64,000 nt of DNA from Rhodanobacter denitrificans (GTDB lineage: Bacteria; Pseudomonadota; Gammaproteobacteria; Xanthomonadales; Rhodanobacteraceae): assembly GCA_017848855.1 (NCBI GenBank), contig JAFIHF010000072.1, positions 1 through 64,000 of the forward strand, read 5' to 3'. Below the pieces are notes generated by a model. That model saw only the letters and a list, made by a program, of their open reading frames with translations, had not been told where the DNA came from and searched no databases. Positions 1-64,000 of this stretch are shown in pieces. The position numbers and the translations under genes are program-made. Position 1 is the stretch's first letter; the number at the start of each line of letters is the position of its first letter.

Positions 1-175
1 GCGCAGGCGCTGATTGGTGAACCCCTCTCCCTCCGGGAGAGGGTGCCGGCAGGCGGGTGAGGGTTCGGGCAAAGCGAAATGCTGCGGCAAGTCCGAACCC
101 TCACCCCCGGCCCCTCTCCCGGAGGGAGAGGGGAGAAGATCACCGGCGAGATATTCCGGACAGCAGTGCGCTTCC
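1..175. repeat. Composite palindromic intergenic repeat, copy 1
   Basis: A CCCTCTCCC-type inverted repeat (about 16-36 and 113-135) encloses a second pair, GAGGGTTCGG near 60 and CCGAACCCTC near 92. A 3' tail near 150-171 contains ATATTCCGG and GCAGTGCGC. The whole unit recurs in reverse orientation at 16398-16567 with the same internal order, so it is a defined mobile-like repeat and not a simple terminator. No reading frame here is convincing. Confidence 0.8.
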
Positions 176-208
176 GCGGGCATGACGCCGTGAGAAAAGG
201 AGATCCCC

Positions 209-1045
209 ATGAAGCTTGAACGCATCGAACACCGCGCCTGCTTCGGCGGCTGGCAGGACGTGTACCGGCACGACTCGGCCGTGCTGGGCTGCGCGATGAA
301 CGTCGCCGTCTACCTGCCGCCGCAGGCGGAGAGGGAACGGCTGCCGGTGCTGTACTGGCTGTCCGGCCTCACCTGCACCGAGCAGAACTTCATCGCCAAG
401 GCCGGTGCGCAGCGCTACGCGGCCGAGCACGGCGTGATCGTGGTGGCGCCGGATACCAGCCCGCGCGGCGAAGCCGTGGCCGACGATCCGGCCTACGACC
501 TGGGCCAGGGCGCAGGCTTCTACCTCGACGCCACCGAGCCGCCCTGGGCCGCGCACTACCGCATGCACGACTACGTGGTGGACGAACTGCCCGCGCTGGT
601 CGAGGCGCACTTTCCCGCCACCGCCGCACGCGGCATCAGCGGGCATTCGATGGGCGGCCACGGCGCGCTGACCATCGCGCTGCGCAACCTGGGGCGCTAC
701 CGCAGCGTATCGGCGTTCGCGCCCATCGTGGCGCCCGCGCAGGTGCCGTGGGGCGAGAAGGCGTTCACCGCCTACCTCGGGCCGGATCGCGCCGCCTGGG
801 CGCGCTACGACGCCACCGAACTATTGAAGACGGCGAGCGAGCGCCTGCCGCTGCTGGTGGACCAGGGCGAGGCCGACGAATTCCTCGCCACGCAGCTCAA
901 GCCGGAGCTGTTGCGCGCCGCCTGCGCCAAGGCGAACCACCCGCTGACCCTGCGCCTGCACCCGGGCTACGACCACAGCTACTACTTTGTGGCCAGCTTC
1001 ATCGGCGAGCACATCGCCTGGCATGCGCGGGCGCTGAAGGGCTGA
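209..1045 (+). CDS. fghA: S-formylglutathione hydrolase (esterase D family)
   Basis: Predicted to hydrolyse S-formylglutathione to formate and glutathione, the last step of glutathione-dependent formaldehyde detoxification in the cytoplasm. The 278-residue length is normal for the family. The nucleophile elbow GHSMGGHGA places the catalytic serine at residue 147; the other triad members would be Asp223 (in GEADEF) and His256 (in GYDHSYYF). The ATG follows an AAAAGGAGAT ribosome binding site at good distance. The usual partner, class III alcohol dehydrogenase, is not visible and may lie just upstream of the window. The gene converges on rapA across a 26-bp hairpin. Confidence 0.95.
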   Translation: MKLERIEHRACFGGWQDVYRHDSAVLGCAMNVAVYLPPQAERERLPVLYWLSGLTCTEQNFIAKAGAQRYAAEHGVIVVAPDTSPRGEAVADDPAYDLGQGAGFYLDATEPPWAAHYRMHDYVVDELPALVEAHFPATAARGISGHSMGGHGALTIALRNLGRYRSVSAFAPIVAPAQVPWGEKAFTAYLGPDRAAWARYDATELLKTASERLPLLVDQGEADEFLATQLKPELLRAACAKANHPLTLRLHPGYDHSYYFVASFIGEHIAWHARALKG

Positions 1046-1075
1046 GGCGCGGCGCAAAGAACGCGCGCCCCCCGT

Positions 1076-1148
1076 AGGAGCGCACCCTGTGCGCGAATGC
1101 TCTTGCTCCGATCGAAGCCAGAAGCATTCGCGCACAGGGTGCGCTCCT
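1076..1148. repeat. GTAGGAGCGCACC-type hairpin between convergent genes
   Basis: Perfect 26-bp inverted repeat, arms 1076-1101 and 1123-1148, starting AGGAGCGCACCC and ending GGGTGCGCTCCT. It lies between the convergent fghA and rapA ends and could act as a bidirectional terminator. The same arm recurs at 36371-36446, and a shorter version at 12698-12740, so it is a REP-like family. Confidence 0.85.
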
Positions 1149-1162
1149 GCATGGATGCCGCG

Positions 1163-4135
1163 TCAGCGCAGCGCGAGGAAATCCGCGCTGACCACGAAGC
1201 GCACCGCGTCCAGCCGCAGCCGCGATTGCGGCAGGGCGGCGAGCAGGGCGTCGCGTTCGGCGGCCAGGGTGGCGATTTCCGCGGCGCTGATCGAGGGGTT
1301 CACCGCGCGCAGCGCGGTGAGGCGCGCCAGTTCGGCGTCCAGCGCGCCGCCGGCTTCGGCCGTCGCGGCGTCGATCGTGGCCTGCGCGCGGGCGCGGGCG
1401 GTGAGCTCCGCCTTCTCCAGCATCGGCGGCACCAGCTTGGCGAGGAACTTGCGGTAGCGCGGCACCTCGATGTTGCGGTCGGCGGCCTTGCGCAGCGCCA
1501 GCTCGCTGGGCTGGAAGTCCGCGCGCTCGGCGAGCCGGGTGTCGATGGCGACGACGATCGGCAGCGCGGGCAGGAAACGCTCGGCGTCGAGCCGGCGGTC
1601 GGCCACGCATTCGAGCACGAACACCGCCTGCAGCAGCGCGCTGCGCGCCGGCAGCGCGTCGTCCACCATGAAGGCGGCGTTGCCCTGTTCGCCGGAGAGC
1701 GCGAGGTCGAGCGCGCCGGCGATCATCGGATGGTCGAGCCGCAGCAGCGGCAGCTCCTCGCGCGCCAGCGCCACCGCGCGGCTGAAGGTGGCCGACTGCG
1801 GGCCTTCGGCGAAGCCGGGCAGGGCGTCGGTGGAGAGGTATTGCGGGTCGAGCAGCAGCACCTTGCCGCCCAGTTCCTCGGCGTGGATGCCGTAGCCTTC
1901 CAGCAGGCGCTGCACGAAGGCGTCGCGCGCCGGATCCTCGTCCTCGCGGCGGAACGCGCGTTCCAGCTCGTCCGCGTGCGGGTCGCGGCTGGCGGCCAGC
2001 TCCAGCAGGCGGTCGCGGCCTTCGCGGATCATGGTGGCCATCTGCTCGTGCGCGGCACGCGTCTCGGCGAGCAGGGCGTCCAGCTCCTGGTCGCGGCCGT
2101 CGTCGCCGCGCGCGTGCTGGTCGGCCAGTTCCGCCAGCGCGTCGCCGTAGCGGCGCAGCAGCTCGCGGCCGTCGGCCGGGCTCTGGCGGAACGCGTCCAC
2201 GCCCTCGTCGTACCAGCGCGCCAGCACGTGCTGCGCGCTGTCGGCCACGGCGAGGATGTGGATGGCGATGTCGTGCGCCTGGCCGATGCGGTCGAGGCGG
2301 CCGATGCGCTGTTCCAGCAGGTCGGGATCGAGCGGCAGGTCCCACAGCACCAGCCGGTGCGCGAACTGGAAGTTGCGGCCTTCCGAGCCGATCTCCGAGC
2401 ACAGCAGCAGGCGCGCGCCGTCGGGCTGGGCGAAGTACGCCGCGTTGCGGTCGCGCTGCACTATCCCTAAGCCCTCGTGGAAGCGCGCGATGCCGGCGCC
2501 GCTGCGCGTGCGCAGCGCTTCCTCCAGCGCCAGCACCTTGGCCTGGCTGCGGCAGATCAGCAGGAACTTGTCCTGCGGATGCGCGTCGAGCAGGGCCACC
2601 AGCGCGTCGAGGCGCGGATCGTTCGCGTAGTCGTATTCCAGCACCGGCGGCGGCTGCTGGATGTCGGCGTGGAACTCGGCCAGCAGCGCCTGGCGCGTGG
2701 CCTCGTCGAGGCCGGCGGCGTCCAGCACCTGCCACTGCGGCACGCGCTGCGGAAAGCCGCCGATGCCGGCGCGGCGGTTGCGGAACATCGCGCGGCCGGT
2801 GCCGTGGCGGTCGATCAGCGCGGCGAGGATTTCGCGTGCATGCTCGGGTTTGATGGTGCGAGATTCCGACGCCGTGTCTTGATCCTCGGCGTCATGCCCG
2901 CGGAAGCGGGCATCCAGTGCCTTTGCATCTTGGCTTTCAGAGGCGCTGGACCCCAGCTTCCGCTGGGGTGACGGCGAGGCATTGAGACAGCCTTCCAGCG
3001 CCGCGTCGCCGGCAAAGGCGCTGCGCAGCATGTCGAGTTCGGCGGCGTCCAGCGCGGCGCCGTCGAGCAGCTTGTCGGCCACTTTCGACAGCGGCTGGAA
3101 GCACTCGGCCTCGGCGAGGTAGGCGTCGAGGTCGTGGTAGCGCTGCGGGTCGAGCAGGCGCAGGCGGGCGAAGTGGCCCTTGCGGCCCAATTGCTCGGGC
3201 GTGGCGGTGAGCAGGATCACGCCGGGCGTCTTCGCGGCGAGCTGCTCCACCAGCGTGTAGCGCGGGCTGGCGGCTTCCGGCGTCCAGGCCAGGTGGTGTG
3301 CCTCGTCCACCACCAGCAGATCCCAGGGCGCGTCCAGCAGCTGCTGCGCGCGTTTCGGGTTCGCTTCGAGGAAGGCGAAGTCGGCGATCACCAGTTGTTC
3401 GTCCTCGAACGGGTTCACCGGCGCGGCGGCGCCGTCCAGCGGCAGTTCCAGCGCCTCGCAGCGTTCCTCGTCGTAGATCGCGAAGCTCAGGTTGAAGCGG
3501 CGCAGCAGCTCCACGAACCATTGGTAGACCAGCGTGTCGGGCAACAGCAGCAGCACGCGCGCGGCACGGCCGGTGGCGAGCTGGCGCGCCACGATCATGC
3601 CCGCCTCGATGGTCTTGCCCAGGCCCACCTCGTCGGCCAGCAGCACGCGCGGCGGGCGGCGCGCGGCGGCGATGCCGGCCACGCGCAGCTGGTGCGGCAC
3701 CAGGCCGATGCGCGCCGCGCCCAGGCCCCAGGCCGGCGAGCGGCGCGCCTCGGCGCGGCGGCGCAGGCCTTCCAGACGCAGCTCGAACTGCGAAACCGGA
3801 TCGGTGCGGCCGCCGATCAGGCGGTCGTCGGCCTGGCTCACGCTCTGCTCGTCGTCGAGCTGGCCCTCGTGCAGCTCGCGGCCTTCGCCGCGGTAGATCA
3901 GCAGGTCGTCCTTGATCTCCACCCGTTCCACCAGGAACGCGATGCCCTTGCCGGCCACCCGCTGCCCGGCGCGGAACTCCGCGCGCACCAGCGGCGCGGA
4001 ATCCGCCGCATACGGCCGCAACACCCCGGCCTTGGCGAACAGCACCTGCACGCCGCGTCCCTCGACGCGCAGCACGGTGCCGAGGCCGAGCTCGGGCTCG
4101 GCGGTGGAGATCCAGCGTTGACCAGGTACGAACAT
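1163..4135 (-). CDS. rapA: RNA polymerase-associated ATPase RapA (Swi2/Snf2)
   Basis: ATP-dependent Snf2-family translocase that binds RNA polymerase and helps recycle it after transcription. The product is 990 residues; E. coli RapA is 968. The N-terminus MFVPGQRWIS is the typical RapA start. Motif I, DEVGLGKTIEAG, is near residue 170 and the DEAH box (VVDEAHH) near 277. The helicase C half carries CSEIGSEGRNFQF and EQRIGRLDRIGQ. An ATG 36 codons upstream (4243) is in frame but lacks family similarity, so 4135 is preferred. Residues of about 383-425 match no RapA segment I know and are encoded by an inserted intergenic-type repeat, just before the conserved RHGTGRAMFRNRRAG stretch. The frame stays open, so the protein may still work. 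Confidence 0.95.
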   Translation of the reverse strand: MFVPGQRWISTAEPELGLGTVLRVEGRGVQVLFAKAGVLRPYAADSAPLVRAEFRAGQRVAGKGIAFLVERVEIKDDLLIYRGEGRELHEGQLDDEQSVSQADDRLIGGRTDPVSQFELRLEGLRRRAEARRSPAWGLGAARIGLVPHQLRVAGIAAARRPPRVLLADEVGLGKTIEAGMIVARQLATGRAARVLLLLPDTLVYQWFVELLRRFNLSFAIYDEERCEALELPLDGAAAPVNPFEDEQLVIADFAFLEANPKRAQQLLDAPWDLLVVDEAHHLAWTPEAASPRYTLVEQLAAKTPGVILLTATPEQLGRKGHFARLRLLDPQRYHDLDAYLAEAECFQPLSKVADKLLDGAALDAAELDMLRSAFAGDAALEGCLNASPSPQRKLGSSASESQDAKALDARFRGHDAEDQDTASESRTIKPEHAREILAALIDRHGTGRAMFRNRRAGIGGFPQRVPQWQVLDAAGLDEATRQALLAEFHADIQQPPPVLEYDYANDPRLDALVALLDAHPQDKFLLICRSQAKVLALEEALRTRSGAGIARFHEGLGIVQRDRNAAYFAQPDGARLLLCSEIGSEGRNFQFAHRLVLWDLPLDPDLLEQRIGRLDRIGQAHDIAIHILAVADSAQHVLARWYDEGVDAFRQSPADGRELLRRYGDALAELADQHARGDDGRDQELDALLAETRAAHEQMATMIREGRDRLLELAASRDPHADELERAFRREDEDPARDAFVQRLLEGYGIHAEELGGKVLLLDPQYLSTDALPGFAEGPQSATFSRAVALAREELPLLRLDHPMIAGALDLALSGEQGNAAFMVDDALPARSALLQAVFVLECVADRRLDAERFLPALPIVVAIDTRLAERADFQPSELALRKAADRNIEVPRYRKFLAKLVPPMLEKAELTARARAQATIDAATAEAGGALDAELARLTALRAVNPSISAAEIATLAAERDALLAALPQSRLRLDAVRFVVSADFLALR
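2891..2972. repeat. Intergenic-type inverted repeat inserted inside rapA
   Basis: Two short hairpins, ATGCCCGCGGAAGCGGGCAT (from 2894) and CCCCAGCTTCCGCTGGGG (from 2952), face each other as GTCAT...CCAG and CTGG...TGAC. This is the architecture of the elements at 11892-11974, 41297-41366 and 58178-58253. Here it is read through in frame as part of rapA. The second half also matches a half-element near 33531-33575. Confidence 0.8.
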
Positions 4136-4400
4136 TGCACAGCCGCGTCGGTTCAAGGACCGCCAATTATCCGCGTTGCAGGCGTCAATGCACAGCGAAA
4201 GAGCGCACGGACGCCTGCTCCACGGGCATGGCGGCGATACCACGTGCCGGTGCGGGCCGTCACGAGCCGCCCGTGATCGTCGTCACGTGGATGGTTCGCT
4301 CGTGCGCCGCTTGTCGGGCAAATGCTTCCGCTGATCGGCCGCGGGCTGTTCGCCGGGTTTGCGGCGAGTAGATTCGCCAACGGTTTATGAGGGGGATTCC

Positions 4401-5039
4401 ATGTCTGTCCTGTTGCATCCAGGGGAGTGCCGTCGGATCGGCGCGCCGGTACGGCTCGGCATGCCCAGCCTTGGCCGTATCCGGGCGAACCGGATCGGTT
4501 TTGCGTGCCATGCGCACGGGTTCACCGTGGTCGAACTGATGATCACTGTTGCCGTGGCGGCGATCCTGCTGATGATCGCGGTGCCCAGCTTCCGCCACAT
4601 GCTCGCCACGAACCAGCTCAGCACGGCCGCCAACGAGCTGGTCGGCGGGCTCAGCGAGGCGCGCATGGAAGCGATCCAGCGCAACGCCGGGGCGCAGCTG
4701 TGCAGCAACCTGGCCGCCAACAACACCACCGACACGCTGGGCAAGCAGTGCAGTGCGGCCGGCGGCGGTGCGGTCGTGGCGACCAGCGGCAGCACCGCGG
4801 CGCCGGTGCGCGCCGCGCCGGCCGGCCTGGTGGCGCCGGTGCAGCTGTCCGGCGACATCGTCGCCATCCGCTTCAACGGGCAGGGGCTCGGATTCAAGGC
4901 GGGGGGCTCGGGCGTGCCGTTCGCAGGTACGGTGGCGACGCTTTGCAGCACGTCGCTGAGCAGCAACAACCGCATCGATATCGACATGGCCGCCGGCTCG
5001 GTCGTCTCCACCACCGCCAGCACGGGGAGCTGCCCATGA
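4401..5039 (+). CDS. fimT: Type IV minor pilin FimT (GspH/FimT family)
   Basis: First gene of a minor-pilin operon. The 212-residue product has a type III prepilin signal: leader ending HAHG, cleavage before Phe41, then FTVVELMITVAVAAILL with the conserved Glu at +5. GspH/FimT proteins are minor pseudopilins processed by PilD and placed at the pilus tip complex. ATG 4401 was chosen because it follows GAGGGGGATTCC; an in-frame ATG at 4359 has no such site. The leader is long at 40 residues. The stop overlaps the pilV start (ATGA), indicating translational coupling. The 265 bp between rapA and fimT must hold the operon promoter; I saw no convincing sigma-54 or sigma-70 motif there. Confidence 0.9.
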   Translation: MSVLLHPGECRRIGAPVRLGMPSLGRIRANRIGFACHAHGFTVVELMITVAVAAILLMIAVPSFRHMLATNQLSTAANELVGGLSEARMEAIQRNAGAQLCSNLAANNTTDTLGKQCSAAGGGAVVATSGSTAAPVRAAPAGLVAPVQLSGDIVAIRFNGQGLGFKAGGSGVPFAGTVATLCSTSLSSNNRIDIDMAAGSVVSTTASTGSCP

Positions 5040-5503
5040 ACCGGTGCAATGGCCGGCATCAAGCCGGCGTGGGCCTGATCGAGGTGCTGATCGCCGTGCT
5101 GGTGTTGTCGATCGGTTTCCTCGGCATCGCCGCGCTGCAGGCGCGTTCGCTGTCGATGAACAACAGCTCGATGGCGCGCAGCGTCGCCACCATCGCCAGC
5201 TATTCCATCCTCGACGCCATGCGCGCGGACCTGGCTTCCGCCCAGGGACACGCCTACGACGGCACGGTCAAGGCCAACGCCTGCCCCACGGATACTTCCA
5301 CGCTCGCCAGCGCCCAGCTCGTGCAATGGTGCGGCCAGTTGGCGGCGGGGCTCGGCGCGTACGCCAGCACCACCGGCACGATCAAGTGCACCGGCACCTT
5401 GGGCGACTGCACCGTCACCGTGACGTTCGACGACAGCAAGTCCAAGTCTGCCGCCGCGGATACCTCGGGTACGCAGACCGTCACCACCAGGGCCATGCTA
5501 TGA
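5036..5503 (+). CDS. pilV: Type IV pilus modification/minor pilin PilV
   Basis: A 155-residue minor pilin. A short leader ends at Gly11 and is followed by VGLIEVLIAVLVLSIGFLGI, with the +5 glutamate at Glu16 and a standard N-terminal pilin helix. The next stretch, LQARSLSMNNSSMARSVA, resembles the PilV family pattern. In related systems PilV joins PilW, PilX, FimU/FimT and PilE in a tip complex that primes pilus assembly. ATGA overlaps occur at both ends (fimT stop and pilW start), which favours equimolar synthesis. Paired cysteines near the C-terminus could form a disulfide. Confidence 0.88.
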   Translation: MNRCNGRHQAGVGLIEVLIAVLVLSIGFLGIAALQARSLSMNNSSMARSVATIASYSILDAMRADLASAQGHAYDGTVKANACPTDTSTLASAQLVQWCGQLAAGLGAYASTTGTIKCTGTLGDCTVTVTFDDSKSKSAAADTSGTQTVTTRAML

Positions 5504-6570
5504 GCCGTCGCATGCAAGCCGCACGCATCGCTCCGTGCACCGACCTGAGCCGCGGCGCCGCCGGCTTCACCCTGATCGAGCTGATGGTGGCGATGCTGCT
5601 GGGCCTGATCGTCATCGGCGGCGTCACCAGCGTGTTCCTCGCCAACCAGCAGGTCTACCGCACCAATGCCGCGCTGGGCGAGGTACAGGACAATACGCGC
5701 ATGTCGTTCGAGCTGCTGGCGCAGAACATCCGTGAGGCCGGCTTGACCGGCTGCAGCAACAACGGCCAAGTGGCCAACGTGTTGGCGAATGGCCCCAATA
5801 ACGGTGGCACCGCTTGGTGGGCCAACTGGAACAACGCCCTGCAGGGTTTTGACAGCGGCACGGGAGCCAACCCGGCGCTGACCGTCGGCACCGCACCCGG
5901 CAACCAGGTGACGGGTACCGATTCACTGATGCTGCTGAACGCGGCGGGCGAAGGGCTGAGCATTTCCAGCGACGACACGACGGGGACCACGTTCACGCTC
6001 AACGGCAGCAGCAGCGATTTTGCCGCCAAGAAGATCATGATCGTGTGCGATCCAGGCCAGTCGACCCTGTTCCGGGCCAGCAGCTACGACGCCACAGGTA
6101 CCTCTCCTGTTGTCGGCTATGCGCAGACCGCGGGAAAAGCCACGATCAACTGCTCGACGGGCTTGGGCTATCCCACCGTGTGCACGGCGGGAGGCACGGC
6201 CTACACCTACGGTCCCAACGCGATGATCGCGCCCCTGCAGGCCGGAGTCTGGTACATCGGCAAGAACCCGGTAGGCGGAACCTCTCTGTACCTGGCCAGC
6301 GTGGCCACCGACACCGACACGACCACGGCGCAGGAGATGGTGCGTGACGTCACCGCCATGCAGATCACCTACCACGTGGCCAACCAGCCGGGTTTCGTGG
6401 TGGCATCCAAGGTGACCAACTGGGGTGCGGTGGATGCGGTGCAGGCCAGGCTGACCACGCAGAGCAGCAATACGCGCGTGGCTACTAACGGCAGCTCCGG
6501 CGCTGCTTCGGCCGCGCCCATCCAGCGCAGCTACACCGTCACCGCCACCGTACGCAACCGGGTGAAATGA
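5500..6570 (+). CDS. pilW: Type IV pilus assembly minor pilin PilW
   Basis: A 356-residue PilW-type minor pilin. The leader ends GAAG at Gly22, followed by FTLIELMVAMLLGLIVIGG (Glu27 at +5). The helix continues into YRTNAALGEVQDNTRMSFE, typical of PilW. The large globular C-terminal domain is Ser/Thr/Gly-rich and has several cysteines. The family is needed for pilus biogenesis and forms part of the priming complex with PilV, PilX and PilY1. The start overlaps the pilV stop, and pilX begins one base after its own stop. An in-frame ATG at 5512 is a possible alternative start. Confidence 0.88.
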   Translation: MSRRMQAARIAPCTDLSRGAAGFTLIELMVAMLLGLIVIGGVTSVFLANQQVYRTNAALGEVQDNTRMSFELLAQNIREAGLTGCSNNGQVANVLANGPNNGGTAWWANWNNALQGFDSGTGANPALTVGTAPGNQVTGTDSLMLLNAAGEGLSISSDDTTGTTFTLNGSSSDFAAKKIMIVCDPGQSTLFRASSYDATGTSPVVGYAQTAGKATINCSTGLGYPTVCTAGGTAYTYGPNAMIAPLQAGVWYIGKNPVGGTSLYLASVATDTDTTTAQEMVRDVTAMQITYHVANQPGFVVASKVTNWGAVDAVQARLTTQSSNTRVATNGSSGAASAAPIQRSYTVTATVRNRVK

Positions 6571-6571
6571 C

Positions 6572-7147
6572 ATGAGCGGATTTCAGATACGTGCCTTACC
6601 CGCGCGTTCCCGCCAGCGCGGCGTGGCACTGGCGGTGGCGCTGATCCTGCTTGTGGTGATTACCCTGGTCGGCCTTGCCGCCGTCAGCGGCACCATCCTG
6701 CAGCAGAAGATGTCGGCCAATTTCTACGACCGCTCGCTCGCCTTCCAGGCCGACGAAGCGGCGATGCGCCAGGCCGCGTTGGCGATCCAGGCAGCCACCG
6801 GCGCGGCGCCGGCTGGCTTCTACGACTGCTCGTCCGGCAGCACCAACCTGTGCCAGGCCAATCCGTTCAACGACGCCAATGTGCCGAGCAGCAACATCAA
6901 GACCGTGGCGAGCGGTGACTTCAATGCCGGCAACATGGCGGCCAGCAAACCGCAGTACATCGTGCAGTACATGGGCCGTTTCGCGGTGCCGGTCCCCAAT
7001 GTGAGGGTGATTTCCAGCTGCTCCGGCTACGGGCCGTGCGCGCCTGCGCAGATGGCGGATTTCTACCGCATCACCGCGCGCAGCGGCGATCCCGCCGTGA
7101 TCGGCGGCCGCGCCTCCGTGGTGATGCAGTCGGTGTTCAGGAAATGA
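6572..7147 (+). CDS. pilX: Type IV pilus assembly protein PilX
   Basis: A 191-residue PilX-family minor pilin. The N-terminus RQRGVALAVALILLVVIT is the PilX pattern: Gly before the mature N-terminus and, as usual for PilX, no +5 glutamate. It is followed by QQKMSANFYDRSLAFQADEAA, a strong family signature. PilX proteins connect PilY1 to the minor-pilin tip complex. Two cysteine-containing stretches, YDCSSGSTNLC and SSCSGYGPC, probably carry disulfides in the exported domain. It sits between pilW and pilY1 with almost no spacing. Confidence 0.88.
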   Translation: MSGFQIRALPARSRQRGVALAVALILLVVITLVGLAAVSGTILQQKMSANFYDRSLAFQADEAAMRQAALAIQAATGAAPAGFYDCSSGSTNLCQANPFNDANVPSSNIKTVASGDFNAGNMAASKPQYIVQYMGRFAVPVPNVRVISSCSGYGPCAPAQMADFYRITARSGDPAVIGGRASVVMQSVFRK

Positions 7148-7173
7148 GCAAGCGTAAGCCAAGGGGAACGCAC

Positions 7174-10100
7174 ATGATGAAACGAACCAGCTGTTGCCTG
7201 TTCGCGCTCACCGCGGCACTGGCGGCCGGCGCCGTCGGCGCCACCACCTATTCCGACAGCTTCCAGTACGGCACCACCAACCTGAAGTGGACACCCCTGG
7301 GCAATGCCTGCCTCACGTCGCCCACGGCATCCCCTTCTCCGGATGCGACGCAGACGAGCATCCCGATCTGTGGCAGCACTTTCCAGGGCAATGCCAGCTA
7401 CACGATTCCGGCGGACGAGAAGATCGGCGGGCAGGGCGCGCTGTTGCTCACGCCGCCAAACAAGAGCCAGACCGGCGCGATCCTGTCGGCGTTCGATCCG
7501 TTTCCGCTCAGCCAGGGCATCAGCATCACCTTCACCACCTACACCTTCGGCGGCGACAGCGGCGGCACCGCCAAGAACGGTGCGGACGGCATCGTGTTCT
7601 TCCTGACCTCGGCGCAGGACGCCGATGGCACCAAGCACGATGCACCGACCGACACCGGTGCGGAAGGTGGCAGCATGGGTTATGGGTGCTCCAACGGCAA
7701 CGCCAAGTACGACGGCGTCGCCAACGGCTATCTGGGTTTGGGTATCGACGAATATGGCAACTATCTCAATCGTGGCGACAACGGCAGCGTCGGTATCTAC
7801 AACTCACGTAACTCGGCGAACGGAACGACAGCAAACGGCGACAACAGCTATCAGAACAACGTGGATGGAGGTATTTCTGCCGGATCTGGTCCGCAATATC
7901 AGCCAGAGCGTATCGGTTTGCGTGGCGCGGGCAACACGAATTGGGCATGGTTACAGAGCCAGAACTCTTCTTACTATTCGGGATCATCCAATGCTGGCCA
8001 AGTGCAGGACGCATGTCGGAGCGGAACCTATTACGCGCGCGTTCCTGTCTACAATAAGAAGGGGGAGATAACTGGATACAAAAATCAATCAACCCCTATT
8101 CCCTACAACTACAATGCCATTCCCGGTGGCTACGCTGTACTTCCCAACAGCCAGCCGATCGCGAACAACTCCAAGAGCGCCACGCGCAACCCGACTTCGA
8201 GCACGACATCCGCCAACACTGCGTGGCCGATCACCTACAAGCTGACGATTTCGCCGTCGGGCCTGCTCAACTTTTCCTACAGCTACAACAACGGCACCAT
8301 GACGCCGGTGCTGACCAATGCCGACATCACCAAGAGCAACGGTCCCTTGCCGGCATCGCTGCGCTTCGGCTTCTCAGCCGGTACCGGCGGCAGCACCAAT
8401 ACGCATGAGATCACCTGCTTCAAGGCCACGCCGCTGCAGTCCACCAGCAGCGCGGCAGCCAATACCATCCAGTCGGGCGAGTACAAGACGGGTACGCAGA
8501 TCTACCTGGCCTCCTATTCCACCGATAACTGGTTTGGTTCGCTGCAGGCGGTTTCGCTGGACGTTTCCAAAGGCACACTGGTTGTCAACCCATATGCGAC
8601 TTGGGACGCGAAGTGCGTGCTCACCGGCGGTGCGTGCGACACCATGCAGCCCGACAAGAACGGCGTTTCCCCCAGCGTGACCGTGCAGGCGCCGACTGCG
8701 CGTACCCTGCTGACCTCGAACGGTACCGACGGCAACGGCGGCGGCATTTCGCTGGAGTGGGCCAGCCTGACCGGTGCCCAGACGGCTGCTCTGAACACCA
8801 ACAGCGCCGGTACGACGGACAGCAACGGTCAAATTCGCTTGGGCTGGCTGCGCGGCGACCGCACCAACGAGCAGTTGCAGAGCGCATCGGGCACGTTGCG
8901 TGCGCGCAGTTATGTGCTGGGCGATATCATCGACTCCAGCCCCACTTGGGTGGGCGCACCGTATGCGGGTACCTATCCGAATGCCTTCAGCGACGGCCTG
9001 TACGGCAGCGCTGTCGCCGCACCGGAGAACCAGCGCGGCGCACAAAGCTACGGCACGTTCGCCAGCAATAAGGCGACGCGCCTCAACGTGATCTATGCGG
9101 GTGGAAACGATGGCTTCATGCACGGCTTCGAGGCGGGCTCCTTCGATGCCAGCGGCAATTTCGTCAGCACCAACAATGACGGCAAGGAAGTGATCGGCTA
9201 CATGCCGGCCGGTGTGCTGGGCAGCAAGGCGGTGTCGCTCACCAACCCAACCTACTCACACGATTACATGGTAGACGCAACACCGGCCGTGGGCGACCTG
9301 TTCTACGGCAACGCTTGGCACACCTGGCTGGTCGGCGGCGTGGGCTCCAGCGGCAAGGAGATCTATGCGCTGGACATCACCGACCCGTCCAATTTCTCCG
9401 AGAGCAATGCGGGCAGCCTGGTGGTCGGCGACTGGACCGGCGCCAACAGCGCGCTGTCGCACCTGGGTAACACGGTGGGTTCGCCGATCATCGCGCGCAT
9501 GCACAACGGCCAGTGGGCGATCATCTTCGGCAATGGCCTGGACAGCGGCAAGACTGCTGGCATCTACATCGGCCTGGTGGACAAGACCACGGGCGCGGTG
9601 ACCTACCAGTTCCTGGACACCGGAGTCGGCTCGTCGACCAGCGCCAACGGTATTGCCTACGTCACCTCGGTGGACCTGGATGGCGATCACATCGCCGACT
9701 ACCTGTACGCTGGCGACCTGCAGGGCAACGTCTGGCGTTTTGATGTGACCAGCAGCGACGCCACTGCATGGGCGGCATCTACCTTTGGCAATGGGAAGGC
9801 CACGCCACTGTTCGTGGCCAAGGATGCCTCCGGCAACCGCCAGCCGATCACCACGGCCCTCGTGGCCGCAGCGATCCAGACCGGCAGCGTGAGCCGCGTG
9901 ATGCTGTATTTCGGCACCGGTCAGAAGACTCCGCAGACGTCCAGCTCGGGCACCACGTATGCCAGCGGCAAGCAGACCTTCTACGGCATCTGGGACTGGG
10001 ACATGGACACCTGGAACGGCAAGTCCAGCGTGAAGTACGCGTCGCTGGCCGAGACCAAGAGCTTCACGCGCAGCAACCTGCTGGCGCAGACCGCGACGAC

Positions 10101-10614
10101 GACCGTGGCGACAGGTAGCGGCTCGGTGCAGGGTTATCGCTCGTTGCCCACCGGCACCCAGGTTTGCTGGCAGGGCAGCAGCACGTGCGCTTCAGGGAAC
10201 ACCCAGTACGGCTGGATGTTCGACTTGCCTACCACAAACGAGCAGATCGTCTACAACCCCACCATCATCGATGGCGCGGTGGTGGTGAACACGGCGATTC
10301 CGCCGTCGGTGTCGGCGATCCAGTGCAATGCGGGCACCCAGACCGGCTGGACGATGGCCTTCGACCCGGCCAGCGGCGGCGGCCTGCCGGAGGGCTTCTT
10401 CCCGAATTCCAGCGGCGCCTTCGGCACCAACAGCGACGGCACCGTGGTCAGTGGCGTGCAGCTCAACGGCGTGGGTACGCCCACCACCGTCACATACCAG
10501 GGGCAGATCTACCTGGTGACCCAGACCGTGCAGGGCTCGGCGGCGCTGAGCAAGGTGAACCCGCCGAACGCCAACAGCAACACCCGCGTCTCCTGGCGCG
10601 AGATCAGGAATTGA
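7174..10614 (+). CDS. pilY1: PilY1-like pilus tip adhesin with lectin-like N-terminus
   Basis: Product of about 1146 residues. The start at 7174 follows AAGGGGAACGC and gives a clear signal peptide, MMKRTSCCLFALTAALAAG; a rival ATG at 7144 overlaps the pilX stop. Residues of roughly 80-320 resemble an L-type (ConA-like) lectin fold: ADGIVFFLTSAQDADG, GGSMGYG and YLGLGIDEYGNYLNRGDN. This is not the von Willebrand A domain of Pseudomonas PilY1. From about residue 560 comes the PilC/PilY1 beta-propeller: LNVIYAGGNDGFMHGFEAG, YMVDATPAVGDLF, and a calcium loop DLDGDHIAD near residue 834. Family role: calcium-controlled pilus extension, retraction and adhesion. Bases of about 7740-8110 are visibly AT-richer than the flanks. 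Confidence 0.9.
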   Translation: MMKRTSCCLFALTAALAAGAVGATTYSDSFQYGTTNLKWTPLGNACLTSPTASPSPDATQTSIPICGSTFQGNASYTIPADEKIGGQGALLLTPPNKSQTGAILSAFDPFPLSQGISITFTTYTFGGDSGGTAKNGADGIVFFLTSAQDADGTKHDAPTDTGAEGGSMGYGCSNGNAKYDGVANGYLGLGIDEYGNYLNRGDNGSVGIYNSRNSANGTTANGDNSYQNNVDGGISAGSGPQYQPERIGLRGAGNTNWAWLQSQNSSYYSGSSNAGQVQDACRSGTYYARVPVYNKKGEITGYKNQSTPIPYNYNAIPGGYAVLPNSQPIANNSKSATRNPTSSTTSANTAWPITYKLTISPSGLLNFSYSYNNGTMTPVLTNADITKSNGPLPASLRFGFSAGTGGSTNTHEITCFKATPLQSTSSAAANTIQSGEYKTGTQIYLASYSTDNWFGSLQAVSLDVSKGTLVVNPYATWDAKCVLTGGACDTMQPDKNGVSPSVTVQAPTARTLLTSNGTDGNGGGISLEWASLTGAQTAALNTNSAGTTDSNGQIRLGWLRGDRTNEQLQSASGTLRARSYVLGDIIDSSPTWVGAPYAGTYPNAFSDGLYGSAVAAPENQRGAQSYGTFASNKATRLNVIYAGGNDGFMHGFEAGSFDASGNFVSTNNDGKEVIGYMPAGVLGSKAVSLTNPTYSHDYMVDATPAVGDLFYGNAWHTWLVGGVGSSGKEIYALDITDPSNFSESNAGSLVVGDWTGANSALSHLGNTVGSPIIARMHNGQWAIIFGNGLDSGKTAGIYIGLVDKTTGAVTYQFLDTGVGSSTSANGIAYVTSVDLDGDHIADYLYAGDLQGNVWRFDVTSSDATAWAASTFGNGKATPLFVAKDASGNRQPITTALVAAAIQTGSVSRVMLYFGTGQKTPQTSSSGTTYASGKQTFYGIWDWDMDTWNGKSSVKYASLAETKSFTRSNLLAQTATTTVATGSGSVQGYRSLPTGTQVCWQGSSTCASGNTQYGWMFDLPTTNEQIVYNPTIIDGAVVVNTAIPPSVSAIQCNAGTQTGWTMAFDPASGGGLPEGFFPNSSGAFGTNSDGTVVSGVQLNGVGTPTTVTYQGQIYLVTQTVQGSAALSKVNPPNANSNTRVSWREIRN

Positions 10615-10616
10615 GC

Positions 10617-11114
10617 ATGAGCATCCGGCATCCTTCCGTTTTGCCCCGCTCCGGTGCGCACGGCTTCACCCTGCTCGAACTGATGATCGTGGTGGCGATC
10701 ATCGCGATCCTCGCGGCGATCGCCCTGCCGTCGTATACCCGCTACGTGGTCAAGACCAACCGGGCGGCGGCCGAGGGCTGCCTGTCCCAGTACGCGAGCT
10801 ACATGGAGCGCTACTACACCACCAACCTGCGTTACGACGAGGTGCCGGCGAGTTCGGGAACCGCAGCGGGCACGCCGAATCCGGTGACCACCTCGCCGGC
10901 GACCCTGGTGCTGGATTGCGCGACGCCGGCGCAGACCGGCAACAACTACACCTATACCGCGCCGGCGTCCTCGGCGACGGCCTATACCCTCCAGGCCACG
11001 CCGATCAATGCGCAGCTCACGCGCGATACGGAATGCGGCGACCTGACGCTGGACCAGACCGGCCACCGCGGGATCGGCGGCACCGGTACCGTGGCGCAGT
11101 GCTGGGGCAGGTGA
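10617..11114 (+). CDS. pilE: Type IV pilin PilE
   Basis: A 165-residue pilin ending the operon. The leader ends at Gly16 (GAHG), followed by FTLLELMIVVAIIAILAAIA with Glu21 at +5, and then LPSYTRYVVKTNRAAAEGCL. This is the PilE type found after pilY1 in Xanthomonads, distinct from the major pilin PilA. Four cysteines (in EGCLSQY, LDCATP, TECGDL and QCWGR) allow two disulfides, including the usual C-terminal D-loop. The ATG lies two bases after the pilY1 stop, so translation is probably coupled. It converges on the Sel1 gene. Confidence 0.9.
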   Translation: MSIRHPSVLPRSGAHGFTLLELMIVVAIIAILAAIALPSYTRYVVKTNRAAAEGCLSQYASYMERYYTTNLRYDEVPASSGTAAGTPNPVTTSPATLVLDCATPAQTGNNYTYTAPASSATAYTLQATPINAQLTRDTECGDLTLDQTGHRGIGGTGTVAQCWGR

Positions 11115-11144
11115 GCGGTTGGTGGTGCTGAGGTTGGCGGTGTT

Positions 11145-12002
11145 TCAGCCGCACGCGGCCGGGCGCGCGCGTTCCGCCAGCACCCGCAACGCAGCGTGCG
11201 GCGAGGCATGCAACTGCGCTGCCAGCGGCGCGAGGTAGTGCGGGGGCGCGAGCGGGATCGCGCGTTCGATCAGCGCGGCGGCTTCGTCGATGCGGCCCGC
11301 TTCGGCGAGCACCGAGGCCCAGCTGCACAGGCCGCGGTAGTCGCCCAGTTCCGCGGAGCGGCGGTAGAGCCCGGACGCACGCTGGCGGTCGGCCGGCGTC
11401 TCCCAGCCGTATTCGTGGAATTGGCCGAGGAAGTGCATCGCGCGGGCGTGGCCGAGCGCGGCGGCGCGCTGGAACAGCGCGAACGCGGCGGCGCGGTCGG
11501 CGGGCAGGCCGCGGCCGTTCCAGTGCATGTGGGCGAGGTTGTAGATCGCCCAGTCGAGCCCGTGTGCGGCGGCGCGGCGGTACCACACCACGGCGAGCGG
11601 GTAGTCCACCGCCACGCCCCAGCCGTTCTCGCAGCAGCGGCCCAGCATGTTCATCGCCATCGGCACGCCGGCGTGGGCGGCGCGCTGGAACCAGTAGTGC
11701 GCTTCGGCGGCGTCGCGCGGCACGCCGCGGCCGTCGAGGCACAGCTGGCCCAGCCAGGCTTGCGCCTCGGCGTCGCCGGCGCGGGCGGCTTCGCGCAGCG
11801 TGGCGATCGCGGCGGCGGGGGCGCTGCGCAGTTGCCGGGCCAAGGCATTGGTGTCGAGGCGCTGGCGGGCAGGGGCTGCAGGTTTCCGCTCGTCATTCCA
11901 GCGCAAGCTGGAATCCAGTGACTTGGATTCGCCCACGGCGAAGACGCTGGATTCCAGCATGCGCCGGAATGACGCCGAGGCGGCCTTCAACTCTCCGCCC
12001 AT
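11145..12002 (-). CDS. Sel1-repeat (TPR-like) protein
   Basis: 285 residues. From about residue 60 there are tandem Sel1-like repeats: [51 protein letters not shown] and [16 protein letters not shown]. Such solenoids mediate protein-protein contacts; no enzyme activity is expected and no signal peptide is seen. The chosen ATG overlaps the piuC stop by 16 bases, consistent with coupling. In Pseudomonas aeruginosa a Sel1 gene likewise follows piuC. Residues of about 12-42 are encoded by an intergenic-type repeat (11892-11974), so either the gene absorbed that element or true translation starts further in, where no good ATG is evident before the repeats. Confidence 0.75.
11892..11974. repeat. 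GTCATTCC-type paired hairpin repeat
   Basis: Hairpin TTCCAGCGCAAGCTGGAA (from 11895) and an imperfect counterpart (from 11952) face each other as GTCATTCC...CCAG and CTGG...GGAATGAC. The layout is the same as at 2891-2972, 41297-41366 and 58178-58253. It overlaps the 5' coding region of the Sel1 gene. Confidence 0.8.
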
Positions 12003-12673
12003 CGCCGCAGCAGGTTGTGGTAGACGCCGGTGAGCGCGAGCAGGGCGGCGGCATCGGCGCCGCTGGCGGTGAGCGACTGGATGGAGACGTCGAGGTCGAA
12101 CAGCAGCCGGCGCTGGCCGGGGTCGCGCACCAGGCTCTGGATCCAGAAGAACGCGGCCACGCGCGCGCCGCGCGTCACCGGGCGCACCTCGTGCAGGCTG
12201 CTGCCCGGGTACAGCACCAGGTGGCCGGCGGGCAGTTTTACTTCGTGGCTGCCGAAGCTGTCCTCGATCACCAGCTCGCCGCCGTCGTAGTCCTCGGGCG
12301 CGGCGAGGAACAGCGTGGCGGAGAGGTCGGTGCGCACGGCCAGCGCGGGTTGCCGCGTGCGGTCGTAGCGGATCGCGTTGTCGACGTGGAAGCCGAAGCT
12401 CTGGCCGTCGGCGTAGCGGTTGAACAGCGGCGGATAGATGTGCGCCGGCAGCGCGGCGGCGAAGAAGGTGGGGTTGCGGCGCACCGCGTCGGCGACGACG
12501 GCGCCCAGCTCGCGGGCGAGCGGATCGTCCTCGCGCAGCTGGCCGTTGCGCTTCGCCTGCGCGGACTGATGGCCCGCGGTGAGTCGGCCGTCGGCCCAGT
12601 CGGCGCCGTCGAGCCGCGCGCGGAACTGCGCGACCTGCCCGGCGCCGAGGATGTCGGGGATGTGCAGCAGCAT
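11987..12673 (-). CDS. piuC: Fe(II)/2-oxoglutarate PKHD-type hydroxylase PiuC
   Basis: A 228-residue prolyl-4-hydroxylase-like oxygenase of the PiuC/YbiX family, cytoplasmic, with an unsettled substrate; it is repeatedly encoded beside catecholate siderophore receptors. The iron triad is clear: His96 and Asp98 (GFHVDNAIR) and His161 (SSLHEVRP). A 2-oxoglutarate-binding arginine is in VTRGARVA. The start codon follows GGAGCTCCC; an in-frame ATG at 12709 is unlikely. It lies between the TonB receptor upstream and the Sel1 gene downstream, all on the minus strand. The operon probably responds to iron through the Fur-like box upstream of the receptor. Confidence 0.92.
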
Positions 12674-12697
12674 GGGGAGCTCCGTGGATGGTCTTGC

Positions 12698-12740
12698 GTA
12701 GGAGCGCACCCCCGGACTTGATCCGGGGGTGCGCTCCTAC
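12698..12740. repeat. Short GTAGGAGCGCACC hairpin
   Basis: Perfect 19-bp inverted repeat (12698-12716 and 12722-12740) with a 5-base loop, in the 74-bp gap between the TonB receptor and piuC. It shares the GTAGGAGCGCACCC arm with 1076-1148 and 36371-36446. In an operon this strong hairpin could attenuate transcription or protect the upstream message; that is inference. Confidence 0.8.
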
Positions 12741-12747
12741 AGGGGCG

Positions 12748-15042
12748 TCACAACTTGAAATCCGCCGTCAGCACCGCCGAGCGTCCCGGCGCCACTGCGG
12801 CGTAGTGCGTGGTGTAGGCCTCGTTGAAGTAGTACTTGTCGGTGAGGTTCTGCACGTTGAGCTGCAGGGTGAGGTGCGGGTTCACCACGTAGGAGGCCAT
12901 CGCGTCGAGGCGGGTGTAGCCGGGCACCCACTTGGTGTTGGCGGGGTTGCCGTAGACCTTGCCCATCGCGAAGGCGCCGCCGCCCACGGTCAGGCGCGGG
13001 GTGAGCGCATAGGTGGTCCACAGGCTGAGGCTGTCGGCCGGCGTGTTGGGGAAGCGCTTGCCACGGCTGGCCGGGTCGCCGGGCGCGGCCTTCAGCAGCT
13101 TGCTGTCGAGGTGGGAGTAGCCGCCGTAGATCGTCCAGCGCTCGCCGAGCTTGCCGTTGACGCCGATCTCCACGCCGTCCACGCGCTGCTTGCCGGCGTT
13201 GATCTGCGGGCTGCCGCGGCCGCCGGTGGCGACGCGCGCGTTGTCCATCTGGGTGCGGAACAGCGCGGCGGACAGCGCGATGCGGCCGTCGAGCAGGTTC
13301 CACTTGCTGCCCAGTTCGAGGTTGCGGCTGTGCTCGGGCTTTAGGTCCTGGTTGGTCACCGCGATGCCGTCGGCGCCGTCGCCCGCGTCCACGCCGGGCG
13401 GGGTGGCGGAGGTGCCCCAGGACAGGTACACGCTGCCGTTCGCCGCCGGCTTCCAGACCAGGCCGGCCTGGTAGTTCCAGAAATCGCTGTCGTTGCGCAG
13501 CTTCGCGGCGGCGCTGTCCGAGCGCGTGCCGAAGCTGTCGAAGCGCGCGCCGAGGTTCAGCTCCCACTGCTCGCCGAGCGTCATGGTGTCGAAGGCCCAG
13601 GCCGAGCGCGTGTCGGTGACGATGTCGACTGGCGCGTTGGCGCGCGCGATCGGGCCGTGCCACGGGTCGTGCGGGTTCGGGTTCAGCACCGGCGCGCACC
13701 ACCAGCCCGAGGGTGCGCCGACGCCCAGCGTGCAGGCGCCGTTGACGATGCTGCCGGTCTGGCCGGGTACGACCTTGCCGGTGGCCGGGTCGACCGCGCC
13801 GATGAGGTAGCCGTCGCGCCAGGTCTTCTCGCGGCTGAGCTCGGTGCCCACGGCCACGCTGTGCCGGATCGCGCCGGTCGCGAATTCGCCGGTGAGGTCG
13901 GTCTGGTTGGTGAGGCTGTCGGTGCGACTGACGCGGTTGTTGCCGCGCCGCCAGATGCCGCCGTTCAACAGGAAGTTGCCGTTGCTGTCGTCGGGCAGGG
14001 TCCAGATGTAGTCGTTGCTGGAGCGCGCGTACACGCTGGTGTTGCGCAGCAGCCAGCCGTCGCCGAAGTCGTGCTGCACGCGCAGGCTGCCGGTGTCGTT
14101 GTCCTGCCGCTGGTAGTCGCGGTCGCGCAGGCCGTACCAGGTGTCGCGCGGCACGTGGATCGGCCTGCCGCTGCCGTTGAGGTTCGCGTGCGGGCTGGTG
14201 GCCGCGAACGGGTTGTCGTAGGGAATGCCGCTGTCGGGCACGTCGTCGCTGCGCAGGTGGTAGTAGCCCAGCGTGACGCTGGTGGGCCGACCCAGGCCGA
14301 AGGTGATCGAGGGTGCCACGCCCCAGCGCCGCTGCACCGGCCCGTTGCGGCCGGGCACGTCGCTGTGATGGTCCATCACGTTGAGGCGGAACGCCACGTT
14401 CTCGCCCACGCGCTGGTTCCAGTCGGCGCTGGCGCGCGCGTAGGCGTCGCTGCCCACGCCCACGCTGCCCTTGATGAAATCGCGCGCCTCCGGCGCCTTG
14501 GTCACCAGGTTGATGCTGCCGCCGGCCGCGCCGCGGCCGCTGTAGGCGGAGCCGGGGCCCTTGATTACCTCGACCTGCTCGATGTCGAAGATCTCGCGCG
14601 ATTGCGAGCCGGAGCTGCGCACGCCGTCGATGAACAGCGAGCTCTGCGAGTCGAAGCCGCGGATGAACGGGCGGTCGCCGTTCGGGTTGCCGCCTTCGCC
14701 GGCGCCGAAGGTGATGCCCGGCACCGTGCGCAGCGCGTCCAGCAGCGAGTTCGAGCCGGTCTGCCGGATGACCTGCGCGGGGATCACCTCGATCGAGCGC
14801 GGCGTATCCAGCAGCGGCGCGGTGAGCTTGGGCGAGGTGCTGCCGAGCGTGGCGGCCTGCACGTGCACGCCTTTCAGATCGGTGGTCTGCAGCTCGGGCG
14901 CGGGCGGCTCCGGCTGGCCGTGGTTGTCGGTGGCGGCGGCATGGCCGGAGACCAGGGCAAGGCCGATGGTGGAAGCCAGCAGGCGCTTCGGGGCGGCGGG
15001 CCGGGAGCGCACGGCGACGAGCGGGGAGGCGGAAACGGGCAT
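12748..15042 (-). CDS. piuA: TonB-dependent catecholate siderophore receptor (Fiu/PiuA-like)
   Basis: A 764-residue outer-membrane receptor. A signal peptide (RLLASTIGLALVSGHAAA) is followed by a plug domain with SIEVIPAQVIRQTGSNSLLD, DRPFIRGFDSQSSLFIDG and VEVIKGPGSAYSGRGAAGG. The rest is a 22-strand-type barrel ending in LTADFKL with the terminal aromatic expected of barrel proteins. It is predicted to import ferric catecholate compounds using TonB energy. The start at 15042 follows AAGGAATCACG; an ATG 13 codons upstream is less likely. A Fur-like palindrome at 15217-15231 lies upstream. The downstream order piuC then Sel1 matches the Pseudomonas piu locus, which supports the PiuA/Fiu subgroup. 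Confidence 0.9.
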   Translation of the reverse strand: MPVSASPLVAVRSRPAAPKRLLASTIGLALVSGHAAATDNHGQPEPPAPELQTTDLKGVHVQAATLGSTSPKLTAPLLDTPRSIEVIPAQVIRQTGSNSLLDALRTVPGITFGAGEGGNPNGDRPFIRGFDSQSSLFIDGVRSSGSQSREIFDIEQVEVIKGPGSAYSGRGAAGGSINLVTKAPEARDFIKGSVGVGSDAYARASADWNQRVGENVAFRLNVMDHHSDVPGRNGPVQRRWGVAPSITFGLGRPTSVTLGYYHLRSDDVPDSGIPYDNPFAATSPHANLNGSGRPIHVPRDTWYGLRDRDYQRQDNDTGSLRVQHDFGDGWLLRNTSVYARSSNDYIWTLPDDSNGNFLLNGGIWRRGNNRVSRTDSLTNQTDLTGEFATGAIRHSVAVGTELSREKTWRDGYLIGAVDPATGKVVPGQTGSIVNGACTLGVGAPSGWWCAPVLNPNPHDPWHGPIARANAPVDIVTDTRSAWAFDTMTLGEQWELNLGARFDSFGTRSDSAAAKLRNDSDFWNYQAGLVWKPAANGSVYLSWGTSATPPGVDAGDGADGIAVTNQDLKPEHSRNLELGSKWNLLDGRIALSAALFRTQMDNARVATGGRGSPQINAGKQRVDGVEIGVNGKLGERWTIYGGYSHLDSKLLKAAPGDPASRGKRFPNTPADSLSLWTTYALTPRLTVGGGAFAMGKVYGNPANTKWVPGYTRLDAMASYVVNPHLTLQLNVQNLTDKYYFNEAYTTHYAAVAPGRSAVLTADFKL

Positions 15043-15216
15043 CGTGATTCCTTGGGCTTGCAGTCGGACGCGGCGCTGCATCGCGTCGGTCCGTTCGAAT
15101 GGCTGGATGGGAGCGCGCGGCTGCGGCGAGCTTGGCGAGCCGCGCGCGTGGCATGCGCGCGGCTCGCGCCGATGCCGGCGGTGCCTTGCGCATGACCGGT
15201 CGCACGATAATCAAAA

Positions 15217-15231
15217 TGCGAATGATTCGCA
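15217..15231. promoter_or_regulatory. Probable Fur box
   Basis: Perfect 7-1-7 palindrome TGCGAATGATTCGCA, in AT-rich context, about 175 bp upstream of the TonB receptor start and about 100 bp upstream of the panE-like gene. It matches the 7-1-7 Fur-site pattern seen before iron-uptake genes. It probably represses the receptor operon under iron sufficiency; effects on the divergent gene are unknown. Confidence 0.75.
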
Positions 15232-15332
15232 ATAAGTGAATGACGGTTTTGCGGCGCGCCGGCTCTGTCCGGCTCGGCAGCGATGGGCCGCGGCGTTACC
15301 CTGCATGGATTCATCGCGAGGAGAACGGAACC

Positions 15333-16259
15333 ATGCGCATCCTGGTTGTGGGGGCGGGCGCCACCGGCGGCTACTTCGGCGGACGCCTGCTGCAGGCGGG
15401 GCAGGACGTGACGTTCCTGGTGCGCGAACGGCGCGCGGCGCTGCTGGCGCAACACGGCCTGCGCATCCGCAGTGCGCTGGGCGACGCCGACATCGCCGCG
15501 CCGCCCACCGTCACCGCGGCCACGCTGCGCGAACCGTTCGATCTCGTGCTGTTGAGTTGCAAGGCCTGGGACCTGCCGCAGGCGATCGAGGATGTCGCGC
15601 CCGCCGTGGGCGAGCGCAGCGCGGTGCTGCCCGTGCTCAACGGCATGCGCCAGCTCGACCTGCTCGATGCGCGCTTCGGCGCCGCGCGGGTGCTGGGCGG
15701 GCAGTGCGCGATCGCCGCCACGCTCGACGCCGATGGCACCGTGCGCCACCTCAATCGCATGCACAACCTGGGCTTCGGCGAACGCGACGGCAGCGATTCG
15801 GAACGCGTGCAGCGCATCGCGCAGGCGCTGGCCGGCGCGAACTTCGATGCGCGCGCAAGCCGCCACGCGCTGCAGGACATGTGGGACAAGTGGGTGTTCC
15901 TCGCCAGCCTCGCCGGCATCACCTGCCTTCTGCGCGCGCCGGTGGGCGACATCGTGGCCGCGCCCGGCGGCCGCGAGGCCGCGCTGGCCCTGCTCGACGA
16001 CTGCCGCCGCGTCGCCGCCGCTTGCGGCCACGCGCCGGGGCCGAAGGTGCTGCAGCGCGCGCAGGACATGCTGACCGAGGCCGGCTCCATGCTCAGCGCC
16101 TCGATGCTGCGCGACCTCGAACACGGCGGCCGCGTCGAAGCCGACCACGTGCTCGGCGACCTGCTGGCGCGCGGCACGGCGCACGGCGTGGAGACGCCGC
16201 TGCTGCGCCTGGCATACGCGCACCTGAAGGCGTACGAGGCGCGCAGGGCACGCGGCTGA
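15333..16259 (+). CDS. panE: 2-dehydropantoate 2-reductase family protein (PanE/ApbA-like)
   Basis: A 308-residue NADP-dependent ketopantoate reductase-type enzyme. The Rossmann glycine motif is at the very N-terminus (MRILVVGAGATGGYFGGRL). A central LLSCKAWDLPQAI and the catalytic lysine in DMWDKWVFL (about residue 186) fit the family. The C-terminal helical domain contains SMLRDLEHGGRVEADHVLGD, the expected substrate-binding segment. If it is the true PanE it makes pantoate for coenzyme A; many genomes have paralogues with other 2-oxoacid substrates, and no other pan gene is nearby. The start was chosen on GAGGAGAACGG upstream. Confidence 0.82.
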   Translation: MRILVVGAGATGGYFGGRLLQAGQDVTFLVRERRAALLAQHGLRIRSALGDADIAAPPTVTAATLREPFDLVLLSCKAWDLPQAIEDVAPAVGERSAVLPVLNGMRQLDLLDARFGAARVLGGQCAIAATLDADGTVRHLNRMHNLGFGERDGSDSERVQRIAQALAGANFDARASRHALQDMWDKWVFLASLAGITCLLRAPVGDIVAAPGGREAALALLDDCRRVAAACGHAPGPKVLQRAQDMLTEAGSMLSASMLRDLEHGGRVEADHVLGDLLARGTAHGVETPLLRLAYAHLKAYEARRARG

Positions 16260-16320
16260 TAGCGTCCAATGAGGTAGACGATCCGAGCCATGCTATCTAC
16301 GAGCCATTGCCCGTCATCCT

Positions 16321-16700
16321 CGCGAGGCGCTTCTCAACAGCCGGAGGCTGGTCAAGCGAGGATCCAGTGACTTCAAAAAGACACTGGATTTCTGCAATCG
16401 CGCACTGCTGTCCGAAATACTTCGCAGGTGATCTTCTCTCCTCTCCCTCCGGGAGAGGGGCTGGGGGAGAGGGTTCGGACTTGCCGCAACATTTCGTTTT
16501 GCCCGAACCCTCTCTTGGCTGCCGCCACCCTCTCCCGGAGGGAGAGGGGCTCACTCGTCAGCGCTCGTGCGAATTCGAGTCGCTCGGCTTCGTTGTTCAC
16601 GGAGAGAGCCTGCAGCGCTTGGAGTCTGCGAACTGGAATACCAAATATTCCGGCCGGCAGTGCGCTTGATCAGCCTTCGGCTGTTGAGAAGCGCCTCGCG
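16321..16700. repeat. Nested palindromic element, MITE-like, non-coding
   Basis: Outer 30-bp inverted repeats (16321-16350 and 16671-16700, one mismatch) contain CGCGAGGCGCTTCTCAACAG. Inside are a second pair (GCGCACTGCTGTCCG near 16402 and CCGGCCGGCAGTGCGC near 16651) and a CCCTCTCCC palindrome. Bases 16398-16567 are a reverse-orientation copy of the repeat at 1-175. The rest of 16260-16796 has no gene I can support. Confidence 0.75.
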
Positions 16701-16796
16701 GGAATGACGAACAAAAACGACCGGGTCGGGCACGAGAGGCATTTCCTTCCATTGAAGGCCAAGGGGTATGAGTGCCGTCTGGAAGGAGGGATGAGC

Positions 16797-16826
16797 AAAA
16801 AAAACGCCGCGCTTGCGCGCGGCGTC
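16797..16826 (-). terminator. Rho-independent terminator of the M13 peptidase gene
   Basis: Read on the minus strand, GACGCCGCGCGCAAGCGCGG continues through the stem into eight T residues (the A run at 16797-16804). A GC-rich stem of about 9 bp with a short loop and U tract, 47 bases after the peptidase stop, is a textbook intrinsic terminator. Confidence 0.9.
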
Positions 16827-16872
16827 GAGGAGGCTGCATGCCGCGGCGGAACCCGCCGCGGCCCGCAGGGGT

Positions 16873-19005
16873 TTACCAGATCTTCACCTGCTTGTCGCCC
16901 GCGCGCACCATCGCGTCGCCCGGCTTGCACTGGAAGGCGGTGGCGAAGGCGCTCATGTTCGACGGCGCGGCGATCGCGCGGACCGCGATCGGCGAGTGCG
17001 GGTCGACGTTCAGGTACAGCTCGGCCTGCTTCTCGCGCACGCTGCCGCGCCACACGCGCGCCCAGTTGAGGAAGAAGCGCTGATCCTGGGTGTAGCCGTC
17101 GATCTTCGCGTCGGCTTCCTTCGGATCGGCCTTGAGCGCGGTCTGCAGTGCGTCGTAGGCGATGTTGATGCCGCCCAGGTCGGCGATGTTCTCGCCCAGG
17201 GTGAGCTTGCCGTTGACGTGCAGGTTCGGCTTGTCCTTGATCGGGGCGTAGCCGTCGAACTGCTCGACCAGCGCCTTGGTGCGCGCGTCGAACTGCTTCT
17301 TGTCCTGTGCGGTCCACCAGTCCTTCTTGTTGCCGTCGCCGTCGAACTGGCTGCCCTGGTCGTCGAAGCCGTGGCTGGCCTCGTGGCCGATCACCGCGCC
17401 GATGCCGCCGTAGTTGATCGCGTCGTCGCCGTCCGGATAGAAGAACGGCGCCTGCAGGATCGCGGCCGGGAAGTTGATCGTGTTGGTGGTCGGGTCGTAG
17501 TAGGCGTTGACCGTCTGCGGGGTCATGTCCCACTGCTTGCGGTCGGTCTTCTTGCCGATCTTGGAGAGGTCGTACTGGTAGTTGTACTTCTGCGCGGCCT
17601 GCAGGTTCGCATACCAGTTGTCCGGGCTGATGGTGAGGCCGGACCAGTCGCGCCACTCGCCCTCGTCGGGGTAGCCGATCTTGGGCAGGAACTTGTTCCA
17701 CTTGTCGATGGCCTTGGCCTTGGTGTCCGCGCTCATCCAGTCCAGCTGCTCGATGCGGTTCTTCAGCGCGTCGCGCACGTTGGTCACCAGCTGCTCGGCG
17801 CGCTGCTTGGCTTCCGGCGTGAAGTACTTGGCCACGTACAGCTCGCCCAGGCCCATGCCCATCGCGTGGTTGACGCCGCCCAGCACCTGCTTCCAGCGCG
17901 CCTTCTGCTCGGGCTGGCCGGACAGGGTCTTGCCGTAGAAGTCGAACTTGTTGTCGCGGAACGCCTTGGACAGCGAGTTCGAGGCGTCGTCGATGGTGTG
18001 GAAGCGCAGGTAGGCCTGCCACTCGGACACCGGCGCGGCGGTCAGCAGCTTGTCGAACTCGGCGAAGAACTTCGGCTGCGACAGCGAGAAGCCCTTGTCG
18101 ATGGTCACGCCCTGCGCCTTGAAGAACTGCTCCCAGCTGAAGTGCGGGGTGGCCTTGTCGGCGTCCTTGACGCTGACGAAGTGGTACTGGTTGTCGAGGT
18201 TGCGCAGCTCGGTGGGCGCCAGCGAGGCACCGGCCAGCGCGGTCTCGAACTTCATCACCTCGTCGGCCTGCTGCTTGGCGTCGGCCTCGGCCACGCCGGC
18301 CAGTTGCAGCGTCTTGGCGATGTAGGCGACGTAGGCGGCGCGCAGGTCCTTGTACTCGGGCTTGGAGTAGTAGTCCTTGGTGGGCAGGCCCAGGCCGCCC
18401 TGGTTGGCGTAGCCGATCTGCTGGGTGGCGTCGTGGAAGTCGGCGCCGGCGCCGAAGCCGAACACCTGGCCGTCGCCGTCGGCGGCGCTCTGGTTGAGGT
18501 AGTTCACGATGTCGGCGGTGTTCTTCAGGTCGTCGATCGCGGCGAGCTTGGGCTTGATCGGCTCGATGCCGGCCTTCTCGATCGCGGCGTCGTCCATGCC
18601 GGACTTGTACAGCCAGCCGATCTTCTGCTCGACCGAGCCGGCCTTGGCGCTGTCGGCGTTCTTGGCGGCGTCCTCGACCAGCTGGTGCTGGTCGTCCATG
18701 CTCTTCTCGGCGAGCTGGGCGAACGCGCCCCAGCTGGTGTGGTCGGACGGGATCGGGTTGGCCGCGACCCACTTCGCGTTGACGAAGCCGTTGAAGTCCG
18801 TGCAGGCCTCGCCGGCCTGGCCCAGCTCGCTGACGTCGAACACGCTCTTCGGTGCGGCCGGGGCGGCGGCGACGGTGGCGGCATGGGCCGGGGCGGCGGT
18901 GGCGGCCGGCGCCGGGGCGGTGGCCTGCTCGCTCTTGCCGCAGCCGGCCAGCGCCAGCGCGACAGCGGCGGCCAGCGCCAGGGGCTTCAGATACTGTTGG
19001 GTCAT
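16873..19005 (-). CDS. pepO: M13 family zinc metallopeptidase lipoprotein (PepO/neprilysin-like)
   Basis: A 710-residue M13 endopeptidase that would cleave short peptides outside the cytoplasm. The N-terminus MTQQYLKPLALAAAVALA ends in a lipobox (LALAGC), so it is a lipoprotein, followed by an Ala/Pro linker. The zinc site is HEASH (His541, Glu542, His545 in IGHEASHGFDDQG), with the third ligand Glu605 in ENIADLGG. The M13 N-terminal region includes DFNGFVNAKWVAANPIPSD and the C-terminus ends with the family pattern CKPGDAMVRAGDKQVKIW. ATG 19005 follows GAGGGAAGTCC; 19020 is an alternative. A terminator at 16797-16826 follows. Confidence 0.93.
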   Translation of the reverse strand: MTQQYLKPLALAAAVALALAGCGKSEQATAPAPAATAAPAHAATVAAAPAAPKSVFDVSELGQAGEACTDFNGFVNAKWVAANPIPSDHTSWGAFAQLAEKSMDDQHQLVEDAAKNADSAKAGSVEQKIGWLYKSGMDDAAIEKAGIEPIKPKLAAIDDLKNTADIVNYLNQSAADGDGQVFGFGAGADFHDATQQIGYANQGGLGLPTKDYYSKPEYKDLRAAYVAYIAKTLQLAGVAEADAKQQADEVMKFETALAGASLAPTELRNLDNQYHFVSVKDADKATPHFSWEQFFKAQGVTIDKGFSLSQPKFFAEFDKLLTAAPVSEWQAYLRFHTIDDASNSLSKAFRDNKFDFYGKTLSGQPEQKARWKQVLGGVNHAMGMGLGELYVAKYFTPEAKQRAEQLVTNVRDALKNRIEQLDWMSADTKAKAIDKWNKFLPKIGYPDEGEWRDWSGLTISPDNWYANLQAAQKYNYQYDLSKIGKKTDRKQWDMTPQTVNAYYDPTTNTINFPAAILQAPFFYPDGDDAINYGGIGAVIGHEASHGFDDQGSQFDGDGNKKDWWTAQDKKQFDARTKALVEQFDGYAPIKDKPNLHVNGKLTLGENIADLGGINIAYDALQTALKADPKEADAKIDGYTQDQRFFLNWARVWRGSVREKQAELYLNVDPHSPIAVRAIAAPSNMSAFATAFQCKPGDAMVRAGDKQVKIW

Positions 19006-19194
19006 GGACTTCCCTCTCATGGAGTGTGTGGTGCCGCCGAGGCGGCGTTCTGCGCTTGCCGACCGGCCGCGGGCATGCCTGCCCGTGCCGGCCGTGACCG
19101 TCCACGCTAAGGCGGACCGCGGTGGGCGGCACAGTGTCAAAGGTCAGGGGGGGGGGCCGGCAACCGGGCCGGCCGTGCCGCCCGGCCGGCGCCC

Positions 19195-19857
19195 CTACAG
19201 CGGCCGGTCGGGCAGGCTGCGCGGCGCCGGCAGGTTGTCCGGCGCCACCGCGCCGCCGGAGATGATGAAGGCCATCGCCTGGTCCATCGTCCAGTCGGTG
19301 GGCGTGAGCTCGTCCATCGGCACCAGTTCCAGGTAGCCGCCGGTGGGGTTGGGCGTGGTGGGGATGTACACCGCCGCCATCTCGCGGCCCGTGCCTTCCT
19401 CGGTCAGGGTGCGGGTGACGAAGCCCACCACCTTCATCCCCGGCCGCGGGAAGTCCACCAGCACCACGCGCTGCGTGCCGCCGGGCTTGTTCTGCAGCAC
19501 CGCCATCAGTTTCTTGGTGCCGCCGTAGATCGTCTGCACCAGCGGGATGCGCTGCAGCAGGCCGTCGAAGGCGTCGAGCAGGCGCTGCCCGATCACCCGG
19601 TTCGCCAGCCAGCCCAGCAGGTACAGCGCGCCCAGCGTCAGCAGCAGGGCGAGGATGAAGATCAGCCACTGCTGGTTGAGCGCATCGGCCGCCTGTGGCG
19701 CGACCAGCGCCAGCGCCCCCACCAGCGCCGCCACCAGCGGCGCGCCGATGCCGGCCAGGAGGCCCAGCACGAACTTGAACACCAGCACCGTCACCCACAG
19801 CGGCAGGAAGGTGAGCAGACCGGTGATCAGATAGCGTTTGATGCGCAACGGGGGCAT
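19195..19857 (-). CDS. DUF502 family membrane protein
   Basis: 220 residues with two N-terminal transmembrane segments (about 9-30, YLITGLLTFLPLWVTVLVF, and 65-85, WLIFILALLLTLGALYLLG). A soluble domain follows with family-typical stretches IPLVQTIYGGTKKLMAVL, VVLVDFPRPGMKVVGFVT and VYIPTTPNPTGGYLELVP. The function of this widespread family is not established. It stands alone between the M13 peptidase and a divergent toxin-antitoxin pair. A run of ten G residues at 19147-19156 separates it from the peptidase gene. Confidence 0.85.
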   Translation of the reverse strand: MPPLRIKRYLITGLLTFLPLWVTVLVFKFVLGLLAGIGAPLVAALVGALALVAPQAADALNQQWLIFILALLLTLGALYLLGWLANRVIGQRLLDAFDGLLQRIPLVQTIYGGTKKLMAVLQNKPGGTQRVVLVDFPRPGMKVVGFVTRTLTEEGTGREMAAVYIPTTPNPTGGYLELVPMDELTPTDWTMDQAMAFIISGGAVAPDNLPAPRSLPDRPL

Positions 19858-20088
19858 GGGGTGTCCGGAAGCGTGGGGAGCCTGCGCATTGTAGGGGAGC
19901 ACGTGGCGCGGAATCGGAGGCTCGGTCTGTCGGCGGACGCGACGATCTGCGTCGGGAAGTCTTCGTTCGTCGCGCGAGCGACCGGCAGGGCTGCGATCGA
20001 GCGTGCCTGTGCACCGCCGTACAACGCCGAAAGTCGTCAGGACCGATGGATCCGGGCGTTGCCGGGATGCGACTGCGGCAGGGGCGCA

Positions 20089-20105
20089 GTATGATTGAAT
20101 CGTAC
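20089..20105. promoter_or_regulatory. Candidate ParD operator
   Basis: Near-perfect palindrome GTATGATTGAATCGTAC (one mismatched pair) 18 bases upstream of the parD start, overlapping the likely promoter. ParD-type antitoxins usually bind such sites to repress their own operon. Confidence 0.55.
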
Positions 20106-20123
20106 TCACGCGGAGGCCGCGGC

Positions 20124-20405
20124 ATGCGCTCCACCCAGCAATTCAGCATCACCTTGCCGAACGAGATGGCCGATGCCGTGCGGGCCAAGGTTGCCGATGG
20201 CGAGTACGCCACCGAGAGCGAGGTGATCCGCGAAGGCCTGCGTACGCTGCTGGCCCGCGATCGCGCGATCGAGCAGTGGCTGCGCAAGGAAGTGGCCATC
20301 GCCCACGACGAACTCAAGGACGATCCGTCGAAGGCACGGTCGACGGAGCAGGCGCGCGCCGCGCTCGTGGCGGCTCGCCGCCGCCGTGCCGCATCCCGCG
20401 GGTGA
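20124..20405 (+). CDS. parD: ParD-like antitoxin
   Basis: A 93-residue antitoxin. The N-terminal ribbon-helix-helix domain reads MRSTQQFSITLPNEMADAV, followed by EYATESEVIREGLRTLLARD; this is the DNA-binding and autoregulatory part. The C-terminal basic and acidic tail would wrap the ParE toxin. The start follows CGGAGGCCGCGGC. Its stop overlaps the GTG of the toxin gene (GTGA), the normal TA arrangement. A candidate operator lies just upstream. Lacks the extended N-terminus of larger regulators, so it is a standard plasmid-maintenance type or chromosomal stability module. Confidence 0.88.
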   Translation: MRSTQQFSITLPNEMADAVRAKVADGEYATESEVIREGLRTLLARDRAIEQWLRKEVAIAHDELKDDPSKARSTEQARAALVAARRRRAASRG

Positions 20406-20740
20406 ACTTCGACGTCGTTTGGTCGCCGCGGGCCGTCGACCAACTCATCGCGCTGGACGAATACATCGCGGTGGCTGCATCGCCCGAAATCGCTGCGCGC
20501 TATACCGATGCCGTGGCGGATTACTGCCTTTCGCTGTCGACCTTCCCGCGCCGAGGCACCCGCCGCGACGATATCCGCCCCGGCCTGCGCGTCACGAATT
20601 ACCGCAAGCGCACCGTGATCGCCTTTGCCGTCGATGACGAAGCACGGCGATTGGCGATACTCGGCGTGTTCCACGGCGGGCAGGATTACGAAACCGCCTT
20701 GGGCGAGCATGCGAACGATACGGGGCGCGACTACACGTAG
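20402..20740 (+). CDS. parE: ParE-like toxin (RelE/ParE superfamily)
   Basis: A 112-residue toxin starting at a GTG that overlaps the parD stop. Family features: FDVVWSPRAVDQLIALDEYI near the N-terminus, AARYTDAVADYCLSLSTFPRRG, and the C-terminal YRKRTVIAFAVDDEARRLAI followed by GVFHGGQDYE. ParE proteins poison DNA gyrase, whereas RelE relatives cut mRNA; the G-V-F-H-G-G ending fits ParE. The frame is intact, so the module is probably functional. It is encoded back to back with a degraded dinJ-yafQ module on the other strand. Confidence 0.88.
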   Translation: MNFDVVWSPRAVDQLIALDEYIAVAASPEIAARYTDAVADYCLSLSTFPRRGTRRDDIRPGLRVTNYRKRTVIAFAVDDEARRLAILGVFHGGQDYETALGEHANDTGRDYT

Positions 20741-20848
20741 CGCAAGCGCTCCACCGCAGACGCGCCGTCCGTCTCCAGCCGCAGTCCCGGCTTGCGCAGG
20801 TGGTTGAATCCGGTCTGGCCGTGCGCGCGGTCCGTCACAGGCCGGCGG

Positions 20849-21130
20849 TTATTCTTCGAACAGTTCGGTGTGGGTGCCGGCGCGCACGAACACGACGGCG
20901 TTGCGTGCAGCCGGTAGATCGGCGGGAAGTCGCCGCCGATGTGGCATTCGCGGTGGTCGGCCCAGTCGCCCTTGAGCGGGTGGTCGAGCCATTCGGGGCC
21001 GAGCGGCGCGTCGTCGGCGATGAGCGGCAGCATGGCCGCCTTCAGCCGCCGCAGGTCGTGGCGCCCTGCGTGGGGGAGCCGTTCCCCATCCTTGTGGAAC
21101 GCGCGGGTGCAGTCGCAGGCCCTGGGCGGG
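20849..21130 (-). pseudogene. yafQ: Degraded YafQ-type mRNA interferase toxin (frameshift)
   Basis: One minus-strand frame encodes CTRAFHKDGERL, DLRRLKAAMLPLIADDAPLG and DHPLKGDWADHRECHIGGDF, clearly YafQ. The final part, VVFVRAGTHTELFEE plus a TAA at 20849-20851, is in another frame. The switch lies around 20905-20915, after IYRLH. No good in-frame start codon follows the antitoxin gene either. It lies 3' of an intact dinJ-type antitoxin, as in normal dinJ-yafQ operons. Most likely an inactivated toxin; a sequencing error at one base cannot be excluded. Confidence 0.8.
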
Positions 21131-21142
21131 GCGGCCCGCTTG

Positions 21143-21418
21143 TCAGCGGCGGGTTTTTCCGAGCACGCCGAACAGGGCTCCTGCCGAGTCGATGCGGGTG
21201 GCACGGGCGTCCATCATCGCGCGGGCTTCTTCCATCGCCGCGCGGGTCGGCGCGTTGGGCACCTTGAGTTCCAGCGGAAAGGCCTGGTCGTCGACCACGC
21301 GCTTGAGCAGGATGCGCACGGCATCGGACACGGACAGCCCCATGGCGGCCAGCGCTTCGCTGGCCTGCGCCTTGATGTCGTCGTCCACGCGTACGCGCAG
21401 CATGGAGGAATGGGACAT
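21143..21418 (-). CDS. dinJ: RelB/DinJ family antitoxin
   Basis: A 91-residue antitoxin. The N-terminal ribbon-helix-helix contains MLRVRVDDDIKAQASEALAA and MGLSVSDAVRILLKRVVDD, followed by QAFPLELKVPNAPTRAAMEE, the DinJ pattern that neutralises YafQ. The frame is complete. Its partner toxin gene immediately downstream is frameshifted, leaving an orphan antitoxin that could still repress its promoter or counter a related toxin elsewhere. An inverted repeat at 21446-21467 lies 28 bases upstream. Confidence 0.88.
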   Translation of the reverse strand: MSHSSMLRVRVDDDIKAQASEALAAMGLSVSDAVRILLKRVVDDQAFPLELKVPNAPTRAAMEEARAMMDARATRIDSAGALFGVLGKTRR

Positions 21419-21445
21419 GGTGGGACTCCCGTGGTGCGGGCCATT

Positions 21446-21467
21446 CTGTATCGCATTGGAAATACAG
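21446..21467. promoter_or_regulatory. Candidate DinJ operator
   Basis: CTGTAT and ATACAG separated by 10 bases form an inverted repeat just upstream of dinJ, in the position expected for antitoxin autoregulation. No binding consensus was checked. Confidence 0.45.
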
Positions 21468-21554
21468 TCGAGGTTGTGCTGGATCTGGGGTTGAATGTCC
21501 ACGGGTGGCTCGTGTTGCCCCCGGATGGCCGTCATGCAGAGATCGCGAACAGGC

Positions 21555-22622
21555 TCACGGCTGCGCCCGGTGGGCGGCATGCGCGCCATGCCGCCAGCCC
21601 TTGCGGTACAGCCGGCGCAGGCCGATCAGCGCCACCAGCAGCCACACCGCGAGGCTGGCGTACACGCCCACGGCGGGGATCGCGCGCAGGAAATCCGCGT
21701 GCAGCGCCTGCGCCAGTTCCTGCGTGCCCACGGTGTACATGCCGATCGGGAACACGATATCCCAGTCGTCCGTTTCGTAGCGCAGCGGCACGTGGCGCCA
21801 CGCGTGCCGCCACACTTCCAGGATCGCCAGCAGCGGGATCCACCAGGTGGCGGTGGCCCAGAAGAACACGGTGAAACCCTTCACGAACGGCAGCAGCTCG
21901 GCCAGCGCGCCGTTCGCGGGCGCGTGGATCGCGATCAGGCTGCCGGCCAGCGTGGTCACCGCCAGCGCGCCCATGTCGATCCAGTACGGCGGGGTGAACT
22001 CGCGCGCGCGCAGCGGGAAGAACACCATGCGATAAACCACCAGCGTGATGATCAGCAGGTACAGCGCCGCGCCCAGCATGTACAGGCTGAGCGCCACGAA
22101 CTGCAGGCGGTCCGGATCGGCGCGGCTGGCCGCGACCAGGGTGAGCAGCGCCGACAACGCCTGCGTGGCCACCACCGCCACCAGCCAGCCGCCGTTGATG
22201 CTGCGGGTGAAGCCGGGCTTGAAGCGCGCGGTGATGGTGGCGGCGAAGAACAGGTAGATCAGCACCAGCCACAGCAGCGCGCCGGCCGCCGCCAGCGCCG
22301 CCGCCAGCGCGGGCAGCGGCCACACCAGCACGCACTGGCTGCCCAGCACGCAGGTGGCCGCGGCCAAGGTGAGGAAGCCCGCGCCGCGCGAGGGATCGGT
22401 GAAATCCGCGACCAGCTCGTGGCGGAAGCGCGCCAGCCGCAGCACGGTCAGCGCCAGCAGCCACGCGTAGGCGAGCAGGTTGAACGCGAACAGCGCCAGC
22501 GCCACCCGCGGCAGGCCGTGCTGGTTCGCGTCGATCGAGACGATACCGGTGGCCATCACCAGCGCGAAGCAGCCCGGCGCCAGCCGGCGCACGCGGAGCA
22601 GCAGGTCTTCGGCCAGTGGCAT
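21555..22622 (-). CDS. TDT-family transporter (TehA/C4-dicarboxylate type)
   Basis: A 355-residue, highly hydrophobic protein with about ten predicted helices. Its N-terminal LAPGCFALVMATGIVSI is the tellurite-resistance/dicarboxylate transporter (TDT) signature. Other helices include FTVFFWATATWWIPLLAILE and the conserved DIVFPIGMYTVGTQELAQAL. Family members export or import small anions such as malate, sulfite or tellurite; the substrate here cannot be assigned. The basic C-terminus has a His-rich tail. It is a lone gene, divergent from the ECF sigma gene. Confidence 0.83.
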   Translation of the reverse strand: MPLAEDLLLRVRRLAPGCFALVMATGIVSIDANQHGLPRVALALFAFNLLAYAWLLALTVLRLARFRHELVADFTDPSRGAGFLTLAAATCVLGSQCVLVWPLPALAAALAAAGALLWLVLIYLFFAATITARFKPGFTRSINGGWLVAVVATQALSALLTLVAASRADPDRLQFVALSLYMLGAALYLLIITLVVYRMVFFPLRAREFTPPYWIDMGALAVTTLAGSLIAIHAPANGALAELLPFVKGFTVFFWATATWWIPLLAILEVWRHAWRHVPLRYETDDWDIVFPIGMYTVGTQELAQALHADFLRAIPAVGVYASLAVWLLVALIGLRRLYRKGWRHGAHAAHRAQP

Positions 22623-22723
22623 GCGGCGATTATGTGGACGGCGAGTGTCGTCAATCGGTGAGGTGTGACTTTTTCCGCGCCCGTGCGAATCATGCTGGCA
22701 ACGACGGAGGGGAACGGACGGAC

Positions 22724-23245
22724 ATGGGCGGCAAGGCGGACCAGCAACGCTTCGAGGCGCTGTGGCGCGAGCACCGGGGCATCGTGCTCAAGGTGGCCAG
22801 CGTCTACGCGCGCGGCGCCGAGGAACGGCTCGACCTCGCGCAGGAGATCGGCGCGCAGCTGTGGCGCGCCTTCGCCGGCTACGACGAGCGGCGCGCGAAG
22901 TTTTCCACCTGGCTGTATCGCATCGCACTGAACGTGGCGATCTCGCACCTGCGCCGCGAAGGCGGCCAGGCCGGGCGCTTCGAGTCGCTGGACGAGGGGC
23001 ATCTGGAAACCCTCGCGGGCGAGCCCGACGCGGAACCCGACGAACGCCTCGCCGCGCTGTACGCCTTCATCGGCGAACTCGACGCGCTCAACCGCGCGCT
23101 GATCCTGCTGTACCTCGAAGACAGGAGCTATGCCGAGATCGCCGAGGTGCTCGGCATCAGCGCCGGCAACGTGGCCACCAAGATCAATCGCATCAAGCAG
23201 AAGCTGCGCGGCCGGATGACCGCCGCGGCCGTCACCGGAGCATGA
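22724..23245 (+). CDS. ECF-type RNA polymerase sigma factor
   Basis: A 173-residue sigma-70 family protein with only regions 2 and 4. Region 2: ALWREHRGIVLKVASVYARG, DLAQEIGAQLWRAF and KFSTWLYRIALNVAISHLRR. Region 4: LDALNRALILLYLEDRSYAE then IAEVLGISAGNVATKINRIK, a helix-turn-helix for the -35 box. The stop overlaps the start of a membrane-protein gene, so the two are co-translated. In such pairs the partner often controls the sigma factor, but no zinc anti-sigma motif is present in it. Start chosen at 22724 because of the fit to the family N-terminus. Confidence 0.92.
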   Translation: MGGKADQQRFEALWREHRGIVLKVASVYARGAEERLDLAQEIGAQLWRAFAGYDERRAKFSTWLYRIALNVAISHLRREGGQAGRFESLDEGHLETLAGEPDAEPDERLAALYAFIGELDALNRALILLYLEDRSYAEIAEVLGISAGNVATKINRIKQKLRGRMTAAAVTGA

Positions 23246-23916
23246 GCATGGAACTCGATGAGATGAAGCAGCTGTGGGCGCGGATGGAGCTGCGGCAGGA
23301 CGGTATGGAGGCGCTGCTGCGCCAGGATTTCCGTGAACGGCGGATGGGGCAGGTGCGCACCGCGCTGCGCCGGGCGTTGCGCTGGCAGGCGCTGGAGCTG
23401 GCGGTCTGGCTGGGTTTCGTGGCGTGGGTGGCTACGTTCTGGGTGGGCCATCGCCATGTCACGCACCTGCTGGTGATCGGCCTGGTGCTGCACGTGTACG
23501 GCCTCGCCGCGATCTGGTCGTGTGCCACGCAGCTCCTGCTGCTCAGCCGCATCTACCTGTTCGACGCGCCCGTGCTGGTGCTGCAGCGACGGTTGGCGCA
23601 GTTGCGGCGCTTCCGCGTCTGCAGCTCGTTGGCGCTGGGCCTGCCGTGGTGGTGCCTGTGGCTGCTGGTGTCCACGGTGGGTCTGGTGTGGCTGGGCGGC
23701 GTGGACATCTACGCGGGGAGCTCGCCCGCGTGGTACTGGGTGACGCTGGGCGTGGGCGCGCTCGGCATGGGCGCGTGCATCTGGCTGGCGCGCCGCCTCG
23801 CCGGCCGGCCGCTGCGTTCGCCCACGCTGCGACGGATGGTCGAGGACATGAGCGGGCGCAGCCTGCGGCGGGTGGCCGAACAGCTGGACGGGATGGCGCG
23901 CTTCGAGCGGGAATAA
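23242..23916 (+). CDS. Membrane protein of unknown function coupled to ECF sigma factor
   Basis: 224 residues. A charged, amphipathic N-terminus (MELDEMKQLWARMELRQDG; continuing into a basic RRALRWQ stretch) would face the cytoplasm. About four transmembrane helices follow: LELAVWLGFVAWVATFWV, THLLVIGLVLHVYGLAAIW, ALGLPWWCLWLLVSTVGL and YWVTLGVGALGMGACIWLA. A basic cytoplasmic tail ends it. The ATG at 23242 overlaps the sigma stop (ATGA); 23248 is possible. I do not recognise a named family. The position suggests a membrane-bound modulator of the sigma factor; that is inference from context. Confidence 0.8.
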   Translation: MSMELDEMKQLWARMELRQDGMEALLRQDFRERRMGQVRTALRRALRWQALELAVWLGFVAWVATFWVGHRHVTHLLVIGLVLHVYGLAAIWSCATQLLLLSRIYLFDAPVLVLQRRLAQLRRFRVCSSLALGLPWWCLWLLVSTVGLVWLGGVDIYAGSSPAWYWVTLGVGALGMGACIWLARRLAGRPLRSPTLRRMVEDMSGRSLRRVAEQLDGMARFERE

Positions 23917-23929
23917 GGCGCGGGCTGGC

Positions 23930-24168
23930 GGCAAGCCGTAGGTCGGGCTTCAGCCCGACAGGCGCGGGAAATCGGTCGGGATGAATCCCGACCCACGGGC
24001 GGCGCTCAGTACGCCTTTGGCTTCAGCCGCACGTGGAGCGGGAGTGTGCTGAGCCGGCGGCAAACCGTAGGTCGGGCTTCAGCCCGACATGCACGGAGAA
24101 TCGGTCGGGATGAATCCCGACCCACGGGCGAGGCTCAGTGCGCCTTTGGCTTCAGCTGCACGTAGAGC
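23930..24168. repeat. Tandem duplication of a repeat plus a gene tail
   Basis: Two direct copies of about 112 bp, 23930-24041 and 24055-24168, are close to 88 percent identical by eye. Each has GGTCGGGCTTCAGCCCGAC, then GTCGGGATGAATCCCGAC, then GCTCAG and CGCCTTTGGCTTCAGC. In copy 2 the last part encodes the C-terminus of the small minus-strand gene; copy 1 holds a diverged version of that end (VRLKPKAY and stop). Confidence 0.8.
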
Positions 24169-24266
24169 TGCTTGCGCACGCGTGCGACCACTTTGCCGGA
24201 GGCGGTGACGATCTCGCTTTCGAACCAGCGCAGCACTTTCTCGCCGCTGGCGGCGGCTGCGCGCAT
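24135..24266 (-). CDS. 43-residue ORF coupled to cnoX, possible gene remnant
   Basis: Its ATG shares a base with the cnoX stop (TGATG). The peptide MRAAAASGEKVLRWFESEIV continues to KVVARVRKQLYVQLKPKAH. The alternating pattern resembles the last two strands of a hotdog-fold thioesterase, but only that end is present, so it may be a truncated gene or a short real one. The 3' end lies inside a tandem duplication and a second diverged copy of the terminus is at about 24003-24035. Function unknown. Confidence 0.45.
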   Translation of the reverse strand: MRAAAASGEKVLRWFESEIVTASGKVVARVRKQLYVQLKPKAH

Positions 24267-25126
24267 CAGAACAGCAGCGAAGCCATCCGGCGCCGGTAGC
24301 GGCCTACCAGTTCGGCGTCGTCCAGCGTGGCGAAGGCGGCGAGCAGGCGTTTCTTCGCGGCGCCATCGTTCCAGTCGCGGGCTTTTTCGAGGATGGCGAG
24401 GAACTGGTCGAGGCCGCTGGCGGGCTCGTTGCCGAGCAGCAGGCGCACGCCGAGCAGGTCGCGCGCTTCCCAGTCGGCGGCGTTGGCGGCGATGCGTTGC
24501 TCCAGCTCGGCCTGTGCGGGCGCGTCCTTCAGCACGCGCGCCAGTTCGAGCTGGTGGCGCAGGCGCACGGCGCGCGCGTCGGTGGCGAGGTTGGCGGGCA
24601 GGGCGTCGAGTTCGGTGGCGGCGGCGTCGCTGTGGCCGGCCTGGGCCAGCGCCGCGGCGAGTTCGAGCTTGAGCTCGGCGCGCTCGGGTTCGGCGGCGAT
24701 CGCCTGTTGCAGGCGGTTGATCGCGGCCTCCGGCGTTTCGGCGGGCGCCTCGACGGCTGCGTCCTCGTCGTCCTCCGACGGCTGCACATGGCGTTCGAGG
24801 AATTCGCGCAGCTGGCCCAGCGGCAGCGCGCCGGCGAAGCCGTCGGCGATCTGGCCGTCCTTCACCAGCATCACGGTGGGCACGCTGCGGATGCCGAACA
24901 TCGCGGCGAGCTGCTGGTTCTTGTCCACGTCCACCTTGCCGAGGCGGAACGCGCCCTTGTATTCGGCGGCGAGCTGTTCCAGCAGCGGGCCCAGCGTCTT
25001 GCACGGGCCGCACCAGGTGGCCCAGAAATCCACCAGCACCGGGGTGTCCAGCGAGGCGTTGATGACCTCGGCCTCGAAGTTCTGTTCGGTGACGTCGAAG
25101 ACGTGGTCGTTGGCGATGGCGGTCAC
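24266..25126 (-). CDS. cnoX: Thioredoxin-like co-chaperone CnoX (YbbN)
   Basis: A 286-residue protein. The N-terminal thioredoxin domain (about 8-110) has VDFWATWCGPCKTLGPLLEQ, then GIRSVPTVMLVKDGQIADGF. An acidic linker leads to a TPR-like C-terminal half (AAINRLQQAIAAEPERAELK, ELAAALAQAGHSDAA). This is the chloride-activated holdase CnoX architecture, which protects proteins from oxidative aggregation and hands them to GroEL or DnaK. The intact CGPC site suggests real disulfide-reductase capability, unlike E. coli CnoX. The GTG at 25126 is the only start that fits the family N-terminus; the Shine-Dalgarno site is weak. Confidence 0.9.
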   Translation of the reverse strand: MTAIANDHVFDVTEQNFEAEVINASLDTPVLVDFWATWCGPCKTLGPLLEQLAAEYKGAFRLGKVDVDKNQQLAAMFGIRSVPTVMLVKDGQIADGFAGALPLGQLREFLERHVQPSEDDEDAAVEAPAETPEAAINRLQQAIAAEPERAELKLELAAALAQAGHSDAAATELDALPANLATDARAVRLRHQLELARVLKDAPAQAELEQRIAANAADWEARDLLGVRLLLGNEPASGLDQFLAILEKARDWNDGAAKKRLLAAFATLDDAELVGRYRRRMASLLF

Positions 25127-25262
25127 GGTGGAGTCCGAAACGGGGGAAGGATGAAGGCTGCCGAAATGGGGCGCGCCGGCCAGCATATCAAGGGATGAAT
25201 CGGAGCATCCCGGGCTTGCGCCGCCGTGCCCGCGCGGGGGCGGGATTTGCGAGAATCGCCGC

Positions 25263-25901
25263 ATGGACGCCATCCCCGAGGGCTGCGCCGACATCTCGCC
25301 GTCGACGCTGCTGATCTGCGAACAGTGCGACACCGTGCATCGCCGCCGCTCGCTGGCGCGGGGCGAGGTGGCGCAGTGCGCGCGCTGCGGCGCGGTGCTG
25401 GAGCGCCACCACGGCATGCGCATCGACACCCTGCTGGCGCTGGTGCTCGCCGCGCTGGTGGTGTTCGTGCAGGCCACGCTGTGGCCGATCGTGACGTTGG
25501 GCCTGAACGGCCAGCAGGTGGCCGCCACGCTGTGGGACGTGATCCGCATGATGTGGCTCGACCACTCGCAGGTGGTGGCGGTGATCGCGGCGGGCACGCT
25601 GTACGTGTTCCCGCTGGCGAAGATCCTCAGCCTGGGCTGGCTGCTGCTCTACGCGCGCAGCGGCCGCCGCGCGCCGGGCTTCCGCCGGCTGATGGTGGCG
25701 ATGCATCACCTGGGGCCGTGGACGATGAGCGAGGTGTTCGTGCTGGGCGCGCTGGTGTCCATCGTCAAGGCGCACCTGTATTTCGACGTGATCCCGAATC
25801 CGGGCATCTATTTCTACGCGGCGCTGATGTTCCTGATCACCCTGTTCGCCGGCGTCGACCTCGCCCGGCTGTGGGACGAGACGCGCGAGGACGAAGCGTG
25901 A
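25263..25901 (+). CDS. pqiA: Paraquat-inducible protein A, first half (PqiA1)
   Basis: 212 residues, half the length of E. coli PqiA. A zinc-ribbon (ICEQCDTVHR and CARCGAVLE) is followed by about four transmembrane helices, with family motifs ATLWPIVTLGLNGQQ, LYVFPLAKILSLGWLLLYA and WTMSEVFVLGALVSIVKAH. PqiA is the inner-membrane part of the Pqi system, which shuttles lipids across the periplasm. The stop overlaps the GTG of a second PqiA-like gene, so the usual fused protein is encoded as two coupled genes. First gene of a four-gene operon. Confidence 0.9.
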   Translation: MDAIPEGCADISPSTLLICEQCDTVHRRRSLARGEVAQCARCGAVLERHHGMRIDTLLALVLAALVVFVQATLWPIVTLGLNGQQVAATLWDVIRMMWLDHSQVVAVIAAGTLYVFPLAKILSLGWLLLYARSGRRAPGFRRLMVAMHHLGPWTMSEVFVLGALVSIVKAHLYFDVIPNPGIYFYAALMFLITLFAGVDLARLWDETREDEA

Positions 25902-26530
25902 GCACGCTGCCGCGCGCCGCCGAACTGGGCCTGATTGGCTGTCATGTCTGCGGCCAAGTCTGCCGGTTCGCGGGCGGCGACGGCGACGGGCTGGCCTGCC
26001 CGCGCTGCGGCTCGGCGCTGCACCGGCGCAAGCCGGCCAGCTATGCGCGCACCTGGGCGCTGCTGATTGCCGCGTTCCTGATGTACATCCCCGCCAACGT
26101 GCTGCCGATCATGCGCACCGCGAGCCTCGGCGACGTCGACGACAACACCATCCTGAGCGGCGTGGTGGAGCTGTGGGTGAAGGGCTCGCCGAGCCTGGCG
26201 GTGATCGTGTTCTGCGCCAGCATCGTGGTGCCGATGCTGAAGTTCCTCGCGCTGGGCACGCTGCTGGTCAGCTGCCGCCGCGGCAGCGGCTGGGCGCGGC
26301 GGCAGCGCGCGCAGCTGTACCGGCTGGTGGAGCTGATCGGCTACTGGTCGATGCTGGACGTGTTCGTGGTGGCGCTGTTGACGGCGCTGGTACGCTTCGG
26401 CCTGTTCAGCCTGGTGGAGCCGCTGCCGGGCGTGGTGTTCTTCGGCCTCACCGTGGTGCTGACCATGTTCGCCTCGATGTGCTTCGATCCCCGCTTGATC
26501 TGGGACGGCCAGGACGATTCCGATGACTGA
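25898..26530 (+). CDS. pqiA: Paraquat-inducible protein A, second half (PqiA2)
   Basis: 210 residues from a GTG overlapping the previous stop. A second zinc-ribbon (GCHVCGQVCR and ACPRCGSALHRR) precedes helices with AFLMYIPANVLPIMRTASLG, SIVVPMLKFLALGTLLVS and YWSMLDVFVVALLTALVRF. The last motif is the C-terminal PqiA hallmark. Together with the first gene it rebuilds a full PqiA; the two would form a heteromer. It overlaps pqiB by eight bases, so all three are coupled. Confidence 0.9.
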   Translation: MSTLPRAAELGLIGCHVCGQVCRFAGGDGDGLACPRCGSALHRRKPASYARTWALLIAAFLMYIPANVLPIMRTASLGDVDDNTILSGVVELWVKGSPSLAVIVFCASIVVPMLKFLALGTLLVSCRRGSGWARRQRAQLYRLVELIGYWSMLDVFVVALLTALVRFGLFSLVEPLPGVVFFGLTVVLTMFASMCFDPRLIWDGQDDSDD

Positions 26531-28205
26531 CGAGAAACCCGGCACGCCGCCGCGCGGCGACGCCTTGCCCAGCCCGGTGGTGCACAAGCGGCGCAGCAGC
26601 GTCACGCTGATCTGGCTGGTGCCGATCCTGGCGGCGCTGGTCGGCGTGGCGCTGGTGGTGCAGAACTGGCTGCAGGCCGGGCCCGCGATCACCATCACGT
26701 TCGAGAGCGCGCAGGGCATGGCCGCCGGCAAGACGCCGGTGAAGTACAAGGACGTGGTGATCGGCAAGGTGGACAAGATCCGCCTGAGCGGCGACCGCAG
26801 CCACGTGCTGGTGACGGTGGCGCTGGAGAAGAGCGCGAAGGCGTTCGCCACCGCCGGCACGCGCTACTGGGTGGTGCGCCCGCGCATCGGCCTGGGCGGC
26901 GTCTCCGGCGTGGACACGCTGCTGTCCGGCGCCTACATCGGCGCGGACACCAGCGACTCGAGCACGCCGGAGGACGAGTTCAAGGGCCTGGAGACGCCGC
27001 CCGCGGTGACCCACGGCGAGCCGGGCAAGAGCTTCGTGCTGCACGCCGACGACCTCGGCTCGCTGGACATCGGCTCGCCGGTGTACTTCCGCCGCATCCA
27101 GGTGGGGCGGGTGGTGTCCTACCAGCTCGACCCGGACGGCAAGGGCGTCACGCTCGCGGTGTTCGTCGATGCGCCGAACGACCGCTTCGTGGATGCCTCG
27201 ACCCGCTTCTGGAACGCCAGCGGCGTGGACGTGTCGCTGGGCGCGAACGGGCTCAAGCTCAACACGCAGTCGCTGGCCACCGTGCTGGCCGGTGGCGTGG
27301 CCTTCCAGGACCCGGGCGGCCCGCACGACACCACGCCCGCGCCCGACCAGGCGCAGTACACGCTGTTCGCCGACCAGGGCAGCGCGATGGCGCCGCCGGA
27401 CGGCGAGCCGCACTACATCCGCATGCGCTTCGACCAGTCGCTGCGCGGGCTGGCGGTGGGCGCGCCGGTGGAGTTCCTCGGGGTGAACTTCGGCCGGGTG
27501 GTGTCGATCCGCATGGACTACGACGAGAAGACCCAGCGCTTTCCGCTGCTGGTCGGCGCCGTGGTGTATCCCGAGCGGCTGGGCCAGGCGCACGCCAAGC
27601 TGGTGGCGCTGGCGAAGCAGCACGGCGACAACGCCGACATCGCGCACATGGTCGGCACGCTGGTCGAGCACGGCCTGCGCGCGCAGGCGCGCACCGGCAA
27701 CCTGCTCACCGGCCAGCTCTACATCGCGCTGGACTTCCTGCCGCATGCGGCGAAGGTGCGCTTCGACCCCGCCGCGAGCCCGCTGGAGATCCCCACTGCG
27801 CCGGGCAGCTTCGACAAGCTGCAGGAGCAGATGGCCGACATCGTCGGCAAGCTGGACAAGGTGCCGTTCGACCAGATCGGCAACCACCTCAACGACAGCC
27901 TCGCCAGCCTCGACGCCACGCTCAGGCAGGTGAACGGCCGGACCCTGCCGGCGCTGAACGACACCCTGGGCGACGCGCGCAAGACGCTGGGCACGGCGAA
28001 CGACACGCTGTCCGCCGACTCGCCGCTGCAGCAGAACCTGGGGCAAACGCTGCAGGAACTGCAGCGCACGATGCGCTCGCTGCGCGTGCTCACCGACTAC
28101 CTCGGCGTGCATCCGGAATCGCTGCTGCGCGGCCGCCGCCCCGATCCGGCGCCGGCCACGCCGAAACCGGCCCCCGCCGTCCAACCGAACAGGAGCCAGC
28201 CATGA
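26523..28205 (+). CDS. pqiB: Intermembrane lipid transport protein PqiB (MCE)
   Basis: 560 residues. One N-terminal membrane anchor (VTLIWLVPILAALVGVALVV) is followed by three MCE domains, recognisable from ITITFESAQGMAAGKTPVKY, then FVLHADDLGSLDIGSPVYFR, then MRFDQSLRGLAVGAPVEFLG. A long C-terminal helical region (LNDSLASLDATLRQVNGRT, QQNLGQTLQELQRTMRSLR) would form the coiled-coil needle seen in PqiB. It forms a hydrophobic tunnel spanning the periplasm. A Pro-rich tail ends the protein. The stop overlaps the pqiC start. Confidence 0.94.
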   Translation: MTDEKPGTPPRGDALPSPVVHKRRSSVTLIWLVPILAALVGVALVVQNWLQAGPAITITFESAQGMAAGKTPVKYKDVVIGKVDKIRLSGDRSHVLVTVALEKSAKAFATAGTRYWVVRPRIGLGGVSGVDTLLSGAYIGADTSDSSTPEDEFKGLETPPAVTHGEPGKSFVLHADDLGSLDIGSPVYFRRIQVGRVVSYQLDPDGKGVTLAVFVDAPNDRFVDASTRFWNASGVDVSLGANGLKLNTQSLATVLAGGVAFQDPGGPHDTTPAPDQAQYTLFADQGSAMAPPDGEPHYIRMRFDQSLRGLAVGAPVEFLGVNFGRVVSIRMDYDEKTQRFPLLVGAVVYPERLGQAHAKLVALAKQHGDNADIAHMVGTLVEHGLRAQARTGNLLTGQLYIALDFLPHAAKVRFDPAASPLEIPTAPGSFDKLQEQMADIVGKLDKVPFDQIGNHLNDSLASLDATLRQVNGRTLPALNDTLGDARKTLGTANDTLSADSPLQQNLGQTLQELQRTMRSLRVLTDYLGVHPESLLRGRRPDPAPATPKPAPAVQPNRSQP

Positions 28206-28813
28206 GCCGCCCGTGGATACTCGCCGGTGCCGTCGCGCTGGGCCTCGCCGGCTGCGCCTCCGCGCCGCTGCACTACTACACCCTGCTGCCGCCGGCCGCT
28301 GCGGGCGCCGGCAGCGCGGCCACGCCCGCGCCGTATCCGTTCGAACTGCTGCCGGTGACCGTGCCGGCCCAGGTCGACGTGCCGCAGCTGGTGGTGCGCG
28401 AAGGCGGGCAGGGCATGCAGCCCTTGGACGGCCAGCGCTGGATCGCGCCGCTGGGCGAGGAGATCCGCGGCGCGCTGGCCGCCGACCTCGCCCGCGCGCT
28501 GGGCGCGCCGGACATGAGCGGCCTGCCCGGCAATGGCGCGCTGCGCCTGCGCATCACGCTGGACGTGCGCCGCTTCGAATCCGTGCCCGGCAGCCATGCG
28601 CTGCTCGACGCGGCGTGGAGCCTGCGCCTCGTCGGCGGCTCCGGCGGCCAGGACGCGCTGGCCTGCACGAGCCGGATCAGCGAACCGGTGGCGGCGGGCT
28701 ACGACGCGCTGGTGGCCGGCCACCAGCAGGCGCTGGCGCAGCTGGCCACGCGCATCGCCGCCACGGCGCGTGCCTACGAGGCCGGCGCGCGGCCGGCTTG
28801 CCCCGCCGATTGA
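28202..28813 (+). CDS. pqiC: Outer-membrane lipoprotein PqiC (YmbA)
   Basis: A 203-residue lipoprotein. Signal and lipobox: MSRPWILAGAVALGLAGCAS. The mature part begins with APLHYYTLLP, the typical PqiC/YmbA start, and continues with VTVPAQVDVPQLVVREGGQ and GEEIRGALAADLARAL, all characteristic of ABC-type transport auxiliary lipoproteins. It anchors the PqiB needle to the outer membrane. Last gene of the pqi operon, overlapping pqiB by four bases. A short CCCTCC/GGAGGG palindrome follows in the 91-bp gap before leuS. Confidence 0.9.
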   Translation: MSRPWILAGAVALGLAGCASAPLHYYTLLPPAAAGAGSAATPAPYPFELLPVTVPAQVDVPQLVVREGGQGMQPLDGQRWIAPLGEEIRGALAADLARALGAPDMSGLPGNGALRLRITLDVRRFESVPGSHALLDAAWSLRLVGGSGGQDALACTSRISEPVAAGYDALVAGHQQALAQLATRIAATARAYEAGARPACPAD

Positions 28814-28874
28814 TGGTTCCGACTCCCTCCCTGCATGCAGGGGAGGGGTCAGCATGGCTCATCTGCTAATCTGA

Positions 28875-31535
<2,661 letters not shown>

Positions 31536-31540
31536 AAGCC

Positions 31541-32062
31541 ATGAACCGCATGCTCCGTGTCGCGCCGCTGCTCGTCGTCGCCCTCGCGCTCTCCGCCTGC
31601 GGCTTCCATCTGCGCCGCAGCGTCGCGCTGCCGCCGTCGATGAGCCGGCTGCACCTCACCGTTTCCGGCGGCGGTGATCTGGAGCGCGGGCTGACCCGCG
31701 CGCTGGAGAACGCCGGCGTCGCGGTCGAGGACAACGCCGGCCCCGGCACCGCCGAACTGCGCGTGCCGGTGGCCAGCTTCGGCACCGAATCGCTGACCCA
31801 GGGTGGCTACGCGCGCATCACCGAATACGCGGTGCGCTACCAGGTGGAGTTCGACGTCGCCGGCGCCGACGGCAAGACCGTGCTGCCGCACCAGCGCATC
31901 GACATGCAGCGCGAATACAGCTACGACTCCACCGACACCGTGGGCAACGCCTCGCAGGTGCAGCAGATCCAGCGCAGCCTGGTCGACGACATGGTGCAGG
32001 CGATCATGTTCCGCCTCGAAGCGGCCGCGAAGCATCCGCAGGCCGAGCCCGGCAAGCCCTGA
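31541..32062 (+). CDS. lptE: LPS-assembly lipoprotein LptE
   Basis: A 173-residue lipoprotein. Lipobox LALSACGF; the mature sequence begins GFHLRRSVALPPSMSRLHL, the LptE hallmark. It plugs the LptD barrel to insert lipopolysaccharide into the outer membrane. Further family pattern: YARITEYAVRYQVEFDVAG and SQVQQIQRSLVDDMVQAIM. ATG 31541 has AGGA at good spacing; 31532, overlapping the leuS stop, is the alternative. The stop overlaps the holA start. Confidence 0.92.
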   Translation: MNRMLRVAPLLVVALALSACGFHLRRSVALPPSMSRLHLTVSGGGDLERGLTRALENAGVAVEDNAGPGTAELRVPVASFGTESLTQGGYARITEYAVRYQVEFDVAGADGKTVLPHQRIDMQREYSYDSTDTVGNASQVQQIQRSLVDDMVQAIMFRLEAAAKHPQAEPGKP

Positions 32063-33078
32063 TGCCGCTCACTCCCGCCCAATGGCAGAAGGCGCTGGCG
32101 ACCGACCAGTTGGCGCCGGTCTACCTGCTCGCGGGCGAGGAACTGCTGGTGCTGGAAGCCGCCGACGCGCTGCGCGCGCAGGCGAAGCGGCTCGGCTACA
32201 CCGAGCGCGACGTGCTCGAAGTCGAGCAGCGCTTCGACTGGGACGACCTCGCCCGCGCCGCCGCCGGCATGTCGCTGTTCGCCACGCGCCGGCTGATCGA
32301 CCTGCGCCTGCCCACCGGCCGCCCCGGCGTGGACGGCGCCAAGGCGATCAACGAGTTCTGCGCCAACCCGCCGCCCGACGTCACCCTGCTGATCACCGCG
32401 ATGGAGTGGAGCAGCAAGCACGACGGTGCATGGAGCAAGAAGCTCGACGCCACCGGCTGCATGGTGGTGTTCAACGCGCCGCGGCCCAACGAATGGGCCG
32501 CATGGATCGGCGCGCGGCTCGCCTCGCGCGGTCTCAGCGCCACGCCCGATGCCGCTGCGCTGCTGGCCGAACGCGTGGAAGGCAACCTGCTCGCCGCCGC
32601 GCAGGAAGTCGACAAACTGGTGGTGCTGCGCGCCGGTGACAGCAGCCGCATCGACGCGGCCGCGATGGAAAATCTGGTCGCCGACAGCGCCCGCTACGAC
32701 GTGTTCAAGCTCACCGACGCCGCACTCGCGGGCGAGGGCGCGCGCGCGCTGCGCATCCTCGCCGGCCTGCGCGCCGAGGGCGACGAGCTGATCGCCTTGA
32801 TGGGCTGGCTGGTGAACCAGTTGCAACTCGCCCTGCGCCTCGCCAACGCGCAGGACCTCGCCGCGCAGGCCCGCGCCGAGCGCCTGTGGCCCGCGCGCGA
32901 GCAACTGTTCCGCAAGGCGCTGCGCCGCGCCCCGCGCGAACACTGGCTGGCCTGCCTCGCCCGCGCCGCACGCATCGACCGCATCGCCAAGGGACGCGAG
33001 CAGGGTGAACCGTGGCGCGAGGCCGAACGGCTGATCGCCGCCATCGCCGAGCCGCGGGCGGCGCGGGCACTGGCATGA
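32062..33078 (+). CDS. holA: DNA polymerase III subunit delta
   Basis: 338 residues. The clamp-loader delta subunit opens the beta clamp. Features: MPLTPAQWQKALATDQLAPV then YLLAGEELLVLEAADALRAQ (domain I), DVLEVEQRFDWDDLARAAAG, and PRPNEWAAWIGARLASRGL; the C-terminal collar has AREQLFRKALRRAPREHWL. It is translationally coupled to lptE through an overlapping TGATG. Normally nadD follows directly; here 559 bp of repeats separate them. Confidence 0.95.
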   Translation: MPLTPAQWQKALATDQLAPVYLLAGEELLVLEAADALRAQAKRLGYTERDVLEVEQRFDWDDLARAAAGMSLFATRRLIDLRLPTGRPGVDGAKAINEFCANPPPDVTLLITAMEWSSKHDGAWSKKLDATGCMVVFNAPRPNEWAAWIGARLASRGLSATPDAAALLAERVEGNLLAAAQEVDKLVVLRAGDSSRIDAAAMENLVADSARYDVFKLTDAALAGEGARALRILAGLRAEGDELIALMGWLVNQLQLALRLANAQDLAAQARAERLWPAREQLFRKALRRAPREHWLACLARAARIDRIAKGREQGEPWREAERLIAAIAEPRAARALA

Positions 33079-33098
33079 CTCCCGTTTTGCGAGCTGTG

Positions 33099-33236
33099 CT
33101 CCCTCTCCCCTGCGGGGAGAGGGTTGGGGTGAGGGGCGGGTGCTCGCGAGAGTCTTTCACTTCCGCAGTCGGACTCGCCTGTCTCAGCGCGTTTTTCCCC
33201 TCTCCCGCTTGCGGGAGAGGGGCAGGGGAGAGGGGC
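33099..33236. repeat. CCCTCTCC/GGAGAGGG palindrome pair
   Basis: Two palindromes, CCTCTCCCCTGCGGGGAGAGG (33103-33123, 21 bases with its loop) and CCCCTCTCCCGCTTGCGGGA near 33198, lie between holA and the first composite element. The same type of unit occurs at 1-175, 16398-16567, 35242-35285, 43026-43130, 60665-60715 and 61048-61090. Confidence 0.7.
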
Positions 33237-33250
33237 CTTTGCTCTGATTC

Positions 33251-33600
33251 TTTCGCAAGCGACAAAGCGATTTCGGTCGCCTGCCGGCGCCCGAGCCACC
33301 TTTATTTGCTGGCCCACGCCACCGCCGGGAGCGGTGGCGAACGGCGAAGCCGGCCCGAAGGGCGGAGGGCAGGATGCCCGGAGTCAAGAAAGGTGGCCCA
33401 ACGAAATGGCCTCGTTCAATCCGCCGACCCTACAAGCAGGCAGTGTCGAGGGCGTTGGACCAACGCTCGCCGACACGTCCCCCACAGCGGCCACCCCGCG
33501 ACGTATCTGGAAACTGAGGGCCGGGACGAAAAGCCGTCGTCGCCCCAGCGAACGCTGGGGCCCAGCGCCTCTGCTTTCGTGAGCGCGGGGTTGCGCGGTT
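33251..33600. repeat. Long composite repeat E1 (single-arm copy)
   Basis: Begins with the terminal module CGCAAGCGACAAAGCGATTT and CTGCCGGCGCCCGAG. Hairpin arms GCCACCTTT (33295-33303) and AAAGGTGGC (33389-33397) follow, with a nested module of about 70 bp in the loop, then CGAAATGGCCTCGTTCAATC up to GCGACGTATCTGGAAACTGA. From the hairpin to the end it matches the reverse complement of the right half of E4 (61130-61322). A half paired-hairpin repeat lies at 33531-33575. No credible gene. Confidence 0.75.
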
Positions 33601-33637
33601 TCCCGGATGTCACTCATGCAATGCAGAGAGCGTTGCG

Positions 33638-34276
33638 ATGACTACGCGCCCCCTCGCCATCTTCGGCGGCACCTTCGACCCCATCCACATCGGCCACCTC
33701 ACCGTGGCGTGGGAGGCGGCGGAGTTGCTGGATGCGGAAGTGCGCCTGATGCCGGCCAACGTGCCGCCGCACCGCTCATCGCCGCAGGCCACTCCCGCCG
33801 AGCGGGTGGCGATGTTGCGCGCGGCGCTGGCCGGGCAGTCGCGGCTGGTGCTGGATGCGCGCGAACTGGAGCGTGACGGACCGTCGTACACCATCGACAC
33901 CTTGCGCGAGCTGCGCGCAGAACAGGGCGAGCGGCCGCTGGTGCTGCTGCTCGGCGCCGATGCCTTCGCGGGACTGCCGACGTGGAACCGCTGGCGCGAG
34001 CTGTTCGACTTCGCGCATATCGGCGTGCTGAGCCGACCTGGTGTGCAAGTCGCGCGATCCGCGGAGCTGGATCAGGAAGTCGCCATGCGCCGCGTCGACG
34101 ACGTGGCCGCCTTGCGCGCCATGCCCTGCGGCAAGCTGATCGAACTCGCCGTCACTCCGCTGGAAATCTCCGCTACCCGCATCCGCGAACTGCTCGCCGC
34201 GGGGCGCGATCCGCGTTACCTGCTGCCGGCGGGTTTGTTCGACGATCCGGAGTTGTTGCGGCCTTATCGGCGTTGA
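33638..34276 (+). CDS. nadD: Nicotinate-mononucleotide adenylyltransferase
   Basis: A 212-residue nucleotidyltransferase that makes nicotinate adenine dinucleotide in NAD synthesis. The N-terminal ATP-binding motif is FGGTFDPIHIGHLTVAWEA (GxFxPxHxGH). Substrate segments are LMPANVPPHR and GPSYTIDTLRELR. The second ATP motif is ISATRIRELLAAGRD (SxTxxR). The ATG at 33638 starts right at the family N-terminus. It is usually followed by rsfS, which here lies about 8 kb away. Confidence 0.95.
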   Translation: MTTRPLAIFGGTFDPIHIGHLTVAWEAAELLDAEVRLMPANVPPHRSSPQATPAERVAMLRAALAGQSRLVLDARELERDGPSYTIDTLRELRAEQGERPLVLLLGADAFAGLPTWNRWRELFDFAHIGVLSRPGVQVARSAELDQEVAMRRVDDVAALRAMPCGKLIELAVTPLEISATRIRELLAAGRDPRYLLPAGLFDDPELLRPYRR

Positions 34277-34353
34277 TCTGAAATCACGCCGCGCTTGAGC
34301 CGAATGGCGCGTGTAAGCGAGTTCTTATGATCCGGGTGCTGATGGACCGAGTA

Positions 34354-34737
34354 TCAAGAAGAGCTTCGTGCTTTTTGCACGCGAGCCCAGACTTCAGGTG
34401 TGCTGCTTTGCCAAACGCCACCCAATAGGCGCCGAAATGAAGGATTGCGTCTTGATTCTTCTTCAATGCGATCAATGAACTCAGGTCCGCGATAGTGGAT
34501 CAGATCTTCAAGTGGCCCGGCAGCAAGAATGCCTTTCACATCGGCAGGTGGATCGCGTGCCAATACCGCAAGAATGGCCGCCCAGCAATCTTCCGGCGTT
34601 ACGGATTCATTCCCAGGAAACATGAAGTTTTCCACGGCCCACCACAGCGTGTCTTGGGTGTTCGGCGACACGCGGGTTCGTTGCCATTCAATGTAGGCAG
34701 TGGCCCAAGCCTCGATTTCATGGTGCGACATTGTCAT
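34354..34737 (-). CDS. Hypothetical protein, DUF6869-like
   Basis: 127 residues from ATG 34737, which follows GGCGAA; the open frame extends to 34908 but that part includes an msrB-like fragment in another frame. Visible pattern: EIEAWATAYIEWQRTRVSP, CWAAILAVLARDPPADVKG, LAAGPLEDLIHYRGPEFIDR and RRNPSFRRLLGGVWQSS. This resembles the small helical DUF6869 family of unknown function, often found as scattered accessory genes. Base composition is visibly lower in GC than the neighbouring genes, suggesting transfer. Confidence 0.7.
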   Translation of the reverse strand: MTMSHHEIEAWATAYIEWQRTRVSPNTQDTLWWAVENFMFPGNESVTPEDCWAAILAVLARDPPADVKGILAAGPLEDLIHYRGPEFIDRIEEESRRNPSFRRLLGGVWQSSTPEVWARVQKARSSS

Positions 34738-34826
34738 TTCGCCAGCGTAGCCTCCCGTGCCATCGTCTGGTGAGCTTTGCTTCGCGTCAAGATTTGGCGC
34801 GTGTTCGAAGGTGGACGCGAGCAGAT

Positions 34827-34880
34827 TCATCCAGTCCGTACCACGAAGCGCAAAGCCACCAAATTCATGCAAGAACGCAC
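34827..34880 (-). pseudogene. Remnant of an msrB 3' end
   Basis: One minus-strand frame reads CMNLVALRFVVRTG and stop at 34827-34829. The intact MsrB downstream in genome order ends CMNSVALRFVARIG and stop. The two DNA segments match by eye at about 80 percent over some 50 bases. Only this tail is present. It flanks the left end of composite repeat E2, while the complete msrB flanks the right end. Confidence 0.6.
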
Positions 34881-34902
34881 CTGATTTCCCATCTGCCGCC
34901 AG

Positions 34903-35645
34903 TTTCAAAGCGGTTTCGAGCCGCTGCCGCGGCCCGAGTTACTTCTCCTTTGCTTGTCCAAAGGAGAAGTAACCAAGAGGAAACGACACCCCGATGGCGC
35001 GCCCTCCGGGCATCCTGCCCTGCGGGTGCGCGGGCGGGTTACGGGGTTTTTCGATGGGACTCCTGTCCCGGCGAAAAACTGGCCCGCATCCGTGCGGGCC
35101 ATCCTGCGGACTTTCCTCCACCCGCCCGCCGCGCCATAGGGGCCCCGGGTGAAGCAGCGCGCTCCCAGCGCGCAGAAGCAACAGCCAGAGCAAGGCCAAG
35201 AGCAAAGCCAAGCAAAGCCGAAGCGCGCGCCGCACCAACCCCCTCTCCCCCAAGCTCCGCTTGGGGGAGAGGGTCGGGGTGAGGGGGCTTTGGCTTCTGC
35301 GCGCAGGAGCGCGCCGCTTTTCCAGGGGGCCCCTCGGCGGCGGTGAGGCGTGGACGAAAAGGCCGCGCAGCGGGCATCGCCAAGGATGGCGATGCCTTTT
35401 CGACCGGACAGGAGTCCGGCCGAAAAGCCCGGCCACGGCTCACGGACTTTCCGTCCATGGATGGACGGAAAGCGCCGCCGCGGGGTGTCGTTTCCTCTTG
35501 GTTACTTCTCCTTGACTCCGGGCATCCATGCCCTCCGCCCTTCGGGCCGGCTTCGCCGTTCGCACGCGCTCCTGCGCGTGCGTGGACAAGCAAAGGAGAA
35601 GTAACTCGGGCGCCGGCAGGCGCACGAAACCGCTCTGTTCCTTGC
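34903..35645. repeat. Long composite repeat E2 (two-arm copy)
   Basis: Left terminal module around 34903-34937, then hairpin TTACTTCTCCTTTG (34939-34952) and CAAAGGAGAAGTAA (34959-34972), then CCAAGAGGAAACGACACCCC. A middle part includes a CCCTCTCCC palindrome near 35242-35285. The right half mirrors it: GGGGTGTCGTTTCCTCTTGG, then a hairpin with arms 35502-35513 and 35593-35604 whose loop holds a nested module, then CTCGGGCGCCGGCAGGCGCA and CGAAACCGC. Frames through it are conserved between copies but have no known homology. Confidence 0.8.
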
Positions 35646-35721
35646 GACAAAACAGCAAACGATCAGATGGAACACAAGGCTACGCCAGTCACGACCGCGC
35701 TGCGCACGACAGCACCCATCG

Positions 35722-36339
35722 TCACCCAATCCGCGCCACAAACCGCAACGCCACCGAATTCATGCAATACCGCAGGCCAGTCGGCGGCGGCCCGTCGTTG
35801 AACACGTGGCCGAGGTGACTGTTGCAGCCGGCGCAGCTGATCGCGATGCGTTCCATGCCGAAGCTTGCGTCGCGGATTTCGATCACGTTGCGCTTGGCGA
35901 TGGGGCGCCAGAAGCTGGGCCAGCCAGTGCCGGAGTCGAATTCGGTGGCGGCGTCGTAGAGCGCGGTGGCGCAGGCGATGCAACGGAACAGGCCGGGCTG
36001 CGCCGGGCGTTCGTGCGGGCCGCTGAAGGCGCGTTCGGTGCCGTCGCGGCGCATCACCTCATAGGCCAACGGCGTGAGGCGCGCGCGCCATTGCGCGTCG
36101 GTCAGCACCAGCCGCTGCACCTTGCAGGGGCCGACGTCGCGGCCGTCGTCGGCGTAGCACTCCAGCAGCACCTCGCCGGGCGGAGTGTGGACCAGCGCGG
36201 GCAGGCCGCCCGCGGCGCCGGCGGCGAGCAGGCGGGGCAGGGCGAAGCTGCCGCCGACCGCGAGCAGGGCGCTACCGCCGAGCGCGGCGCGCAGGAAACG
36301 GCGGCGGTCCATTGCGAGGGATTCGTCGATGCGGGACAT
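35722..36339 (-). CDS. msrB: Tat-exported peptide-methionine (R)-S-oxide reductase MsrB
   Basis: 205 residues. A twin-arginine signal (MDRRRFLRAALGGSALLAVG) sends it to the periplasm folded. The MsrB domain has structural zinc cysteines in CIACATAL and CAGCNSHLGH, the family HVFNDGPPPTGLRYCMNS with the catalytic cysteine, and GTGWPSFWRPI. It reduces methionine-R-sulfoxide in exported proteins. The start follows GGAGGCTCCC. It is transcribed after dipZ on the same strand; DipZ can supply electrons across the membrane. A fragment resembling its 3' end lies at 34827-34880. Confidence 0.93.
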   Translation of the reverse strand: MSRIDESLAMDRRRFLRAALGGSALLAVGGSFALPRLLAAGAAGGLPALVHTPPGEVLLECYADDGRDVGPCKVQRLVLTDAQWRARLTPLAYEVMRRDGTERAFSGPHERPAQPGLFRCIACATALYDAATEFDSGTGWPSFWRPIAKRNVIEIRDASFGMERIAISCAGCNSHLGHVFNDGPPPTGLRYCMNSVALRFVARIG

Positions 36340-36370
36340 GGGAGCCTCCGGTAGTGCGAAGGAAGGCCTG

Positions 36371-36446
36371 GTAGGAGCGCACCCTGTGCGCGAATGCTCT
36401 GGCGTTGATCGGAGCAAAAGCCTTCGCGCACAGGGTGCGCTCCTAC
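36371..36446. repeat. GTAGGAGCGCACC-type hairpin
   Basis: Arms GTAGGAGCGCACCCTGTGCG (from 36371) and CGCACAGGGTGCGCTCCTAC (ending 36446), with a one-base slip in the lower stem. It lies between dipZ and msrB and is the same family as 1076-1148. Confidence 0.85.
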
Positions 36447-36456
36447 GGGAAGCGAT

Positions 36457-38184
36457 TCAGCCGAACGTGAACGCGTAGGCGCACACGCCGGGATCGAGGA
36501 AGGTGATGGTGAACGTGCGTTCACCGTTGCCGTGCGCCTGGCGCACCAGCTGGTACAGGCGCTGCGCGGTGATGGTGCCGCGGCCGTCGGCGTCGGTGTC
36601 CATGCCGTGGTCGGCGCCGGGCGCGTGACCATCGAGCGCGATGCGGAAGCGTACCGGTTTGCCGTCCTTGCCCGGGCCCAGCACCAGGTGCAGGTCGCGG
36701 CCGCGGAAGCGGTAGCTGATGCTGCCGTTCGCCGCATCCAGCGTGGCGTCCTGCGCGTGCACGGTCCAGCGGCCGGCCAGTGCCCACTGGTTGGCGATCA
36801 GCGTGGCGGGCGTGTGGTAGTCGAACGTGTCGTCGTGCGCGACTTGGCCGCCGGCGAAGTGCTCGGCGCGCGCGTAGCCCACGTAGGTTTCCGGCGAGCG
36901 CTGTGGGTCGCCCGAGCTGGCCGCCTGCGCGCCCTTCGCGCCGGGCTGCACGTAGCCGCCGGGCAGATCCTTGTAGCCGGCTTCGCTGAGCAGCTGGCGG
37001 ATCGTGTCCTCGCCCTCGTGATAGCCGCCCTCGCCGAAGTAGTGGGCACGGATGCGGCCCTGCGCGTCGATGAAGTAATCCGCGGGCCAGTATTCGTTGT
37101 TGAAGCCCTGCCAGATCGCGTAGTTGGCATCCAGCGCCACCGGGTAGGTCACGCCCAGCCGCTGCACCGCCGCTGTCACGTTGGCCGGATCCTTCTCGAA
37201 CGCGAACTCGGGCGCGTGCACGCCGATGACGACCAGGCCGTGGTCCTTGTACTTGTCATGCCAGGCTTCGACATAGGGCAGCGAGCGCAGGCAATTGATG
37301 CAGGAGTAGGTCCAGAAATCCACCAGCACCACCTTGCCGCGCAGTTTTTCGCGGGTGAGCGTGCCGCTGTTGAGCCAGCCGGTGGCGCCGGCCAGCGTGG
37401 GCAGCGTGCCTTCCACCGGCAGAGCCTCGCCGGGTTTCGGCGCGGGTGCTGCCACCGCGGCGGGCATCGGCCGCACGGCGTCGATCAGCTGCTGCTCGAT
37501 GCGGTTGCTGCCGGCCAGCGAGACGCGGGTGAGCACGCCGGTGTCCACGCCCGAGGCGATCGCGGCCACGCCGGCCAGCACCAGCACGCCCAGCGCGCGG
37601 CGCACCCACTGGCCCGCGCCCAGCGAGCGCTTCATCAGCGCAAACACCTTGCCGCCCACCGCCAGCGCCAAGGCCAGCGAAGTCGCCGCGCCCAGCGCGT
37701 AGGTGAGCAGCAGCAAGGTGGTGGTGACGCTGGCGCCCTTGAGCGCGGCGCCGGTCAACAGCAGGCCCAGGATCGGTCCCGCGCACGGCGCCCACAGCAG
37801 GCCGGTGGCTATCCCCAGACCCACCGCGCCCCAGATCGATCCGCCCTCGCCATCGGTGCGCTGCGACAGCCGGTTGCCCAGCGCCACGAACGGCCGCGTC
37901 AGCCATTCGGCGACGTGCGTGGAGAGCAGGGTGAGACCGAGCAGGGCCAGCACCACCAGCGCCAGCGCGCGGCCGTACTGGTTCGCGTGCACCGCCCAGC
38001 CACCACCCACCGCCGCCAGCGTGGCGACCAGGGCGAAGGTGGCCGCCATGCCGATCAGCATCGGCAGTCCGCTCTTCAGGAACGGGCGGTCGGCGCGGGC
38101 GAACACGAACGGCAGCACCGGCAGGATGCAGGGGCTGAGGATGGTGAGCACGCCGCCGAGGTAGGCAAGGATCAGCAGGAGCAT
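36457..38184 (-). CDS. dipZ: DipZ: CcdA-like membrane domain fused to thioredoxin domain
   Basis: 575 residues in three parts. Residues of about 1-230 are a CcdA/DsbD-beta type membrane domain with redox cysteines in LSPCILPVLPF and LLWAPCAGPILG. About 265-420 is a TlpA-like thioredoxin domain with the active site CINC (Cys295, Cys298, in WTYSCINCLRSLPYVE). The C-terminal 150 residues (YVGYARAEHFAGGQ, YRFRGRDLHLVLGP) are the DipZ carbohydrate-binding-like domain. It carries electrons from cytoplasmic thioredoxin to the periplasm. It precedes msrB on the same strand and diverges from the sigF-like operon. Confidence 0.92.
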   Translation of the reverse strand: MLLLILAYLGGVLTILSPCILPVLPFVFARADRPFLKSGLPMLIGMAATFALVATLAAVGGGWAVHANQYGRALALVVLALLGLTLLSTHVAEWLTRPFVALGNRLSQRTDGEGGSIWGAVGLGIATGLLWAPCAGPILGLLLTGAALKGASVTTTLLLLTYALGAATSLALALAVGGKVFALMKRSLGAGQWVRRALGVLVLAGVAAIASGVDTGVLTRVSLAGSNRIEQQLIDAVRPMPAAVAAPAPKPGEALPVEGTLPTLAGATGWLNSGTLTREKLRGKVVLVDFWTYSCINCLRSLPYVEAWHDKYKDHGLVVIGVHAPEFAFEKDPANVTAAVQRLGVTYPVALDANYAIWQGFNNEYWPADYFIDAQGRIRAHYFGEGGYHEGEDTIRQLLSEAGYKDLPGGYVQPGAKGAQAASSGDPQRSPETYVGYARAEHFAGGQVAHDDTFDYHTPATLIANQWALAGRWTVHAQDATLDAANGSISYRFRGRDLHLVLGPGKDGKPVRFRIALDGHAPGADHGMDTDADGRGTITAQRLYQLVRQAHGNGERTFTITFLDPGVCAYAFTFG

Positions 38185-38385
38185 GGCGAGGGTCCAGTGG
38201 GGAGGTGTGCCGGTGATTCGCCGTCGCTGCGTTGGCGGTTACATCGCCCGGTGCGAGGTAACCGCATCGACGGATGCAGCGAATCGCCGGATGAAACCCA
38301 TGCACGGAACGATACGCCCTTGACCGCCGACGGCAGCTTGGTACTAGATGGCGGCCTCGCCCCGTCACCGGATTGCCGCGCCGCC

Positions 38386-38967
38386 GTGCCTGCCGAACCC
38401 GCCAGCGCCAGCGAACAGGCCGAGCGCCAGCGCGCCGCGTGGATGGCCGCCGCGCAGGCCGGCGACCGCCGCGCCTACGAGCGCGTGCTGGCCGATTCGG
38501 TGGCGTTGATCCGCGCGGTGGCGCGGCGCCAGGGCGTGGCGACGGATGCGTTGGACGACGTGGTGCAGGAGACCCTGCTCACCGTGCACCGCGTGCGTCA
38601 CACCTACGACCCGGCGCGTTCCTACGACGCCTGGCTCGCCGCGATCGCCAGTCGCCGCGCGATCGACGCGCTGCGCAGCCACGGCCGGCGCGAGCGCCGC
38701 GAGCTGCACGACGAGTTCGCGCTGGACCGCCACCCCGGCCGCGACGACGCCAGCGCGGACGCCGAACGCCGGCAGCAGGCGCGGCGCCTGCGCGAGGCGA
38801 TCGCGCAACTGCCGCCCGGCCAGCGCGAGGCGGTGGAGCAGCTGGGCCTGCGCGAGCAATCGCTGGCCGAGGCCGCCGCGCACACCGGCCGCAAGGCCGG
38901 CGCGCTGAAAGTGAACCTGCACCGCGCATTGAAGGCCTTGCGCGGCCGCCTGCACGGAGAAGACTGA
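38386..38967 (+). CDS. sigF: ECF sigma factor, SigF-like (NrsF-controlled)
   Basis: About 193 residues. Region 2: WMAAAQAGDRRAYERVLADS, ALDDVVQETLLTVHRVRHTY, YDAWLAAIASRRAIDALRSH. Region 4: LREAIAQLPPGQREAVEQLG, then AHTGRKAGALKVNLHRALKA. The next gene encodes an NrsF (DUF1109) anti-sigma, so this is a SigF-type sigma of periplasmic stress response. The start is uncertain: GTG 38386 is used, TTG 38320 is possible, and no in-frame ATG precedes WMAAAQ. An inverted pair GGTTAC and GTAACC near 38238-38264 lies upstream. Confidence 0.88.
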   Translation: MPAEPASASEQAERQRAAWMAAAQAGDRRAYERVLADSVALIRAVARRQGVATDALDDVVQETLLTVHRVRHTYDPARSYDAWLAAIASRRAIDALRSHGRRERRELHDEFALDRHPGRDDASADAERRQQARRLREAIAQLPPGQREAVEQLGLREQSLAEAAAHTGRKAGALKVNLHRALKALRGRLHGED

Positions 38968-38970
38968 GCC

Positions 38971-39624
38971 ATGGCCGAGCCGCGCTCCAACGACAGCCTG
39001 ATCGCCGCGCTCGGCGCCGAACTGGTGCCGGTGCGGCGCCTGCTGCCGCCGTGGCTGCGCACCGTCGGCTGGCTGGCGCTGGTGGCCGCGTTCGCGCTGC
39101 TGCTGCTCGCGCATTACGGTGACGCGCCCATGCTGCGCCGCTGGGCCGGCGCGCCGGATCTCGCCTGGGCCGCGCTGGGCGCGGTGCTCACCGCGGTTGC
39201 GGCGGCCTGGGCCGCGTTCACCCTCGCCGTGCCGGGGCGTTCGCGCGCCTGGGCCTGGTTGCCGCTGCCGCCCGCCTTGTTGTGGATCGGCGCCAGCGGC
39301 CTCGGCTGCCTGCGCACCTGGCTGGCGCCGGGCACCAGCATCGCCACGCTGCACCAGTCCGCCGACTGCCTCGTCTTCATTGTCGGCTTCTCGATCCCGC
39401 TGTCGGCGCTGATGGTGTGGCTGCTGCGCCGCGCCTGCCCGCTGCGCCCGCTGCTCACCGCGCTGCTGGTGGGCCTGGCCAGCGCCGCTGCTTCGGCCAG
39501 CCTGCTGGAGATCTGCCACGCCTTCGACGCCGCCGCCACCGACCTGCTCACCCACGCGCTGGCGGTGGGCATCGTGGTCGCGGCGAACGCGGCGATGGGC
39601 GGCAGGCTGCTGGCGCCGAAGTAA
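38971..39624 (+). CDS. nrsF: NrsF (DUF1109) membrane anti-sigma factor
   Basis: 217 residues with six predicted transmembrane helices, e.g. VGWLALVAAFALLLLA, LAWAALGAVLTAVAAAWAAF, LVFIVGFSIPLSALMVWLL and LLTALLVGLASAAASASLL. The N-terminal RSNDSLIAALGAELVPVRRL and paired cysteines (LGCLRTWL, ADCLVF) are typical. In Caulobacter NrsF holds SigF inactive at the membrane until a periplasmic redox or metal signal. It begins three bases after the sigma stop. Confidence 0.9.
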   Translation: MAEPRSNDSLIAALGAELVPVRRLLPPWLRTVGWLALVAAFALLLLAHYGDAPMLRRWAGAPDLAWAALGAVLTAVAAAWAAFTLAVPGRSRAWAWLPLPPALLWIGASGLGCLRTWLAPGTSIATLHQSADCLVFIVGFSIPLSALMVWLLRRACPLRPLLTALLVGLASAAASASLLEICHAFDAAATDLLTHALAVGIVVAANAAMGGRLLAPK

Positions 39625-39697
39625 CCCGCGCCGGCCTTGCGGCGAAGCAACGGGTGGAGGCCCCGCCTCCGTTCCCTACCTCACGCAAGGATTTCCC

Positions 39698-40012
39698 ATG
39701 AACGCACGCACGCTCGCCGCCCTCGCGCTTTCCGCCGCCGTCGGCGTCTTCGCCTACGCCCCCACCCACGCGCAGGACGCCATGCCCGCCAGTGCCGGCA
39801 CGGCGATGTCGCCCCCGGCCATGTCGTCCAAGGATGCGATGCAGGGCGCCATGCACAAGGACGACATGAAGATGAAGCCTGACGCGATGAAGCCGGATGC
39901 CATGAAGCATGGCGCGATGAAGCACAAGGCCATGCAGCACGACGGCATGAAGATGAAGAAGGACGACACGATGAAGAAGGATGCCGGCGACGCCATGAGC
40001 AACGGCGGTTGA
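39698..40012 (+). CDS. Exported Met-rich pentapeptide MXKDX repeat protein
   Basis: 104 residues. A signal peptide (MNARTLAALALSAAVGVFAY) ends near THAQDA. The mature part is built of five-residue repeats with Met every fifth position: AMHKDDMKMKPDAMKPDAMK, HGAMKHKAMQHDGMKMKK. It contains His and Lys and no Cys. Such proteins commonly belong to SigF-type regulons and have been suggested to bind copper or act as oxidant sinks. Its methionines would be natural substrates of the exported MsrB encoded 4 kb away. A strong RBS (CAAGGATTTCCC) precedes it. Confidence 0.85.
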   Translation: MNARTLAALALSAAVGVFAYAPTHAQDAMPASAGTAMSPPAMSSKDAMQGAMHKDDMKMKPDAMKPDAMKHGAMKHKAMQHDGMKMKKDDTMKKDAGDAMSNGG

Positions 40013-40022
40013 TGCATCTTCG

Positions 40023-40075
40023 ATCCGTTCGCCCTGCGGCTTCGACCCATGGGCCTGCGCCCGGGGCGAACGGAT
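40023..40075. terminator. Hairpin after the MXKDX gene
   Basis: Perfect 12-bp inverted repeat ATCCGTTCGCCC (40023-40034) and GGGCGAACGGAT (40064-40075), ten bases after the stop. The T tract is poor (GTTTGCTGC), so factor-dependent termination or message protection is as likely as intrinsic termination. The GTTCGCCC core recurs at 62739-62841. Confidence 0.5.
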
Positions 40076-40151
40076 GTTTGCTGCTGCCGCGTTTCATCTC
40101 TCGCGTCCCGCCGGCGGATAATGGCGAGGTGCTACGCAAGGGATGACGCGC

Positions 40152-41234
40152 ATGGCCTCGTTTGCAGAACGCTTCGGCATCGAATGCCCGCTGATCCAGG
40201 CGCCGATGGCCGGCGCTACCACGCCGGAGCTGGTCGCCGCGGTGTCCAACGCCGGGGGCCTGGGTTCGCTGGGCGCGGGCTACAGCGAGCCGCAAGCCAT
40301 CCTCGACCAGGCCGCGAAGATTCGCGCGCTCACCGACCGCCCGTTCGCGCTGAACCTGTTCGTGCTGCCCGACGACTTCGCGCCCGACATGGCCGCGGTG
40401 GCGCGGGCAAGGGAACGCCTCGACGCGCTGATGGAGCGCGAAGGGCTCGCCGTGCGCACCACGCTGCCCGAACGCTGGGCGCCGCGTTTCTCCGAGCAGT
40501 TCGCCGCGCTGTGCGAGGCGCAACCTGCCGTGGCCAGCTTCGCGTTCGACCTGCCCACGCCCGCGCAGATGCAGGAACTCCAGCGCCGCGACATCCGCGT
40601 GATCGGCACCGCCACCACCGCGGCCGAGGCGCGCGCCTGGGCCGAGCACGGTGCCGACGCGGTGTGCGTGCAGGGCGCCGAGGCCGGCGGCCACCGCGGC
40701 GGCTTCCTGCACGCGGGCGAGACGCCGCTGATCGGCCTGTTCGCCTTGATCCCGCTGGCGCTGCGCGCCATCGCGGCCAGCGGTCGCGAGATCCCGGTGA
40801 TCGCCGCGGGCGGCATCATGGACGGCGCCGGCATGCTCGCCGCCGAGGCGCTGGGCGCCGCGGCCAGCCAGCTCGGCACGGCCTTCCTCGCCTGCCCGGA
40901 ATCCTCCGCGGCTGAGGCATGGAAGCGCGACCTGGCGAACGCGGAGGACCATCGCATCGCCACCATCCGCAGCTTCTCCGGTCGCGCCGCGCGCGGCCTG
41001 CGCAACCGCTACGTGGAGGCGATGGAAGCCGCGGCTGACGAACTGCCGGCCTATCCCGTGCTCAACGCACTCACCGCGCCGCTGCGGCGCGCGGCGGCCG
41101 TGGCCGGGCGTGGTGACTTGGTTTCCGAATGGTGCGGCCAGGCCGCCGCCCTGGTGCGCCCGCAGCCCGCCGCCGAACTGGTGGCGCGGCTGATGCACGA
41201 ATACCGGCTGGCGCGGCGCGCACTCGCGCATTGA
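40152..41234 (+). CDS. Nitronate monooxygenase-like FMN enzyme (2-nitropropane dioxygenase family)
   Basis: 360 residues, TIM-barrel FMN-binding family. N-terminal MASFAERFGIECPLIQAPMA then TTPELVAAVSNAGGLGSLGA; FMN-phosphate and catalytic segment CVQGAEAGGHRGGF; then IPVIAAGGIMDGAGMLAAEA and LGTAFLACPESSA. Such enzymes oxidise alkyl nitronates or act as NAD(P)H:quinone reductases. ATG 40152 is preferred since AAGGG is at a good distance, whereas at 40143 it would be too close. Lone gene after the MXKDX protein. Confidence 0.85.
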   Translation: MASFAERFGIECPLIQAPMAGATTPELVAAVSNAGGLGSLGAGYSEPQAILDQAAKIRALTDRPFALNLFVLPDDFAPDMAAVARARERLDALMEREGLAVRTTLPERWAPRFSEQFAALCEAQPAVASFAFDLPTPAQMQELQRRDIRVIGTATTAAEARAWAEHGADAVCVQGAEAGGHRGGFLHAGETPLIGLFALIPLALRAIAASGREIPVIAAGGIMDGAGMLAAEALGAAASQLGTAFLACPESSAAEAWKRDLANAEDHRIATIRSFSGRAARGLRNRYVEAMEAAADELPAYPVLNALTAPLRRAAAVAGRGDLVSEWCGQAAALVRPQPAAELVARLMHEYRLARRALAH

Positions 41235-41296
41235 TACCACTTGGCATCCAGTGGAATGAAATGCCACTGGTATTCCAGCACCGTTGGTTTTTGCTC

Positions 41297-41366
41297 GTCA
41301 TTCCCGCGAAAGCGGAAATCCAGTGCCTTCGAAAGACCATGGATTCCCGCTTTCGCGGGAATGACG
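41297..41366. repeat. GTCATTCCCG paired-hairpin repeat
   Basis: TTCCCGCGAAAGCGGAAATC and GATTCCCGCTTTCGCGGGAA face each other between GTCA at 41297 and TGAC at 41366. Same family as 2891-2972, 11892-11974 and 58178-58253. Intergenic here. Confidence 0.85.
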
Positions 41367-41466
41367 ACATGATCATCCTTGTTCATGATCGCGATTCCGT
41401 ATGAGTCGCGAACGCTGAGACGCCGCCGCGCCACACTTCGTCCGTTCCAATGACGGGAGGGAGACC

Positions 41467-42120
41467 ATGATCATGTTGAGCGAACGCTTCACCGCCGCGG
41501 TGGACCACGCGCGCCTCGCGCATGCCACGCAGGTACGCAAGGGTTCCGGCATTCCGTATCTCTACCACCTGCTGGGCGTGGCCAGCCTGGTGCTGGAATA
41601 CGGCGGCGACGAGGATCAGGCCATCGCCGGGCTGCTGCACGACACGGTGGAGGATTGCGGCGAGGCGCAGGTCGCGCTGATACGCGAGCGTTTCGGCGAG
41701 CGCGTGCTGGCCATTGTGCTGGGCTGCACCGACGGCACCGCCGAGGGCAAGTCCGCCCACGTCGATGCCGCAGCGAAGCGGCAAGACTGGCTGAACCGCA
41801 AGCAGACCTATCTCGCCCACCTCGCCGAGGCACCCGACGAGGTGTTGCTGGTGTCCGGTTGCGACAAGCTGCACAACGCGCGCGCCGTGGTGGGCGATCT
41901 GGAGAATCCTGCGGTGGGGCAGGCGGTGTTTCACCGCTTTACCGGCGGCCGCGGTGGCACCCTGCTGTACTACCAGCTGCTGGCCGACCTGTTCAGCCAC
42001 CGCGGCCTGCCGATGGCGGCGGAGCTGGAGGCGACCGTGGTGCGCATGTACCGGCTTGCCGGCGAACCGCTGCCGTCGCGAGGCTTGGCCGCCGGAGAGC
42101 TGGCGCAGGCGGTCGCCTGA
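41467..42120 (+). CDS. Small HD-domain alarmone hydrolase-like protein (SpoT/MESH1-type)
   Basis: 217 residues. Only the HD hydrolase part of RelA/SpoT proteins is present: FTAAVDHARLAHATQVRKGS with PYLYHLLGVASLVLEYGGD, the metal motif IAGLLHDTVEDCGE, then VSGCDKLHNARAVVGDLEN. Related stand-alone proteins hydrolyse (p)ppGpp or other 3'-pyrophosphorylated nucleotides. No synthetase, TGS or ACT domain. The canonical HP after the first histidine is HL here. Lone gene upstream of rsfS. Confidence 0.82.
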   Translation: MIMLSERFTAAVDHARLAHATQVRKGSGIPYLYHLLGVASLVLEYGGDEDQAIAGLLHDTVEDCGEAQVALIRERFGERVLAIVLGCTDGTAEGKSAHVDAAAKRQDWLNRKQTYLAHLAEAPDEVLLVSGCDKLHNARAVVGDLENPAVGQAVFHRFTGGRGGTLLYYQLLADLFSHRGLPMAAELEATVVRMYRLAGEPLPSRGLAAGELAQAVA

Positions 42121-42134
42121 AACCCGGCACGGCC

Positions 42135-42166
42135 TTGACCTGAGCCCGTGCGGCGGGCGTTATACT
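42135..42166 (+). promoter_or_regulatory. Candidate sigma-70 promoter for rsfS
   Basis: TTGACC at 42135-42140 and TATACT at 42161-42166, separated by 20 bases, which is longer than optimal. It is the only good promoter-like pair before rsfS, which has lost its usual nadD upstream partner. Confidence 0.4.
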
Positions 42167-42229
42167 GCCGCCGCGCCGTCCCGGCGCGCGTTTCCGCATC
42201 GAGGCTCCCCCATCTTGAGCACTAGCCGC

Positions 42230-42607
42230 ATGACCAAGGCCGACTCCACGGCCGAACTGCGCAAGACCGTCGTCGCCGCACTGGAAGAACTGAAAGCCAA
42301 GGACATCCGCGAGATCGACGTCCGCGGCAAGACCTCCATCGCCGACCTGCTGGTGATCGCCTCCGGCACCTCCGCGCGCCACGTCAAATCCATCGCCGAT
42401 GAAGTGGTGAAGTTCGCCAAGAAGGCCGGCGTGATGCCGCTGGGTGTGGAAGGCGAGCAGGAAGCCGAATGGGTGCTGGTGGACCTGGGCGACGTGATCG
42501 TCCACGTGATGCTGCCGCGTATTCGCGAGTTCTACGGCCTGGAACGGTTGTGGACGGTGGGCGACCGCGAGCCGGGGGTGGATGTGGACGCCGCGAGCGC
42601 GGGGTGA
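42230..42607 (+). CDS. rsfS: Ribosome silencing factor RsfS
   Basis: 125 residues (RsfS/YbeB/Iojap). Family core: LRKTVVAALEELKAKDIREI, DVRGKTSIADLLVIASGTSA, RHVKSIADEVVKFAKKAGV, GEQEAEWVLVDLGDVIVHVM and REFYGLERLW. It binds L14 (uL14) on the 50S subunit and blocks subunit joining when nutrients are short. ATG 42230 is used; TTG 42215 lies ten bases after GAGG and is a real alternative. It is normally between nadD and rlmH; here both neighbours are displaced by repeats or other genes. Confidence 0.93.
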   Translation: MTKADSTAELRKTVVAALEELKAKDIREIDVRGKTSIADLLVIASGTSARHVKSIADEVVKFAKKAGVMPLGVEGEQEAEWVLVDLGDVIVHVMLPRIREFYGLERLWTVGDREPGVDVDAASAG

Positions 42608-42715
42608 GGTTGCCGGGTGCTCGGTGGCGCGGAGTGCGCTCCATAGCCGTTGCGCTGGTTTGCTGCTGCGAGTTTTTTGCTGACGACAGGGCGGTTTCGC
42701 ACCATTTGGCGTTGT

Positions 42716-43432
42716 CGCAATCGACGAAGCGGTTTCGTCCACCTGCCGGTGGCCGAGCTACTTCTCTTTTGCTTGTCCAAAAGAGAAGTAGCCAAGAGAA
42801 AACGACACCCCGATGGCGCGCCCTCCGGGCATCCTGCCCTGCGGGTGCGCGGGCGGGTTCCGGGGTTTTTCGACGGCACCTCCGTGTGCCGGCGAAAAAC
42901 TGGCCGGCATCCCTGCCGGCCATCCTGACGGACTTTCCTCCACCCGCCCGCCGCGCCATAGGGACCCCGGGTGAAGCAGCGCGCTCCTGCGCGCAGAAGC
43001 AACGGCAACTGCAACAGCAAGAGCACCCCACCCCGACCCTCCCCTGCAAGCAGGGGAGGGAGACAGCAGCTGTTCCGCGGTCTGCTGTTCACCTCTCCCA
43101 CTTGTGGGAGAGGGGTGGGGGAGAGGGGCTTTGCTCGGCTTTGCTTGGCTTCTGGCGCGCAGGAGCGCGCCTGCTTTTCCCGGGGCCCCTGGGCGGCGGT
43201 GAGGCGGGGACGAAGAGGCCGCGCAGCGGGCGTTGCCATGGAGGGCAACACCTTTTCGCGCGGGCAGGAGCCCGCTCGAAAAGCCCGGCGCCGACTCACG
43301 GACTTGCCGGGCAGGACGCCCGGCAAGCGCCAACCGGGGTGGCCTTTCTCTTTGGTTCCTTTCTCTTTGGCCACGCAAAGAGAAAGGAACTCGGGCGCCG
43401 GCAGGCGCACGAAACCGCTTTGTTGCTTGCGA
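42716..43432. repeat. Long composite repeat E3 (two-arm copy)
   Basis: Left terminal module TCGCAATCGACGAAGCGGTT and CACCTGCCGGTGGCCGAG, then hairpin GCTACTTCTCTTTTG (42757-42771) and CAAAAGAGAAGTAGC (42778-42792), then CCAAGAGAAAACGACACCCC. The middle holds CCCTCTCC-type palindromes (43026-43130). The right arm hairpin is GTTCCTTTCTCTTTG (43355-43369) and CAAAGAGAAAGGAAC (43376-43390), then CTCGGGCGCCGGCAGGCGCA and CGAAACCGC. It fills most of the 1 kb between rsfS and rlmH; 43440-43600 also carries smaller palindromes. Confidence 0.82.
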
Positions 43433-43622
43433 AGTCCCCAGCAGAACTTTGTGGAGAAGCCACGCACGCCAACGAGCGTAATCGCGAGCCCCGCCCCCTC
43501 ACCTCAATCCTCTCCTCGCTCCCCAGAGCGGCGGCCATCCATGGCCGCTCCCCGCGTGCCCCAAAGGGGAGAGGAAGCGAATGCGGGCGCTGCGCGCCAG
43601 CTTTTGCTCTTGGACAGCGATG

Positions 43623-44093
43623 ATGCGCGCGCGCATCATCGCCGTCGGGGAACGCATGCCCGCCTGGGTCGCGGAAGGCTTTGCCGAATACCGCAAGCGG
43701 CTCTCGCATGAGCTGCCGCTGGAGCTGGTCGAGCTGAAGCCCGGCGCCCGCGGCAAGGGCCGCGACGATGCGAAGGCGATGCACGATGAGGGCACTGCGA
43801 TCCTCGCCGCGTTGCCGCGCGACTGCCACGTGGTGGCGCTGGACGGGCGCGGCAAGACCTGGTCCAGCGAGGAACTCGCCGGGCAGTTGAAGGCATGGCG
43901 CATGGCCGGGCGCGAGCTGGCCTTCCTGATCGGCGGGCCCGACGGCCATGCGCCCGCGGTGCTGGCGCGCGCCGACCAGCGCTGGTCGCTGGGGCCGCTC
44001 ACCTTGCCGCACATGCTGGTGCGGCTGGTGCTGGCCGAACAGTTGTACCGCGCCGCCACCATCGTGGCGGGACACCCTTACCATCGCGCCTGA
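43623..44093 (+). CDS. rlmH: 23S rRNA (pseudouridine1915-N3)-methyltransferase RlmH
   Basis: 156 residues (E. coli 155). SPOUT-class methyltransferase: MRARIIAVGERMPAWVAEGF, YRKRLSHELPLELVELKPG, CHVVALDGRGKTWSSEELAG, the SAM-knot FLIGGPDGHAPAVLARADQR, and the C-terminal LTLPHMLVRLVLAEQLYRA with GHPYHRA. It modifies position 1915 in helix 69. Start 43623 or the ATG just before it at 43620. Confidence 0.95.
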   Translation: MRARIIAVGERMPAWVAEGFAEYRKRLSHELPLELVELKPGARGKGRDDAKAMHDEGTAILAALPRDCHVVALDGRGKTWSSEELAGQLKAWRMAGRELAFLIGGPDGHAPAVLARADQRWSLGPLTLPHMLVRLVLAEQLYRAATIVAGHPYHRA

Positions 44094-44118
44094 CGCATCA
44101 CCGTTGCCGGGAGGCCCT

Positions 44119-44568
44119 ATGTCGTACGAGATCCGCCGCGCCAGCTTCCACGACCTCGATGCGCTGGTGCCGCTGTTCGACGGCTACCGCCAGTTCTACG
44201 GCAAGCCGTCCGACGAGGCCGGCGCGCGCGAGTTCCTCACCGCGCGCCTGCGCCTCAACGAGTCGATGATCCTGCTGGCGCGCGACGCGGACGGCGCAGC
44301 GCTGGGCTTCACCCAGCTCTATCCGCTGTTTTCCTCGGTGCGCATGGTGCGCACCTGGCTGCTGAACGACCTGTTCGTGGCCGCGCACGCGCGGCGGCGG
44401 GGCGTGGCGAAGGCCTTGCTGGAAGCCGCTGCGACGCAGGCGAGGAACCTTGGCACGGCCAGCCTGTCGCTCTCCACCGCGCACGACAACCTCGCCGCGC
44501 AGGCCTTGTACGAGTCGCTGGGCTGGCAGCGCGACACGCAGTTCCGCGAATACCACCTCGCGCTTTGA
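44119..44568 (+). CDS. GNAT-family N-acetyltransferase
   Basis: 149 residues. N-terminal [20 protein letters not shown]; acetyl-CoA pyrophosphate-binding loop in [20 protein letters not shown] (RRxGxA); C-terminal [17 protein letters not shown], typical of GNATs. The substrate is unknown. It lies between rlmH and maf with short gaps and is probably co-transcribed. ATG 44119 follows GGGAGGCCCT. Confidence 0.88.
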
Positions 44569-44578
44569 AGGACGCCGC

Positions 44579-45148
44579 ATGTTGCATCTCGCTTCGCAGT
44601 CGCCGCGCCGCCGCGAACTGCTGACCCAGCTCGGCGTGGCGTTCCGCGTGGTCGACGTGGACGTGCCCGAGCTGCGCGCCGCGCAGGAATCGCCGCGCGA
44701 GTACGTGAGCCGCGTCGCCCGCGACAAGGCGCGCGCCGGGCTGGCCGCGCTCGCCGGCGCGATGGATGCCGTGGTGCTCGGCGCGGACACCGAAGTGGTG
44801 CTGGACGACGAGGTGTTCGGCAAGCCGCGCGACGCGGCGGATGCGGCGGCGATGCTGCGCCGCCTGTCCGGCCGCACGCACGCGGTGATCTCGTCGGTGT
44901 GGCTGGTCGACGCGCACGCCGAACGCAACGCCTGCAGCGTGTCGCGGGTGCGCTTCGCGCCGCTGGACGAGGCCGCAATCGCCGCCTACGTCGCCACCGG
45001 CGAATCCTTCGGCAAGGCCGGCGCGTATGCGATCCAGGGCCGCGGCGCGGCGCTGGTCGAGCATCTGGAAGGCAGCTATTCGGGCGTGATGGGCCTGCCG
45101 CTGTTCGAGACGGCGCGGCTGCTGCGCGAAGCCGGTGTTATCGGCTGA
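44579..45148 (+). CDS. maf: Maf/YhdE nucleoside triphosphate pyrophosphatase
   Basis: 189 residues. N-terminal [20 protein letters not shown] is the Maf signature; [20 protein letters not shown] carries catalytic Asp and Lys/Arg positions; [20 protein letters not shown] and [17 protein letters not shown] complete the family pattern. It hydrolyses non-canonical or excess dTTP/UTP. It starts ten bases after the GNAT stop and converges with the CPBP gene, leaving a single base between them. Confidence 0.93.
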
Positions 45149-45149
45149 A

Positions 45150-45953
45150 TCACCCCGGATGGGCCAGCGACGCGAACAGCGCCAGCATCGCCAGCAGGTT
45201 GTTGCAGGCGTGGGCGATCACCGCCGGCCACAGCGAGCCCGAGCGCAGCCGCAGCCAGGCCAGCACCACGCCGAGCAGGACGAGGTTGGGCACGGCGTAC
45301 CACAGCCAGTGCAGGTCGGGCAGGTGCACCAGCGCGAACAGCGCGGCGCTGGCCAGCGCCGCCCAGCCCGCGCGCAGGCGGCGCAGCAGGGCGGACAGCA
45401 GCACGCCGCGGAACAGCAGCTCCTCCACCAGCGGGCCGATGCTGACCACCGCCAGGGTGAGCGCGATGCGCAGGCCGGGGCTGGCGCCGCTGCCCAGCTG
45501 CTTCACGTCCTGCGGCACCGCATGGCCGTGCGCGAGCAGCTCGGTGAGCTTGCCGCCGAGCAGCGGCACGGTCAGCCCCAGCAGCAGCGCGGCGAGGCAG
45601 TACGCCGCCGCGGGCGTGGAGAAACCGAAGCCGGGTGGCGTGGCCTGCGGCCATAGCCGCGGCCAGCGCGTGCGCGCCACCCACAGCGTGCCCAGCGCGG
45701 CGCCGCACAGGGTGAGGATCACCACCACGCTGCTCGCGTCCGGGCTCGCGACCAGCGTGCGCAGGTCGACGGGCGTGGCGCCATGCACGAGGCGGTAGCC
45801 GAAGCCCAGCAGCAGCGCCGCCGCGAAGCCCGTCACCACCTGCAGCACGAAGTACAGCGCGATCAGTCCCAGCGCGCTGCCGATGCCGGGCAGCCGGGGT
45901 TGGGCAACGGTCGGGGGCTGGGCGGTTGGCAGGCTGTGGTGCGGTGCATCCAT
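45150..45953 (-). CDS. CPBP-family intramembrane metalloprotease
   Basis: 267 residues, about seven to eight transmembrane helices. The CPBP/Abi motifs are present: [20 protein letters not shown] (EExxxR), [18 protein letters not shown] (FxxxH) and [17 protein letters not shown] (HxxxN/B). Relatives (Rce1-like) cleave prenylated or other membrane peptides; in bacteria some give bacteriocin self-immunity. N-terminal 25 residues are Pro-rich and cytoplasmic. Partner substrate not evident. Confidence 0.88.
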
Positions 45954-46194
45954 CGGACTTGGAACCCGTGCGCCTGATGGACGAAATCGCCGGAACGCGC
46001 GGCGCCGCACCCCGATGCCCCATCTTGGGGGCGCGTGCGGACCGGCGCAATACGCCAACCGGCACGGCCGGGGCGGCGTTCGGGAGCGTGAACCGGCGCG
46101 GGTCACGCGCACGGCCCCCGCGCGGAGGCACGGCGACGCAGCTTGTATAGTGGTCGGCCTTGTCCCGGAGCACGACCGCGCAGACGCGCCTCCC

Positions 46195-47748
46195 ATGTTC
46201 GCATTCGACTGGCTCGCCGATCCCGCCGCCTGGGCCGGTCTCCTCACCCTGGTGGTGCTGGAGATCGTGCTGGGCATCGACAACCTCGTCTTCGTCGCGA
46301 TCCTCGCCGACAAGCTGCCGGCGCAGCAGCGCGACCGCGCCCGCCTGATGGGCCTGGGCCTCGCGCTGGCGATGCGCCTGCTGCTGCTGGCGGCGATGTC
46401 CTGGCTGGTGCGGCTGACCGCGCCGATCCTCGCCTGGCACGGCTTCGCGCTGTCGTGGCGCGACATCATCCTGCTGCTGGGCGGCGCCTTCCTGCTGTTC
46501 AAGGCCACGCTGGAACTGCACGAGCGGCTGGAGGGCGACGACGAGCGCGACGCCGGCGAGCGCGCCCGCGCGCGCTTCTGGCTGGTGGTGGCGCAGATCG
46601 TGGCGCTGGACCTGGTGTTCTCGCTGGATTCGGTGATCACCGCGGTGGGCATGGTCGATCATCTGACGGTGATGATGGTCGCGGTGGTGATCGCGATGAT
46701 CCTGATGATCGGCGCCAGCAAGCCGCTCACCGCGTTCATCAACGCGCGGCCCACGGTGGTGATCCTGTGCCTGTCGTTCCTGCTGATGATCGGCTTCAGC
46801 CTGGTCGCCGAGGCGTTCGGCTTCCACATCCCGAAGGGCTACCTGTACGCGGCGATCGGCTTCTCGATCATGATCGAGGCGTTCAACCAGACCATGCGCC
46901 GCAACCGCCAGCGCAGCCTGTTCAGCAGCTCGCGCACGCTGCGCGACCGCACCGCGCAGGCGGTGCTGCGCCTGCTCGGCGCCGGCGGCGAGGACGAGGA
47001 GGACGCGCCCAAGGCCGCCGCCGTGGCGGCCGAGAGTGGTGGCGCGGTGTTCGGCAAGGACGAGCTGGCGATGGTGCAGGGCGTGCTCGACCTCGCGCAC
47101 CGGCCGGTGCGCTCGATCATGACGCCGCGGCCGGAGATCAGCTGGATCGACCCGCGCGAGGATGCGGAAAAACTGCGTGCCGAGGTCGCCGCCTCCAGCC
47201 ACCACTGGCTGCCGGTAGCCGGCGACGATCTCGACCAGCTGGTCGGCGTGGCCACCTCGCGCGACCTCTTGGCCAGCCTGCTCGAACACGGCCGCATCGA
47301 CGCCGAGCGCGTGGTGCGCAAGCCGATGACCGTGCTGGAATCGCTCTCCGTGCTGCGCCTGATCGACGCGTTCCGCCGCTCGCCGCTGCAGGTGGCGCTG
47401 GTGGTGGACGAGTACGGCAGCGTGCTCGGCCTCGTCACCCCGGCCGACGTGCTGGAAGTGATCGCCGGCGAATTCCCCGACGAGGACAGCGGCGACCCCG
47501 CCGCGGTGCAGGAGCCCGGCGGCGCCTGGCTGCTGGACGCCAGCCTCGACCTGCGCCGGGTGGAGCACCTGCTGGGCCGCCAGCTGGAAAGCGGCGACGG
47601 CTTCTCCACCCTCGCCGGCTACGTGCTGCAGCAGCTGGGCCGGCTGCCCGCGGTGGGCGACCGCTTCGCCAGCGAAGGGCTGGCGTTCGAGGTGGTGGCG
47701 ATGGACGGTGCGCGCATCGGGCGGCTGCGCGTGGTGCCGGCGGCCTGA
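46195..47748 (+). CDS. TerC-CBS-CorC domain membrane protein (YoaE/YegH type)
   Basis: 517 residues. TerC membrane domain (about 1-250) with acidic helix motifs [20 protein letters not shown] and [20 protein letters not shown]. Two CBS domains follow ([16 protein letters not shown] to [40 protein letters not shown]) and a C-terminal CorC/HlyC transporter-associated domain ([32 protein letters not shown]). TerC proteins are linked to metal-ion, notably manganese, efflux or metallation of exported proteins; for this fused subtype the role is not settled. TATAGT at 46146-46151 could be a -10 element. Confidence 0.88.
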
Positions 47749-47759
47749 CGGCCGGCAGG

Positions 47760-47876
47760 AGTGAGTGAAGAGGAGTGAGAAGTGAGAGAAGAGCAGCGAA
47801 CCGCCGCCGATGCTTTCTCTATCTACTCACTCCTCTTCACTCACTTCCCGCGGTCGTGCGCCCGGCGCGCGACCGC
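47760..47876. terminator. Long inverted repeat and hairpin between convergent genes
   Basis: A perfect 20-bp inverted repeat has arms AGTGAGTGAAGAGGAGTGAG at 47760-47779 and its complement at 47826-47845, with a 46-base loop. It is followed by a compact GC hairpin GCGGTCG...CGACCGC around 47849-47875. The convergent terC-like and MAPEG genes end on either side, so a bidirectional terminator is the simplest reading. The 20-bp arms are not repeated elsewhere in the window. Confidence 0.6.
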
Positions 47877-47884
47877 GAATGCAG

Positions 47885-48280
47885 CTAGCCGCCCAGCAGC
47901 GCGCGCCCCGTGCCGAACGCCGCCAGCAGCAGCACCGCCGTCCAGGCCAGCATGCCCAGCGCGTAGCCGCCTTCGCGCTTGCTGGCCTCCTTGATGTAGG
48001 CCACGGCGTACCACACGCGGCCGAGCACCCACACCAGCCCGGCGAGGCCGGCCCACGCGCCCAGCCCGTAGTGCGCGGCCAGCCACAGCAGCGGCAGGAA
48101 CATCACCGCGGATTCCAGCGTGTTCATCTGCACCCGGAACGTGCGTTCGAACGCCGGGTGGCCGCTGGTGGCCGGCGCCTTGATGCCGTACTTGCCCCGC
48201 GCGAACCCCACCGCGGCGGCGGTACCGAACATCAGCAGCACGGCGAGCAGGGTGACCAGGGCGGGCAGTTGCTGGAGCAT
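47885..48280 (-). CDS. MAPEG-family membrane protein
   Basis: 131 residues with four transmembrane helices. MAPEG pattern: RGKYGIKAPATSGHPAFERT then FRVQMNTLESAVMFLPLLWL, and VWVLGRVWYAVAYIKEASKR. Eukaryotic relatives are glutathione transferases and leukotriene synthases; bacterial members are mostly uncharacterised, and glutathione-dependent activity is possible. The start at 48280 follows GAGGTTCGCC. Confidence 0.88.
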   Translation of the reverse strand: MLQQLPALVTLLAVLLMFGTAAAVGFARGKYGIKAPATSGHPAFERTFRVQMNTLESAVMFLPLLWLAAHYGLGAWAGLAGLVWVLGRVWYAVAYIKEASKREGGYALGMLAWTAVLLLAAFGTGRALLGG

Positions 48281-48378
48281 GGCGAACCTCGTGGCGGAAT
48301 GGGCCGCCACTGTAGCGGTTTGGCGTCGCGGCCGGGGAGGCGCTATCGTCGCCACGGGCAGCGCAGAGGAACGCAGAG

Positions 48379-49248
48379 ATGGATTGGCAGAAAGGCGAAA
48401 CCAGCAGCAACGTCGAGGTCGACGACAGCGGTGGCGGCGGTGGCGGCGGCATGGGCTTCGGCGGCGGCCGCGGGCTGGGCATCGGCGGCATCCTGATCCT
48501 GGCCATCATCGGCTGGGTATTCTTCAAGAACCCGCTGGCGCTGCTGGACCAGGGCGGCCAGCCGGGCGCGGCGGCGCCCACCAGCAGCCAGCCGGCGCAG
48601 GTCGATCCCGAGCAGAAGCTGTTCGTGGAGAAGGTCCTGGGCTCCACCGAGAAGACCTGGAGCGATCTTTTCTCCGGTTCCGGGCGCCAGTACGTCGATC
48701 CGAAGCTGGTGCTGTTCTCGGGCGGTGTGAACACCGCTTGCGGCGCCGCCTCCACCGCGGTGGGGCCGTTCTACTGCCCGGGCGACAAGCAGATCTACCT
48801 CGACCTGGATTTCTTCCGCGAGCTGCAGGACCGCTTCCACGCCAGCGGCGACTTCGCGCGCGCCTACGTGATCGCGCACGAGGTGGGCCACCACGTGCAG
48901 GACGAGCTGGGCGTCTTCGCCAAGGTGCGCCAGTTGCAGCAGCGCGGCGCGCCGATGGACGGTGCCGACGGCCTCTCGGTGCGCCAGGAACTGCAGGCCG
49001 ACTGCTTCGCCGGCGTGTGGGCGAACCGCACCCAGCAGCGCCTGGCCTGGCTGCAACCCGGCGACGTCGAATCCGCGCTCAACGCCGCCAGCCAGATCGG
49101 CGACGACACCTTGCAGCGCGAGGCGCGCGGCACCGTGGTGCCCGATTCCTTCACCCACGGCACCTCGGCGCAGCGGGTGAAATGGTTCAAGACCGGCATG
49201 GACAGCGGCGACGTCAACAGCTGCAACACCTTTGCCGGCGAACCCTGA
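48379..49248 (+). CDS. ypfJ: YpfJ-type neutral zinc metallopeptidase
   Basis: 289 residues. A Gly-rich N-terminus (MDWQKGETSSNVEVDDSGGG, then GGRG) precedes one transmembrane helix (GIGGILILAIIGWVFF). The peptidase domain has CPGDKQIYLDLDFFRELQDR, the zinc motif HEVGHH (His167, Glu168, His171 in VIAHEVGHHVQDELG), and ELQADCFAGVWA supplying a further ligand. The C-terminal SFTHGTSAQRVKWFKTGMDS is a family signature. Orientation suggests a periplasmic or membrane-bound catalytic domain; the substrate is unknown. Confidence 0.92.
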   Translation: MDWQKGETSSNVEVDDSGGGGGGGMGFGGGRGLGIGGILILAIIGWVFFKNPLALLDQGGQPGAAAPTSSQPAQVDPEQKLFVEKVLGSTEKTWSDLFSGSGRQYVDPKLVLFSGGVNTACGAASTAVGPFYCPGDKQIYLDLDFFRELQDRFHASGDFARAYVIAHEVGHHVQDELGVFAKVRQLQQRGAPMDGADGLSVRQELQADCFAGVWANRTQQRLAWLQPGDVESALNAASQIGDDTLQREARGTVVPDSFTHGTSAQRVKWFKTGMDSGDVNSCNTFAGEP

Positions 49249-49318
49249 GGCGCGTCGGCACCGCTGGAATTAGAATGCGCCCCTGCGCGCCGCGGGGCGC
49301 GCATTCGTTCCGGCCTGC

Positions 49319-49690
49319 ATGATCCACCCCTGCCTCACCTGCGGCGCCTGCTGCGCCCATTTCCGCATCGCCTTCCACTGGGCCGAAACCGACCCCGCGC
49401 AGGGCGGCACGGTGCCCGCCGAGCTCACCGAGAAGCTCGACCCGCACCGCGTGGTGATGCGCGGCACGCATGCACCGCCGATGCGCTGCGTGGCCCTGGT
49501 GGGCGAGATCGGCAAGGCCGCGCACTGCGGCATCCACCCGATCAAGCCTTCGGTGTGCCGCGAGGTGGAACCCTCGTGGGAGTTCGGCCGGCCCAGCCCG
49601 CAGTGCGACAAGGGGCGCCTCGCCCACGGCCTGCGCCCGCTGACGCCGGAAGACTGGATCGGCGTCGACGGGGCAGGGCAGGCGGCCTGA
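49319..49690 (+). CDS. YkgJ-family cysteine-cluster protein
   Basis: 123 residues. Cysteines CLTCGACCAHF at the N-terminus, MRCVAL, HCGIHPIKPSVCREVEPSW and SPQCDKG match the YkgJ/zinc-iron chelating pattern. It presumably binds a metal or Fe-S cluster; the cellular role is not known. Convergent with the peroxiredoxin gene, 12 bases apart. Confidence 0.9.
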   Translation: MIHPCLTCGACCAHFRIAFHWAETDPAQGGTVPAELTEKLDPHRVVMRGTHAPPMRCVALVGEIGKAAHCGIHPIKPSVCREVEPSWEFGRPSPQCDKGRLAHGLRPLTPEDWIGVDGAGQAA

Positions 49691-49702
49691 GGCGTCCGCC
49701 GT

Positions 49703-50317
49703 TCAGGGCGCGGCGCCCTTCTGCAGGCGCTGCACGATGGCCAGCGACTTGCTGACGTGATCCTGCGGCCGCAGATGGTCGGCGTCCGAGGAAAACGCCG
49801 CAATGACCTTGCCATCGCGCCCGATCACGAAGGTGGTGCGCGGGATGAAGCCGTGGTCGATGGCCTGGCCGCGCACGTCGGTCATGCCGGGTTGCGCCGG
49901 CTGCAGCGCGAGGCCGTAGGATGCTGCGATCCTGCCGTTGGCGTCGGAGGCGACCGGGAACTTGCCGGCGCAGTAGTTCGGGTCGGACGAGAAGTCGTTG
50001 AGCCGCTGGATGCTGTCGGCGGAGACGCCGATGATGGTGGCGCCGGCCTTGTCGAAGCTGGCCTTCTGCGTGGCGAAGGTGTGCGCCTCGATGTCGCAGC
50101 CGCCGGTGTAGGCCGCCGGGTAGAAATACACCACCACCGGCCCCTTCTTCAGCGCGTCCCGCAGCGAGAAGCTGAAATCCTTGCCGGCGAGGCTGGCCTC
50201 GGCGGTGAAGTCCGGCGCCTTGGCGCCCTGGCCCAGCGCGGCGAAGGCCGGCACGGACAGCAACACGGAAGCCGCGAGCGCGCCCGCGGTCATGAGGTGC
50301 AGGTGGCGGTTTTTCAT
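49703..50317 (-). CDS. Exported peroxiredoxin (PrxQ/AhpC-TSA type)
   Basis: 204 residues with a signal peptide (MKNRHLHLMTAGALAASVLL to AFA). The thioredoxin-fold peroxiredoxin domain has VVVYFYPAAYTGGCDIEAHT, with peroxidatic Cys74, and a possible resolving Cys116 in DPNYCAGKFPV. Further pattern: IIGVSADSIQRLNDF and IPRTTFVIGRDGKVIAAF. It would reduce peroxides in the periplasm. A reductant is unknown; DipZ is one candidate in this window. Confidence 0.88.
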   Translation of the reverse strand: MKNRHLHLMTAGALAASVLLSVPAFAALGQGAKAPDFTAEASLAGKDFSFSLRDALKKGPVVVYFYPAAYTGGCDIEAHTFATQKASFDKAGATIIGVSADSIQRLNDFSSDPNYCAGKFPVASDANGRIAASYGLALQPAQPGMTDVRGQAIDHGFIPRTTFVIGRDGKVIAAFSSDADHLRPQDHVSKSLAIVQRLQKGAAP

Positions 50318-50440
50318 GGCAGTCGTCCTCTCGTTGGATGGGGATGGGCCAACGCGCAGCGCGGTGCAGCCGTGCTGTTGCGACTCGCGTGGTGCGGCCT
50401 TGGTTCCCACGGCGGCGACGGTACACCCGTGCCGGCACCG

Positions 50441-51247
50441 TCATCGTGAAGCGACGGCGGACGCACTGTCGAAGCGGTAGATATCCATCGCGAGGAAGCC
50501 GAGGTCGATGCCGGCGTCGATGCGCTGCACCTGCGCGCCGTCGCCGGCCGCGCCCAGCGCGAAGAACAGCGGCAACAGGTGCTCGTCGGTGGGATGGGCG
50601 CGCTGCGCGAACGGCGCCTGGCGGCGGTAGTCGAGCAGGGTGGCGGTGTCGCCCTCGTGCAGCTTGCGCTCGATCCAGCCGATGAACGGACGCACGTACG
50701 GCGCCTCGCGCTCAGCGCCGTAGCCGGCGCGGAAATCGTGCAGGTTGTGGGTGATGCTGCCCGAGCCGATCAGCAGCACGCCCTGCCCGCGCAGCGGCGC
50801 CAGCGCGCGGCCCAGCGCGAGCTGGTGCGCGGGCCCCAGCTCGGGCTGGATCGAGATCGGCACCACCGGGATGTCGGCTTCCGGATAGAGCAGGCGCAGC
50901 GGCACCCAGGCGCCGTGATCCAGCCCGCGCTGCGGATCGAGCTGCGGCGCGAGGCCGGCCTGGTCGAGCAGCTCCATCACGCGCGCGGCCAGCGTCGGCG
51001 CGCCCGGCGCCGGATAGCGCAACCGGTACAGCTCGGGCGGGAAGCCGTGGAAATCGTGGATGGTTTCGGGCTGCGCCGCGCCGCCCACCAGCGGCGTGTG
51101 CGCCAGCCAGTGCGCGCTGGCGATCACGATGGCCGCGGGGCGCGGCAGCGCCTGCGCCAGTTCCGCCAGCCGCGCGCCGGTGGCGCCGGGCTGCAACGCG
51201 GTCATCGGCGAACCGTGGGAGACGTACAGGCTGGGCAGGGTGGGCAT
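50441..51247 (-). CDS. ygiD: 4,5-DOPA-extradiol-dioxygenase-like protein YgiD
   Basis: 268 residues, LigB-superfamily. Metal ligands are expected in SLYVSHGSP (His11), ASAHWLAH and LDHGAWVPLRLLYPEADIPV; SGSITHNLHDFR and HPTDEHLLPLFFALGA complete the conserved set. Family members open aromatic diols such as L-DOPA with a non-heme metal. The physiological substrate in bacteria is unclear. Lone gene beside repeats. Confidence 0.92.
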   Translation of the reverse strand: MPTLPSLYVSHGSPMTALQPGATGARLAELAQALPRPAAIVIASAHWLAHTPLVGGAAQPETIHDFHGFPPELYRLRYPAPGAPTLAARVMELLDQAGLAPQLDPQRGLDHGAWVPLRLLYPEADIPVVPISIQPELGPAHQLALGRALAPLRGQGVLLIGSGSITHNLHDFRAGYGAEREAPYVRPFIGWIERKLHEGDTATLLDYRRQAPFAQRAHPTDEHLLPLFFALGAAGDGAQVQRIDAGIDLGFLAMDIYRFDSASAVASR

Positions 51248-51325
51248 GGCGGATCGCCTCGTGGGTGATCGTCCCAAGATAGTGGCGTTCGCGGGATTTG
51301 CAGCGGGGGTGTAGCGAACGCAGCG

Positions 51326-51457
51326 TTGCCCTGCGGAAACGCCGCTGCGTAGGTCGGGCGTAGGTCGGGCTTCAGCCCGACACCATCGCAAGGTAGGTCG
51401 GGCTTCAGCCCGACATCACGCCAAGGCATGTCGGGCTGAAGCCCGACCTACATCGAC
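51326..51457. repeat. REP array, left copy flanking a TA module
   Basis: A mosaic unit: TTGCCCTGCGGAAACGCCG, then GTCGGGCTTCAGCCCGAC twice in direct orientation and once inverted as TCGGGCTGAAGCCCGA. The same unit in the same order and orientation is at 52169-52298. Elsewhere the GTCGGGCTTCAGCCCGAC core occurs at 23940 and 24070. 51248-51522 holds nothing else. Confidence 0.88.
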
Positions 51458-51522
51458 CGCTGCGGTTGCCGCCGCCTACGCCTCGCCTTACGATGAGGTA
51501 AGGAAATGCCGAGAGGTGCGCC

Positions 51523-51771
51523 ATGACTACTGCAACGCTGACGTCCAAAGGCCAGGTGACCATCCCCGCCGTGGTGCGCTCGGGCCTGGGCGTGGGTACG
51601 GGCGACCGCATCGAGTTCATCGAGATCGCGCCGGGGCGCTATGAAGTCATCGCGGCGACCCTGCCGGTGACGGCCCTGAAAGGCCTCGTCGCCAAGCCGC
51701 GGCACGCCGTCAGCATCGAGACCATGAACGCCGCGGTGCGCCAGCGTGCGGCCAAGGCGCTGGCGAAGTGA
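51523..51771 (+). CDS. AbrB/MazE-fold antitoxin (VapB-type)
   Basis: 82 residues. SpoVT/AbrB swapped-hairpin DNA-binding domain: TTATLTSKGQVTIPAVVRSG, then LGVGTGDRIEFIEIAPGRYE. A helical C-terminal tail (HAVSIETMNAAVRQRAAKAL) would cover the toxin. The stop overlaps the GTG start of the PIN-domain toxin gene. The module is enclosed by about 130-bp direct repeats. Start follows GAGAGGTGCGCC. Confidence 0.9.
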   Translation: MTTATLTSKGQVTIPAVVRSGLGVGTGDRIEFIEIAPGRYEVIAATLPVTALKGLVAKPRHAVSIETMNAAVRQRAAKALAK

Positions 51772-52163
51772 TCGGGCTGGATACCAACGTGCTGGTGCGT
51801 TATCTCGCCCAGGACGACCCGAAGCAGGCCGCCCTGGCGACCCGACTGGTGGAGTCGCTGACGCCCGCCGCGCCGGGTTTCGTCTCGCACGTGGTGCTGG
51901 CCGAAACGGTGTGGGTGCTGGAGTCGTGCTACGCCGCCGACGCCGCGCGTATCGACGCGGTGGTCGAGGCCTTGCTGCGTGCCGAGTCGATCCAGGTCGA
52001 GCGTGCCGAGCTGGTCTGGCGGGCGTTGCGGCGGTTCCGGGAAAGCCGCGGCGACTTTTCCGACACGCTGGTCACCGAGCTGGCGATGGATGCGGGTTGC
52101 CGCGTCATCCACACGTTCGACCGCGGCGCGGCGAAACGCGCAGGTATGACGCTGCTCGCCTGA
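51768..52163 (+). CDS. vapC: PIN-domain ribonuclease toxin (VapC family)
   Basis: 131 residues from a GTG overlapping the antitoxin stop. PIN acidic residues: IGLDTNVLVRYLAQDDPKQA (Asp near residue 5), VLAETVWVLESCYAA (Glu), SRGDFSDTLVTELAMDAG (Asp) and IHTFDRGAAKRAGM (Asp). VapC enzymes cut tRNA or rRNA. Complete and likely active. Confidence 0.9.
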   Translation: MIGLDTNVLVRYLAQDDPKQAALATRLVESLTPAAPGFVSHVVLAETVWVLESCYAADAARIDAVVEALLRAESIQVERAELVWRALRRFRESRGDFSDTLVTELAMDAGCRVIHTFDRGAAKRAGMTLLA

Positions 52164-52168
52164 ACCGC

Positions 52169-52298
52169 TTGCCTTGCGGAAACGCCGATGCGGCGACCGG
52201 GCGTGGGTCGGGTTTCAACCCGACACCATCGCAGGGTAGGTCGGGCTTCAGCCCGACATCACGGCAAGGCATGTCGGGCTGAAGCCCGACCCACATCC
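52169..52298. repeat. REP array, right copy flanking a TA module
   Basis: Direct-orientation copy of 51326-51457 offset by 843 bases, with the same three GTCGGG...CCCGAC units and the same spacers (ACACCATCGCA, ATCACG, AAGGCAT). It starts 6 bases after the vapC stop and ends before the helicase gene. Confidence 0.88.
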
Positions 52299-52312
52299 AA
52301 CCAACGCGCGAC

Positions 52313-54145
<1,833 letters not shown>

Positions 54146-54232
54146 GGGGTACCTCGGGGTGGCATGCGCGGCGGCATGCGGGAGAATGGGCGGCATTGTA
54201 CCAGTCCCCACGCCGCCCATCGGGAGAACAGC

Positions 54233-54982
54233 ATGCAGAACCGACTGAAAGACCGCATCGCGCTGGTCACCGGCGCCTCCTCCGGCATCGGCGAGGCCAC
54301 CGCGCTGGAACTGGCGCGGCAGGGCGCCAGGGTGGCGATCGCCGCGCGCCGGCGCGAGCGGCTCGATGCCCTGGCGAAGGAGCTGGCCGCGCTCGGCGCC
54401 GAGCCGCTGGTGTTGACCGCCGACCTCGCCGACGAAGCCGATGCGCAGCGCATCGTGCGCGAAACCGAAGCGCATTTCGGCCGCCTCGACATCCTCGTCA
54501 ACAACGCCGGCGTGATGTACCTGGAACCGGTCGCCGAGGCCGACCTGGTCCGCTGGCGGCACATGCTGGAGCTCAACGTGCTCGGCCTGATCGCCGCCAC
54601 CCAGGCCGCGCTGGCCGGCATGCGCGCGCGGCGCGACGGCCACATCGTCAACATCTCCTCCACCGCCGGGCGCATCGCCAACCCCAATGCGGGCGGCTAC
54701 GCGGCCACCAAGTTCGGCGTGGTGGCGTTCTCCGAAGCGCTGCGCCGCGAGGTGTACAAGGACAACATCCGCGTCAGCGTGATCGAGCCCGGCGCGGTGG
54801 CGACCGAGCTGCGCGAGCACATCGGCCATGCCGCGACCAGGGACGCGCTCAACGCCTGGGCGGAAAGCATGCGCCAGCTGCAAAGCCAGGACATCGCCGA
54901 GGTGATCGCCTTCTGCGTGAGCCGGCCGGCGCACGTCAACATCAACGAAGTGCTGGTGCGGCCGACCGACCAGGAGCGCTGA
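54233..54982 (+). CDS. Short-chain dehydrogenase/reductase (classical SDR)
   Basis: 249 residues. Cofactor motif ALVTGASSGIGEATALELAR, NNAGV at LVNNAGVMYLEP, catalytic Ser in VNISSTAGRIANP, YxxxK in GGYAATKFGVVAFSEAL, then VSVIEPGAVATELREHIG. The basic residues after the first strand (ARRRERL) favour NADP(H). The closest type is YdfG/clavulanate-dehydrogenase-like SDRs; the substrate is unknown. Start follows GGGAGAACAGC. Confidence 0.9.
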   Translation: MQNRLKDRIALVTGASSGIGEATALELARQGARVAIAARRRERLDALAKELAALGAEPLVLTADLADEADAQRIVRETEAHFGRLDILVNNAGVMYLEPVAEADLVRWRHMLELNVLGLIAATQAALAGMRARRDGHIVNISSTAGRIANPNAGGYAATKFGVVAFSEALRREVYKDNIRVSVIEPGAVATELREHIGHAATRDALNAWAESMRQLQSQDIAEVIAFCVSRPAHVNINEVLVRPTDQER

Positions 54983-55027
54983 CCAGGCGGTGCGCCTGCG
55001 CGGGCATCACGCCGCTGCGTGTCGTCC

Positions 55028-56614
55028 CTACCGATAGTTGAGATCCGGCGAGGCGAGCAGGAAGGTGTTCCACTCCTGCTGCGAATTCGCCTTGGCCAGC
55101 GCATCGCGCGTAGGTGCGGAGAGATGCGGTTCGATCGCGTCGTAGTACAGCCGCGTGGCGAGCATCGGGAAGCCGGCCTCGCGCGTCTTGCTGCCGGGCG
55201 GGGTGAACAGCTGGGTGTTGCCGTTGCCGATGGCGGCGGCGATGTCGAAGCGCTTGGACAGCTGGCCCGAGCCGGTCCAGCTGGCGCCATCCAGCGGCCA
55301 GCCGTCGGGGGTGATGCGGCCGTACAGCGGTTCGCCGAGCTGGTCGAGCCAGTACACCAGCGGCAGCGCATTCGCCACCGGCTTGTCGTCGTAGGCGAGG
55401 CGCACGGCGGACACCGTGAAGCGGGTGGGGTCCATGAACTGGCGGCCGCTGGCGAGCAGTTCGGGCGAGTCGAACAGCGTGCGCAGCACGGCGGCGATGT
55501 TGCCGTCGGTCTGGCGGAAGGTCTGCGCCATGCGCGCCACCAGCGCGGGCGGCGGCGTGTCGGCCACGAAGTATTGCGCCAGTTTGCGCGAGACGAATTG
55601 CGCGCAGGCGGGCTGGCTGACGATGAGGTCCACCGCCTGCTTCACCTCGTCGTAGCCGCGGCCCTTGATGCGTTGGCCGAGGAAAACCTTGTCGCGGAAA
55701 TCGTGCCGGTAGGGGTTGAACTCGAACAGGCCGTGGCGCACCACCAGCGGAGCAGCCTTCGCGTTGAAGCGCTGCGGCGGGCCGCCGACAGGCGCGATGC
55801 CCACGCCGGTGAGGATCAGCGCCAGTTGCTGCACGTCCTGCTGGGTGTAGCCCGAGCCCACGCCCAACGTGTGCAGCTCCATCAGCTCGCGCGCGTAGTT
55901 CTCGTTGACGTGGCCCTTGGCGTTCTGCGCGTTGTCCAGGTACTCCAGCATCGCCGGGCTTTCCAGCGTGGCCATCACGAGATCCTTGAACTTGCCCAGC
56001 GCATGCGGGCGGATCACGTGCTGCTCGTAGTCGGCCAGCTCCCAGCGGATGCGACCCTTGGGCGCGTACACGCTGAAGTGGTTGAGCCAGAACCACACCA
56101 ACTGCTCCTTGAGCTGGTTGGGGCCGTACACCGCCTGCAGCAGCTCGGCTTGCCGCGCCTGCTGCATCAGCTCGTTGCCGTGCTGCTGCCAGGCCTTGTT
56201 CGCGGCGTCCTTGCCTGGCCCGGCGGGCATCGTCTTGGCCTGCTGCTGGGCGTCGTGCAGGTCGGCGAGCAGGCGCGGCATCGGCGTGGACACCGCCTCG
56301 AAAGCGTGGATCTGGCTGGCGATGGCCGGCGGCAATGCACCGCGCACATGATCGGACAGCTGCGCGTCGAGCAGCCCCGCACGCCCCAGTTCGCGATAAC
56401 GCGCCACGTCTGCGCTGTCGATGCCGAAGCCGTCGCGGCGCAGCCAGGTGAGGTCGTCGCTGGTGAGGCTGGCTCCCGTTGCTGCCGCATTGGAATGCGA
56501 GGGTGCATTCGCGCAGGCGGCGAGCAGCAGCATCAACAAAGCCAGCAGCACGATGTTTGCATGATGCTGGCTGCGTGACAGGGCCGGCGGAGAAAAGAGA
56601 TGCATCAGTCGCAT
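55028..56614 (-). CDS. DUF1800 family lipoprotein (copy A)
   Basis: 528 residues. Lipobox-like LLLAACAN after a hydrophobic signal. DUF1800 pattern: DLTWLRRDGFGIDSADVARY, LKEQLVWFWLNHFSVYAPKG, VIRPHALGKFKDLVMATLES, NENYARELMELHTLGVGSGY and LYGRITPDGWPLDGASWTGS. The family is of unknown function and nearly always paired with DUF1501 genes. A paralogue of the same length is at 58304-59890. The start overlaps the end of the small upstream gene; ATG 56605 is an alternative that would make a TGATG junction. Confidence 0.88.
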   Translation of the reverse strand: MRLMHLFSPPALSRSQHHANIVLLALLMLLLAACANAPSHSNAAATGASLTSDDLTWLRRDGFGIDSADVARYRELGRAGLLDAQLSDHVRGALPPAIASQIHAFEAVSTPMPRLLADLHDAQQQAKTMPAGPGKDAANKAWQQHGNELMQQARQAELLQAVYGPNQLKEQLVWFWLNHFSVYAPKGRIRWELADYEQHVIRPHALGKFKDLVMATLESPAMLEYLDNAQNAKGHVNENYARELMELHTLGVGSGYTQQDVQQLALILTGVGIAPVGGPPQRFNAKAAPLVVRHGLFEFNPYRHDFRDKVFLGQRIKGRGYDEVKQAVDLIVSQPACAQFVSRKLAQYFVADTPPPALVARMAQTFRQTDGNIAAVLRTLFDSPELLASGRQFMDPTRFTVSAVRLAYDDKPVANALPLVYWLDQLGEPLYGRITPDGWPLDGASWTGSGQLSKRFDIAAAIGNGNTQLFTPPGSKTREAGFPMLATRLYYDAIEPHLSAPTRDALAKANSQQEWNTFLLASPDLNYR

Positions 56615-56883
56615 GTGCGGCCTTCGTCGGGAATTGTATGTTTACGACCGAACATCGCGAATTCGCCGACGAGTATCAGCAGCAGACCGATCAACCAGAG
56701 CGGTGCCCGAAACAGCAGGAACACCACGAGCATGAACGACAAGTGGTTGGCATACAGGTCGGGACTGGGTGGCCCGGAAAGCGCCGACCATATGAACCAT
56801 GCGCAATGGGTTGCCATCCCGAGAGCCCAGAGGATCACGGTGGCCGCATAGATGCGCTGAGGTGGCCGAAACGTCCTGTACAT
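56605..56883 (-). CDS. Small two-helix membrane protein
   Basis: 92 residues. Two hydrophobic stretches: IYAATVILWALGMATHCAWF and LSFMLVVFLLFRAPLWLIGL. A possible third hydrophobic part ends in VGEFAMFGRKH. No family recognised. It sits between DUF1501 and DUF1800 copy A, 31 bases after the former and overlapping the latter, so coupling supports a real gene. Codon use is less GC-biased than its neighbours. Confidence 0.6.
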   Translation of the reverse strand: MYRTFRPPQRIYAATVILWALGMATHCAWFIWSALSGPPSPDLYANHLSFMLVVFLLFRAPLWLIGLLLILVGEFAMFGRKHTIPDEGRTCD

Positions 56884-56914
56884 GTCGGTGGTCTGGCATC
56901 CAGGTCGGGTCAAT

Positions 56915-58114
56915 CTACACCAGCCGCAAATCGCGCGGCTTCGCCTGCGGAAACACCGTCTGCAACTGGCTGGCGCTCAAGCCCCACAGTTGCGCGAACA
57001 GCCCGCCGAGTACGTCGCGGTAGTCGTTGAGGATCGGGTAGTCGCGGTTCTGGAACAGGTTGGCCTGCGTCACCGCCATCTGCTCGCCGGCGATGCGGCC
57101 GCCGGCGACCTTGCCGCCCAGCACCCAGTGCACGGTGCCGTGGCCGTGGTCGGTGCCGTGGTCGCCGTTTTCGCGGAAGGTGCGGCCGAACTCGGAGAGC
57201 ACCACCACGGTGGTGTCGTTCCAGGCGTCGCCCAGCGCGTCGGCGTAGGCGGCGAGGCCTTCGCCGAGATTCTTCAGGTTGTTGGCGAGGCCGCCCTTGG
57301 TGCTGCCCTGGTTGACGTGGGTGTCCCAGCCGCCCACGTCGACGAAGCCGAGGCGGTACTGCTCGCGCATCAGGGTGGCGATGCGCCGCGTCTCGGCGGC
57401 GAAGCTGCGCGCGCCGGGCGCGCCGCGGCTGGCGGCCACCATCTCGTCGCGCAGATCCTTGGAGATGCTCTGCGGCAGGGCGAGGCCGTCGGCGCTGGCC
57501 TGGGCCAGCGCGGTGCCCTTGTACATGCCGGCGAGGATCGCCGCCTGCCGTTCGTCGAAATGCGCCTTGGGCTCGGCCTTCAGCGCGATGTTGGGGATGT
57601 CGCGCGCGGCGCCCTGGAAGGACAGCGGCAGGTTGTCGGTGAACGCGATCGCCGGCACGCCGGTGAGCAGGCCGGAGAGCCGCGCGAGGAAGCCGGAGCG
57701 GTAGTTGCCGTTCGCGCCCACCGGCTCGCCGCGTTCGATGTGGTCCTGCGTCTCGAAGTGGCTGCGCGAGAGGTCGTTGGTGCCGGCGAACGGGATGAAG
57801 GCGAGCTGCTTCTTCTGCCACAGCGGCAGCAGCGTATCGCGCACCACCGGGCTCAGGCCCCAGTCCGCGTCCAGCGCCACGGCGCTGTCGGGATCGTTGG
57901 CGTCGGGGCGCTTGATCGCGAGTGTGGGCCGCGAGGCGTAGTAGAAATCGCTGCCGGTCGGCACCAGCAGGTTGTTGCAGTCGTAGCCGCCGCGCAGGAA
58001 TACCAGCAGGAAGCGCGGCGTGTTCGCCGGCGCGGCGAACAGCCGGCCGGAGAACGACAGCGTGGAAGCGGCGGCTGCGCCGGCGGCGGCAAGCAGGAAT
58101 TCGCGGCGGTTCAT
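56915..58114 (-). CDS. DUF1501 family Tat-exported protein
   Basis: 399 residues. Tat-like signal MNRREFLLAAAGAAAASTLS. Alkaline-phosphatase/sulfatase-like DUF1501 pattern: FLLVFLRGGYDCNNLLVPTG, RSHFETQDHIERGEPVGANG, VDVGGWDTHVNQGSTKGGLA, VVLSEFGRTFRENGDHGTDH and GHGTVHWVLGGKVAGGRI. The Asp/His residues suggest a metal-dependent hydrolase core, but function is unproven. It lies between two DUF1800 genes. Confidence 0.92.
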   Translation of the reverse strand: MNRREFLLAAAGAAAASTLSFSGRLFAAPANTPRFLLVFLRGGYDCNNLLVPTGSDFYYASRPTLAIKRPDANDPDSAVALDADWGLSPVVRDTLLPLWQKKQLAFIPFAGTNDLSRSHFETQDHIERGEPVGANGNYRSGFLARLSGLLTGVPAIAFTDNLPLSFQGAARDIPNIALKAEPKAHFDERQAAILAGMYKGTALAQASADGLALPQSISKDLRDEMVAASRGAPGARSFAAETRRIATLMREQYRLGFVDVGGWDTHVNQGSTKGGLANNLKNLGEGLAAYADALGDAWNDTTVVVLSEFGRTFRENGDHGTDHGHGTVHWVLGGKVAGGRIAGEQMAVTQANLFQNRDYPILNDYRDVLGGLFAQLWGLSASQLQTVFPQAKPRDLRLV

Positions 58115-58177
58115 GGTGGGTACCTCGGTGGTGGTTTGGCGCATCCTGCCTGCGGCAGTGCACCAGGCTTGAATGGC

Positions 58178-58253
58178 GTCATTCCCGCGAAAGCGGGAAT
58201 CCATTTCGGGCTAGTCGAAGATCAACATGGATGCCCGCGTTCGCGGGCATGAC
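58178..58253. repeat. GTCATTCCCG paired-hairpin repeat
   Basis: ATTCCCGCGAAAGCGGGAAT and ATGCCCGCGTTCGCGGGCAT face each other between GTC at 58178 and GAC at 58253, in the gap between DUF1800 copy B and DUF1501. Best preserved member of the family in this window. Confidence 0.9.
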
Positions 58254-58303
58254 GTCTCGGTGGGTGGCTTGGGTACGGAACATTGCTGCGCGTAGTGAGT
58301 GGG

Positions 58304-59890
58304 TCAGCGGTAATTGAAGTCGGGCGAAGACAACAGGAAGGTATTCCACTCCATCGGCGACTTCGCCTTGGCCAGCGCGTCGCGGGTGGCGTCGGAGAGC
58401 CTCGGCGCGATCGCGTCGCGGTACAGCGCGGAGCCTTGCAGGTCGGGCGCGCCGGGCGGCGGATCGTTCGTGGTGTTCGCGCCGCCGTCGTCCACGAACA
58501 GCCGGTTGCGGCCGCTGCCGATCACGCGGGCGAAGTCGAAGCGCTTGCTGAGCTGGCCCGAGCCGGTCCAGCTCGCCGAATCCAGCGGCCAGCCGTCCGG
58601 CGTGATGCGGCCGTACAGCGGCTCGCCCATCGCGCGCAGCCAGTTCACCAGCGGTTCGGCGTTGGGGATGGGCTGGCCGTCGTAGGTGAGGCGCATCGCG
58701 GAAACCAGGAAGCGCATCGGATCCTTGAACTTGTGTCCGCCGACTGCCGCAGCTTCCGGCGACAGCAGCATGGTGCGCACTACCGCCGCGATGTCGCCGT
58801 CGGTGCGCTGGAAGGTCTGCGCCATCGCGTCCACCAGGGCGGGCGAGGGCTGGTCGGCGATGAAGTATTCGGCCAGCTGCTGCGAGACGAAGTGCGCGCA
58901 CGCGGGTTGCCGCACGATCAGATCCACCGCCTGCTCGATCTCGGTATAGCCGCTGCCCCTGATCGTCTGGCCGAGGAAAGTCTTGTCGCCGAAGTCGTGC
59001 TGGTTCGGGTTGAACACGAACAGGCCGTCGCGCACGAAGCCGGGGCGCCTGCGGCGCATGCCGCGCTCGGCGAACTTCGGCGGCAGCAGGCCGGCGCCGG
59101 TCAGCACGCGCATCAGCTGCTGCACATCGGCCTGGGTGTAGCCCGAGCCCACGCCCAGCGTGTGCAGCTCCATCAGCTCGCGCGCGTAGTTCTCGTTGGT
59201 CTTGCCCTTGACGTTGTGCACGTTGTCGAGGAACACCAGCATGGCCGGGCTCTTCAGCGTGGCCAGCACGAGATCCCTGAACTTGCCCAGCGCATGCGGG
59301 CGTATCACGTTTTCCTCGTAGTCGGCCGCGAACGCGCGCACCGGCCCCTTGTTCGCGTACACGCTGAAGTGGTTGAGCCAGAACCACACCAGCTGTTCCT
59401 TGAGCTGGTCGCCGCCGTAGACCGCGTGCAGCAGCTCGGCCTGCGCGGCCTGCTGTTCGAGCCCGCGCCGGTACTGCGCAAGCGCCTTCTTCGCGGCGTC
59501 TTTCGCCGCGCCGGCAGGCGTGTCCTTGTACTGCTTCTGGCGGTCGCGGAAATCCGCCCACAGCGCGGGCAGCGGCGTGTTCACCACCGGCAGGGCGCGG
59601 AGCTGTGCGGCCACCTGCGGCGGCAGCGTGTCGTCGCTGCCGGCGAGCTGCTCGTCGAGGAAGCGCTCGCGGCCGAGCTGGCGATAGCGCGCCAGCGTGG
59701 CGCTGTCCAGGCCGAAGCCGTCGCGGCGCAGCCAGGCGATGTCCGACAGGCTCAGCCCGTCCACCTTCGCGGTGACGGTGGCGGCAGGCAGGCGTTGCGG
59801 CGCGGCCTGGCCCGCGCAGGCCAGCGCGGGCAGGCAGCCCAGCAGCAGGCCGAGAGCGAGACTGCGGCAACGTATCGGTGCGGCGGGCAT
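58304..59890 (-). CDS. DUF1800 family exported protein (copy B)
   Basis: 528 residues, same as copy A and clearly paralogous: DIAWLRRDGFGLDSATLARY, LKEQLVWFWLNHFSVYANKG, VIRPHALGKFRDLVLATLKS, NENYARELMELHTLGVGSGY and LYGRITPDGWPLDSASWTGS. The N-terminus RSLALGLLLGCLPALACAG is a signal, probably cleaved after ACAG, with a less clear lipobox than copy A. Start at 59890; upstream in-frame ATGs are unlikely. First gene of the DUF1800-DUF1501-DUF1800 minus-strand group. Confidence 0.88.
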   Translation of the reverse strand: MPAAPIRCRSLALGLLLGCLPALACAGQAAPQRLPAATVTAKVDGLSLSDIAWLRRDGFGLDSATLARYRQLGRERFLDEQLAGSDDTLPPQVAAQLRALPVVNTPLPALWADFRDRQKQYKDTPAGAAKDAAKKALAQYRRGLEQQAAQAELLHAVYGGDQLKEQLVWFWLNHFSVYANKGPVRAFAADYEENVIRPHALGKFRDLVLATLKSPAMLVFLDNVHNVKGKTNENYARELMELHTLGVGSGYTQADVQQLMRVLTGAGLLPPKFAERGMRRRRPGFVRDGLFVFNPNQHDFGDKTFLGQTIRGSGYTEIEQAVDLIVRQPACAHFVSQQLAEYFIADQPSPALVDAMAQTFQRTDGDIAAVVRTMLLSPEAAAVGGHKFKDPMRFLVSAMRLTYDGQPIPNAEPLVNWLRAMGEPLYGRITPDGWPLDSASWTGSGQLSKRFDFARVIGSGRNRLFVDDGGANTTNDPPPGAPDLQGSALYRDAIAPRLSDATRDALAKAKSPMEWNTFLLSSPDFNYR

Positions 59891-60054
59891 GCGTCCTACT
59901 CCGGCGGGGGTGTCGGGTGGCTTCAACGGCGAGGATGCCAAAGCGGATGACAGCGACATGGCGACGCATCCGGTGGATTCGCCGCGATTCATCATTCGCA
60001 ATCTCTTGCGCTGCCGCGCGCCGGTTACCATGCGCTCCCCGCCGGAGCGATGCG

Positions 60055-60663
60055 ATGCCCAAGACCTACGACCGCGCCTATTTCGACAAGTGGTACCGCG
60101 ACCCTGCGCACGCGGTGGGTTCGCCCGCCGAGCTGAAGCGCAAGGTGGCGATGGTGGTGGCGCAGGCGGAGTACTACCTCGGCCGGCCGATCCGCAACGT
60201 GCTGGACGTGGGCTGCGGCGAGGGCACCTGGCGCGCGCCGCTGCGCGCGCTGCGCCCCGGCCTCGACTACCGCGGGCTGGACGCCAGCGAATACGTGGTG
60301 GCGCGCTACGGGCGCAGCCGCAACCTCGGTCTCGCGCGCTTCGGCCAGCTGGAATACCTGCGCTTCGACACGCGCTTCGACCTGATCGTGTGCACCGACG
60401 TGCTGCATTACCTGAAGCCTGCGGAGATCCGCGCGGGTCTCGCCGGCATCGTCGACATGCTCGAGGGCATCGCCTTCCTCGAAGTGTTCACCAGCCGCGA
60501 TGACGTGGACGGCGACCGCCACGGCTTCGTGGCGCGCGCGCCGGCGTGGTACCTGCGCGAGTTCGGCAAGGTGGGGCTGCTGCCGTGCGGGTCGCATTGC
60601 TACCTCGGGCCGCGATTGGGGCGGCATATCGCGGCGTTGGAGAGGGCGCAGATGCCGGTGTGA
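60055..60663 (+). CDS. Class I SAM-dependent methyltransferase
   Basis: 202 residues. N-terminal YDRAYFDKWYRDPAHAV; SAM motif I VLDVGCGEGTWRAPLRAL; post I DYRGLDASEYVVARYG; motif II FDLIVCTDVLHYL. The C-terminus includes APAWYLREFGKVGLLPCGSH. The substrate is unknown; small-molecule type. Start at 60055 on family fit. Divergent from DUF1800 copy B. Confidence 0.85.
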   Translation: MPKTYDRAYFDKWYRDPAHAVGSPAELKRKVAMVVAQAEYYLGRPIRNVLDVGCGEGTWRAPLRALRPGLDYRGLDASEYVVARYGRSRNLGLARFGQLEYLRFDTRFDLIVCTDVLHYLKPAEIRAGLAGIVDMLEGIAFLEVFTSRDDVDGDRHGFVARAPAWYLREFGKVGLLPCGSHCYLGPRLGRHIAALERAQMPV

Positions 60664-60721
60664 GCTTTCTCTCTCTTCCACAGGTGGAAGAGTGGCAAGG
60701 GAGAGGGACTCTTCCATCTCT

Positions 60722-61322
60722 TGCCGCAAGCGACAAAGCGGTTTCGAGCCGCAAGCGACAGAGCGGTTTCGTCCACCTGCCGGTGGCCGAGCTACTTCTC
60801 TTTTGCTTGTCCAAAAGAGAAGTAGCCAAGAGAAAACGACACCCCGCGGCGCCGCTCTCCGGGCATCCTGCCCTCCGAGTCCGTGAGTCGGTGCCGGGCT
60901 TTTCGAGCGGGCTCCTGCCCGCGCGAAAAGGCGAGTCCATCCATGGCCTCGCCCGCTGCGCGGCCTCCTCGTCCCCGCCTCACCGTCGCCGAGGGGCCCC
61001 GGGAAAAGCAGCGCGCTCCTGCGCGCAGAAGCAACAGCAAGATCAACAGCACCCCACCCCAACCCTCCCCTGCACGCAGGGGAGGGAGACACGACGCCAG
61101 GCGGCGAAGCACCACGAAGCTTTGTTCCTCAGTTTCCAGATACGTCGCGGGGTGGCCGCTGTGGGGCGACGTGTCGACGAGCGTTGATCCAAACCCCTCG
61201 ACACAGCGGGCTTGTAGGGCCGGCGGATTGAACCAGGCCATTTCTCTTGGTTACTTCTCTTTGGGCCAGCAAAGAGAAGTGACTCGGGCGCCGGCAGGCG
61301 ACCGAAACTGCTCTGTCACTTG
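60722..61322. repeat. Long composite repeat E4 (two-arm copy)
   Basis: Left: GCAAGCGACAAAGCGGTTTC (partly doubled), CACCTGCCGGTGGCCGAG, hairpin GCTACTTCTCTTTTG (60791-60805) and CAAAAGAGAAGTAGC (60812-60826), then CCAAGAGAAAACGACACCCC. The middle has AAAAGCAGCGCGCTCCTGCG and a CCCTCCCC palindrome. The right half (61130-61322) is the inverse of E1: TTTCCAGATACGTCGCGGGG, hairpin TTACTTCTCTTTG (61251-61263) and CAAAGAGAAGTGA (61270-61282), CTCGGGCGCCGGCAGGCGAC, and ACTTGCG. Fills the 710 bp between the methyltransferase and porin genes. Confidence 0.82.
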
Positions 61323-61373
61323 CGGAAGCACACAAGCAAAAGCTCCTCTCTCGAGCGGGAGAGGAACCGGACG

Positions 61374-62702
61374 TCAGAACTCCACGTGCGCCCTCACCCC
61401 CGCAAACGCCACCGGCCCCCGATCCCGGTTGTACCCGGGATGGCGCACCCACTGCAGGTCGGGACTCAGCGTGAGGTGTGGAAAAGGCGCGTAGCTGTAG
61501 TACAGCTCGGCGATTTCCTCGTGCGCGTAGTTGAGCGCGCCGTCGCCCAGCACGAAGCCGTGGCCGCCCAGCGCGAGGTACCGCCGGTGCAGCGGCGAGA
61601 GCGCGTTGATCGCCACGCCCAGCGCGAGGTGGTCGGCGCTGCGGCCCCAGTGCGCGCCGGAGAGCTGGAAGCCGAAGCTTGCGGTGCGGTCCACCTCGGT
61701 GAACACGAAGGATTCGGTGTGGCCGTCGTTCCAGCCGGCGCGGGCGAACAGGCCGGTGTCGCCGTCGTCGGCCAGCGGCAGTTCGCCGTTGACCGCGAAG
61801 CCGAACTTGCGCCGGCCGGGGGCGTCGTCGGCGTGCACGTCGGGCGTGCGGCCGGTGGCCAGCGCCTGCGCGATGGCGTCGCGGTAGCGGCCCATGCGCG
61901 CGATGTTGCGGAAGGCGAGGACGCGCAGCACCCAGCCGCCGGGTTGCGGATGCAGGCTCAGCTGCAGCTGCTCGCCGCGCGCGTGGAACAGGTCGCTTTC
62001 CAGCCGCTGGCCGTTCGCCTCGTAGGGCATGCGGTAGACGCCGTAGCGCAGCGTCCAGGCGGGGTTGACCCAGGCCAGCATCAGGCCATCGGTGTAGCCG
62101 CGCGTGTCGGCGGCGAAGTCCCAGCTGGTGGCGTTGAACAGATCCCAGTTCATGAACTGGCTGCGCGTGCCGTTGGCGTAGCGGTTGCGGTCGAAGTCGT
62201 CGTTCACCGCCAGCTTGCCCAGCTTCACGTCGAGGCGTCGCGTGGCCTGCGTGCCGGGCAGGTGGTCCTGGCTGCGTGCCACCGGCTCGCTTTCCCCGCC
62301 CAGCGGCAGCGACCATTGCAGGTAGCGTCGCGCCACGTAGGCGCCACGGCCCAGCCCGGCCACGCCGGCGCGGATCACGTCGCCGTTGGTGAGTCCGCCC
62401 AGCCCGGTGGTGCCACTGACGCCTTCGCCGCGGAACATCTCCACGTCGAAGTAGAACGCGAAATGCGCCGGCAGCCGCACGCCGAAATAGGCGCCGAAGG
62501 TGTGCGAGCGCGCGGTGTCGCCCTGCGCGTGCAGGCTCATCGGCCCGGCGTAGGGCGAATGCACGCGGCCCTGGTGCTGGTCGACAAAGGTGTATTGCGC
62601 GCCCAGCCATTGCGGGATGAACAGCGGCGCCTCGTCGGCGCGGGCGTTGTTGCCCAGCGCGAGCGCGCCGACGAGCAGCAGGGAGAAGGAAGTCGGACGC
62701 AT
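61374..62702 (-). CDS. Carbohydrate-selective porin, OprB-like
   Basis: 442 residues with a signal peptide (LLLVGALALGNNARA). OprB-type beta-barrel features: IPQWLGAQYTFVDQHQGRV, HTFGAYFGVRLPAHFAFYFD, KLGKLAVNDDFDRNRYANG, the Asp/Asn-rich turns, and the terminal strand GPVAFAGVRAHVEF ending in Phe. OprB proteins admit sugars across the outer membrane. No sugar operon is adjacent, so the substrate is open. ATG 62702 follows GAAGAGAG. Confidence 0.83.
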   Translation of the reverse strand: MRPTSFSLLLVGALALGNNARADEAPLFIPQWLGAQYTFVDQHQGRVHSPYAGPMSLHAQGDTARSHTFGAYFGVRLPAHFAFYFDVEMFRGEGVSGTTGLGGLTNGDVIRAGVAGLGRGAYVARRYLQWSLPLGGESEPVARSQDHLPGTQATRRLDVKLGKLAVNDDFDRNRYANGTRSQFMNWDLFNATSWDFAADTRGYTDGLMLAWVNPAWTLRYGVYRMPYEANGQRLESDLFHARGEQLQLSLHPQPGGWVLRVLAFRNIARMGRYRDAIAQALATGRTPDVHADDAPGRRKFGFAVNGELPLADDGDTGLFARAGWNDGHTESFVFTEVDRTASFGFQLSGAHWGRSADHLALGVAINALSPLHRRYLALGGHGFVLGDGALNYAHEEIAELYYSYAPFPHLTLSPDLQWVRHPGYNRDRGPVAFAGVRAHVEF

Positions 62703-62738
62703 CTCTCTTCGTTCACAGGTCATGCCCGGTGGCGCACC

Positions 62739-62841
62739 CCGTTCGCCCTGAGCGTAGGCCCGAAGGGCCGAAGTCGAAGGGTCGTTGGCGATGGGTGCTT
62801 CGACTGCGCTTGCTGCCGCAAGCTACGCTCAGCACGAACGG
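62739..62841. repeat. CCGTTCGCCCTGAGC inverted repeat
   Basis: Arms CCGTTCGCCCTGAGCGTAG (62739-62757) and CTACGCTCAGCACGAACGG (62823-62841) with two mismatches; an inner pair CTTCGACTGC/GAAGTCGAAG lies between. A REP-like unit between the porin gene and the RND factor gene. Confidence 0.75.
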
Positions 62842-62881
62842 GATCTGCCGCCAGGTGTTGTTGCCGATCAGATGGATCGGA

Positions 62882-64000
62882 TCACTTGGCGCCATGTTGC
62901 CACCAGCCGCCGCCCAGCGCCTGGAACAGCGCGGCGGTGTCGCCGTAGCGGCCGGCCTGCGCCTGCACCCGCGCGATGGCAGCCTGCTGCTGCGCCTGCT
63001 CGGCCTGCAGCACGGCGAGGTGATCGATGTCGCCCAGCGCGTACTGCTTCTGCGCGATGGCGAGGCTGCGCGTGGCGGCCTGCTCGGCGCGCTGCGCGGC
63101 TTGCAGCGCGTCGGCGTCGGACTTCAGCGCCTGCAGCGTGTCGGCCACGTTCTGCAGGGCGGCGATCACGGTGCCGCGGTATTGCGCCTTCGCGGCGTCA
63201 AGTGCGGCTTCGGCGGTGCGCTGCTGGTGCTTCAAGCTGCCGGCATTGAAGAGCGGCTGGCTGACGTCGGCGGCGAGGTTCCAGAACACCGTGCCGTCAC
63301 GGAACAGGTCGCCGATGTTGGTGGGCGCGCTGCCCGCGTTCGCGGAGAGCGTGAACTTCGGCAGGCGGTTCGCTTCGGCCACGCCCACCTGGGCGCTGGC
63401 CGCGTGCAGCTGCGCTTCGGCGGCGCGCACGTCGGGGCGTTGCTCCACCAGCCGCGAGGGCAGGCTGAGCGGCAGCTGCGCGGGCAGCTGCAGGTCGGCG
63501 AGGTCGAGGTTCGCGTCGGGCAGTTCGGCGGGCGCGCGGCCGAGCAGGGCGGCCAGCGCGTCGTTCTGCTGCGCGAGCTGCTTCTGCAGCGGCGGCAGCG
63601 TGGCCTGCGCTTGCGCGAGTGACGCCTGCTGCGCGGCGACCGCCGCTTCGGGCACCGCGCCCAGCGCGAGCTGGCGGCGCAGCGAATCCAGCGTCTGCTG
63701 CTGGCTGGCGACGATGGCCCGGGTGGCGGCGATCTGCGCGCGCAGGCCGGCGGCGTCGATCGCGCCCACCACCACATTCGCGGCGAGGCTGATGCGGGCG
63801 GCTTCGAGCTGGTAGCGCGCCACGTCGGTCTGCGCGCGCAGGGCTTCCAGCTGGCGACGGTTGCCGCCGAACAGGTCCGGCGCCCACGACAGCGCGAGCT
63901 GGGCGGTGTGCAGCGTGTAGTAGTCGTAGCCGGAGGACGCGGGACTGGCCAGCGTGCCGGCGACGCGCTGGCGTTGCACGTTGTAGTCGGCCGTGACGGC
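62882..64000 (-). CDS. RND efflux outer-membrane factor, NodT/OprM family (5' end outside window)
   Basis: The open frame runs off the right edge; about 373 C-terminal residues are visible. TolC-type pattern: AQLALSWAPDLFGGNRRQLE, AARISLAANVVVGAIDAAGL, RQLALGAVPEAAVAAQQASL, LPSRLVEQRPDVRAAEAQLH, ANRLPKFTLSANAGS and LAADVSQPLFNAGSLKHQQR. These form the alpha-helical tunnel and outer-membrane barrel of tripartite efflux pumps. Partner RND and membrane-fusion genes presumably lie upstream, beyond the window. Likely a lipoprotein, but the N-terminus is not visible. Confidence 0.92.
   Translation of the reverse strand, partial: AVTADYNVQRQRVAGTLASPASSGYDYYTLHTAQLALSWAPDLFGGNRRQLEALRAQTDVARYQLEAARISLAANVVVGAIDAAGLRAQIAATRAIVASQQQTLDSLRRQLALGAVPEAAVAAQQASLAQAQATLPPLQKQLAQQNDALAALLGRAPAELPDANLDLADLQLPAQLPLSLPSRLVEQRPDVRAAEAQLHAASAQVGVAEANRLPKFTLSANAGSAPTNIGDLFRDGTVFWNLAADVSQPLFNAGSLKHQQRTAEAALDAAKAQYRGTVIAALQNVADTLQALKSDADALQAAQRAEQAATRSLAIAQKQYALGDIDHLAVLQAEQAQQQAAIARVQAQAGRYGDTAALFQALGGGWWQHGAK

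What the first reader, a model, noticed from the sequence alone, without database searches (positions are those of the whole stretch)
33251..61322. Family of long composite intergenic elements (E1-E4)
Four non-coding blocks (33251-33600, 34903-35645, 42716-43432, 60722-61322) share ordered modules: a terminal module with AAGCGGTTTCG and CCTGCCGG, a strong hairpin, CGACACCCC, a GC-rich middle with CAGCGCGCTCCTGCGCGCAG, and in three copies an inverted right half. They are far longer than REP or BIME units and encode no transposase. They look like a modular, non-autonomous element or a large structured RNA family.
Basis: partly seen in the sequence, partly recalled or inferred. Interest (0 to 1): 0.8.

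Follow-up and report, generated by a model that had tools for sequence, protein, structure and literature searches.

The report
Triple-helix-capped CsrA-decoy RNA repeats
Dozens of short, non-protein DNA repeats scattered through this bacterium's genome look like back-to-back genes for folded RNAs that carry docking hairpins of the kind bound by the regulator CsrA/RsmA and end in an unusual three-stranded knot, so they may soak up that regulator.

Summary
The repeats are real. E2, E3 and E4 are full elements; E1 is one half. The genome (Rhodanobacter, inferred) holds dozens of copies; the end module occurs in 67 of 398 genomes drawn across the phylum. Each element is two halves facing outward. 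Each end is a module that, read outward, folds as an H-type pseudoknot whose pyrimidine loop matches, as a third strand, the purine strand of its stem: a predicted triple-helix pseudoknot. Stem, loop and third strand covary (mirror match 96%, above every shuffle, here and in other families).

In Rhodanobacter, Pseudomonas and some other families the interior is a branched fold whose loops carry GGA on the outward strand (265 of 326 loops; 5 inward), in the form of CsrA/RsmA sites. Rfam's TwoAYGGAY (RF01731, same clan as RsmY) matches such halves in 5 of 20 distant loci, always outward, and 18 of 30 TwoAYGGAY loci carry the module just 3'. The GGA-class genomes tested have csrA; the csrA-less genomes whose interiors I read are of another class.

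Best reading: bidirectional, mostly 3'-side RsmA/CsrA-binding RNA elements with a protective triple-helix end. Transcription, CsrA binding, triple formation and the spreading mechanism are untested.

The parts
34894..35649 (.). E2: full element, L half + middle + inverted R half; right end module has an insert of about 70 nt in the hairpin loop
   Evidence: HMM end pair; repeats D2/D5/D7/I5
42713..43433 (.). E3: full element, L half + middle + inverted R half
   Evidence: HMM end pair; both outward halves fold better than all 200 shuffles, z -3.7 and -4.1
60748..61326 (.). E4: full element, R half + middle + inverted Q half; the left end carries a tandem second end unit (from about 60724)
   Evidence: HMM end pair; sequence
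33251..33520 (.). E1: solo half element of type Q, one end module only
   Evidence: HMM hit 33251-33400; I4 and I18 to E4
42757..42808 (-). E3 left end module, outward strand (-): stem S2 42757-42770/42779-42792, loop 42771-42778, third strand L1 42794-42802, box (S1 partner) 42803-42808
   Evidence: sequence; covariation of this fold
43339..43390 (+). E3 right end module, outward (+): S1 43339-43344 / 43369-43374, L1 pyrimidine strand 43345-43353, S2 43355-43368 / 43377-43390
   Evidence: sequence
34938..34973 (-). E2 left end module, S2 hairpin (outward strand -)
   Evidence: A1 alignment
60791..60826 (-). E4 left end module, S2 hairpin (outward strand -)
61253..61280 (+). E4 right end module (type Q, shorter S2), outward strand +
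43154..43171 (+). GGA hairpin, loop with closing pair CAGGAG, E3 right half
43232..43249 (+). GGA hairpin, loop CATGGAGG, E3 right half
43260..43275 (+). GGA hairpin, loop CAGGAG, E3 right half
43303..43327 (+). GGA hairpin, loop CAGGACG, E3 right half
42874..42891 (-). GGA hairpin, loop CACGGAGG, E3 left half
42901..42922 (-). GGA hairpin, loop AGGGAT, E3 left half
42979..42994 (-). GGA hairpin, loop CAGGAG, E3 left half
35299..35314 (+). GGA hairpin, loop CAGGAG, E2 right half
35373..35396 (+). GGA hairpin, loop AAGGAT, E2 right half
35404..35419 (+). GGA hairpin, loop CAGGAG, E2 right half
35447..35472 (+). GGA hairpin, loop ATGGAT, E2 right half
35056..35069 (-). GGA hairpin, loop CAGGAG, E2 left half
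35080..35101 (-). GGA hairpin, loop ACGGAT, E2 left half
35157..35173 (-). GGA hairpin, loop CTGGGAG, E2 left half
60907..60922 (-). GGA hairpin, loop CAGGAG, E4 left half
61011..61026 (-). GGA hairpin, loop CAGGAG, E4 left half

Best explanation
Each element is a back-to-back pair of RNA modules read outward toward its two ends. Whichever flanking gene's transcript runs through it, the 3' half of that transcript shows an array of hairpins with GGA loops (binding sites for RsmA/CsrA dimers, as in CsrB/RsmZ and the TwoAYGGAY motif), followed by an H-type pseudoknot in which a pyrimidine loop lies as a third strand in the major groove of a purine/pyrimidine stem, and then a short hairpin. The GGA array titrates or recruits RsmA/CsrA; the triple-helix pseudoknot probably protects the 3' end from 3'-5' exonucleases. 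Shown here: the anatomy, the covariation of stem, loop and third strand, the one-strand GGA loops, the TwoAYGGAY matches and their strand, and the gene context. Inferred: transcription, triple-helix formation, CsrA binding, 3'-end protection, and any effect on the cell.
For: End module: stem S2 98.8% paired cells, 10 of 14 pairs changed on both sides; hairpin H1 97.5%, 5 of 8 (65 of the 81 candidate modules). Loop-box pairing: pair 49-78 is CG 30/UA 19/GC 16, no mismatch in 65. The third strand mirrors the purine strand at 549 of 572 positions; shuffle mean 401, best of 5000 458; shifted by 1-3 it gives 33-68%. Outside the genus, 79 distinct modules (88 parsed of 92 full-model hits): 569 of 590 mirrored, best of 300 shuffles 472; loop-box score 4.65, best shuffle 3.52. 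GGA loops: R halves 152 of 199 outward, 5 inward; L halves 113 of 127, 0 inward; more distant genomes 87 of 179, 0 inward. Interior folds covary: R 15 of 53 pairs (34 of 48 sequences), L 11 of 56 (29 of 36). RF01731 at gathering score in 5 of 20 loci, 6 hits, all outward; 18 of 30 RF01731 loci (7 of 12 genomes) have the end module within 100 bases 3' on the same strand. E3's left half, outward strand, matches RsmW below threshold (31 bits against 52, E 0.003). csrA: found in the GGA-class genomes tested and in 10 of 10 further RF01731 genomes. Of the 20 element-bearing genomes without a csrA match I read interiors in 16; none is GGA class as a whole. Context: 36 codirectional, 23 convergent, 1 divergent of 60, against 126/36/45 of 207 background gaps (divergent p 6e-5). 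Wobbles: outward G-U against A-C 38:4 in S2, H1 8:1, but see against.
Against: No transcript or binding data. No sigma-70-like promoter in E2 or E3 (E4 not scanned). The wobble bias is mostly one recurring stem position: 32 of the 38 and 7 of 10 in A1; elsewhere S2 is about even, the loop-box helix goes the other way (0:3), the R interior is even (12:11 by hand), the L interior leans outward (27:6 by hand). Purine tracts resemble each other anyway: a direct-copy reading of the linker scores 481 of 585. Type Q halves (E1, right half of E4) lack a regular GGA array. f14, f15 and f45 have csrA but mostly the other interior, f2 is mixed, and csrA-less genomes show stray GGA loops (f16 4 of 22, f43 1 of 6). 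The csrA association is weak by family (p 0.03-0.04, families sorted by hand, kinship uncorrected). The window's own copies miss Rfam's thresholds; in E3 another family, SorX, scores a like E-value (0.002) on the inward strand. The 5' half of a through-transcript shows the complementary strand, unexplained.
Confidence: 0.57

Rival explanations
1. A MITE-like non-autonomous transposon whose inverted ends are folded DNA signals for a transposase acting in trans; the RNA-like covariation reflects single-stranded DNA hairpins.
For: Inverted ends 402-807 bp apart in the 50 listed full copies; high copy number; sites differ between species 93.8% alike: of 20 loci 5 are empty in the second species and 1 is a collapsed end palindrome; modular halves and tandem end units.
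Against: No clean target duplication seen; the exact pattern of one common form is in 0 viral contigs, no phage match for two queries, plasmid matches in nine rows only, and the four records opened look chromosomal; the same ends persist across many families; GGA loops on one strand only are not explained. A transposase was not searched for.
Confidence: 0.21
2. DNA-level intrastrand-triplex repeats, relatives of BoxC/PIT elements, acting on replication or genome stability through purine-motif DNA triplexes on the inward strand.
For: The module has the Y-R-R' order of class II intrastrand triplexes; a true BoxC element lies beside E1 (33101-33136; pattern from PMC4666352, section 16). Loci vary between species. 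Outside one stem position the wobble pairs do not favour either strand.
Against: GGA loops and Rfam orientation point to the outward strand; the paper states that purine-motif triplexes cannot form in RNA while pyrimidine ones can (PMC4666352, introduction). The loop-box helix and GGA interior have no role in this model.
Confidence: 0.11
3. 3'-UTR mRNA stabilisers or processing sites like REP/BIME, with no link to CsrA; GGA loops recruit another protein or reflect loop stability.
For: Location downstream of at least one gene in 59 of 60 cases; the triple-helix end is shared with families whose interiors lack GGA.
Against: Loops of the form ANGGAN or AGGAN with variable N on covarying stems fit the CsrA/RsmA consensus A(N)GGA (PMC4066749, one passage); TwoAYGGAY was independently proposed as CsrA-binding (PMC4333381, passages).
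Confidence: 0.11

Closest known systems
TwoAYGGAY RNA (Rfam RF01731, clan CL00106)
   Same: Two hairpins with A-Y-GGA-Y loops on the same strand; matches the interior of halves in Pseudomonas and other families at gathering score; predicted CsrA-binding (PMC4333381, passages)
   Different: The Rfam consensus shown ends before the pseudoknot; here the RNA comes in outward-facing pairs and many copies; E2 and E3 halves carry 3-4 GGA hairpins and score below threshold
CsrB/RsmY/RsmZ/RsmW sRNAs
   Same: Arrays of GGA hairpin loops; RsmW is reported as 3'-UTR derived (PMC4950607, abstract and passages); E3 matches RsmW weakly on the outward strand
   Different: Those are single or few genes (recalled); these are dispersed repeats in inverted pairs; the two RsmW loci fetched carry no end module
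BoxC / PIT / TM_ECO intrastrand triplex repeats (PMC4666352)
   Same: Pyrimidine, purine and mirror third strand in one strand; intergenic; not tied to mobile elements; locus variability
   Different: G/C-rich, about 37 nt, no loop-box pseudoknot or GGA interior described in the sections read; ours is A/G-rich and the end of a larger element
Telomerase-RNA-type H-type pseudoknots with major-groove triples (recalled, not tested)
   Same: Loop 1 runs parallel to the purine strand of stem 2
   Different: Bacterial, dispersed, longer stem; no sequence relation tested
REP/BIME and MITEs (recalled; PMC2817692 and PMC10969869 seen only in search listings)
   Same: Intergenic, inverted, high copy
   Different: Much longer, internally structured, no RAYT or transposase link shown

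Membership tests
TwoAYGGAY RNA (RF01731) | Covariance-model score at or above gathering (43 bits) | tested here: inconclusive
   Met for halves in 5 of 20 distant loci; not met in the window, and no match in the own genome
TwoAYGGAY RNA (RF01731) | Adjacent hairpins with A-N-GGA-N loops on one strand | tested here: met
   E2 and E3 right halves carry four GGA hairpins each on the outward strand, left halves three each; some loops are the shorter AGGA form
CsrA/RsmA-binding RNA | GGA in hairpin loops, conserved while stems vary | tested here: met
CsrA/RsmA-binding RNA | Binds CsrA/RsmA | not testable with these tools
   only indirect: csrA present in the GGA-class genomes tested
CsrA/RsmA-binding RNA | Is transcribed | not testable with these tools
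   no RNA-seq held; no promoter-like site in E2 or E3
BoxC/PIT triplex element | Published G/C-rich pattern | tested here: not met
   End modules are A/G-rich; the pattern is met by the neighbouring repeat 33101-33136
MITE | Terminal inverted repeats | tested here: met
   12 of 29 and 18 of 24 distant loci show the pair within 1 kb
MITE | Target-site duplication / clean empty site | tested here: inconclusive
   Empty sites exist but flanks are rewritten too
MITE | Cognate transposase | not tested
   no protein search was run for one
REP/RAYT | GTAG-tagged short palindrome with RAYT | tested here: not met
   End consensus is AAAGCGGTTTCG plus hairpin, not GTAG; RAYT not searched
Rfam families in general | Any family at gathering score in the window | tested here: not met
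   0 matches in 64 kb

The most novel reading that the evidence does not exclude
A genome-wide, self-dispersed RsmA/CsrA titration network: dozens of 3'-side cassettes that, transcribed from either side, each release a triple-helix-capped CsrA-decoy RNA, so that total transcription of the genome sets CsrA activity. The triple-helix pseudoknot would be a new, portable bacterial RNA 3'-end stability element, kept even where the GGA cargo has been swapped for another interior in csrA-less lineages.
Probability: 0.3. Interest if true: 0.92.

Novelty: new variant of a known kind. Interest (0 to 1): 0.76.

Why it matters
TwoAYGGAY has been a candidate RNA of unknown function since 2010, and intrastrand-triplex repeats have been reported with no assigned function beyond a link to genome instability. 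This ties the first to a covarying triple-helix 3' end and to a dispersed element architecture, points to the working strand, and gives direct tests (RsmA binding, RNA stability). If right, CsrA regulation in Rhodanobacter, Dyella and several Pseudomonas would involve many decoy sites spread over the genome rather than a few sRNA genes, and bacteria would have a natural triple-helix RNA 3'-end element.

Tried and rejected
Coding origin: 54 of 56 ORFs called inside elements score 15-39; two more (118, 275) reach in from outside; flanking genes have a median of 175. Stem and third-strand lengths vary together by single bases. I reject a protein. A first gene caller trained on all long ORFs called antisense frames and gave 20 'divergent' sites; discarded. 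The retraining set (8 ORFs) still holds three antisense frames, so context calls are approximate. Of the 60 context cases three are double counts from tandem ends (L012, L015, L025) and several are orthologues, so p values are optimistic; 7 more lay at contig edges and were left out.

Target-site duplication: orthologous sites in eleven congeners and a closer pair (93.8%) show presence/absence, but flanks are rewritten too. Of 20 loci in the closer pair 12 are occupied in both, 1 is a remnant, 5 are empty and 2 cannot be judged; L061 holds a copy matching better in the opposite orientation (89% against 73%). The 21st anchor was found but its locus was not fetched.

Rows dropped: searches left out 12 weaker or atypical full-model hits (536 of 552 mirrored, wobble 33:3); one search puts them back (569 of 590, 38:4), with 4 of 92 hits not parsed and 3 of 79 distinct modules with no mirror placement. 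One search's first parse of 42 distant modules gave 6:2. Paired ends: the inward-facing pair within 1 kb was found in 12 of 29 distant loci and 18 of 24 (places partly chosen for it); L123, L129 and L177 show the opposite arrangement.

RsmW as a member: two loci fetched, no end module. First pseudoknot columns were off by one (31.5% paired), corrected to 81.8% (core four pairs 255 Watson-Crick of 260). Rfam hits to microRNA families I take as chance. TwoAYGGAY loci without the module: 12 of 30 (L322, L325, L326, L328, L329, L334, L337, L338, L341, L344, L345, L348); those of G508 look like other sequence. Papers: searches listed no report that I recognised as inverted TwoAYGGAY repeats or this pseudoknot; passages on TwoAYGGAY in PMC7657543 and PMC11701678 speak of added base pairs only. 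The library lacks most subscription journals; the additional file of the 2010 survey and the original PIT papers were not read.
Full report
What is there. The four blocks belong to one family. An HMM of the end module places a + copy and a - copy at the two ends of E2, E3 and E4, and one copy at E1. In the own genome and its relatives 50 full elements of 402-807 bp were listed, a few counted twice because of tandem ends. BLAST with E2 gives 191 matching pieces in the own genome; with E3, 21 of 31 relatives match. Interiors fall into three main half types. The same pattern hits no viral contig.

The end module. Read inward it is: hairpin H1 with a TGCC/TGTC loop; a stem S2 with one pyrimidine and one purine strand; an 8-base loop; a purine linker; a box. 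Read outward this is an H-type pseudoknot: box (S1), linker (L1, now pyrimidine), S2, loop (S1 partner), S2. On 65 aligned modules H1 and S2 are 97.5% and 98.8% paired with many double changes. The loop pairs with the box through a four-pair core, with three pair types and no mismatch at one of its pairs. The linker is the mirror image of the purine strand: 549 of 572 positions, against at most 458 in 5000 shuffles and 33-68% when slid; counting each distinct strand-linker pair once it is 119 against a shuffle mean of 92 and maximum of 117. The linker also shortens when the stem shortens. Parallel U.A-U and C+.G-C triples on the outward strand, with L1 crossing the deep groove of S2, fit this (pseudoknot geometry recalled). 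A covariance model of the module found it in 67 of 398 genomes drawn across the phylum. In 79 distinct modules from outside the genus the mirror holds at 569 of 590 positions (best of 300 shuffles 472) and loop-box pairing scores 4.65 against at most 3.52 in shuffles (smaller sets agree). The inward-facing pair of ends was found within 1 kb in 12 of 29 and 18 of 24 distant loci; three loci show the opposite arrangement.

Which strand. A wobble is seen as G-U on the working strand and as A-C on the other. In S2 of distant modules the outward strand shows 38 G-U against 4 A-C, in A1 10:4 and in H1 8:1. But 32 of the 38 and 7 of the 10 lie at one recurring position, and elsewhere S2 is about even; the loop-box helix goes the other way (0:3) and the R interior is even (by hand), while the L interior leans outward (27:6 by hand). 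So wobble pairs alone are weak evidence; the strand rests mainly on the GGA loops and on Rfam's orientation below.

The interior. R and L halves form branched folds with 15 of 53 and 11 of 56 pairs supported by double changes; both outward halves of E3 fold better than all 200 shuffles. Stems vary but loops keep GGA on the outward strand: 152 of 199 (R) and 113 of 127 (L) outward, 5 and 0 inward. The forms are CAGGANG and CANGGANG and shorter AGGA loops; the CsrA/RsmA consensus is A(N)GGA (PMC4066749, one passage; the hairpin forms of CsrB and RsmE are recalled). In more distant genomes 87 of 179 loops are GGA outward and none inward, mostly in f1, f2, f17, f27 and f30, and in f20. Elsewhere the interior often carries instead a conserved AACTCGC...GCTCARACA motif.

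Link to a known RNA. Rfam finds nothing at threshold in the window, but among 20 distant loci TwoAYGGAY (RF01731) matches five, six hits, all on the outward strand and 5' of the end module (alignments). The reverse test: a search for RF01731 in 185 genomes of the class gave hits in 12 genomes; of the 30 loci fetched, 18, from 7 genomes, have the end module within 100 bases downstream on the same strand. At least six hit pairs in two genomes (G573, G071) face outward. So in these genomes TwoAYGGAY RNA leads into this pseudoknot. A 2010 survey lists TwoAYGGAY as a probable RNA, not cis-regulatory (PMC2864571, one table passage; Rfam labels it Cis-reg). A later paper proposed that it binds CsrA (PMC4333381, passages). 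E3's left half matches RsmW on the outward strand below threshold; E2 does not.

CsrA. csrA (PF02599) was found in 27 of 35, 9 of 21 and 10 of 10 genomes (one of the 35, G126, carries no element). Among element-bearing genomes it is missing from all 11 of f16 tested, three of f29, and single genomes of f31, f36, f43 and f44, and from two incomplete f49 genomes: 20 in all. I read interiors in 16 of these (not G049, G259, G394, G407); none is GGA class as a whole, though stray GGA loops occur (f16 4 of 22). The GGA-class genomes tested have csrA, and so do the ten further TwoAYGGAY genomes (G508's hits are doubtful), as predicted. Sorting families by hand (f34 and f49 unclear, f2 mixed but counted as GGA), 6 of 6 GGA families have csrA against 4 of 10 others (p 0.03; 0.04 with f34 added; no correction for kinship). 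Several csrA-bearing families use the other interior, so csrA permits but does not require GGA.

Context and mobility. Of 60 elements with two called neighbours, 36 lie between codirectional, 23 between convergent and 1 between divergent genes; background gaps are 126, 36 and 45 (Fisher 6e-5 and 0.001; cases not fully independent). So nearly all lie downstream of a gene, where read-through could transcribe them. Sites differ between species 93.8% alike; at one locus the copy fits better in the opposite orientation and one has collapsed to a palindrome of two H1 hairpins. Plasmid hits are few; the four records opened look chromosomal by gene content or size, such as P. multocida dapF. Two phage searches gave none. 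How copies spread is unresolved.

Interpretation. The most economical account is an RNA element: whichever way it is transcribed, the downstream half yields a GGA-hairpin array capped by a triple-helix pseudoknot. I infer RsmA/CsrA titration, or recruitment, plus 3'-end protection. BoxC/PIT repeats, which share the mirror principle (PMC4666352: abstract, passages, section 3 part 1, sections 15 and 16, section 20 part 1), lie beside E1 and are a related but distinct kind.

Limits. No expression or binding data; triple formation is inferred from covariation; families of most genomes are coded, not named; copy counts are BLAST or model hits, not curated.

Noticed in passing
window 33101-33136, 33198-33235 (+); 98-132 (-): BoxC/PIT-type G/C-rich intrastrand-triplex repeats; 33101-33136 fits the published TM_ECO pattern, the others resemble it. 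Similar repeats flank and sit inside many elements.
   Followed up: partly
L126, L127, L130, L131, L118, L121, L202 and others: A second interior class with conserved AACTCGC...GCTCARACA on the inward strand, in families with and without csrA; it might be a kink-turn-like motif (guess).
   Followed up: no
G011 C1:656564-659305, and the G014 and G006 orthologues: Orthologues of window 28905-31535 (leuS by recall, not searched) show a gap of 70-119 bases in the BLAST match near query position 2105, as if a small insert were tolerated.
   Followed up: no
window 42929-42941 (- strand): L halves read outward contain GGAGGAAAGTCCG, letters shared with a conserved RNase P RNA segment (recalled); no RNase P match appeared in Rfam, so probably chance.
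   Followed up: no
window 1061-1163, 36371-36454: GTAG-type palindromes (GTAGGAGCGCACCCTGTGCGCGAATG) in direct and inverted copies, likely REP elements (recalled type).
   Followed up: no
window 55019-60031: Two tandem similar genes, 77-84% alike in several blocks about 3290 bases apart (repeats D1, D3, D4, D9, D12).
   Followed up: no
L196 1747-1821 (-): Match to Burkholderia sRNA ncS54 (51.3 bits, gathering 43) near an end module in G350, a genome without a csrA match.
   Followed up: no
G000 contigs C1, C10, C14, C32, C37, C48: Several contigs of the draft genome begin inside or beside these elements, so copy number is probably underestimated and the repeats break assemblies.
   Followed up: no
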